Source: a virus
Length of the DNA: 26,991 bases
Direction: 5' to 3' (one strand)
Virus record (IMG/VR): IMGVR_UViG_3300005289_000081
Location: 1 to 26,991 of that record
A model generated the notes under the pieces. It did no database searches and had not been told where the DNA came from. It worked only from the letters and a program-made list of their open reading frames with translations. Positions 1 to 26,991 of this stretch are shown here, piece after piece. Positions within the stretch are counted from its first letter, which is position 1. Each line of letters opens with the position of its first letter. Both the position numbers and the translations under genes were made by a program.

Positions 1-569
1 CCCGCCGCATTGAACCGGCGGCGCAGATATTCGGCCGCGCCGCGCCATCCGTCCGCCAGCTCGCGCGCGTTGAGATTGCCGGTATCACGCCCGAACAGCT
101 CGCGCAGCACGTCCGTCAGTTCGGATTTCTCCCGCACCTGGCCGACGATGTTGGCGCGGTGCTTCGCCAGCAGGTCGTACATGGTCGCCAGCGCCGTCTG
201 TTTGACGTTCCGCCAGCGATATTCGACGTTGGCATAGGGCGCCCGCTCATCGCGCACCAGATGGGCCAGCAGCGCGTCACCGCGCAGAGGGCCGTCCCTA
301 TACCGCCCGCCCGCATAATGCTCGCGCGCATTGGTCAGCATGCGTTCCTGCGCCGCCACCTGCAACAAGGCCTGCCGCTTCTTCTGGAGGAAGGCGCGCT
401 TCATGGCCTCGACCGTCTTCTGGGTTGCCATGGCCTTGGCGGCTTCGTCACCCATCTGATGATCGAACCGCGCCAGCAGCTGCTCATACATGCGCTGCGC
501 CTCGCGGGCCTTGTCCTTCGGGATTTTCCCCTGCGCGATCAGGTCGGGGATGCAGACACCAAGGCTCAT
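1..569 (-). CDS. Large internal virion protein, N-terminal part (cut by left edge)
   Basis: The frame is open from the ATG at 569 to the window edge (189 codons, no stop), so this is only the N-terminus of a longer protein. It begins MSLGVCIPDLIAQGKIP and continues as long charged helices rich in Lys, Arg, Gln and Ala, with a predicted coiled-coil character. An AGGA ribosome site lies about 8 bases before the ATG. It is the last visible gene of the leftward virion operon, after the transglycosylase-bearing protein. In related podoviruses this slot holds a very large internal or injected virion protein, sometimes carrying polyvalent enzyme domains; that assignment rests on position and N-terminal style, not on a visible catalytic motif. 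An ATGA overlap joins it to the short ORF upstream. Confidence 0.75.
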   Translation of the reverse strand, partial: MSLGVCIPDLIAQGKIPKDKAREAQRMYEQLLARFDHQMGDEAAKAMATQKTVEAMKRAFLQKKRQALLQVAAQERMLTNAREHYAGGRYRDGPLRGDALLAHLVRDERAPYANVEYRWRNVKQTALATMYDLLAKHRANIVGQVREKSELTDVLRELFGRDTGNLNARELADGWRGAAEYLRRRFNAA

Positions 570-754
570 TGAAACGATCCTGACGATGACATATGATGGC
601 AAGGTGATGGCGCGGCGACGTGGAATGCGGACACGTTAGATGCCGGAGTAGGGCTTAGGCCGTAAACCGGATAGGGCGGGAAAGCGTGCGCACAAACCCC
701 TGAAACGCGACATGGGCACGCCATGCTGGAGTAGCGACCAGTCCGCGCCATCAT
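566..754 (-). CDS. Possible 62-residue coupled ORF between virion genes
   Basis: This short frame bridges the 181-base gap between the 940-residue virion protein and the large virion protein at the left edge. Its ATG overlaps the upstream TGA (ATGA at 751-754) and its TGA overlaps the downstream ATG (ATGA at 566-569). The predicted peptide is rich in Pro, Ser, His and Cys, has no recognisable domain, and its third codon positions are less GC-rich than in the neighbours. The downstream gene has its own AGGA site. It may therefore be an untranslated spacer that is open by chance, or a small coupled gene. The double overlap is the main argument for it. Confidence 0.3.
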   Translation of the reverse strand: MMARTGRYSSMACPCRVSGVCAHAFPPYPVYGLSPTPASNVSAFHVAAPSPCHHMSSSGSFQ

Positions 755-3573
755 AGGCAGTCCTCTATGCCCTTGATCGCCGCTTCTTCGGCGTCGAGGT
801 CGGCGAGCAGGGTGGCGGGGCTGATCGTGTCGCCTTCCTCATTCAGGCAAAATCCGGGCTGGTCGGCAGCGTCGAACAGGCCAAGCCCCATAGTGCCGTC
901 CTGTTCCTTGCCGGTCTTCGCCGATCCTTGCAGCGGCGCTTCCGCGCTCAGCCGCGCCTCCTGGCGCTGACGATCGGCGATGTTGGGATCGACCGCCTCG
1001 CCGAGCGCGGCGCGGAAATCATGGTCCAGACTTTCGGTCTGCCATTCCGCGCCCTGCCCGTCCGGTTCGTCCCACCGGGCCTGCTCACGAGCCGGAATGA
1101 GGCCCGCAGCCTCTAAGTTGTCCGCGCCGTCGTTGGCCGCCCGTGAAACTGCTGCTGGCGCTCCGCCATCCGCAGGGCCTTCTCCGCCTTGGCGCGCGTC
1201 TCCGGCGTCAGCTTGTCGCTCGACAGCATATCTCGGATCTGATCCATCTTCTGGACGTCGAGCGCCATAGCCTTCATCCTCCATGCGGCGAAGCTGGACA
1301 TACACTTCCGGGTCGAATTCCGCCAGCGTTTCCATATAGGCCTGGTCAAGATGCTCGCCGATCACGCGGTCTAACGTGCTTTCGAAGCTGTCGCCGTCAT
1401 ACAGCTCATAGGCGCGCATTGCATCGTCATCGGTCAGATCATCGATGCCGCGATCGCTCGCCGCATTGCGCAGCCGCTGGTCGAACTCGGCATAATCCTC
1501 GCTCTGCTGGATACGCTGCCGACGCGCCTCAACTTCCGCCAGATCGGTCGGCACGAAATGGCGCGTCTCGCCCCGGCGCTGGCTGTCCATGGCATCCAGC
1601 AGGTCGGTAACCGTGAAATCCGTCCGGTTCGGATCGCCGAAATAGCCTGCCTCTACGGCCATCTCCCGCGCACGATCGAGCGATATGCCCCGCTCACGCA
1701 CCAGCGTGCCGATGCCGGGGACAAACGGATTGCCGTCGAACATGCCTTTCAAATTATGGCCTTCGTTGTCAGCTATGCCGCCTTTGCTGGCGAGGAACTG
1801 GAACAGGTCCATGGGAGCGCGGCGCACCGGCTTGGCGCGAGGCGCGATCGGCAGCGGCAGATCATCGCCCAGGTCAACCGGCACGATTTCGACATCATCG
1901 GGATCGATGATCGGCGCGCGATCGCTTCCCTGATCCAGCGCCTGGCGCTCGCCCTCCAGCCGGTCCAGCTCCGCCTGCAATTGCTGCTGCAACCCGCTCT
2001 CGGGATCGCCGCCCTCAATCTCGACCCGCTCACCCGCGCGCGGCGACGGATAGGCCTGCCCCATCTTGCGCTCGGCCCAGCGGACCACATCGGCCGCGCT
2101 CATGTCGCGCATCCACGGATTGGCGCGTGCGGCGCGTTCCCCCAGGACATCGACCGCACGCGCCGCCGGGTCGGCATCCAGCAAGCGGATAGCCCCATCC
2201 GACCCGGCAAAATGGGCAAGGTAGAGATTGCCCGGCGTTTCGGCCTGCCCAGCCCGCCGCAACGCCGCACCGTTCGCCGCCATCAGATCGTCCATCAGCT
2301 GATCTTGCAGCCGGGGATCGATCCGCTTGGCCGCGATCTCGGCTGCGCTCAAGCCCTGGGAACCGAAACGCCGCTTATAGAGCGCGCTCCACGTCCCTTC
2401 GGTGAACTGATATTTGCCGAGCGCCGATGACAGCGGCTTGCCGTCCCTGCCGATCGGACGCGCCGTGTTGCTGCCCGTGGCGTTCTCGACAACCCCGATC
2501 CGCCTTTTGACAACTGCGGCCGCCGAAACGTCCACCGTGCCGCTGCTGATCGCTGTTGATCCGCGCAGCGTCGGCATGCCCGGCGGCGGCGCGGACGAAG
2601 GCACATCGGACAGGATGCGCTCCATCGCCGCCCGCATGTTCGCCACATGCGCCTCGATGCCCGCCCCGTTGCGCACGAAAGGATTGGTCGCGGCAATCTC
2701 ATCCTCGCGCCGCATGACATGCAGCGCCGACATTTCGTCAGGCGTCAGATTGTCGCGGCCCAGCGTTTCTTCCAGCAGGTCGGCCAGCGCGGCATCCGGC
2801 ACGTCCTCGATGCGGCCGAAGCGGCTGCGGACCGATTCCGGCAGTCGCGCATATATCTGACCCAACACCGCTTCGCGCGCTGCCGGCGCAACATGAAGCG
2901 CGCCCCCAAGCGCCGCGCCGCCGATGCCAGCCATGCCGACGTTGGCGGCGGCCTGGCCGATGGTCAGTTCCTCGCCGCGCCGTTCCATGTTGCGCGCAAG
3001 GATCGGCTGCTGCGCCGCCTCGACCAGCGCATTGAGCACGCCTTCGCGCGCCATGGTCTGGATCACTGTCTTGCCGCCGCCGCCGATCGGAAGCGTGGCG
3101 AGGTTCAGCGGGTCAGCGAAGCCACCGATAATGCCGCCCGTCAGCTGCGCGGGCAAACCGGCCCGGCTTGCCGTCACGGCATCTTTCTGGCTGCGGCCTT
3201 CACGGTTGAGCACATATTGCTCAAAGGCGGTGCGATCGGCAGGCAACCCCGAAAACGCCTTCGGATCACGAACGCGCGCGGCGGCGATGTCCGCCCACAT
3301 CGCGTCCTTGTCGTAGAGGTCTGAGCCATCGCCCATGATCCGCCGCCAGAAGGGCGAGCGATATTTCTCCCGGCTATTGCCGAGCGTCACCAGTGTATCT
3401 TCCAGTTCGTTATAGGCCTTGTGCAGCCGAACTTCCTGGAAGGCGCTTATGTCGTCGACGGTGCGGTTGATGCTCGCGCCGACGCCTTCGAGAAAGGAGG
3501 GCGGCGGCGCTTCGCCGGGGCCGGTCGACCCGATGCGCGGCGCCATCATCCCATTGTTGAGAACGCCAGCCAT
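751..3573 (-). CDS. Internal virion protein with lytic transglycosylase domain (T7 gp16-like)
   Basis: A 940-residue virion protein. Residues about 355-500 form a lysozyme-like lytic transglycosylase domain: the likely catalytic Glu363 in VVENATGSN, then SALGKYQFTEGTW (383-395), GNLYLAHFAGSDGA (448-461) and NPWM (485-488). This domain would cut peptidoglycan during DNA entry. Upstream, residues 145-165 (GGIIGGFADPLNL) and about 205-230 are glycine-rich and hydrophobic, as in phage proteins that insert into the host envelope. The C-terminal half is charged and helical. Its ATG overlaps the upstream stop (TGATG). Position after gp14- and gp15-like genes fits a gp16-like ejection protein. It is the only peptidoglycan-degrading enzyme visible in the window. 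Confidence 0.85.
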   Translation of the reverse strand: MAGVLNNGMMAPRIGSTGPGEAPPPSFLEGVGASINRTVDDISAFQEVRLHKAYNELEDTLVTLGNSREKYRSPFWRRIMGDGSDLYDKDAMWADIAAARVRDPKAFSGLPADRTAFEQYVLNREGRSQKDAVTASRAGLPAQLTGGIIGGFADPLNLATLPIGGGGKTVIQTMAREGVLNALVEAAQQPILARNMERRGEELTIGQAAANVGMAGIGGAALGGALHVAPAAREAVLGQIYARLPESVRSRFGRIEDVPDAALADLLEETLGRDNLTPDEMSALHVMRREDEIAATNPFVRNGAGIEAHVANMRAAMERILSDVPSSAPPPGMPTLRGSTAISSGTVDVSAAAVVKRRIGVVENATGSNTARPIGRDGKPLSSALGKYQFTEGTWSALYKRRFGSQGLSAAEIAAKRIDPRLQDQLMDDLMAANGAALRRAGQAETPGNLYLAHFAGSDGAIRLLDADPAARAVDVLGERAARANPWMRDMSAADVVRWAERKMGQAYPSPRAGERVEIEGGDPESGLQQQLQAELDRLEGERQALDQGSDRAPIIDPDDVEIVPVDLGDDLPLPIAPRAKPVRRAPMDLFQFLASKGGIADNEGHNLKGMFDGNPFVPGIGTLVRERGISLDRAREMAVEAGYFGDPNRTDFTVTDLLDAMDSQRRGETRHFVPTDLAEVEARRQRIQQSEDYAEFDQRLRNAASDRGIDDLTDDDAMRAYELYDGDSFESTLDRVIGEHLDQAYMETLAEFDPEVYVQLRRMEDEGYGARRPEDGSDPRYAVERQADAGDARQGGEGPADGGAPAAVSRAANDGADNLEAAGLIPAREQARWDEPDGQGAEWQTESLDHDFRAALGEAVDPNIADRQRQEARLSAEAPLQGSAKTGKEQDGTMGLGLFDAADQPGFCLNEEGDTISPATLLADLDAEEAAIKGIEDCL

Positions 3574-5393
3574 CAGCGGGCAATCACGAGGACGAACGCG
3601 CCACCGCCCTGGCGCTGCAACTCATGCCCGCCCGCCGACACGATCCGGTAGCGCGCCTGCCCCTTTTCATTCTCGCCCAGATAGACGGGGAAATAGCGTC
3701 GGCCGAGGTCGGCCTTCTGGAACGGCGTGCGCCCGTCATAGGTTGCGCCGTCATAGGGCGCGCGGGCTATGTCGCGGGAAAACTCATCCTGCGTCTTGTT
3801 GTCCGGCAGGATGACTTGCTTGCCGCCATATGCGCCGATGCCACCCTGCGGCGTGCCGTCGCCGCGCCGCGTGCGGCCCAGCGCGATGTTCAGCGAATTG
3901 CGGTAAAGCCCCGGATTGAACTCATCGCCGCCGCCAGCCTGACGGTGGGCATGGGCGTAAAGATCAGCCGCCAGATCACGGATGCCATTGAGCGCACTGC
4001 CCTGAATGCCGAGCGTGGCGGTGCCCATCGTCGATCGAAACGCGGCGTCGACCTCTTTGGCTGGGGCAAGTGCCGGATTGTTCTTGCGCTCCTGCCGCCC
4101 GTTGATCGCGGCAGCGCGAGCGTCTGCGGTGGGCAGCCCGGCCACGAAACCTAACCCGCCCTCGATCCGCTCGGCCTGGCGGAATCGGTCGGCCGCAGGC
4201 AACCGCTGCAACTCATTGACGATCTGCGCCCGGCCTGCCGCGCCTTGGCCCAGCAGACTTTTGTACCGCGCTGCGGTTTCCTTTTCGCGCGTGTCGATCA
4301 GGTCGCCCAGCTGCTTGACAGTCACCTGCTCGCTTTCGCTGGCCTTGCCCGCCGCCATCTTTGCCGACAGTGCATCGCGATCATGCAGCAGGACGGATAT
4401 ATCCTGCCCCTGATAGGTGCGGTTGATGGCGACCCGCTGCTCCAGCAACGCGATGTCGATCAGATCATCCGGCTTAAGCCCAACCGCCTGCGCCCGCTGA
4501 CGCACTGCCGCAATTTCGGCAGAAGTAGGCACGATCCCCGCCGCCACCTTCTTCTGCAACGCGCTCGCCTCATCATTGACAGCTTGCCGCGCACGGCTCT
4601 GCGCCAATTCCACCTGGCGCGCGGCGGCTTCCTCCGCATTGGTGATGCGTGCCCGGACGCGATCCACGTCGGGCAGCTTGTCGTTGAAGAACCCCGCGTC
4701 GAGCAGCGCCTTCGCCTTGGCCATCTCCCCCTTGGCCAGCAGGCCGTCGACATAGCTACCCGTCAGCTGCTCGACGCCCGCACGGAACGCCGTCTGATAC
4801 TGGCTGTCCGAAAGCTTCTGCCCCTTGAGGGTGGCTCGCAACAGGCCGATAGATGCCGTATAGCTGCCATCGTCGGGGCTCAGCGAAAGTGCGTTGCCCT
4901 GCTCTTTGACCATGCCGTCGACCTGCGCCGCGCCTAGCTTGGCCCGCTCGCCGATCGCCCACAGCCCTGCGCTCGATGCGGCGCGACCGGACAGATCACC
5001 CATGTTCGGCATGAACCGCTGGCGCACGCGCTGATTGGTGCCGAATCCCGCATCGAACTGGCGCAGCTCGGTATCGACCAGCTGCTGCACCTTGTCTTCG
5101 AAACCGTCGACGCCTTGACTGCGCAGCTTCTCGGTTTCCAGCGTGATGCGCGACTGCATCGCCGCGAAGGCAGCGCCCTGCTGTGCAGAAAGGGACGCAT
5201 CCTCTTCGTCACGGCGGCGTTCCTCGATCCGGGCTTCGCTTGCCGCGATCCGTTCGTCAGTGTCCCGCCGCAATCGATCCACGCCCTGCGCCGCCTCGAT
5301 GAGGTCGCTTGCCCCCTCCAGCATGGACACGCGCTGCTGGGGAATAGGGATGGGCGAAAGGCGCGGACCGGGCGCGATGCGTTGTTCAGCCAT
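3573..5393 (-). CDS. Internal virion protein (gp15-like)
   Basis: A 606-residue mostly helical protein with a long coiled-coil N-terminus (residues about 25-120, rich in Glu, Arg, Gln and Ala). It has repeated helical stretches such as GLLAKGEMAKAKALLDAGFF that resemble the helical-repeat internal proteins of podoviruses. No catalytic motif is visible. It lies between the gp14-like gene and the transglycosylase-bearing gene, which is the gp15 slot in T7-like phages, where the product forms part of the ejected core or periplasmic tunnel. The start at 5393 has an AGAGG ribosome site and lies 15 bases after the previous stop. The stop shares one base with the next ATG. Function is by position and architecture. 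Confidence 0.7.
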   Translation of the reverse strand: MAEQRIAPGPRLSPIPIPQQRVSMLEGASDLIEAAQGVDRLRRDTDERIAASEARIEERRRDEEDASLSAQQGAAFAAMQSRITLETEKLRSQGVDGFEDKVQQLVDTELRQFDAGFGTNQRVRQRFMPNMGDLSGRAASSAGLWAIGERAKLGAAQVDGMVKEQGNALSLSPDDGSYTASIGLLRATLKGQKLSDSQYQTAFRAGVEQLTGSYVDGLLAKGEMAKAKALLDAGFFNDKLPDVDRVRARITNAEEAAARQVELAQSRARQAVNDEASALQKKVAAGIVPTSAEIAAVRQRAQAVGLKPDDLIDIALLEQRVAINRTYQGQDISVLLHDRDALSAKMAAGKASESEQVTVKQLGDLIDTREKETAARYKSLLGQGAAGRAQIVNELQRLPAADRFRQAERIEGGLGFVAGLPTADARAAAINGRQERKNNPALAPAKEVDAAFRSTMGTATLGIQGSALNGIRDLAADLYAHAHRQAGGGDEFNPGLYRNSLNIALGRTRRGDGTPQGGIGAYGGKQVILPDNKTQDEFSRDIARAPYDGATYDGRTPFQKADLGRRYFPVYLGENEKGQARYRIVSAGGHELQRQGGGAFVLVIAR

Positions 5394-5408
5394 GGGTCAG
5401 CCTCTCGA

Positions 5409-5981
5409 TCACCAGTTGACGTTTGGATTGCGCCTGCGCTGCTCGGGCGTCGGCTCGACCAGCCCGCTGCTGCGCGGAACGGGTATCGTGCCCAGGGGCT
5501 GGATCGGCGCGCGCTCCCTGCCCGCTTGGACCGACAGCCGATCGCTCGCCCGTTTGTTCTCGATGCCGCTGATGACAGCCGCCCCGGCCCGGGCCACACC
5601 GTTGAAGATCGCCGCCCGGCCATCCGCGCGAGCCTGACTTGCCTGCGCACGAAGCCCGCGCGCCTGGTTGGCGGCCGCATTGCGGATATTCAGCGCCTCC
5701 ATCTGGCGCTGCACGGCATTGGCGTAGAGGATATCCGCCATGCTGCCGCCCGCCCCGGCACCGCCGCCACCGCCGCCCGCCGCCGCCTCGGCGAGCATCG
5801 CGCCATCTTCCATCCGGCTCTTGCGCAGGGCGGACAGCACATCATATTCGCCCTGCAAATCGGTCAGCCGCGCATTCTCATCCAGCGCCCGCGCCTGCGC
5901 CCGCGATTGGTTGTTGGCGGAGATGCCGCCCGCGATCGACTGGAAGGCCTGGCTTCCGATCAGGGCCGTCGATGCACTCAC
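5409..5981 (-). CDS. Internal virion protein (gp14-like), GTG start
   Basis: A 190-residue Ala/Gly-rich protein. It has an N-terminal segment typical of small virion proteins (SALIGSQAFQSIAGGISANN style), a helical section, a Gly run at residues 69-78, then a second helical region (NAVQRQMEALNIRNAAANQARGLRA) and a Pro-rich tail. The best start is GTG at 5981, which overlaps the upstream TGA as GTGA and implies translational coupling. Position just after the gp13-like gene and before the gp15-like gene fits an internal core protein involved in DNA ejection. No enzyme motif is visible. Confidence 0.65.
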   Translation of the reverse strand: MSASTALIGSQAFQSIAGGISANNQSRAQARALDENARLTDLQGEYDVLSALRKSRMEDGAMLAEAAAGGGGGGAGAGGSMADILYANAVQRQMEALNIRNAAANQARGLRAQASQARADGRAAIFNGVARAGAAVISGIENKRASDRLSVQAGRERAPIQPLGTIPVPRSSGLVEPTPEQRRRNPNVNW

Positions 5982-6418
5982 TTGTCGCTCCTTATCCGAA
6001 CCCAGCAGAGTTCATCGCCGCCATCCGCCGCACTGGCGCGCCGCAAGCTTTCCAGTTGAAAGCCCAGCAGCTGCGCCCATTCGCCCGCTTCGGGAAATTC
6101 CGGGTCCGTCAGCATCTCCACTCGACGCCACGATGCGCCCTCGATGAGCGCGCGGATCCGGCGCGTGATCGCCAACAGCGCTGCGCCCTTCGCTTCGGCC
6201 ATGACACACCAGGCCGTTGCCGCTCCCGCATGAGCGACCAGAAAGCCGCCACAGAAAATCAGCCGTCCCTCGCGATCGCGGGCGGACCATCCGGGACCAA
6301 GCTCAAAGGCACGGTCAGCGAACCATCGGCGTTCGCGGCGGGGCAGCAGACCGGCCTGCGCCGGCTGTACGGCGATTTCCTCCAGATCGGCGGGATGGAA
6401 GGGTTCGACCGCGATCAT
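5978..6418 (-). CDS. gp13-like/GNAT-fold internal virion protein
   Basis: A 146-residue protein that resembles the acetyltransferase-like family found in the gp13 slot of T7-like phages. It has a degraded GNAT-type layout: N-terminal MIAVEPFHPADLEEIAV, a central strand pair around LIFCGGFLVAHAGAATAWCVMAE, a helix with ALLAITRRIRALIEGASWRRVEMLTD, and the late GNAT-like element EWAQLLGFQLESLRR. The typical acetyl-CoA loop (R/QxxGxG/A) is not clear, so it may be structural rather than catalytic. Its ATG overlaps the stop of the tail tubular B gene (ATGA). An enzymatic role is unproven. Confidence 0.65.
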   Translation of the reverse strand: MIAVEPFHPADLEEIAVQPAQAGLLPRRERRWFADRAFELGPGWSARDREGRLIFCGGFLVAHAGAATAWCVMAEAKGAALLAITRRIRALIEGASWRRVEMLTDPEFPEAGEWAQLLGFQLESLRRASAADGGDELCWVRIRSDK

Positions 6419-8655
6419 GAATTGCTCACCGTCATGTAGGGGACGATCGCACTGATCGTGCTCGGCAGTGGCAGATAGCGGCGAACCTTCACCGTCGGCG
6501 ATGTCTCATGATTGCCGATATTCTCGATCTTGAGATAACCTGTGAACAGCGGCAGGGCGGAATCGGTTGGGCTGTTCCCCTGCACCAGCTCCGCACGCTC
6601 GACGACGCCGGCAGCCTCGACCTCGACGCCATCGGACACCACCACGCCAACATCGACACGATAGGGTCGGCGCTTCTTGCCCTGCGCCGTGCCGCTTTCG
6701 GAGCCGCCCTCGATGGGCATGGTCTCCAGCTCGGCCTCATAGGGCAGGCCCACGATGATGTCGCTGGCCTCATAGTCGAGCGTTGCGCCCCCGGCGCTGT
6801 CCAGATCGACCTCGCCATAGAATTTGCCGTCCGCGACGATCTGGACTGTCAGGCCTGCGAGGTGCGGCGCGCTGACGATGGTTGTTGCTGACCCTTGGTA
6901 ATGCAACGCGGCATCCAACAGCACATGGGTGCGCGCCACGTCCCCCGGCCGCCGGATTGGGGCCATGCGCAGCATCATCCATCTATTGCCAAAGCGCTCA
7001 TCCCCTTGGGCCGCGATCCACACTTGCGAAAAACGGCCATCAGGATCGGTGATGCAGGAAACATGACGAGCCGACAGACCATCGGCCAGGTTACGACGGG
7101 CCCAGCCAAGTAGCAGCTCATCGGGATTATAGGCCGCCGCCGCCATCGTGCCGTCATCCAGCACCGCCCAGATCAGCTTTTCCGGCTTCTTCTGCCACGC
7201 CAGTTCGCGGAACCCGGCGTTGCCGATATGGTCGGCATAGCGGCAAAGATCGGCGCTCTCCTGCCGAAGCATGCGCTCCGCGTCATAGGCGAACTGCATC
7301 ACTTTCGTGCGGCTGCCCTCGATGTAAAGCACGCGCGTTCCGATCTGGAGCGGGCGGGCGTCAGCTGATCCTTCATGCTCCGGGGTGGCCGTGTCGAGAT
7401 TGCCCGGGCCAGCCCCCTGCCCTGCGGATCCGGCGACGATCATATGTTCCGCATCGGCGGTGCCGATAACTAGCGCCCTGTCGGCGATCAGCCACCGGAT
7501 GAAGTTCGGGTTGGGCAGCGGGCGCACGAACGCCATGTCGCGGCTGATGTCGCCCAGCTCGTTGCGATAGGCATGATCGTCGATCGACTCCGACGCGCTG
7601 GCATACACGCTGTTCGCCTTGGCCAGGACCATCCGATCCTGCCACAGCGTCACCTTGCTGGGATAGCCGCGGCGCGGGGAGAAGCTGCCGAAGCGCCAGC
7701 GCCAGCAGGCATCCGTCGTCGGCAGGCGGCGAATGACAGTCGCGGTCATCTGCGTCGCGCTGACATAGCCGGTGAATTTCAGCAGGCCGAAACGGTCATA
7801 GAGATAAGTCCACTGCACACCATAGGGGCCGTTGTCGTTGACATCGGTGCCGCTCCCCATGCCGTCCCATTCCGTCCCCTCGATGTGGATCGGCGCGACT
7901 GTCCCTGTTCGCTCGCTTCCCTCCAGCCATGGGAAAGGCCCGCCGATCCAGCCCGATCCATCAACACCAGCCGCCTGATAGACGCGGCCATTCCATTGGC
8001 GCAGATCGCCGTTCGACACCTTGATGCCCGGCTCCCAGCTGGGAATATCGGAGAAGCTGCCGCCCTCGATTTCCATGAAGCCGCCCACGTCCCCCGCCGC
8101 GAATAGCGCCGTGCTGGCGGTGATTGTGACCGTTCCCGTGGTGGCGTTCGCCGCGACAGTCAGCGTCTTGTCGCTGTTCCGCGTATCCAGCGGCCCATTA
8201 CGGGTGGAAAATATCTCCAGCGAGAAACTATCCGCACCCGTCCGCACCAGCCGATGGATCGGATGATCCCTGTGCGTCAAATAAAGCGCGTCATAATTCT
8301 GCTGGTACCAGAGCGCCTTTACTTCCTCATAGGTCCACGGCGTTGCGATCTCATAGGGACTGCCGCCGCTCATGATCTGCGCATCATTGGTATAGAAGCG
8401 CATATAATTGTCGCCCGCTTCGATCTGATATCCCTGCGTCGTGTTGAACTCGAACGGGATATTGCGAAACGGGCCTTTGCCCCACGTCACATAGATGGTG
8501 CCCGGCGCCGCCTCCGCCGGCCCCTGCAACAACGGCAGATAGCCCAGCATCGACTTGAGGCCGATCGAGCGAATGGCCTGGTCAACGCGATCGCCAAGCC
8601 GTGGCGAAATCTCGCCACCATTGAAGCTGGTCTGCGCCGGGGTGACGTCGCCCAT
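6415..8655 (-). CDS. Tail tubular protein B / tail nozzle (gp12-like)
   Basis: A 746-residue tail protein. The N-terminus has the family signature SFNGGEISPRLGDRVD and a run of short beta-rich motifs: YQIEAGDNYMRFYTN (around residues 75-89), EVKALWYQQNYDALYLTHRDHPIHRL (around 111-136) and later GFRELAWQKKPEKLIWAVLDDGTMAAAAYNPDE. These match the tail nozzle proteins of short-tailed phages, which close the tail end and anchor fibres. A GAGG ribosome site lies just before the ATG, 3 bases after the stop of the tail tubular A gene. The 3' end is coupled to the gp13-like gene. The identification is strong. Confidence 0.88.
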   Translation of the reverse strand: MGDVTPAQTSFNGGEISPRLGDRVDQAIRSIGLKSMLGYLPLLQGPAEAAPGTIYVTWGKGPFRNIPFEFNTTQGYQIEAGDNYMRFYTNDAQIMSGGSPYEIATPWTYEEVKALWYQQNYDALYLTHRDHPIHRLVRTGADSFSLEIFSTRNGPLDTRNSDKTLTVAANATTGTVTITASTALFAAGDVGGFMEIEGGSFSDIPSWEPGIKVSNGDLRQWNGRVYQAAGVDGSGWIGGPFPWLEGSERTGTVAPIHIEGTEWDGMGSGTDVNDNGPYGVQWTYLYDRFGLLKFTGYVSATQMTATVIRRLPTTDACWRWRFGSFSPRRGYPSKVTLWQDRMVLAKANSVYASASESIDDHAYRNELGDISRDMAFVRPLPNPNFIRWLIADRALVIGTADAEHMIVAGSAGQGAGPGNLDTATPEHEGSADARPLQIGTRVLYIEGSRTKVMQFAYDAERMLRQESADLCRYADHIGNAGFRELAWQKKPEKLIWAVLDDGTMAAAAYNPDELLLGWARRNLADGLSARHVSCITDPDGRFSQVWIAAQGDERFGNRWMMLRMAPIRRPGDVARTHVLLDAALHYQGSATTIVSAPHLAGLTVQIVADGKFYGEVDLDSAGGATLDYEASDIIVGLPYEAELETMPIEGGSESGTAQGKKRRPYRVDVGVVVSDGVEVEAAGVVERAELVQGNSPTDSALPLFTGYLKIENIGNHETSPTVKVRRYLPLPSTISAIVPYMTVSNS

Positions 8656-8658
8656 CGG

Positions 8659-9279
8659 TCAGCCTCGCCAGCCATTACGGCGATAGCGCGCGCTGGCCCA
8701 GCTGCTGGCCGTCATCGGACGGACGGCGCGACGATTACCATTTTCAAGGGCGTCGGCGCGCCGTGCCTTCGCCAGCACGTCTTCACGCCCGTTCGTCAAA
8801 TCCTCGTAGAGCCCACGCTTCGATGTGCTGCCTTCGCAGCTTTCCATCGCCAGCGTGTAGGCCATGACGTCCGCGAACAGCGCCGACCAAAGGCTGAGGT
8901 CTTCGACCAGAACGATGCAGCGGATCAGGATCGAACTGCCCTGATTGGTCAGCACATAACCGCCCTCAACCTCGCCGTCGAACCATTCAGCCGCGTCGCG
9001 CGACCATGGCAGATAACGGATAACGGCGGGGGGGAGCTTGTAGCGGTAGGCCCAACCGAAATCGGGAGCGACGGTATCGGGGTTCACTTTGAACCGCCGA
9101 ATGGCGAAGTTCCAGGGATGGAGAGCCAGCGCGGAACGGACGGCGATCGGCCAGAGCGTCTGGTAGTCGACAGCCTTCTGGTCTGTATCGAGCAGTTCGG
9201 TGAACCGCTTGCTTTGCCCCAGCAGGATTTGCGCCTTGTTGATGATGCCCGTCTGACTGATGGCCGTAGGCGCTGGCAT
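8659..9279 (-). CDS. Tail tubular protein A (gp11-like adaptor)
   Basis: A 206-residue protein with the usual length and layout of podovirus tail tubular A proteins: an N-terminal helix (TAISQTGIINKAQILLGQ), then AVDYQTLWPIAVRSALALHPWNFA, a hallmark of the family, followed by RYKLPPAVIRYLPW and a C-terminal helical segment ending in a basic tail. It would form the ring joining the connector to the tail nozzle. The ATG at 9279 has an AAGGA ribosome site 8 bases upstream. The gene lies directly before tail tubular B, as in T7-like phages. Confidence 0.8.
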   Translation of the reverse strand: MPAPTAISQTGIINKAQILLGQSKRFTELLDTDQKAVDYQTLWPIAVRSALALHPWNFAIRRFKVNPDTVAPDFGWAYRYKLPPAVIRYLPWSRDAAEWFDGEVEGGYVLTNQGSSILIRCIVLVEDLSLWSALFADVMAYTLAMESCEGSTSKRGLYEDLTNGREDVLAKARRADALENGNRRAVRPMTASSWASARYRRNGWRG

Positions 9280-9308
9280 GGGACGATCCTTCTGGGGAAG
9301 AGGTAGGC

Positions 9309-9384
9309 GCGCCGCCCGAGCAATCAGCTTCCACCCTGAACCGGCCCTGCTGTATGCTACAGGACCGGGCCCATCGGGCGGCGC
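9309..9384. other. Nested inverted repeat between capsid-side and tail genes
   Basis: The outer arms GCGCCGCCCGA (9309-9319) and TCGGGCGGCGC (9374-9384) are perfect 11-base complements. They enclose a second hairpin at 9341-9368 (CCGGCCCTGCTGTATGCTAC and its partner ending ACCGG). There is no T run after it on either strand, so it is not a standard terminator. In the leftward late mRNA it could be an RNase processing or stabilising structure between the 148-residue virion gene and the tail genes. Confidence 0.6.
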
Positions 9385-9397
9385 ACCCCTCGCGCGG

Positions 9398-9844
9398 TCA
9401 GGCGACCGCGAGAGTTTCCATTTCGACGTTCACGATGCCCGCGGCGGGAAGGTCCGCCACGCTGGCCGTCATGATGATGGTTTCGGCGTCGGCATCCAGA
9501 TCGTCCTCGGCCGTCGCGACATGCCAGACGACTTCGGCATTTGCCGTGGTGCCATAGGCCTTCGCCGCGCCATATTTGGCGGGCGTGCCGGAAATGCCGA
9601 ACGCCAGCTGCGAAGTCGTGAGCGACACGCTCGAAACCACACTGAAACGGCGCACCACATGGCCCTTGGGCTTTTTAAAGCACACGTTTGTGGTGCCGGC
9701 CACCTTGTCGACGTTCGCCTTCGACAGGTCGAAGCTGGCCAGAAAGCCGCGCTTCTTCCCGCCGTCAATGGCGCCATGCACCTTGGCGGGGCTCGGAGCC
9801 GTGCCGTCGATAGCGGTGCCGGTGCGAAAAGTATCATAACCCAT
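9398..9844 (-). CDS. Small structural protein, possibly capsid decoration
   Basis: A 148-residue protein that is mostly short beta-type segments with many Thr, Ser, Ala and Val (for example VVRRFSVVSSVSLTTSQLAFGISGTPAK). No domain is recognised with certainty. It lies immediately after the major capsid gene, 56 bases downstream with its own AGGAG site, and ahead of tail tubular A. A decoration or minor head protein would fit that slot and the strong ribosome site. It could also be a tail or fibre component. The coding frame is well supported by codon bias and length. Confidence 0.7.
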   Translation of the reverse strand: MGYDTFRTGTAIDGTAPSPAKVHGAIDGGKKRGFLASFDLSKANVDKVAGTTNVCFKKPKGHVVRRFSVVSSVSLTTSQLAFGISGTPAKYGAAKAYGTTANAEVVWHVATAEDDLDADAETIIMTASVADLPAAGIVNVEMETLAVA

Positions 9845-9869
9845 TTTACCTGCTCCTGTTGGAGGATGC

Positions 9870-9893
9870 GGCGGGCGAGGCTCGCGCCCCGCC
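9870..9893 (-). terminator. GC-rich hairpin after the major capsid gene
   Basis: GGCGGG (9870-9875) pairs with CCCGCC (9888-9893), with further partial pairing of GCGAG and CTCGC inside. It sits 8 bases past the capsid stop in the leftward mRNA. There is no T tract, so it would at most be a weak terminator or an mRNA-stabilising structure between two highly expressed genes. Confidence 0.35.
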
Positions 9894-9900
9894 CGTCAGA

Positions 9901-10872
9901 TCACGCGCACTCGACGATCGCGCACTTGTCCTCGTGGACGCGGCTGAACCGGGCGGCGCTATAGCCCGACAGCTGCTCGCTATGGTTGATGTCGGGGCGC
10001 TCCGCGATCTTGCCCTCGAAATCCAGCCAGCTGCGCCCAGCGATGCCGCTGGGCACGAACACGGGCAGGCGGCGATGGCCGCTGCCGTTGACGGTCAGCG
10101 CCGACCCCTGGCGATAGGCCTTGGGATTGGTGATTTCCGCCGGGATGAACTGGATGCCCAGGAACGGCGTTGGCTCACCATCCTGCAACGCCTGACGGGC
10201 ATCCTCACCCAGCGGCTTGTACTTGCTGCGGGCCTGGCTGTCCGGATTGTAGCGCGAGTTGATATACTCATCGATCTGCAACAGATCGTCGATTTCCTCC
10301 GCCGTCACCAGCATGTGGATCATCTCAGCTTCGGTATCGACCAAGTTCTGGCGGAACAGCTTTCGGATCGCGCGCAGCTTCTTGAGCGTCAGGCCCACAT
10401 AGGTCGCGGCCGTTTCGCCGGTATCGGCCGCTAGCACATTCGCGCTCTTGAACGGCACGGCGGTCAGACCTTCCTTGCCAGTATAGGCCGTGCCGTAGAA
10501 GCCGACCAGCCACTGATCGTCCTGATAGCGACGGATGCCGCGCGCGATGCCGACCGGCAGCGGCGCACGGATATCGACTTCCGTCGCCATCTTGTCGTCG
10601 GGATCGAGCAGCACATGGATGGCGCTGCGGTTCGGCTTGTGGATCCAGCGGCGCTCCACGTCGGGCGACGTGTATTTGCTCTGCTGGTGACGGCCCTCGA
10701 TTTCCTCGGCGTACAGATCGCTGAAACGATCGGTGATTTCCACCTTCTCGCCATCGACATTCTTCCAGCTGCCGACCATCGGCTTGAGCTTGCCGGGCTG
10801 TTCGTTCAGCTGGAACTCGACGGCCTTTTCGTAGGAAACGGTGCGGGTAGTTTCGGCCCAATTGTCGGGCAT
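9901..10872 (-). CDS. Major capsid protein
   Basis: A 323-residue protein in the capsid position between scaffold and tail genes. The segment TVSYEKAVEFQLNEQPGKLKPMV near the N-terminus matches the opening of the podovirus-type phage capsid family, which is HK97-fold by family knowledge. The remainder is of the expected length, with alternating strands and helices such as YVGLTLKKLRAIRKLFRQN. I place the start at the ATG at 10872 because a perfect AGGAGG lies 6 bases upstream; an in-frame TTG at 10890 is unlikely. A dedicated promoter and a ~200-base structured leader precede it, consistent with high-level late expression. Confidence 0.82.
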   Translation of the reverse strand: MPDNWAETTRTVSYEKAVEFQLNEQPGKLKPMVGSWKNVDGEKVEITDRFSDLYAEEIEGRHQQSKYTSPDVERRWIHKPNRSAIHVLLDPDDKMATEVDIRAPLPVGIARGIRRYQDDQWLVGFYGTAYTGKEGLTAVPFKSANVLAADTGETAATYVGLTLKKLRAIRKLFRQNLVDTEAEMIHMLVTAEEIDDLLQIDEYINSRYNPDSQARSKYKPLGEDARQALQDGEPTPFLGIQFIPAEITNPKAYRQGSALTVNGSGHRRLPVFVPSGIAGRSWLDFEGKIAERPDINHSEQLSGYSAARFSRVHEDKCAIVECA

Positions 10873-10892
10873 AGGTGCCTCCTGGCTCAAAA

Positions 10893-10909
10893 ATTAGCGT
10901 TGTGCTGAT
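10893..10909. promoter_or_regulatory. Operator O1 of the TTNAGC-N5-GCTKAA family
   Basis: ATTAGC-GTTGT-GCTGAT, the weakest member of the seven-site family. On the minus strand its right end runs into TAATTT, a -10-like hexamer placed as at the site at 11073. No convincing -35 is seen. It lies 20 bases upstream of the capsid start codon, so it may be a secondary operator in the capsid leader. Confidence 0.55.
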
Positions 10910-10969
10910 TTTCGAGCGGGGATGCAGGTGCGCCCTGGGCCGCTCTGGCGATCGTCGGTTCGCCTGCAA

Positions 10970-11011
10970 CCTTCCGCTTCTTTAGCGGATAAGCACCGGG
11001 GCAGCGGAAGG
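10970..11011 (-). other. Leader RNA with alternative stems before the capsid gene
   Basis: In the leftward mRNA, CCTTCCGCT (11011-11003) can pair perfectly with AGCGGAAGG (10978-10970). An intervening CCGCT (10988-10984) can pair with the same AGCGG. The two stems exclude each other, as in attenuators. The leader spans about 200 bases from the promoter near 11070 to the capsid ATG. I do not recognise a known riboswitch class, and the function is unknown. Confidence 0.45.
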
Positions 11012-11069
11012 CTGGGATACCGGACAGAGCTTTGGGGAAGGAAGGACCACCCCCGAAGCCCTGCGCCGG

Positions 11070-11097
11070 AAATTACGCTATATGCTTAATCAGTCAA
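11070..11097 (-). promoter_or_regulatory. Promoter for the capsid gene
   Basis: On the minus strand TTGACT (11097-11092), a 16-base spacer and TAATTT (11075-11070) form a good sigma70-type promoter directed at the capsid gene. The operator at 11073-11089 fills the spacer and touches the -10. It sits just past the scaffold gene stop, so the capsid, decoration and tail genes can be transcribed apart from the terminase-portal genes. Confidence 0.65.
11073..11089. promoter_or_regulatory. Operator O2 in the capsid promoter
   Basis: TTACGC-TATAT-GCTTAA, near-perfect dyad symmetry with a 5-base AT spacer. It overlaps the promoter at 11070-11097, so a bound protein would block the polymerase. It belongs to the same family as the sites at 18129, 18591, 25995, 26499 and 26534. 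Confidence 0.7.
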
Positions 11098-11104
11098 GAC
11101 GATT

Positions 11105-11983
11105 TCAGCGCCGCCCCTGCTGTTGCTGGTAGCGCCCTTGCGCGACCAGCGCCGTGAGCCGCTGATTTTCCTTGTCCTCCGGCGACCCCGCGACCTGCGC
11201 TTTCGCGCGCCAGCTCGCATCCTTGTACAGTTCCTGCTGGCGCGCTTCTGCCTGCGCCGGGGTCATTGCCCCCATGCCGGGCGGAATATCGCCACCGGGG
11301 ATGCTTGGCAGATCGCCCACCCGATCATGCAGCGAGAACATGAAGCGCATCAGATTGGCCGAGCCAATCTTGCTATCCAACGCCGCCATGTCTTCGGTCG
11401 ACAGCTGCACGCCCATCTGCGGCAGCCAGGCTTTCAACGCATCCAGCTTCTGGTCGAAATTGCCGCCCGCCTTGTTGAAGTCCCCTTTGAAGGTCTCCAG
11501 ATCGGCGGCGCTCGCCTCGCTCTGACGCAACAAGTCGGCCGCGACGGCCTGATTATTGTAATCGACGATCGCCTTCACCTGCTGGGGCAACAGTCCATTT
11601 TCGTGCGCCACCTTGCGGAATCCGTCCGCGAACTCCGCAGGCATGCCCTCGGGCACGTCGATCTCATAGACCGTCGCATCCGCCGGGCGCACAGCATCCG
11701 CAAACGCTTTGAACGACTCCGGCGTGTCCCCCGGCATCGGCACCTTGCTGCTCGCCAGCGCCTTGGTCGCGATATGCCCCTTCGCGAAATCGTCGAGCGT
11801 GCCGTAATTGGCGAACACGGCATTGCCGCGCAGATCTTCCGACAGGCTATCACGCCATGTTGCAGCCGCCGGGGCGGGTGCCGGGGTCAGCGCGTCCGCG
11901 CTGGGCGTCGGCGACGGAGCCGGCGCGGGCGACGGCGCGGGAGTGGGAGAAGGTGCAGGCGCCGGGGTGGCAACGTCGCTCAT
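11105..11983 (-). CDS. Scaffolding protein
   Basis: A 292-residue protein. The N-terminal 40 residues are a low-complexity Pro/Ala/Ser repeat (PAPSPTP units). A helical, charged body follows, with a segment AEFADGFRKVAHENGLLPQQVKAIVDYNNQAV typical of podovirus scaffolds, and the C-terminus is Gln/Arg-rich (GRYQQQQGRR), suitable for capsid contact. It lies between the Bbp19-like gene and the major capsid gene, the usual scaffold slot. The ATG overlaps the upstream stop (ATGA) and has AAAGGA as ribosome site. It would guide head assembly and then leave or be cleaved. Confidence 0.8.
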   Translation of the reverse strand: MSDVATPAPAPSPTPAPSPAPAPSPTPSADALTPAPAPAAATWRDSLSEDLRGNAVFANYGTLDDFAKGHIATKALASSKVPMPGDTPESFKAFADAVRPADATVYEIDVPEGMPAEFADGFRKVAHENGLLPQQVKAIVDYNNQAVAADLLRQSEASAADLETFKGDFNKAGGNFDQKLDALKAWLPQMGVQLSTEDMAALDSKIGSANLMRFMFSLHDRVGDLPSIPGGDIPPGMGAMTPAQAEARQQELYKDASWRAKAQVAGSPEDKENQRLTALVAQGRYQQQQGRR

Positions 11984-12330
11984 GATTGTCCTTTCATGGT
12001 GTTGAGAAGCGTTTGAAGACGGCGGAGCTTCGCCGCATCGAGGTGAAGGCTCTTGAGGATCAGGCGGACCATGCGCTGCGCGCCCAGCGCCTCGCGCAAT
12101 TCGCTGTCGCTCACCGGGCCACGGATGCCCGCGACATCGGCATGGGCAGCCAGATGGTCGAAGAAGCGGGCGGCTTCGGGCCGGACTTCCCCATTCGCAT
12201 CAAGAAACAGCGTGCGGGCGTCGGATTGCAGCCGCGTCATAGCGCCGATCGACGCGGCCACCCTAGCCATGCGCGCCTTAGCCTTGGCGGCATCGGCCGC
12301 GAGCGCGTTGATGTCCTGCTCAAGCGACAT
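11980..12330 (-). CDS. Small head-assembly-region protein, possibly Bbp19-like
   Basis: A 116-residue helical protein between portal and scaffold. The segment ARTLFLDANGEVRPEAARFFDHLAAHADV recalls small podovirus proteins of the Bbp19 type, which have an LF..P.G...L.DL-like core and occupy the same slot; the match is only suggestive. The N-terminus is a short helix rich in Ala and Lys. It overlaps the portal end by 11 bases, and its stop forms ATGA with the scaffold start, so it is probably translationally coupled. Function unknown; a role in head or connector assembly is inferred from position. Confidence 0.6.
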   Translation of the reverse strand: MSLEQDINALAADAAKAKARMARVAASIGAMTRLQSDARTLFLDANGEVRPEAARFFDHLAAHADVAGIRGPVSDSELREALGAQRMVRLILKSLHLDAAKLRRLQTLLNTMKGQS

Positions 12331-13978
12331 TGGCGGCCCCGGCCTGGCTCAAATCCTTGGCGGCCCGCGCGACTTCGGGCAGCGCCTCCAGCGCCTGCTG
12401 CGCCTGCGCCGCGTTGAACCGGGCTTCTTCCGCCGCTTCCTTCTCCGAATCCGTCGCCGCCCAACTCGCCGGCACTGCCTCGATTTCGGCGATGCCACGC
12501 ACCGCCTTGTCCAAAGGGAACTCGGTAAAGAAGATATCCAGCGCCTCGGGCTTGTACTGCGCCACCGCCGTGACCTTATCGAGCGTGCGGAAATAGCCGC
12601 TCGCCTGCTCCGACCGGATCATGCGGTTCAGCGGATTGTCGTACTTCATCGCCCGCGCGCCGCCCGCTTCGCGGACCTCGTGCGGCATGTCGTCGAACTC
12701 GCCCAGCTGCGCCATCAGGTCGACCTCGCGCATGTTCATGGGCGTGAACCATTCTTCTTCCTGGCGGCTCAATGGCTGGAGAAGGATGCCCTTTTCCTGC
12801 TTGCGGTCGTAGAGCTGGGCGTCGGTCACATGGCTTTTCAGGTCGTTCAGAACCGACAGCATGTGACGGAAGAACGCGCGATCGATGACCTTCTCGATAC
12901 GCTGCTGGATCATCAGCGCCGGGTTCATGTCGCCCACGTCGAACAGGCGCTGAACGGTCGGATTGCCGCGATGGTCGATCGCGCCATAGGTGATTTCGCG
13001 CGCGCCATAGATGATCTGCTGATCCTGCATGTCATCGGATGCGCCAAGCGGCGGCATCAGCGACATTTCCGCCCCCACCATCATATCCAGCATGATCGCC
13101 TGGGCCGATTTCACCGATGGCAGAACCTTCGTACCGGGGCCGCGACCGTAGGTTTCATTGGGCGAACGGTAAAAGCGCGAATAGGTGCTGGGATTGCTGT
13201 TCCATCCGCCCTGCTGGATATATTCCTTGTCCCCGATCGAAATGAAGCCGCCCATATAGGGCTTGCCGCGCCAGTCCATGCGATCATGGTCAACATTGTA
13301 ATTGACCTCGCACGTCCGCATGAACTCGAATTCGTTTGACCGTTTCTTGGGATCGGTCGCGGCCTCCAGCACCTTCGGCGCGCGCTGCAACTTTTCATCG
13401 CCGAAGAACTGGCGCGCCTGTTCGGCGGTCCACCGGAATTTCTTGTGGAAGCGGAAGGGGATGCCCTGCCAGTCCTGCTCGATCCACACGCCGCCGATAT
13501 GCTCGCTGCGATACTTCATGCCGATCGGCTGCCGGGTCATGGGGTCGAACCGCAGTTCCACGTCCATCGACTGGTTGCCGAAGCACATCAGGCTGGCGAT
13601 GCTTTCCGCTACCTGACCGCTCCAGCCCGACATGGGATCATTGCGCAGCGCGAACAGGCGCAGCGTCTTGCGCTCGAACCATTCGCGCACATGCTGGTAG
13701 CGTTTCAGTTCCTCGGGCGCTTGCAGCAGCTGCCACAGCGACCCGGCAGGCATAACGAAGCCCTGGAAAACGGACACGCCATCGTCCAGCGCATCTTGCC
13801 CATATTCGTCAATGACCTGATTGGACCGATCCTCGCCCTCCGCGCGGCGGGTATCCCATGGGAAATCCGCCTGGCGGGGAAGGAACAGCTCAGCGGCTTC
13901 CTGCCACCTGCTGTCAAAATTGGAACGCTTGGTCTCCAATTCGCCCTGCTTGGCGATCGCGGCGGCCGCGTCGAGCAT
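12320..13978 (-). CDS. Portal / head-tail connector protein (T7 gp8-like)
   Basis: A 552-residue protein matching the T7-type head-tail connector family in length and motifs: an early RWQEAAELFLPRQADF helix, then FVMPAGSLWQLL (74-85), YGRGPGTKVLPSVKSAQAIM (277-296), the most conserved family segment, and a C-terminal Ala/Glu-rich helical tail. The protein forms the ring through which DNA is packaged and ejected and docks the terminase. The start at 13978 has GGGGGGAAGGA upstream. It is followed by the Bbp19-like gene and scaffold, the usual order. Confidence 0.9.
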   Translation of the reverse strand: MLDAAAAIAKQGELETKRSNFDSRWQEAAELFLPRQADFPWDTRRAEGEDRSNQVIDEYGQDALDDGVSVFQGFVMPAGSLWQLLQAPEELKRYQHVREWFERKTLRLFALRNDPMSGWSGQVAESIASLMCFGNQSMDVELRFDPMTRQPIGMKYRSEHIGGVWIEQDWQGIPFRFHKKFRWTAEQARQFFGDEKLQRAPKVLEAATDPKKRSNEFEFMRTCEVNYNVDHDRMDWRGKPYMGGFISIGDKEYIQQGGWNSNPSTYSRFYRSPNETYGRGPGTKVLPSVKSAQAIMLDMMVGAEMSLMPPLGASDDMQDQQIIYGAREITYGAIDHRGNPTVQRLFDVGDMNPALMIQQRIEKVIDRAFFRHMLSVLNDLKSHVTDAQLYDRKQEKGILLQPLSRQEEEWFTPMNMREVDLMAQLGEFDDMPHEVREAGGARAMKYDNPLNRMIRSEQASGYFRTLDKVTAVAQYKPEALDIFFTEFPLDKAVRGIAEIEAVPASWAATDSEKEAAEEARFNAAQAQQALEALPEVARAAKDLSQAGAANVA

Positions 13979-14001
13979 GTTCCTTCCCCCCGGTTTATGG
14001 A

Positions 14002-14847
14002 TCAGGCGGTTTCAGCCACCGGCTTTACCGGCGCGCGAAAGATCAGGCTGTCCGCCGCCAGTTCAGCCTTCCGGCCCTCCCCAATGTGCAACGGCGTCGG
14101 GATTTCGCACCGCATAGCCAAATCCTGCCCAACTTGGAGCGACACGCCCCGCACGGTGAAAGCGGGAATGTCGCTGGGCAGATCGATTTTGGCCGAAAGG
14201 CGCAGCATCTCATCGGCCTGCACCAGCTGGGCCGCGTCGATTTCCTTCGCGAAGTCGATGCAGAACGCCTTGCCGTCATCGAGGACCAGCACAGCTTTTT
14301 CGACATGCTCGGCCTTGAAGCCGTTCGCGTCGGGGGAGCCGCCGAACAGGCGATCATAGGCCTTAGCCGCTTCGCCCTGCGCAGCGTGGCGCTTTTCCGC
14401 CGCTGCCTCCCTCTGCTTGGCTTCCGACCTATCGCGGCGCGCCTGCTCCTTGCGCGCGTTGCTCGCGTCTTCCGCCGCCTGCGCGGCCGATTCTGCCTTT
14501 TCGCGGGCCGTCTTCTGCTCCGGGGTTTCCGGCAACAGCTTGGCGATCAGATCGGGCAGCGAGGCTTCGAGGATCGGGGGCAGGATTTCGCGCAGCTTCT
14601 CCACGACGACGCTACCGATCAGCTCGCGCTCCACATCGGAGAAAACCGGCGTCGTCTGCGTCCCCGAGGCAACAGACGGTGCATTCGGGTCAGGCTCCAG
14701 CCCCGGCTGCGCTCCCGGCTCGCCCGCCCCTTCCTCTGCGCCGCTGTCTTCCTGCGCGCCAGACTGGACAGACCCAGCAGACGCATTTTCAACGTCATCT
14801 GATTTTTTTTCGTTCGCTTGCTGCGCATCAACCTTTTGCTTTGTCAC
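14002..14847 (-). CDS. Unknown virion-region protein with coiled coil, GTG start
   Basis: A 281-residue protein in three parts: an acidic disordered N-terminus (residues 1-65, many Asp, Glu, Ser and Gly), a central coiled coil (about 105-160, Lys/Glu/Ala/Gln-rich), and a C-terminal compact domain (about 165-281, for example AVLVLDDGKAFCIDFAKEIDAAQ). It starts with GTG at 14847 preceded by AGGAAGGAA at good spacing. It sits between the 7.3-like protein and the portal. I do not recognise the family; a head-completion, portal-accessory or virion-internal role is possible. The GC-rich third codon positions support coding. Confidence 0.65.
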   Translation of the reverse strand: MTKQKVDAQQANEKKSDDVENASAGSVQSGAQEDSGAEEGAGEPGAQPGLEPDPNAPSVASGTQTTPVFSDVERELIGSVVVEKLREILPPILEASLPDLIAKLLPETPEQKTAREKAESAAQAAEDASNARKEQARRDRSEAKQREAAAEKRHAAQGEAAKAYDRLFGGSPDANGFKAEHVEKAVLVLDDGKAFCIDFAKEIDAAQLVQADEMLRLSAKIDLPSDIPAFTVRGVSLQVGQDLAMRCEIPTPLHIGEGRKAELAADSLIFRAPVKPVAETA

Positions 14848-14883
14848 GATAAATTCCTTCCTGCCTTACGCTTTCTGATGAAG

Positions 14884-15123
14884 TCACGCGCCAAGCGAAG
14901 TCTTGGCACCGGTGGAAGATTCCGCCCCGCCGACGCCCATCAACATGTCCGCGGCCGGGGTGCGTCGACGGGACAGGACATCGCGCTTCTGCGCCTCCTC
15001 CGCCGCCTGGTTGACAGTTGGCGTCGGCACGGCCTTCGGCATCTTGGGCTTGCTGAGTGCCTGCGCAGCCGACGCCCCCGCACCAATCACCGCCGCACCA
15101 ATCAAAACCGCCGCTGTGCTCAT
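14884..15123 (-). CDS. gp7.3-like tail-assembly/adsorption protein (79 aa)
   Basis: A short protein with an N-terminal Ala/Gly hydrophobic stretch (AAVLIGAAVIGAGASAAQAL), a Lys/Pro linker, then RDVLSRRRTPAADMLMGVGG and a Gly/Ser tail. This resembles the small podovirus proteins with an RRR...TILTG..G-type motif near T7 gp7.3, which help tail assembly and adsorption. Its ATG overlaps the terminase large subunit stop (ATGA). The resemblance is moderate and the exact function is inferred. Confidence 0.6.
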   Translation of the reverse strand: MSTAAVLIGAAVIGAGASAAQALSKPKMPKAVPTPTVNQAAEEAQKRDVLSRRRTPAADMLMGVGGAESSTGAKTSLGA

Positions 15124-16724
15124 CGCCGTGCCCCCGCAAAGCCAGTATGTTTGACATTGGTGGCGACCTTCTTCGCCGCCGCCTTCCGATCCATGTCATC
15201 CAGCACGCTGCCGCGCTTGTTCAGACCCGCGACCAGATACTGGAGCGCGTCCTGAACATGGCTGAAATCGTTTTTCAGAGGCTCATCTTTCCAGAGCCCC
15301 GTGCCGTTGGAACGGCTTACCCGGGTGATGACATAACCATTGTTGAACCCGCGCCGCAGATAACGGCAGGCAGGGCTGATAATCATGCCCGGACGGCCCG
15401 CGACATTGTTGACGAGCAGATCGCGGACGATCTCCAGACGCCCCTGTGGCCCCTTGAGGCGGTTCCCCTTCACCGGCGCCGGCTTGACCTTCATCCCGAA
15501 CGCCAGCGAGAAATCGTCCAGCCACGAAGGGTCCAGTTCCGTGCCCTCATAATCCGTCGCCGGATCTGACCAGGCGACATTGATGCGGGCGTTGGGGAAC
15601 CGCTCATTGACGAACTCGCGGCACGCTTTTCCGAATGCGGTTGGCCCCATGGACTGGAGCTGTTTGTCGTCATCATCATTGAAGATAACCAGCTCATCGA
15701 CGATGCGGATTTGCCCGGTGGGCATTTTCTGGCCGAACACCGCAGCCGGGGTCGCGCCGCCGTCGATCGCCATGCACAGCTCGATGCCCTCGGCCGCGCG
15801 CAATTCGCTGACGGCGGTGTGGAAGGCATCGATGAACTCGGGAAAAACAGGCTGACCGTTCCGAACCGCGCCGAATTCATTGTCGACGAAGCGGCGCACG
15901 TCATTGTCGTTGGCACCGATCATCAGGCGATCATAGTAACCCGGCGGAAGGTTCGCCAAATTCTCGGCGTTGGGATCGCGAGCGCCAGGCTGGCGATGGA
16001 AGGCCACCCCGAAATTTGCGCCATAGAGCTTGCGGAACTCATCCAGCTGCTTTTCGCTTAGGCCAAGGTTCTTCTCGACCAGCAGCTCATAGGTCCAGTT
16101 GTCGACATCGGGCGCGTTCATGTCGAGGAAGATGCCCGACCATGCGCAGCCGCCATCCTTCGCCTTGGGATAGCGGCCGACGCGCGGCAGCCCGAATTTC
16201 AGGACCGCGCGATGCAGCGTGTCGCCCTCGTTTAGCCACAGCCATGTCAGCTGCATGCCCTTGAAGACCTTTTCCGGCTTGTTTTCCTCGCCGAGCGCGC
16301 GCCAGAGGATTTCAATCTCCAGCTTGCCATAGCCGGGTATGTCCAACTTCAACTTCGACACCATGTCGTCGCCGTTGAAGTTGTCCTTTGTCTTCGGGAA
16401 CCAGCTGAAAAAATCGTCCATGACGTTGGCCTTCAGCTGGGCATAGGTTTCACGGATCACGCATCCGCGCGATCGCCGCACCCCATCCTTGCCCGGCTTC
16501 TGCCACATCGTGATCCAGATGATTTTCTGGAAACAGCTGGTCGTTTTCGCGGAGCCATAAGGCCCCATAATCCCGCTCAGGAACATCTTGTCCTGGACGA
16601 ACCGGGATGCCACCGGCCCGACGAAATTCATGGTCGCGGCGCGGGCTTCCCCTTCCGCGTCGTCATCGCGGTCGATGGTCGGGATGCTGTCGTAGGAGGG
16701 GACCGCCGCTGCGTTACTCGCCAT
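15120..16724 (-). CDS. terL: Terminase large subunit
   Basis: A 534-residue packaging motor. The ATPase domain has a Walker A variant GPYGSAKTT (54-62) and a Walker B-like LTWLWLNEGDT. The RNase H-like nuclease domain shows the acidic pattern CMAIDGG, VAWSDPATD and DFSHVQDALQYL. The start at 16724 is chosen because GGAGG lies 7 bases upstream; an in-frame ATG at 16748 has no ribosome site. It overlaps the terminase small gene end by 11 bases. It would cut concatemeric DNA and drive it into the prohead through the portal. Identification is strong. Confidence 0.92.
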   Translation of the reverse strand: MASNAAAVPSYDSIPTIDRDDDAEGEARAATMNFVGPVASRFVQDKMFLSGIMGPYGSAKTTSCFQKIIWITMWQKPGKDGVRRSRGCVIRETYAQLKANVMDDFFSWFPKTKDNFNGDDMVSKLKLDIPGYGKLEIEILWRALGEENKPEKVFKGMQLTWLWLNEGDTLHRAVLKFGLPRVGRYPKAKDGGCAWSGIFLDMNAPDVDNWTYELLVEKNLGLSEKQLDEFRKLYGANFGVAFHRQPGARDPNAENLANLPPGYYDRLMIGANDNDVRRFVDNEFGAVRNGQPVFPEFIDAFHTAVSELRAAEGIELCMAIDGGATPAAVFGQKMPTGQIRIVDELVIFNDDDDKQLQSMGPTAFGKACREFVNERFPNARINVAWSDPATDYEGTELDPSWLDDFSLAFGMKVKPAPVKGNRLKGPQGRLEIVRDLLVNNVAGRPGMIISPACRYLRRGFNNGYVITRVSRSNGTGLWKDEPLKNDFSHVQDALQYLVAGLNKRGSVLDDMDRKAAAKKVATNVKHTGFAGARR

Positions 16725-17424
16725 CGCCGCCCTCCGGGACTGGCTCATAATCCGCCTCTTCCGGCGCCCCGATCATCCGCATATTCTCGAAGTCGATCGC
16801 GTCCATGCCCTTTTGGGTCAGCGCGTCCTCCAGCTGCCCCATCGGCACGTCCATCGGCGCGTTGATGCCGGGGATGATGATGAAGGCATCCGTCTTGCCA
16901 GCCACTTCCACCGTGAGCGGCTGCCGCCCGTGGACATAGGTTTGCATGTCGCGCAGCACGCCGACCTGCATCTGGGCGACATCGAGGGCGCTGATCTTTT
17001 TTCGCGACATGTAGCGGATAAGCTTGTCCGCCAGCTTCCCCGCCATCTTCGCGGACAGCGCGTCCCCTAGCCGGTCGATGATCCGCTCGATGCGATCCAG
17101 TTCCTCGCCGTCCCCGTCATCGTCGGCCGCACGAATGACCTGCACCAGCATAGGCAGCGGCATCGATGCCATGTTGCCCAGCGCATCCGCCGGATCGCCG
17201 TATTTCTGGACAAACCATTGCGCGAATTTCTTGTTGCGCTTGTTGAGCGCGTTCGGCGGGCGTCCGCGGCGGACCTCGCGCAGGTGCTGATGCGGGATAT
17301 TGCCGTTCGCGTCTGCCAACATGCTCAGCTGCACAGCGTCGGGAAACGCTCCGCCTAGATCCGCGTGGCTGATGCCGGCGGCGTCGGCGACCGCCTTTTC
17401 CATGCTGCTAGGTTCGGTTGACAT
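16714..17424 (-). CDS. terS: Terminase small subunit (probable)
   Basis: A 236-residue protein directly before terL, the usual slot for the DNA-recognition subunit. An AT-hook-like RRGRPPNALNKR (about residues 52-63) could bind DNA, and it is followed by helical segments (FAQWFVQKYGDPADALGNMAS) typical of terminase-type helix-turn-helix proteins. The middle is helical (DRIERIIDRLGDALSAKMAGKLADKLIRYM) and suits oligomerisation. The C-terminus is acidic. The family is not certain from sequence alone, but context is strong. Confidence 0.75.
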   Translation of the reverse strand: MSTEPSSMEKAVADAAGISHADLGGAFPDAVQLSMLADANGNIPHQHLREVRRGRPPNALNKRNKKFAQWFVQKYGDPADALGNMASMPLPMLVQVIRAADDDGDGEELDRIERIIDRLGDALSAKMAGKLADKLIRYMSRKKISALDVAQMQVGVLRDMQTYVHGRQPLTVEVAGKTDAFIIIPGINAPMDVPMGQLEDALTQKGMDAIDFENMRMIGAPEEADYEPVPEGGDGE

Positions 17425-18118
17425 GCCCGAAGCCCCCGCCTAGCCTCGCACCACTTCCACCCTGCGCCAGGACAGCCGCAATTGCACCCTGACCCGTATC
17501 GCAGCGTAGCCCCGTCGCGCTTTCGCGCCGACTGAAACTCGCGCGCGGGTTCCCCCGCGCCCCCGACCCCATTGGCCCCCGGCTAACTTCGCCCATCCGG
17601 CGATGCCCGGCTTTCAGGAAGGGCGGCAACGATCGGCCGCCTCGATCCGAAAGATCGGCCTCTGGCTGAGCCGCGCCTGCGCGACACGGGTGGCACCAGA
17701 CGAAGACGGGGCGGTGGGGGGGCGCGCCCCCCACCTGCCCACGATGCCGCCAAGCGGCACCCCTGCCCTGCGCATGCGACCCGCAGGCGTGGTGCAAATT
17801 GGTGATTATCCGAGGATCGACCCAAAAGGCCGACATATCAGCAGCTTGCATAGAGCCATGCGACGGAAGCCATGCGACGGCGCAGAATCCGCCCACGAAA
17901 AACGGCCGAAATCCGCCAATTTCGGCAAGAGCCTCGACCGGCAGCGCCGAGGCCTCATCGACCCAGATCGGCACGGCCTGGCCGACCTGCCGCCGCAAAT
18001 TTTTCCGGCCGACCCCACTCCGCCCCGCGACCAACACCCGTCCAGCGACAGAGCGCGCATAAACGCCCCCTATTTTATTCGAGGCGACGGCGCGGCGAGG
18101 ATCGAAGGCAACGACCAT
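17408..18118 (-). CDS. Uncertain ORF upstream of the terminase
   Basis: An open frame of 236 codons on the late strand. For it: the ATG at 18118 lies 9 bases after the -10 of the operator-controlled late promoter, like the leaderless-type starts of the two XRE genes. The first half reads plausibly (QVGQAVPIWVDEASALPVEA), and the middle has HHACGSHA and WCHPC, a possible zinc-binding pair. Against it: the C-terminal half is low-complexity Arg/Gly, the frame crosses a run of seven G residues at a strong hairpin, and spurious long frames are common in such GC-rich DNA. The region may instead be an untranslated leader or packaging site. Confidence 0.35.
   Translation of the reverse strand: MVVAFDPRRAVASNKIGGVYARSVAGRVLVAGRSGVGRKNLRRQVGQAVPIWVDEASALPVEALAEIGGFRPFFVGGFCAVAWLPSHGSMQAADMSAFWVDPRIITNLHHACGSHAQGRGAAWRHRGQVGGAPPHRPVFVWCHPCRAGAAQPEADLSDRGGRSLPPFLKAGHRRMGEVSRGPMGSGARGNPRASFSRRESATGLRCDTGQGAIAAVLAQGGSGARLGGGFGHVNRT
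17713..17735. repeat. Strong GC hairpin/palindrome upstream of the terminase
   Basis: GGTGGGGGG (17713-17721) and CCCCCCACC (17727-17735) are perfect complements around GCGCG, which includes a GGCGCGCC core. A smaller 7-bp hairpin lies at 17543-17560 (GCGCGGG/CCCGCGC, loop TTCC). Both are upstream of the terminase genes, a common place for pac or cos signals. No terminator T run follows on either strand. Confidence 0.5.
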
Positions 18119-18126
18119 GGATCAGA

Positions 18127-18156
18127 GACTTAGCATATTGCTGAAATCAGCGACAA
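18127..18156 (-). promoter_or_regulatory. Leftward late promoter
   Basis: On the minus strand TTGTCG (18156-18151), an 18-base spacer and TAAGTC (18132-18127). It closely resembles the promoter of the leftward XRE gene (TTGTCA, 18 bases, TAATTG), and both share TGATTTCAGC in the spacer. It would drive the terminase and downstream virion genes. It is overlapped by an operator. Confidence 0.5.
18129..18145. promoter_or_regulatory. Operator O3 at the late promoter
   Basis: CTTAGC-ATATT-GCTGAA, a member of the seven-site family. It covers the -10 and spacer of the leftward late promoter, so occupancy should silence virion genes in the lysogen. Confidence 0.65.
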
Positions 18157-18168
18157 GCCCTCCCCTCA

Positions 18169-18407
18169 TGTTCCATTGTTCCAGCTTCTGAAAGACAAAA
18201 TGGAACATAGTTAAGGCCCGGTTTACTTAGCTCGCGGCGGGATGGTGGCGCATGTTCCAATGTTCCACGGATCGCGCATGTCTGCGCATGCGCGCGCGGG
18301 CCACGCACGCACGGGCCGACCAGCCCCGGCCGGAACAGCGGATCATGACCTTAACCGATTGGGTTAGCTTGTTCTTTTTATGGAACAGACATTCCGCGCA
18401 TGGAACA
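18169..18407. repeat. TGTTCCA/TGGAACA repeat cluster
   Basis: Exact heptamers TGTTCCA occur at 18169, 18177, 18253 and 18261. Inverted copies TGGAACA occur at 18201, 18381 and 18401, and a near copy CGGAACA at 18331. The forward copies form two tandem pairs with an 8-base period; the last two inverted copies are 20 bases apart. No convincing gene overlaps the cluster. An alternating purine-pyrimidine tract (18275-18315) lies within it. The arrangement is iteron-like and may be a replication origin, a packaging signal or a regulator-binding array. Elsewhere I noticed only one isolated copy (13198). Confidence 0.65.
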
Positions 18408-18410
18408 CTC

Positions 18411-18459
18411 CCCCGACCCATCGGCGGCATCCAGCCTGATCGCTGCCTATGGGTCGGGG
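18411..18459. repeat. Perfect 11-bp inverted repeat with 27-base loop
   Basis: CCCCGACCCAT (18411-18421) pairs with ATGGGTCGGGG (18449-18459). It lies just after the heptamer cluster and about 90 bases before a plus-strand terminator. It could be part of an origin, or the first stem of a small RNA that ends at that terminator. Confidence 0.6.
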
Positions 18460-18550
18460 CCACATGAGAGCTAAGGAAATGGGTGCGGGCGGGAGACGCC
18501 AAAGGAGCGCGGACGCACCGCGACGGCTGCGCCGCCGCTGTCCGCGCGAA

Positions 18551-18584
18551 GAATGAAGACGTTGAAACGCCTTCATTCTTTTTT
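18551..18584 (+). terminator. Rho-independent terminator
   Basis: GAATGAAG (18551-18558) and CTTCATTC (18571-18578) form an 8-bp stem with a 12-base loop, followed by a T run (18577-18584, interrupted by one C). It works on the plus strand only. No plus-strand gene is convincing upstream of it, so it either insulates the early promoter that starts right after it or ends an unrecognised small RNA. Confidence 0.75.
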
Positions 18585-18585
18585 G

Positions 18586-18614
18586 TTGACTTAAGCTATT
18601 TGCTGAAATTATTG
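18586..18614 (+). promoter_or_regulatory. Rightward early promoter
   Basis: TTGACT (18586-18591), a 17-base spacer and TTATTG (18609-18614). It is directed at the early gene set starting at 18664. The operator at 18591-18607 lies inside the spacer, and the terminator stem ends just upstream. Confidence 0.65.
18591..18607. promoter_or_regulatory. Operator O4 in the early promoter
   Basis: TTAAGC-TATTT-GCTGAA, close to the family consensus. It fits within the promoter spacer, so binding should block early transcription. Confidence 0.7.
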
Positions 18615-18663
18615 TCTGATTGTCGCCACTCGGGCGGCACCTTCGCCAAAAGGAAAATCAGAT

Positions 18664-18843
18664 ATGCAACGCGCAATCATAGACTGCGGACTTGAGACCT
18701 TAGACGTCCTGATCCCCACCGGCACCGACCTTGATGATGCTTTCGACGCCTACGACGCCGAAAGCGGCGAGATGGTGCGCATCAATGGCTGGATGCTCGA
18801 TGCTGACGCGATCAGCTTTGATCGGGCCGGGAGCATCTACTGA
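18664..18843 (+). CDS. Small acidic early protein (59 aa)
   Basis: A 59-residue protein starting MQRAIIDCGLETLDV and rich in Asp, with alternating strand-like segments (LDVLIPTGTD, MVRINGWMLDADAISF). The ribosome site AAAAGGAAAA lies at suitable distance. It is the first gene after the operator-controlled early promoter, and its TGA overlaps the next ATG (TGATG). It has no recognised family. Position and acidity suggest an early host-interaction or regulatory protein, but this is inference. Codon bias supports coding. Confidence 0.7.
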   Translation: MQRAIIDCGLETLDVLIPTGTDLDDAFDAYDAESGEMVRINGWMLDADAISFDRAGSIY

Positions 18844-19049
18844 TGAAGGCCGACCTATTCGGGCCCGCGCCCGCTCGCCGAACGCCGCGAAAGCTTATGC
18901 ATGCAATAGATAGCGGCAACTTCCCGGACGGGAAGGATGCAGCCCATTTCCAGTGCAAAGCATGCGGCCACGACAGTGGTTGGGTTTACGCGACCCGCGC
19001 CGAGGCTCGACGCGGCATTCCATGCCCTCACTGCAACGGCGGAGCCTGA
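18843..19049 (+). CDS. Small zinc-ribbon-like protein (68 aa)
   Basis: A 68-residue protein with two CxxC knuckles, CKACG (Cys38, Cys41) and CPHC (Cys61, Cys64), spaced as in a zinc ribbon that could bind nucleic acid or protein. The N-terminus MKADLFGPAP contains a DLF element similar to beta-clamp-binding peptides, although the usual Gln is Lys here. Its start overlaps the upstream stop. It is the second gene of the early operon. No precise family is recognised. Confidence 0.75.
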   Translation: MKADLFGPAPARRTPRKLMHAIDSGNFPDGKDAAHFQCKACGHDSGWVYATRAEARRGIPCPHCNGGA

Positions 19050-19102
19050 CCGCATCGCACGAGGGTCGGGGAGCCAAAAGCCTCCGACCTTCCACGATGC
19101 GG
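19050..19102 (+). other. Stem-loop element in the early operon
   Basis: Outer arms CCGCATCG (19050-19057) and CGATGCGG (19095-19102) are perfect complements. An inner 8-bp stem pairs 19064-19071 with 19082-19089 (one G-T pair). The two stems stack around small internal loops and fill most of the gap between two early genes, starting one base after the stop. No T run follows, so it is more likely an mRNA structure or processing site than a terminator. Confidence 0.55.
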
Positions 19103-19133
19103 CCAAGCATCACCCTTCGCCAAAGGACAAGCT

Positions 19134-19400
19134 ATGATCGACAACACTAGTCAGCTGAGCAGCTGCACCGCATGGTGCCGGGAATGCGGGCACCGCATCG
19201 ACGGCGATATCCACTATGACGCCGCCGCCTTCGGCTTCCATCCGGATTGCCTGCAGGGCGAGCCGGTCGCCGCCTCGACCCAGCGCGATCTGCAATGGAT
19301 CAGTCTCCGCCTCGCATCGCCCATGCGCGCGATCGATGCGCAGCAAGGCGCGGTCGACCTGCCGCTGTTCGGAGCAGCAGCACAGGGGAACCTCCTATGA
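19134..19400 (+). CDS. Small protein with CxxC...HxxC zinc-ligand pattern (88 aa)
   Basis: An 88-residue protein. Cys15, Cys18, His36 and Cys39 (CRECGHRIDGDIHYD... then FHPDC) form a likely treble-clef type zinc site. The C-terminus has AVDLPLF (73-79), close to the hexapeptide form of the beta-clamp-binding motif with Ala in place of Gln. The ribosome site AAAGGA lies 8 bases upstream. The stop overlaps the next ATG (ATGA). Function unknown; the combination suggests a small adaptor or regulator, which is inference. Confidence 0.72.
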   Translation: MIDNTSQLSSCTAWCRECGHRIDGDIHYDAAAFGFHPDCLQGEPVAASTQRDLQWISLRLASPMRAIDAQQGAVDLPLFGAAAQGNLL

Positions 19401-20314
19401 TCCAGCTGGACCTGTTCGCGCCGCCGTCCCCGCCACCCGTCATTGCGGCAAAACCGTCACGGCCTGCTCATGCCCTCGCATTCGAGCAGCAGCGCGCCAC
19501 GGTGGATGGGTCCACCGCTCGCGCCGAATCGGCCGGTCGGATCGAACGCCTCACATGGGGCGAAGGCGCAAAGGATGGCCCCATGCGCTGGGGCAAGGGC
19601 GGCTACCGGTTAGAGATTTACGAGGACGGCGGCCAGTGGTTCGCCCGCGAAGAACTGGCGATGCACAACGGCGGATCGAGCGGTCCCTTCTGGCCTGTCC
19701 GTGACGTGCGCGGACGGACCAGCCTCGACACGCGCGAGGCCGTCATCCTCTTCCACATGCGAAAGCTGCTCAAGAGCGCGGCGACCAGCATGGCGCGCCC
19801 ATATGGCGACGAGGAAGCCCGCGCCAAGCAATTCGCCAAACTGGCGGCATGGTCGATCGCGCAGTGCCCCACGCTGATCTATGGCGTCGACCTCGCCGCA
19901 GAGTTCGCCACCTTGTGCGAGGCGGAAAAGCTACGCGAGGAACGTCGCTGCATCGCGCTCGATGCCGTCCACGATCTAGCCAAGCGCGTGGACGCGGTTA
20001 TGAAATCGATCGACGTCGACGCCTACAGCGGCAGCTGGGATGCGGGCCTCATCCATAACAAGGCCGTGAAGGACTGGCCCGGCAAGGGCGCTGATCCTGT
20101 CGGGCACGCAAAGGCATGGCCAGCGGAATGGGCGATCAGCGGCCACGCCCCGGCGGCGTTGAGCGTCACCATCTACCCGCGTGTAGGCCAGGCCGAAAGC
20201 CGGTCGGTCCGCGCAGCCGTCGGCGCCCTCACGATCGCGCTCGCCGAGCCGATCCTAATAGCCGACGAAGACGCACCCTATCCCCATGGCAACTGGAAGT
20301 GGGAGGATCAGTAA
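19397..20314 (+). CDS. Early protein with N-terminal QLDLF clamp-like motif (305 aa)
   Basis: A 305-residue protein starting MIQLDLFAPPSPPP. QLDLF (residues 3-7) is the consensus bacterial beta-clamp-binding pentapeptide, followed by a flexible Pro-rich linker. The first half of the body has strand-like motifs (GKGGYRLEIYEDGGQWFAREEL) and the second half is helical (AWSIAQCPTLIYGVDLAAEFATLCEAEKLREERRC), ending in GNWKWEDQ. The start at 19397 is preferred to upstream in-frame codons because it overlaps the preceding stop (ATGA). I do not recognise the family. A role in recruiting or blocking the host sliding clamp is testable but not proven. Confidence 0.72.
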   Translation: MIQLDLFAPPSPPPVIAAKPSRPAHALAFEQQRATVDGSTARAESAGRIERLTWGEGAKDGPMRWGKGGYRLEIYEDGGQWFAREELAMHNGGSSGPFWPVRDVRGRTSLDTREAVILFHMRKLLKSAATSMARPYGDEEARAKQFAKLAAWSIAQCPTLIYGVDLAAEFATLCEAEKLREERRCIALDAVHDLAKRVDAVMKSIDVDAYSGSWDAGLIHNKAVKDWPGKGADPVGHAKAWPAEWAISGHAPAALSVTIYPRVGQAESRSVRAAVGALTIALAEPILIADEDAPYPHGNWKWEDQ

Positions 20315-20584
20315 ATGCAGATCGACATGGGATTTATCGACCTCCCCGCGCCGCAGAGCATCGGCACCGACGGCAAGCGCGCATGGTTCTGGCAGGACGG
20401 CAGCTGGCAGGTTGGCCGGGCATGGAATGTCCGCCCCGATGGCACAATAAGCGGCATGTGCCGCGACTATGGGCCATGGGGCTTCAACTATGGCGGCAGA
20501 TCGCCGCTGGAGACGCATGGCTGCTGGAAGCCGCACGAGGTCCGCTGGAAGAAGCCGACCGCACAATATGAGCGGCCGGAATAG
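20315..20584 (+). CDS. Hypothetical early protein (89 aa)
   Basis: An 89-residue protein beginning MQIDMGFIDLPAP. It is rich in Trp, Gly and Tyr with repeated short aromatic beta-like motifs (AWFWQDGSWQVGRAWNV, YGPWGFNYGG). The ATG directly follows the upstream stop, with GGAGG 8 bases before. No family is recognised. The aromatic pattern suggests a compact beta protein; any function would be a guess. It belongs to the rightward early set. Confidence 0.65.
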   Translation: MQIDMGFIDLPAPQSIGTDGKRAWFWQDGSWQVGRAWNVRPDGTISGMCRDYGPWGFNYGGRSPLETHGCWKPHEVRWKKPTAQYERPE

Positions 20585-20586
20585 CC

Positions 20587-20889
20587 ATGATCCTGCATGC
20601 GACTATAGGTGAACAGACCTTCGAAATCGACGCACGGCACAGTGGATCGCTTGGCTGGCGATGGTGGCGGCGATCTATGCTGGACTATGGGGTTCAGGAC
20701 GAGCGCGTTGTTCCTTTGGGCCACACCGCTGACGGCCGCCTGCTGATAGCCCATGAAATGGACGGATTGCTCGCCGTCGTCTCGCCCCACATGTTGTTCC
20801 CGATCCTCGATGATAGCGCGCAGACCGGAGCATCGGCAGCGGCTGCGTCGTTCATCAACCAACTGCTCGAGCAGCCACGACTGTTATGA
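20587..20889 (+). CDS. Hypothetical early protein (100 aa)
   Basis: A 100-residue protein starting 2 bases after the previous stop. The N-terminal half has strand-like sequence (MILHATIGEQTFEIDA) and a basic aromatic patch (SLGWRWWRRSMLDYG). The middle has hydrophobic helical stretches (GLLAVVSPHMLFPIL), and an Ala-rich helix ends in LLEQPRLL. The ribosome site is weak (GGAA), so coupling to the upstream gene is likely. It is the last gene of the rightward set and meets a convergent gene 2 bases later. Function unknown. Confidence 0.6.
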   Translation: MILHATIGEQTFEIDARHSGSLGWRWWRRSMLDYGVQDERVVPLGHTADGRLLIAHEMDGLLAVVSPHMLFPILDDSAQTGASAAAASFINQLLEQPRLL

Positions 20890-20891
20890 CC

Positions 20892-21212
20892 CTACCTTGC
20901 CCGCGCTTCCAGCACAGCCGCAACAGCCTTGCGCCGCACACCCTCGACATAAGCGTTGTTCAGCTGATCGACCCCGCGCCGCCATTGCACCAGTTGCTGC
21001 GCGTTCAACGATGGATCGGCCGAAGCCATCGACATGTCGCGCATCCGGCGCTCCCGATCGCCGCAATGCGCCCGCGCGCCCTCGGCGACCGTATCGGCGC
21101 TATCGCCCCCGTTAGACCATTTTCGGGCCGTGGAGAGAACACAGGTCCGATAATCCGCCGCCGCGCCCTGCAACGACGCGGAAGCCTGCAACAGCAGCAA
21201 AGTAAAGATCAT
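20892..21212 (-). CDS. Exported small protein candidate (106 aa), possible moron
   Basis: A 106-residue protein with a short hydrophobic N-terminus (MIFTLLLLQASASLQGAAA) resembling a signal peptide. The mature part has two Cys (24 and 50) that could form a disulfide (DYRTCVLSTARKW and RAHCGDRERR). It lies alone on the minus strand between plus-strand genes, with a GGGGTGG site before the ATG. An isolated gene in opposite orientation is typical of a moron expressed in the lysogen, but no strong promoter was found. The family looks like small host periplasmic proteins; exact function unknown. Confidence 0.6.
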   Translation of the reverse strand: MIFTLLLLQASASLQGAAADYRTCVLSTARKWSNGGDSADTVAEGARAHCGDRERRMRDMSMASADPSLNAQQLVQWRRGVDQLNNAYVEGVRRKAVAAVLEARAR

Positions 21213-21314
21213 AATCCACCCCGTAATTCAGCCCGCCGTAAGGTAAGCTCGGTTAAAAGCCCGGAAACTAATGCCTTGCCCCCGTGGGGACAGAGCAACG
21301 GGGTATTATCAAAA

Positions 21315-21491
21315 ATGGATAACGAATTGCACCGCGCACTTGTGGCACCGGCGATCAAGGGACTTGCGCAGCTGCTGGAGGCAGCCGATCCGCGCGAGGA
21401 ACTGCCCGTGCGCGGCCTGGCGGCATTGACGCGGCTAATCGCGGAGGCGGCGGACCGGCAGGAGCTTGACGCCCTCGCCGAGCGGCCCTAG
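21315..21491 (+). CDS. Small helical protein (58 aa)
   Basis: A 58-residue, almost entirely helical, Ala/Leu/Glu-rich protein (KGLAQLLEAADPREELPVRG). Third codon positions are GC-rich, which supports coding. The ATG at 21315 is preferred over upstream in-frame starts because TATTAT (a -10-like hexamer) ends 5 bases before it, so the mRNA could be leaderless; a GGGG lies 11 bases upstream as an alternative weak ribosome site. No good -35 is seen. A terminator follows at 21530. No family is recognised. Confidence 0.6.
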   Translation: MDNELHRALVAPAIKGLAQLLEAADPREELPVRGLAALTRLIAEAADRQELDALAERP

Positions 21492-21529
21492 CCCTCCTTC
21501 ATACGAGTTCTTTTGGCGAAGAAGGGAAC

Positions 21530-21562
21530 GGCCTCGCATCCAATGGGTGCGGGGCCTTTCTC
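21530..21562 (+). terminator. Rho-independent terminator
   Basis: Stem arms 21530-21541 and 21545-21556 form a 12-bp hairpin (with G-T pairs) around an AAT loop, followed by TTTCTC. It ends the plus-strand 58-residue gene and lies just before the convergent end of the leftward replication operon at 21568. Confidence 0.7.
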
Positions 21563-21567
21563 ATGAC

Positions 21568-21768
21568 CTATTGCAGCCGCGCCTTCATGTCGCGCAGGTC
21601 GGACTGTGCCCACACGCGCATCATCACTGCATCTTCCTCGCAGATGCCCAGCCAGCGCGCGATGATGTCGATCGGCATGTGCGCCATCCACCACGCGCCC
21701 GGCGCATTATCCTCCAGCTGCTCCGCGCTTAGTCGCGACGGGCGCGGCTTCTCGGGGTCGAATATCAT
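21568..21768 (-). CDS. Small protein at the end of the replication operon (66 aa)
   Basis: A 66-residue protein. The C-terminal half contains a helix-turn-helix-like segment IDIIARWLGICEEDAVMMRVWA, and the N-terminus is charged and Pro-rich (DPEKPRPSRLSAEQLED). The ATG at 21768 overlaps the stop of the 28-residue ORF (ATGA); an in-frame TTG at 21774 is less likely. There is no clear ribosome site of its own, so coupling is expected. Function unknown; a small DNA-binding protein is possible. Confidence 0.6.
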   Translation of the reverse strand: MIFDPEKPRPSRLSAEQLEDNAPGAWWMAHMPIDIIARWLGICEEDAVMMRVWAQSDLRDMKARLQ

Positions 21769-21851
21769 CGACAACGCTGCGCGCCGACGATCATCACCGC
21801 CAGCGACAGGTCGAGGCTGACCAGCAGGTAGACGGCGATGCAGTAGCTCAT
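21765..21851 (-). CDS. 28-residue single-span membrane microprotein
   Basis: A very short frame, with ATG at 21851 overlapping the helicase stop and TGA overlapping the next ATG, both as ATGA. The peptide MSYCIAVYLLVSLDLSLAVM continues to IVGAQRCR. Residues 3-24 are one hydrophobic span with one Asp, and the end is positively charged (RCR), as expected for a small inner-membrane peptide with its C-terminus inside. It fills the gap exactly between two genes of the replication operon. A membrane anchor, a toxin-like peptide or a holin-like peptide are all possible; none is shown. Confidence 0.55.
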   Translation of the reverse strand: MSYCIAVYLLVSLDLSLAVMIVGAQRCR

Positions 21852-23875
21852 CGCGCGTCCAGCTGCGCCAGCTCGGCCGTCGCGCCCGCCCTTGCGGCCG
21901 TCAGGTCGACAATCTCCGACAGCGGCACCAGCGTCGACCAGATGCCCGGCCCGTCATAGCGGACCTTCACATTGCCCGGCACCGATCCCTCGATCATGCG
22001 CAGCGCCTGCGGCCATTCGCCATTCTTCCATGTGGTGCCTGCGAATATCTGGCGCAGCGCCTCGCTATTTTTGTTGGCCACGGCCAGATACATGACCTCT
22101 TCGGCATTGTCGCGCAGGGCCGCGATCGCGCCCCATTTGACCGTCTCGCCGCCGTCCGCCGCCTTCTCGACCTTCCGCGTGGCGTACATCAGCTGCATGC
22201 CGTGCGTGCGCAGCTTGTCGCGCGCCTCGCGTCCGCCCTGACCTTCCTTGCAGATTTCGATGAAGGCCCGCTCGATCCAGCGCGCCACCGTCTCCTGATG
22301 CTTGCCAGCAGCAGCCGACAGGCGGAACTGCGTCAACCGGCCCAGGCACCGCTCGCTCGTGCTTTCCGCCTCCGCTTCCGCGATCGACAGCATCGGTCCC
22401 AGCGCCTCGACGAAGCGCCGGCAGCGCGTCGTCGCTTCCGGGTCCGGTTCGTTCGGGTCGCCCATGTCCAGCTGGACGATCGGCGCGCTGTCGAACAGCA
22501 TCAGGTCGGCCAGCGCCAATATCTCGCCATAGGTATTCTGCCCGCGCGGATCGACGCGATGGCGCAGCAACTCCGCCTGATAGGCCGCCAGCGTGGCAGG
22601 GTAGCGTGGCCACTGGTCGACCAGTCGCCGGGTCAGGGCCAGCCCCACATCGTTGAGCGTGCCCTTGAGCCCCCATTTCTTCTCCATGATCGCCTCGATG
22701 CCGCCGACATCGATCGCGGCCGTGTTCGGCGGGAACTTGGATAGCGTCAGGATCGCCATGCGGTTGCGGTCCTGCTGCTCCAGCTCGTGGTGCATGATGG
22801 AGGAAAAGAGGAAACAGCTATAGGCGACGAAATCGACCGCCTTATGGTCGCTGGAGCCGCGCCCCTTCTTCGCGCCCGAACTGGCGAGACGCGCCAGCGC
22901 GATGATCTTCTTGACAAATCCGCCGCCATCCTCGCTCGGCTCCGGTTCGTCGTAGAGGACGGGCAGGCGCTGATCCATCAGCGACTGTGAAATCCACGCT
23001 TCGGACGGGTCCTGGCTCTCCAGCGCCCATTCGACCAGCAGCCGGGAAATCAGCCCCTGCAACGTCGACTTGCCCGCGCCGGATGGACCGACCAGCCACA
23101 TATGCGGACGCCACCCGATCGCGCCGCACAGCTTGGCGCAGCCCAGCCAGCCCAGCACCAACAGCGCATCGAGCGAAACCCGATCCTTGCCGTTCGCATC
23201 GAGCGACACGGTGCGCCCATCCTTCCAGTTCCAGCCCGCAAGGATGCGCAACACGCCGCGCCCGGCATCGACCTCCGCCCCCTTGCCGGGCCTAGGCAGT
23301 CCCGGCGCGGTAGGAAAGATATGCGGTCCGATCAGGCCGGGATCGCTCCAGATCGTCTTGGCCGCCTGCCCGCGCGCATTCTTGCGCCCGCCGATTAGGA
23401 TGGCATCGCCGCAATGCAGGATGATTTCGCCATTGGCCCCGCGGTGCGATCCACGCCCGCGCACCTTGCCCGCCGGGTCGAACAGCCCGCGCCGCGCGCT
23501 TTCATGGATCAGCGCCCGCTGCACCTTGGTCTGGTTAAAACCGTCCTTCACCATCTGGGGCGGGTTCTTGTCGCTATTCCCGCCGATATTCTTCCATTGC
23601 GGGAAACTGTCATCCAGCCAGAGCATTTCCGTGCCGAACAGCAGCATCAGCTCGCCCTTGCGGAACTCGCTGCCCATGGTGCGCAGCTGGCCGCGATAGT
23701 CGAGGAAATAGAGCTTGTCGCTTAGGTGGCCGAGCGGCTGCACCGGACAATCCGGCGGCAGCTCGACCATTTCCATGCTGTCGCCGCGTGAACGGCGATC
23801 GGGCTCGCGCAGATCTGGCGCGTCCTGCGCGCCGTCGACAATCGCGCCGATGTCATCGACGGGGGAACCGGTCAT
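21848..23875 (-). CDS. Phage replicative helicase, SF3/AAA+-like
   Basis: A 675-residue ATPase. Walker A GPSGAGKST is at residues 263-271, Walker B LPVLYDEPE at 304-312 (Asp309, Glu310), then FSSI (357-360) and the basic QDRNRMAIL (368-376), a likely arginine-finger region. The layout of a ~240-residue N-terminal domain plus a single AAA+ core fits phage helicases that act with a separate Toprim primase, which lies three genes upstream in the same operon. The start at 23875 has AGGGGGG before it. It would unwind phage DNA at the fork. The superfamily assignment is probable rather than certain. Confidence 0.75.
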   Translation of the reverse strand: MTGSPVDDIGAIVDGAQDAPDLREPDRRSRGDSMEMVELPPDCPVQPLGHLSDKLYFLDYRGQLRTMGSEFRKGELMLLFGTEMLWLDDSFPQWKNIGGNSDKNPPQMVKDGFNQTKVQRALIHESARRGLFDPAGKVRGRGSHRGANGEIILHCGDAILIGGRKNARGQAAKTIWSDPGLIGPHIFPTAPGLPRPGKGAEVDAGRGVLRILAGWNWKDGRTVSLDANGKDRVSLDALLVLGWLGCAKLCGAIGWRPHMWLVGPSGAGKSTLQGLISRLLVEWALESQDPSEAWISQSLMDQRLPVLYDEPEPSEDGGGFVKKIIALARLASSGAKKGRGSSDHKAVDFVAYSCFLFSSIMHHELEQQDRNRMAILTLSKFPPNTAAIDVGGIEAIMEKKWGLKGTLNDVGLALTRRLVDQWPRYPATLAAYQAELLRHRVDPRGQNTYGEILALADLMLFDSAPIVQLDMGDPNEPDPEATTRCRRFVEALGPMLSIAEAEAESTSERCLGRLTQFRLSAAAGKHQETVARWIERAFIEICKEGQGGREARDKLRTHGMQLMYATRKVEKAADGGETVKWGAIAALRDNAEEVMYLAVANKNSEALRQIFAGTTWKNGEWPQALRMIEGSVPGNVKVRYDGPGIWSTLVPLSEIVDLTAARAGATAELAQLDAR

Positions 23876-23991
23876 GACCAGTCCCCCCTGGTGCTATGCG
23901 GGGCGCGCGCTGAACGCCGCGAGGCGGTGCCCGATGACACCGCGCTGGGGGCCTTGCGAGCCGTACCAGACGGCCCTCCGGGTATATTCAT
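23872..23991 (-). CDS. Possible 39-residue basic coupled ORF
   Basis: A short frame bridging the ~110-base gap between the 80-residue gene and the helicase. Its ATG overlaps the upstream TGA and its TGA overlaps the helicase ATG, both as ATGA. The peptide begins MNIPGGPSGTARKAPSAV and continues with Ser, Arg and Ala; it has no Glu, one Asp, and a net positive charge. GGGAGG lies about 12 bases before the ATG. It may be a small nucleic-acid-binding peptide, or a frame kept open to couple translation into the helicase. Composition is low-complexity, so caution is needed. Confidence 0.45.
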   Translation of the reverse strand: MNIPGGPSGTARKAPSAVSSGTASRRSARAPHSTRGDWS

Positions 23992-24230
23992 TTCTTGATG
24001 GCCTCCCGATCGCCACGGACAGGGCAACTTTCACCCAAGTCCTTTTTGGAAAGCACGATCTTGGCGTCACGAAGGAACCGCCAGCCTGTGACGCGCGGGT
24101 CCGTGCCGACAGTGTCCCACTGATAGCCCCTTGCCTTCGACAGCCGCTTGGCCGCCGCTATTTCCTCCCGTGTGAAGAGGGCAAACACGGGCGCCAGTTT
24201 GTAACCCATGCAGTCGCGGGTGCGGGGCAT
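23988..24230 (-). CDS. Hypothetical protein in replication operon (80 aa)
   Basis: An 80-residue basic protein. The core APVFALFTREEIAAAKRLSKARGYQWDTVG is an amphipathic helical segment followed by GWRFLRDAKIVLSKKDLG. The charged Arg/Lys-rich surface could contact nucleic acid. The start at 24230 overlaps the stop of the 99-residue gene (TGATG), which argues against the internal Met8. It precedes the helicase and follows the primase and 99-residue genes. Family not recognised. Confidence 0.6.
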   Translation of the reverse strand: MPRTRDCMGYKLAPVFALFTREEIAAAKRLSKARGYQWDTVGTDPRVTGWRFLRDAKIVLSKKDLGESCPVRGDREAIKK

Positions 24231-24529
24231 CAGGCGGGCTTCTCGATATTGATCTTTGGGCCCCAGAAGAAATCAAGTGGCCATTGAGTGATAGGGATAC
24301 CGAATACCTGCACAGAGAAGTGCTCGGGATCATCAATGTCGCCAAAAGGATCGTTTTCGTTGACCTCAACTATTTCCCATCCACCGGAGCACCAGCTTGA
24401 CTTGCCGTCATCATCCGTTTCTGGCGTCAGCTTTACGCCGCCGGGAACATCCTGGTGATAGAGTATTCCGCCGCTGGGCGTCTTGAGTTTCGCCCAATAG
24501 TAACTGGGTTCTGTAGGCATCTGGCTCAT
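24230..24529 (-). CDS. Hypothetical protein in replication operon (99 aa)
   Basis: A 99-residue protein starting MSQMPTEPSYYWAKLKTPSG. It is rich in short beta-like aromatic motifs (GILYHQDVPGGVKL, WCSGGWEIVEV, FFWGPKINIEK) with acidic loops (NENDPFGDIDDPE). The start at 24529 overlaps the primase stop (ATGA), so longer upstream readings in the same frame are shadows of the primase. Base composition is slightly less GC-rich than the neighbours, hinting at a later insertion. No family recognised; a beta-rich accessory protein is all that can be said. Confidence 0.6.
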   Translation of the reverse strand: MSQMPTEPSYYWAKLKTPSGGILYHQDVPGGVKLTPETDDDGKSSWCSGGWEIVEVNENDPFGDIDDPEHFSVQVFGIPITQWPLDFFWGPKINIEKPA

Positions 24530-25677
24530 TCGGCCCGTTCCTTTCCGGTGAGCATGTCGTTGAAGTCTTTGAATTGCTGCGGCGGGAAGATGGTGCGGAC
24601 AGTCCGCCCCCGCGCCTGATGCTCGGCGATCGCGCGCTCCAGCGCCTCGATCGGCTCCGGCTTCATGTCGTTCTGCCCGATGATGACCAGCGCGCCGATC
24701 TGTTCGGGCAGTTCGACCGCCCCCATCTTGCTGAGCGACACGCCCGCGATCACACGCAGCTGCGGCCGCACGAACGCGATCGACAGCCCATCCTCGATCC
24801 CTTCGGACATATAGACATCGGTGCCCGCCGGTATGTTGCGCAGCGGGTGGCGATGATCGCCCTTCCACAGCGGAATATGGCCGCCGATCGACGGGCCCAG
24901 CGTCAGCTTCGCATCGTTCAGCGAGGCCTTGCGAACCGGCCCGGCTTTGCCCTCCGATACGTCCAGATAGGTCCGGTGGACGCCGCGCAGGCCGCCATCC
25001 AGCCCCATGACGCAGGCCACCATGGTCGGGATTTTCGCGCGATCGCGACCATCGCGCTCCGCCAATTCCGTGCACCACGCCGCCGGATGATAGCGCAGGC
25101 TGCCCGGCACCTTCCCCAGCTGGGCAAGGTCGATGCCACGCCCCGCCAGATAGCCGAAAGCCGGGGTGCGGCCATCAGGACCGGCAATCCGCGCGCTGCC
25201 ATTCCACAGCCGCTGCGCGCTCGACCGCTTGGCCTCGCGTTCCTCTGCCTCGGCAATCTCCGCTTCCTGCCGCCGCTTGTCCGATTCCGCGCGCGATCGC
25301 GCAAAATCCTGCTCGCTCATCCGGTCGACGCCGACCAGGCGCTTGGCCTCGGCGAAACCCTTGGCGAAATCACCCTTCCATTCGCGCTCGACATAGAGCG
25401 ACAGGATATCGCCACCGGCGCCGGGCTGTCCCCGCGCCAAGCCGAAATCATTCCATGATCCCTGCTTGCTGCCCGATAGATTGACCTTGAGCGAATAGCT
25501 CCCGGTCTTTTCGTCCCGGATATTGGACGTTTCCCAGAAATTGCCCGACTTGCGCCCGTTCGGCAGCAGCATCCGGGCGAACTCGGCCGCGCGGGCGTTC
25601 ATCCGCTCGCGCACCTCATCCACCTCGGCGCGCATCCGGCGCTGGCGTTCCGCATCGCTGTCCCCGCCCCCGCGCAT
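24526..25677 (-). CDS. Toprim-domain DNA primase
   Basis: A 383-residue primase of the phage Toprim type. Residues 72-95 (GSWNDFGLARGQPGAGGDILSLY) match the phage primase N-terminal region. The Toprim domain spans about 285-375: catalytic Glu292 in MSEGIEDGLS, the DxD region GQND (334-337) and KDFND (370-374). The first Asp of the usual DxD pair is Gln335, so metal binding may differ. No zinc-finger Cys cluster is visible. The gene follows the XRE regulator by 2 bases and is coupled to the 99-residue gene. It would make primers for the helicase further down the operon. Confidence 0.78.
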   Translation of the reverse strand: MRGGGDSDAERQRRMRAEVDEVRERMNARAAEFARMLLPNGRKSGNFWETSNIRDEKTGSYSLKVNLSGSKQGSWNDFGLARGQPGAGGDILSLYVEREWKGDFAKGFAEAKRLVGVDRMSEQDFARSRAESDKRRQEAEIAEAEEREAKRSSAQRLWNGSARIAGPDGRTPAFGYLAGRGIDLAQLGKVPGSLRYHPAAWCTELAERDGRDRAKIPTMVACVMGLDGGLRGVHRTYLDVSEGKAGPVRKASLNDAKLTLGPSIGGHIPLWKGDHRHPLRNIPAGTDVYMSEGIEDGLSIAFVRPQLRVIAGVSLSKMGAVELPEQIGALVIIGQNDMKPEPIEALERAIAEHQARGRTVRTIFPPQQFKDFNDMLTGKERAE

Positions 25678-25679
25678 CG

Positions 25680-25985
25680 TCAGCCCGTCGCTCGAAATTC
25701 GGACCGGGCGCGTTCGGCTTCCAGATTGCGGGCGATCCGGTAAGGCACCCCGTTCTTGAAATAGAAATCATTGGGCATCAGGCCAGTGAGGTCGCAGATC
25801 GCCACCATATTGGCCTGCGTCGGGATCTTCCGGCCTTCCTCCCAATCCTGCCAGACCGGCGGTTTCACGCCCACACGACGCGCAGCCTCGCTGATCGACA
25901 TGACGCGCCGATGGTTGCGGCGGGGCTCCTCATAGGTTTGAGAGAGACGCCAAGATTTGAGTGGATGCAGGGGCTTAGTTGCCAT
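25680..25985 (-). CDS. XRE-type regulator of the early/replication operon
   Basis: A 101-residue DNA-binding protein. Residues about 28-75 form an XRE/Cro-type helix-turn-helix (MSISEAARRVGVKPPVWQDW then EEGRKIPTQANMVAICDLTG), preceded by the basic HPLKSWRLSQTYEEPRRNHRR. The C-terminal tail is short, with no dimerisation or protease domain. The ATG at 25985 has no ribosome site but lies 7 bases after a minus-strand -10 (TAATTG), so a leaderless mRNA is likely. It heads the replication operon, like Cro- or CII-type regulators, and faces a second XRE gene across a shared operator. Confidence 0.75.
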   Translation of the reverse strand: MATKPLHPLKSWRLSQTYEEPRRNHRRVMSISEAARRVGVKPPVWQDWEEGRKIPTQANMVAICDLTGLMPNDFYFKNGVPYRIARNLEAERARSEFRATG

Positions 25986-26006
25986 ACGGCTCAATTAAGC
26001 TATATG
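25979..26006 (+). promoter_or_regulatory. Rightward promoter of the second XRE gene
   Basis: TTGCCA (25979-25984), a 16-base spacer and TATATG (26001-26006). The ATG at 26015 is 9 bases after the -10, so the mRNA may be leaderless. It overlaps the leftward promoter and operator O5. Confidence 0.5.
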
Positions 26007-26021
26007 CTGAAATCATGACAA
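25992..26021 (-). promoter_or_regulatory. Leftward promoter of the replication operon
   Basis: Minus strand TTGTCA (26021-26016), an 18-base spacer and TAATTG (25997-25992). It is the near twin of the late promoter at 18127-18156. The XRE gene ATG follows the -10 after 6 bases. Confidence 0.5.
25995..26011. promoter_or_regulatory. Operator O5 in the divergent regulator promoters
   Basis: TTAAGC-TATAT-GCTGAA, the best match to the family. It covers the -10 of the rightward promoter and the spacer of the leftward one, so one bound protein would affect both XRE genes. Confidence 0.72.
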
Positions 26022-26443
26022 GACCTGCCGGAACATTTTTTCAGCAAGGGGCCGTGGGACAGCAAACTGGGGCACGGATTATACCGTTTCCCATGCAGAA
26101 AAAGCTTCCCAACCGCGTCCGCGAACTGCGCAAGCTGCACAAGCTGACACTGGAAGAACTCGCCGATCGCGTTGGCATGACCGCCGCGCACCTGTCCGAC
26201 ATCGAGCGCAGCAACCGACGCCTGTCGACGCACTGGATGGCGCTACTGGCGAAGCAACTGCGCGTCGGTCAGGCGGACCTGCTAAATGAGGAAGATCGCG
26301 GCGTCATCGGCGACGAAGGGCTGCACCGCCTCAAGGAACTTTATTCGGCCGCCTCGCTCGACCAGCAGCAGGCGCTGCTGCACGTCGCGGAAGCCATGCT
26401 TGGCTTCAAAAGCGAGCCCTCGGAACTTAAAAAGGCGGGCTGA
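26015..26443 (+). CDS. XRE-type regulator, probable lysogeny repressor
   Basis: A 142-residue protein. An XRE helix-turn-helix spans about residues 31-90 (LPNRVRELRKLHKLTLEELA then DRVGMTAAHLSDIERSNRRL). The C-terminal part is helical (GLHRLKELYSAASLDQQQALLHVAEAML), probably for dimerisation, with no S24/LexA-like protease domain. I choose the ATG at 26015 because it lies 9 bases after a -10 box; the next candidate, Met27 at 26093-26095, has no ribosome site. It diverges from the leftward XRE gene around operator O5. It is a candidate binder of the operator family. Induction could not use standard RecA-stimulated self-cleavage of this protein. Confidence 0.75.
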   Translation: MTRPAGTFFQQGAVGQQTGARIIPFPMQKKLPNRVRELRKLHKLTLEELADRVGMTAAHLSDIERSNRRLSTHWMALLAKQLRVGQADLLNEEDRGVIGDEGLHRLKELYSAASLDQQQALLHVAEAMLGFKSEPSELKKAG

Positions 26444-26498
26444 TCCGAACCCTCCGGGCCGATTCGGCCAGCGGAATCCGCCCCTTAGCGGGACATAA

Positions 26499-26515
26499 AT
26501 CAGCAAATAGCTGAA
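26499..26515. promoter_or_regulatory. Operator O6 upstream of the right-edge gene
   Basis: ATCAGC-AAATA-GCTGAA, with perfect dyad TCAGC/GCTGA. Its centre lies 35 bases from operator O7. It is upstream of the -35 of the promoter at 26524, so the pair may allow cooperative binding. Confidence 0.65.
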
Positions 26516-26523
26516 TTTTTCTG

Positions 26524-26552
26524 TTGATTGATTTTCAGCAAATAGCTTAAGA
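26524..26552 (+). promoter_or_regulatory. Promoter of the right-edge DNA-binding gene
   Basis: TTGATT (26524-26529), a 17-base spacer and TTAAGA (26547-26552), ending 28 bases before the ATG at 26581. Operator O7 covers the spacer and -10. Confidence 0.6.
26534..26550. promoter_or_regulatory. Operator O7 in the right-edge promoter
   Basis: TTCAGC-AAATA-GCTTAA; its reverse complement TTAAGC-TATTT-GCTGAA is identical to operator O4 at the early promoter. It lies inside the promoter at 26524-26552. Confidence 0.7.
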
Positions 26553-26580
26553 ACAGGCTTCCACCCAACAGGAGGCCTTT

Positions 26581-26991
26581 ATGCGAAATGCTGAAATCCT
26601 CGCGTTCCCAACGCCATCAGTTCCCCCACCGAGACCATCGATACAGCCGCCGCTGCCCGTGCTTTCGCGCAGCGTCCGCGACATCGCCCTACCCGAAATC
26701 GCCCACAGGCTGGGCATCGACCGGCTAGAGGCGGCGACCATCGTCAAGCATCTGCGCACCCTCGCCACTGGCAAGGGGTTCCCGCTTCCGCGCACCGCCC
26801 GCTTCTGGCGCGGCGAGGAAGTCTGCGGCCCCAAGCGCATCGTCGCCCGCTCCATCTGGAACCGCTACGAAGTCGACCAGTGGTTCGAGGATCGCGATCC
26901 GCCAGCGGCGCGCGCGGTCAAGCAGCGCCTGCGGCAAGAAGCCCTGCGCGAGGAAATGGCGGGCCGCGCTGTGGCCGCCGCGTCCCCGCGC
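26581..26991 (+). CDS. DNA-binding protein, N-terminal part (cut by right edge)
   Basis: The frame is open to the window edge (137 codons, no stop). The start is supported by AGGAGG 6 bases upstream. After a Pro-rich N-terminus (residues 10-28), residues about 31-100 look like a helix-turn-helix: RDIALPEIAHRLGIDRLEA followed by a wing-like GKGFPLPRTARFW and the helix IWNRYEVDQWFEDR, reminiscent of excisionase/AlpA- or MerR-like DNA binders. The visible end is a charged helix. It has its own operator-flanked promoter. Family and full length cannot be seen. Confidence 0.6.
   Translation, partial: MRNAEILAFPTPSVPPPRPSIQPPLPVLSRSVRDIALPEIAHRLGIDRLEAATIVKHLRTLATGKGFPLPRTARFWRGEEVCGPKRIVARSIWNRYEVDQWFEDRDPPAARAVKQRLRQEALREEMAGRAVAAASPR

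Follow-up and report, generated by a model that had tools for sequence, protein, structure and literature searches.

Phage lambda governs its late genes by way of Q. Dispersed operators of a single master repressor are already known from P1, SPbeta and the cluster A mycobacteriophages, and published accounts describe P1 C1 as one repressor with 22 dispersed 17-bp operators by which lytic genes are repressed (PMC8546580), the cluster A phages (L5, Bxb1) as carrying 20-30 sites of one repressor per genome, with a cognate motif that is similar but not identical among genomes and that tracks repressor distance (PMC6550527), and MrpR of SPbeta as a master repressor acting on a repeated 15-bp element (SPBRE) in many prophage promoters (PMC10516654). 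An earlier note on the DNA considered here had set direct control of virion genes by one regulator against the lambda arrangement; the contrast is right so far as it was stated, and overstated in view of these accounts.

The window, i.e., the whole stretch of 26,991 nucleotides analyzed, is probably a fragment. Each of its sites is a palindrome of 17 bp around an AT-rich centre of 5 bp, and six of them, O2 to O7, adjoin −35/−10-like elements of five promoters. O5 (25995..26011, minus strand) is predicted to act in the leftward early promoter and sits between two divergent XRE genes, from 25985 (minus) to 26093 (plus), the layout of a lambda-type switch. The leftward early operon begins with a small Cro-like XRE protein, XREm (25680..25985, minus; Pfam HTH_31, E 8.9e-7, and context), apparently leaderless, and includes a DNA primase (DUF7146 and Toprim; 24526..25677, minus); a primase/helicase-like replication protein (21848..23875, minus) matches phrog_21086, of unknown function, and phrog_35358, a DNA primase. 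The plus-strand gene encodes the CI-like XREp (26093..26443). The predicted operator of the rightward early promoter, O4 (18591..18607, plus), has TTGACT upstream. O6 (26499..26515, plus) and O7 (26534..26550, plus, in the right-edge promoter) form a predicted pair before the right-edge gene (26581..26991, plus), with a spacing of 35 bp in the window and in G011 and of 34 bp in G012 and G030. This gene runs off the contig and gave no family match in profile searches, and 27 of 29 contigs, counting the window, have a homologue. O3 (18129..18145, minus), predicted in the late promoter, has the ATG of the first, weakly conserved late ORF (17408..18118, minus) 10 nt downstream; the operon continues with a gene placed by position as terminase small subunit (16714..17424, minus), whose product gave no more than a weak match, to a family without assigned function, and with the terminase large subunit (15120..16748, minus). 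O2 (11073..11089, minus), with a −35 TTGACT on the minus strand, is the predicted operator upstream of the major capsid gene (PF19821; 9901..10872, minus).

All seven 17-mers first reported are present at their coordinates, and O7 is indeed the exact reverse complement of O4, while the proposed consensus TTNAGC-N5-GCTKAA is exact in three of the seven (O4, O5 and O7), departs at one position in O2, O3 and O6, and at two in O1. Exact TTNAGC-N5-GCTNAA occurs at three places in the window as compared to 0.00 expected from 100 shuffles, and matches with up to two mismatches number 30 against 8.02 expected, many sites being counted on both strands. TTCAGC-N5-GCTGAA also ranked first in the window in a de novo gapped-palindrome scan of the AT-rich stretches. 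Six of the seven sites, O2-O7, have good support and stand far above chance. An eighth match, with one mismatch, lies at 26579 and overlaps the start codon (ATG) of the right-edge gene; since comparison with relatives lends it no support, it was rejected. Rfam gave no match within the window.

Related phages indicate that the placement of the sites is conserved. For 16 of 17 clade phages, as compared to none of five outgroup phages, a motif built from the XRE-intergenic and right-gene-upstream sites found its best outside match in the late or capsid upstream regions, which make up 4-11% of a contig; the seeds were hand-picked, and the late sites of the window, G012, G030, G011, G008 and G025 had been seen beforehand. 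The single miss, G023, had its best match 6 bp past the region limit. Against column-shuffled motifs, the late region reached p ≤ 0.02 in 16 of the 17, and in those 16 regions none or one of 21 other phages' motifs scored as well; no late site was found in G020. The capsid region reached p ≤ 0.02 in 10 of the 17 (the window and nine others), a count from which G008 was removed since its match is the leader hairpin, and no supported capsid site was found in the other seven. In the five outgroup phages sites occur at the switch only, and in the terminase tree a branch with 100/100 support parts 18 phages scored as having late or capsid sites from the five switch-only ones. A TTG starts 5-16 nt upstream of the operator at 21/21 right sites (four of them in outgroups), 15/17 XREm, 12/14 late, 13/15 early right and 10/15 capsid sites, and at 15% of random positions. 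The palindrome centre is 6 bp in G024. No operator could be called in six of the 29 contigs (G001, G005, G006, G014, G018 and G033); dyad scans of the first five gave mostly GC-rich or weak palindromes, and G033 lacks XREp. Single-protein peptide patterns (XREp, portal, primase) retrieved no related locus, unlike alignments; one related prophage resides in Sphingomonas hankookensis KCTC 22579. The view that one site family occurs at early, late, capsid and right-edge promoters is supported by the neighbouring promoter-like elements and by a placement kept in relatives.

The half-site varies by phage (AGC, AAC, GAC, ATC, TCC, GCC) yet is uniform within each phage, a pattern that speaks against both a shared host factor and a mere promoter consensus. 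That the phage exploits sites of a host transcription factor would agree with their promoter-like places and with 22 exact matches in five sphingomonad genomes (~21.1 Mb; reversed control 43), these being hosts of relatives that may not include the window's host. The matches amount, however, to ~1 per Mb, a density about 100 times lower than the 3 in 27 kb of the window and not the equal rate in host DNA that the earlier note had named as telling against its reading; moreover, phages whose hosts are related differ in their half-site, and the half-site follows a protein of the phage, so that a host factor is hardly credible. Another view takes the late and capsid palindromes as extended promoter elements or transcript hairpins instead of repressor sites, as their −35/−10-like neighbours would allow and as O1 (10893..10909, minus) appears to exemplify. 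O1 was accepted as an operator until the capsid leader was folded: it forms the inner stem of the hairpin GCTCGAAAATCAGC-ACAAC-GCTAATTTTTGAGC, and a 52-nt stretch has a predicted fold of −22 kcal/mol (z −5.7 against shuffles). Because similarly shaped hairpins are predicted ahead of the capsid gene where a relative's half-site is other than AGC, O1 is better explained as a stem in the capsid mRNA leader and was left out of the operators, reducing the seven originally proposed to O2-O7. This hairpin rests on single-sequence folds read by eye and the window's shuffle z-score, not on covariation, and the RNAalifold consensus of a 28-sequence capsid leader alignment was empty (energy 0.0). O2 and O3, in contrast, bear the phage's own half-site, which changes among relatives along with the XRE-intergenic site, and the predicted promoters would put them at the transcript start or ahead of it, and hence outside the RNA; for the late and capsid sites this view appears quite improbable.

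The earlier note had left the choice between the two XRE proteins to inference, and covariation now favours XREp. The latter belongs to the XRE/HTH_3 family (38.1 bits against a curated cut-off of 23; E 1.6e-9), and its relatives among PDB profiles include C.AhdI, P22 C2 and the 434 repressor. Its start codon is uncertain, with further in-frame starts upstream; in the 116-aa reading used, no S24 family, as expected of a LexA-type autoprotease, was found among Pfam matches to E 0.1. Base 5 of the half-site shares 1.53 bits of mutual information with the residue class of the XREp recognition helix (0 of 20,000 shuffles as high, p 5e-5, n = 18), as compared to p 0.13 for the equivalent XREm residue (n = 18); the residue/base table was typed by hand and the residue classes were chosen after the first set had been seen. 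The test left out G019 and MT835534, whose register differs, G027 and G028, to which no XREm was assigned, and the phages in which no operator had been called; by XREp, G027 and G028 read L to A and K to C, both fitting. G034 (Arg to CC), read by eye, fits in one operator half only. Since the half-site base covaries with the recognition-helix residue of XREp and not with that of XREm, XREp is the likely binder. XREm as main binder, or equal binding by both with XREm acting at the late promoters in the lytic cycle, is unlikely given the lack of clear covariation, even though XREm belongs to the XRE family and to the same switch, and the two recognition helices are nearly identical in G022.

A residue-base rule was then written down before being applied to new loci. 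Among 44 loci found, 29 were examined, seven corresponded to contigs already used and eight were omitted as short or weak. The 29 came down to 17 through the absence of an XREp match (L192, L195, L197, L202, L203), duplication (L180, of L179) and operator scores weaker than −4.5 (L201, L208, L209, L210, L212, L221), a readability cut fixed after the run. Arg or Lys went with C in 9 of 10 loci, several of them near kin of one another or of a first-set phage, and C occurred in none of the seven others. The rule as a whole held in 12 of 17 and its non-Arg/Lys part in 3 of 7 (Asp to G, 1/1; other residues to A/T, 2/6, with G in L183, L188, L193 and L196). Among the 17, both L194 (counted a miss, may not be XREp) and L214 (counted a fit, base 6 not C) are doubtful, and without them the figures are 11/15 and, for Arg/Lys with C, 9/9. 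The full residue code was rejected, as only its Arg/Lys-C part held on new loci.

The sequence shows the sites and where they lie, the conservation of those places and a covariation with XREp. O2-O7 are probably operators of the phage's own CI-like XREp, closing the early, right-edge, late and capsid promoters together; from these observations we infer binding, dimerization, repression, promoter use, timing and induction. An XREp dimer would bind the palindrome in or at the −35/−10 spacer of each promoter, simultaneously shutting down the leftward (XREm, primase and helicase) and rightward early operons, the right-edge and late operons and the capsid gene. Virion genes would thereby be kept silent in a lysogen at the very promoters that drive them. 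All of these promoters would be freed once XREp activity was lost; as XREp apparently lacks a LexA-type protease domain, induction would need a route other than RecA-driven self-cleavage, e.g., an antirepressor. XREm would probably be the Cro-like counterpart. We also consider it rather likely that in a clade of sphingomonad-type podoviruses a CI-like repressor came to control the virion promoters directly, so that one operator is common to early, late and capsid genes in a one-layer regulon, and that the operator set has been rewritten whole many times together with XREp, with positions fixed and each lineage having its own immunity type.

Sites at the same places but of changed sequence in related viruses suggest one virus repressor silencing nearly everything at once. 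More than 20 phages whose dispersed sites differ together by phage, with much the same wiring, form a natural series in which one can test how specificity changes in a regulator that has many targets and how a phage times late genes bearing the same operator as its early genes; they also provide repressors naturally matched to their operators, with which immunity can be studied in a host group that has received little attention.

With lambda, P22 and 434 the window has in common two XRE genes that diverge from a palindromic operator, and XREp profiles match P22 C2 and the 434 repressor; unlike in lambda, the predicted operator is present at late and capsid promoters, and unlike lambda-type CI, XREp has no detected LexA-type autoprotease domain. 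With P1 C1 it shares one site family across early and late regions, here six sites at five promoters. P1, however, has asymmetric sites (PMC8546580) and reaches its late genes via the activator Lpa, whereas the present sites are palindromes placed directly at the late and capsid promoters. In cluster A, most stoperators lie off promoters, are asymmetric and are oriented with transcription, whereas the six sites are promoter-adjacent and palindromic. The repeated element at many phage promoters under one master repressor recalls SPbeta, although MrpR has a tyrosine-recombinase fold in place of the XRE repressor proposed here, and most of the MrpR targets listed in that account are of unknown function.

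All seven of the 17-mers that an earlier note had gathered into one operator family (O1 to O7, at 10893, 11073, 18129, 18591, 25995, 26499 and 26534) are present in the window, although the motif proposed for them, TTNAGC-N5-GCTKAA, is exact in only three, with one mismatch in three others and two mismatches in O1. For exact copies of the symmetric pattern the count is three, with 0.00 expected, and a motif-blind scan of the AT-rich stretches of the window ranked the operator pattern first. The rate in host DNA, on which the note had made its claim depend, amounted to 22 exact occurrences in approximately 21.1 Mb from five sphingomonad genomes (hosts of relatives), vs. 3 in the 27-kb window. 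An unlisted one-mismatch match at 26579–26595 spans the ATG of the right-edge gene, and comparative support for it in the relatives was not found. The gene itself (26581–26991) is present in 27 of 29 contigs and, up to E 0.1, matched no family in either Pfam or PHROGs.

O1 was rejected as an operator and is not counted in the family, being better explained as a stem within a strong predicted hairpin of the capsid leader. The 52-nt part that contains it (10874–10925, minus strand) folds at −22 kcal/mol (z −5.7) and extends to the Shine-Dalgarno. A hairpin upstream of the capsid gene is predicted in the other 27 contigs as well, in many of them reaching, as judged by eye, into the Shine-Dalgarno region; these hairpins rest on single-sequence folds and not on covariation, as RNAalifold found no consensus on the capsid leader alignment. 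The leader hairpin may exert translational control on the capsid gene.

The window encodes, in 26,991 bases of viral contig, a podovirus gene set (capsid PF19821, head-tail connector PF12236, T7-type tail tubes, terminase and a primase/helicase early operon), and its capsid bears a distant likeness to the capsids of HTVC010P-type Pelagibacter phages, which make up 16 of the 24 records matched, none at 60% identity or above. The contig is probably a fragment, since 14 of 19 relatives are at least 37 kb long. Five of the seven terminase-related loci in the genome collection lie in sphingomonads (two in Novosphingobium, two in Sphingomonas, one in Stakelama), the remaining two in Ancylobacter and a Rhizobiales bin. 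Because integrase PF00589 was above the cut-off in just one of 13 related virus records (weak in four more), a temperate lifestyle is supported mainly by the presence of loci inside bacterial contigs and by the repressor genes.

In a comparison of 29 contigs, the wiring of the operators is much alike among the relatives and the letters of the half-site differ, for example YTTAGC in G012 and G030, TTNAAC in G011, about CTAAC in G025, TCCC in G026, TTCCC in a Sphingomonas hankookensis locus, TGTATC in G032 and TTGTCC in G028. No operator was called in six contigs, and the call for G034 was made by eye. Where one was called within the clade, in 17 phages, sites lie between the two XRE genes and upstream of the right-edge gene, the latter often paired 34–35 bp apart. 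Further sites occupy the region of late/early divergence and, for many phages, the DNA upstream of the capsid gene. A motif was built for each phage solely from the XRE-intergenic and right-edge sites, with seeds hand-picked from prior scans and the late sites of six phages already known beforehand; among the 17 clade phages, 16 had its best match elsewhere in the late or capsid region, as against none of five others (G010, G003, G017, G019, and MT835534). Against column-shuffled motifs, the late-region score reached p ≤ 0.02 in 16 of 17 phages (the exception being G020, p 0.30) and the capsid-region score in 11 of 17, or 10 without G008, whose match is a leader hairpin. In the terminase tree a 100/100 branch separates 18 phages labeled with late or capsid sites, a label that takes in G020 (capsid site only) and G034 (by-eye call), from five switch-only phages. 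Switch-only outgroups, namely G003 (L072–L073), G017 (L074–L075), G019 (L078–L079), and MT835534 (L004), have one pair of sites at the XRE genes and a second pair, its members 33 bp apart, upstream of the right gene. Three more clade-like loci gave a mixed picture (two clear late sites in L186, one weak candidate in L179, none convincing in L185), and no comparable late match was found in the six outgroup-like loci with a late region in hand (L183, L188, L190, L193, L196, and L200).

The position of the sites relative to the promoters is also recurrent. A TTG starts 5–16 nt upstream of the operator, on the transcribed strand, at 21/21 right, 15/17 leftward early, 12/14 late, 13/15 rightward early and 10/15 capsid promoters, against 15% of random positions in the same contigs; the sites were hand-picked, weak ones among them, with O1 and the G008 hairpin counted under capsid and four outgroups under right, and the real contrast is smaller than counted since promoters are less GC-rich than the random positions. 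At O3 and O5 an ATG follows the operator by 8–12 nt with no evident Shine-Dalgarno (window, G012, and G011), the first ORFs of the late (18118, minus strand) and leftward early (25985, minus strand) operons beginning 9–10 nt past it in the window, which suggests that the mRNAs of both operons are leaderless.

The two candidate binders, the rightward CI-like XREp (26093–26443, plus strand) and the leftward Cro-like XREm (25680–25985, minus strand), are both XRE-type. C.AhdI is the closest solved structure to the XREp profile, which P22 C2 and the 434 repressor also match. In 18 phages the XREp recognition-helix residue that lies two positions ahead of the conserved Glu, and would correspond to Gln33 of the 434 repressor, partitions with half-site base 5, which is G for Asp, C for Arg/Lys and A or T for other residues (MI 1.53 bits, p 5e-5, residue classes defined only after inspection of these data), while the same test gave p 0.13 for XREm. 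The rule was then fixed in writing and applied to new loci, where it was right in 12 of 17 at an operator score of −4.5 or better, a cut chosen after the run; the prediction for G034 was half borne out. Among the new loci Arg/Lys occurred with C in 9/10 and C in 0/7 of the others, Asp with G in 1/1, and the remaining residues with A or T in just 2/6. The part of the rule that survives is the pairing of Arg/Lys with C, as would be expected if a basic residue contacts the guanine of the opposite strand.

Between O3 and O4, GGAACA occurs in eight copies on both strands (18168–18408) vs. 0.24 expected, and TGGAACA in seven vs. 0.04; the array may be an iteron (replication) origin or a packaging site. 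In 15 of 28 contigs, window included, the equivalent region holds the core GGAAC in at least double the expected number; some of these contigs are outside the clade (G005, G006, G010, G014, and G018). In others, e.g., G003, G017, G019, and G032, the core is not enriched there. An 18-nt inverted repeat, CCCCGACCC...GGGTCGGGG, lies at 18411–18459; inspection by eye showed it in several relatives too. A hairpin that resembles a terminator and has a T-run (18549–18580) stands directly upstream of the O4 promoter.

The simplest account would place XREp, in the lysogen, at the spacer of all five promoters (capsid, late, both early and right-edge), blocking them. Its removal would release them together, and late timing would then require a further layer, whether XREm, post-replication gene dosage or a factor acting at the GGAACA array.

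A search by title and abstract opening, with subscription journals mostly outside its coverage, found no publication on the operators of these phages. Dispersed operators are a known kind, since P1 C1 has 22 of them and reaches late genes via Lpa (PMC8546580), cluster A repressors have 20–30 sites, mostly outside promoters (PMC6550527), and in SPbeta many promoters carry a repeated element to which MrpR binds (PMC10516654). The present phages differ in that their sites are palindromes located at the late and capsid promoters, and in that the half-site has been replaced clade-wide with positions largely fixed.

Follow-up and report, generated by a model that had tools for sequence, protein, structure and literature searches.

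The intergenic heptamer array of the window, that is, of the 26,991-base viral contig analysed here over its full length, is very probably a phage replication origin with mirror-symmetric iterons, as judged from sequence comparison. The preliminary description had proposed an origin or a packaging site. The origin part of that proposal stands, because it is supported by a layout shared among about 80 relatives, by arrays on plasmids, one of them terminase-free according to a gene table that may be incomplete, by recombinants in which the motif goes with the helicase, and by the known location of SaPI-type origins. The packaging part was not borne out, as the motif is not tracked by TerS columns and an array occurs where no packaging genes are listed.

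Architecture of the Array and Its Surroundings in the Window

All seven exact copies of TGTTCCA/TGGAACA and the one near copy reported in the preliminary description were found in place within 18169–18407, the exact copies at 18169+, 18177+, 18201−, 18253+, 18261+, 18381− and 18401− and the near copy, TGTTCCG, at 18331−. A genome-wide count yielded 9 exact copies in the window against 1.7 expected and a maximum of 5 in 100 shuffles, and the top 7-mer count per ~250 bp was 7 in the window versus 3–5 in 200 dinucleotide shuffles. Listing of the positions confirmed the two direct pairs with 8-bp period together with inverted copies. The alternating purine-pyrimidine tract described beside the heptamers was recovered as the strongest in the window, and an inverted repeat flanks the array at 18411–18428/18442–18459. 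The earlier reading had captured half of the design, the whole array being a dyad about the alternating tract (Table 1). An exact IHF consensus was not seen in the window's 18208–18252 spacer. Alpha-type LexA boxes, which have N7 spacing, were rejected as an assignment, the spacing in the array being GTTC-N4-GTTC.

Table 1. Features of the array and of the associated replication genes in the window.
Feature	Position	Strand
Outer block, terminase side: TGTTCCA direct pair 18169+, 18177+ (8-bp period) and inverted copy 18201−	18169..18207	.
Spacer of 45 bp between outer and inner sites	18208..18252	.
Inner direct pair TGTTCCA-A-TGTTCCA, directed at the centre	18253..18267	+
Dyad centre, alternating purine-pyrimidine tract	18273..18313	.
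Degenerate inner site TGTTCCG, helicase side	18331..18337	−
IHF-like near match GATCATGACCTTA, two mismatches to WATCARNNNNTTR	18341..18353	+
Outer block, helicase side: two inverted copies 20 bp apart	18381..18407	−
Inverted repeat CCCCGACCC...GGGTCGGGG flanking the putative origin	18411..18459	.
Hexameric helicase, 675 aa, phrog_21086, proposed initiator	21848..23875	−
TOPRIM primase, 383 aa; Toprim_3, DUF7146, phrog_510; helicase partner	24526..25677	−

The late genes of the window run leftward and include TerL (15120–16748), a gene in the TerS position (16714–17424) and a podovirus-type head-tail connector (12320–13978), while a repressor pair lies close to the right end. An ORF at 17408–18118 was considered as a gene beside the array and rejected, with neither relatives nor a family. 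On the other side, at 18549–18586, a 15-bp hairpin (AAGAATGAAGACGTT/AACGCCTTCATTCTT) with a plus-strand T-run after it resembles an intrinsic terminator, and the stretch 18664–21840 holds mostly rightward genes inserted between helicase and array, which are absent where the helicase and array of relatives touch.

Conservation of Position and Layout in Relatives

TerL relatives were gathered from viral and bacterial contigs, and the region upstream of TerL was subjected to a motif-free search for clustered 7-mers. An array occupies the corresponding place in ~80 relatives, without exception between primase-helicase and terminase genes, and the motif varies from one to the next (TGTTCCG, TGTTCCCA, AGTTCCCAA, ACTTCCCAA, CGGTTCCA, GGTTGCA, GGTTAGC, GCGTTACGC, CGGTTTGG, TGTTACG, TGTCCCG, GGTTCTG, CGTTACC and others). 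Conservation in related phages, which the preliminary description had suggested looking for, thus holds for position and layout and not for the heptamer itself, the motif of which drifts. Close cultured relatives were not found; the TerL matches obtained in this respect were distant ones.

Strict detection recovered an array in 59 of 82 helicase-bearing loci, made up of 80 helicase relatives from a second scan and two fecal phage scaffolds. Motif refinement revealed dyad layouts in 81 loci, for example +−−−++/−−+++−, which is its own reverse complement; a dozen loci with failed or mislocked refinement (L005, L007, L009, L017, L020, L023, L082, L170, L175, L179, L181 and L241) were left out by hand. 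The layout is fixed and consists of outer sites, an AT-rich spacer with IHF-like sites, an inner pair with 8/9-bp period, the centre and the mirror image of these. Averaged over the 81 loci, site density peaks 30–50 and 80–130 bp either side of the centre, AT content climbs to 0.55–0.65 between these peaks, and base alternation reaches 0.85 at the centre. The alternating tract, 40–70 bp long in relatives, lies between the inner pairs in nearly all arrays and is often the strongest of the whole locus. Matches to the exact IHF consensus numbered 35 in the 81 arrays versus 0.7 expected, nearly all of them 60–90 bp from the dyad centre in the AT-rich spacers. A GGGTC/GGGG motif like that of the 18411–18459 repeat lay within 140 bp of 26 of the 81 arrays, whereas downstream control stretches showed none.

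Ten Sphingomonadales loci fetched later had the array behind the helicase in eight cases, and one of the other two ends at the contig end. Three TerL relatives (L121, L123 and L151) carry a similar array without the phrog_21086 helicase; in L121 a DnaB-type helicase precedes it, and these arrays are perhaps bound by another initiator. The Bordetella/Burkholderia TerL relatives L033, L035 and L037 showed no such array. At L131:2090–2380 and L079:3650–3910, other 8-mers form very dense clusters upstream of TerL (20 copies of CCCATGCG and 21 of CAGCGTGA).

In the relatives the elements follow one another as repressor, TOPRIM primase, helicase, array, TerS, TerL, an order borne out by the 80 helicase relatives and the two fecal phage scaffolds, and in most relatives the helicase and TerS genes flanking the array share one direction. 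The array follows directly behind the helicase (15–300 bp) in many relatives and in the plasmids and lies 3.4 kb away in the window. Across relatives, gene insertions have spread the helicase-to-array distance over 15 to 6400 bp; upon such insertion the array stays near TerS, not near the helicase, and the array-to-TerS distance is bimodal at about 0–150 or 520–760 bp. Since these distances alone would favour packaging, further tests were made.

Many relatives with the 520–760 bp gap share a second conserved element, located in the window at 17854–17926. On the minus strand it comprises a hairpin with a T-run (GCCGAAATTGGCGGATTTCGGC CGTTTTT) and then a direct pair with 14-bp spacing, whose motif drifts among relatives (TGTTGGAA, TGTCGGAA, GTCGCATGG and so on) and reads AGCCATGCGACGG at 17854 and 17868 in the window. 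This element is a candidate terminator plus late-promoter or packaging site, and as such a better candidate for packaging or late control than the heptamer array.

Plasmids Carrying Helicase and Array

Relatives of the helicase with 26–29% identity were found on small Arsenophonus nasoniae plasmids and on an Atlantibacter plasmid. The linear plasmid paNv_CH14 (8,190 bp) encodes the helicase, an HTH protein, a nuclease and a protelomerase; its gene table, which may be incomplete, lists no terminase or capsid gene. The array of paNv_CH14 begins 62 bp past the helicase stop and is internal (3174–3457), away from the ends. Right behind the helicase of paPv15, the array reads ++++ (12-bp period), 44 bp, −− (8 bp), 87 bp, ++ (8 bp), 59 bp, −−−− (12 bp), which is the design of the phage arrays in an AT-rich host. 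In paNv_CAN17 and Atlantibacter pLH84-a-B the array likewise lies behind the helicase. These natural plasmids with helicase and array are suggestive of autonomous replication. Besides helicase and array of this type, the Arsenophonus nasoniae plasmids L243, L244 and L248 carry further genes: a protelomerase is encoded on paNv_CH14 and paNv_CAN17, and an orphan small terminase subunit on paNv_CAN17 and paPv15. On two Phaeobacter/Leisingera phage-plasmids a distant helicase was present and no array was found; plasmid GC skew was uninformative.

Linkage of Motif and Helicase

Two phages, L221 and L220, have TerS proteins 50–60% identical to those of a group with GGTTCTG iterons. Their helicases, in contrast, closely resemble those of phages whose iterons read GTTCCCAA and CGTTACC, and their own iterons, CTTCCCAA and TGTTACC, fall into the CTTCCCA and GTTACC groups. 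Judging from these sequences, the motif follows the helicase in natural recombinants.

When residue-motif correlation was controlled for the identity of four proteins, the top correlates among their 1382 columns were helicase K637 for motif base +4 and C155 for base +5, and no TerS column was among the top correlates of these two bases. Of 37 loci with C at +4, 29 have K637, as against 4 of the 25 others, and this rule held in all six of the later Sphingomonadales loci that had a clear motif. Pseudo-traits taken from unrelated columns gave 0.475 at the 95th percentile, compared with 0.485 and 0.407 here; by this control, common ancestry also gives rise to correlations of this kind. Conserved windows in the N-terminal part of TerL correlated with the motif as highly as helicase windows. 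Whole-protein identity tests did not separate the helicase from primase or TerL, with only TerS falling out; the covariation is therefore called suggestive, and the correlation between motif and protein is modest.

Structure of the Helicase

The AF2 model of the helicase had a mean pLDDT of 90.9. Comparison with SCCmec Cch (5dgk) gave Z 16.5 over residues 37–663, with 431 residues aligned at an rmsd of 6.0, and that with SaPI5 Rep (7om0) gave Z 14.3; MCM was matched too. By model comparison, the fold is Rep/Cch/D5/SF3-MCM-like. The helicase profile revealed no sequence-level match to SaPI5 Rep or Cch among PDB sequences. K637 sits in the C-terminal domain, which alone gave weak fold matches (Foldseek E 0.3 or worse, VIA-align Z 4.7 or less); the few that were listed are mostly DNA-binding proteins, SaPI5 Rep included.

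Alternative Functions of the Array

If the array were a pac or cos site at which the small terminase, TerS, binds to start packaging, this would account for the tight array-to-TerS distance against the loose one to the helicase, and lambda cosB likewise combines terminase sites with IHF. We consider this very unlikely, given that plasmid paNv_CH14 carries an array with no terminase in its possibly incomplete gene table, that on other plasmids the array lies behind the helicase, that TerS columns do not track the motif, and that TerS-similar phages (L220 and L221) carry other motifs. The array might instead be the operator of a phage transcription factor over divergent late and early promoters, as it sits in the window between leftward late genes and rightward small genes, and inverted sites with IHF are common in operators. 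However, only one promoter-like match was found, at chance level, and 8–16 sites about a conserved alternating centre are unlike a simple operator. Moreover, the helicase and TerS genes are co-directional in most relatives, and there is therefore no divergent promoter pair to control; this function, too, is highly improbable.

Arm sites, IHF and an alternating centre also bring to mind attP and N15-type telomere sites, and a protelomerase is encoded by two Arsenophonus plasmids. A role in site-specific recombination, either as attP, with its arm-type sites and IHF, or as a protelomerase target (telRL/tos), is nevertheless extremely unlikely: in chromosomal prophages the array is internal and phage genes flank it on either side, its centre is not a perfect palindrome, and in linear paNv_CH14 it lies away from the ends.

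Proposed Mechanism and Implications

As a replication origin, the array would be bound at its iterons by the C-terminal domain of the helicase. IHF would bend each arm and thereby bring outer and inner sites together, and the oppositely oriented halves might load two helicase hexamers, which could melt the centre or the AT-rich arms. The adjacent TOPRIM primase would then prime both strands for bidirectional replication. It is possible, if tentative, that the arrays constitute a phage origin class of their own. The helicase would then assemble or melt the DNA not at an AT-rich element but at a GC-rich core of alternating purines and pyrimidines, possibly Z-forming, with arms folded by IHF on either side; the specificity of iterons and initiator would diversify rapidly, and close relatives would thereby keep origins that are separate and do not cross-react. 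A literature search, with subscription papers largely outside reach, yielded no description of this origin.

A function is thereby proposed for the unannotated helicase family phrog_21086 ("unknown function") and for a noncoding element common to plasmids and to a large group of alphaproteobacterial podophages, hardly any of which are in culture. Since the layout is fixed and the iteron drifts, the set would constitute a natural experiment on origin recognition and opening by hexameric initiator helicases, and it would predict origins and compatibility groups from sequence alone.

Comparison with Known Origins

The iteron plasmid origins of R6K, pSC101 and RK2 have multiple iterons, AT-rich stretches and, in some cases, IHF, as here; they differ in having iterons in tandem instead of a dyad and in being started by a Rep protein that has no helicase activity.

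The likeness to the SaPI/SCCmec Cch/Cch2 systems lies in short opposed iterons downstream of the gene of a self-loading hexameric helicase, at varying distance in the present loci, and in the helicase fold. In those systems the origin lies immediately behind the initiator gene, and SaPI Rep and Cch2 recognise it via their C-terminal domain (PMC7581432); SaPI origins are described as opposed repeats on which two head-to-head hexamers load, as in SV40 (PMC9894130). Two iteron sets opposed about a centre were also found in the 81 loci and the plasmids. Unlike the SaPI/SCC origins, the present arrays belong to Gram-negative phages and are built as a long dyad, in which outer and inner iterons make up separate sets and which also has IHF sites and a centre of GC-rich alternating sequence.

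Phage P4 combines a primase-helicase with similar iterons, its type 1 repeat GGTGAACA being equal to TGTTCACC, and its crr lies directly behind alpha, with 9-bp spaced pairs in opposite orientations; the array detector recovered P4 crr as a positive control. Unlike the present arrays, P4 has two separated cis sites (ori and crr) and no single dyad; one array was found in the window and in most loci within the fetched stretches. P4 alpha is a fused primase and helicase and scored 1.9 bits with the helicase profile and only 19 bits with the primase profile, so that by sequence the present proteins do not belong to the alpha family.

The SV40 origin differs in its helicase family, in being compact and without IHF, and in belonging to a eukaryotic virus. 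The SV40 large T antigen core origin shares with the array the opposed short sites, which in SV40 load two head-to-head hexamers of an SF3-type helicase (PMC9894130). By analogy, the array would work like the SaPI, P4 and SV40 origins, to which it is likened without being assigned as a strict member of any.
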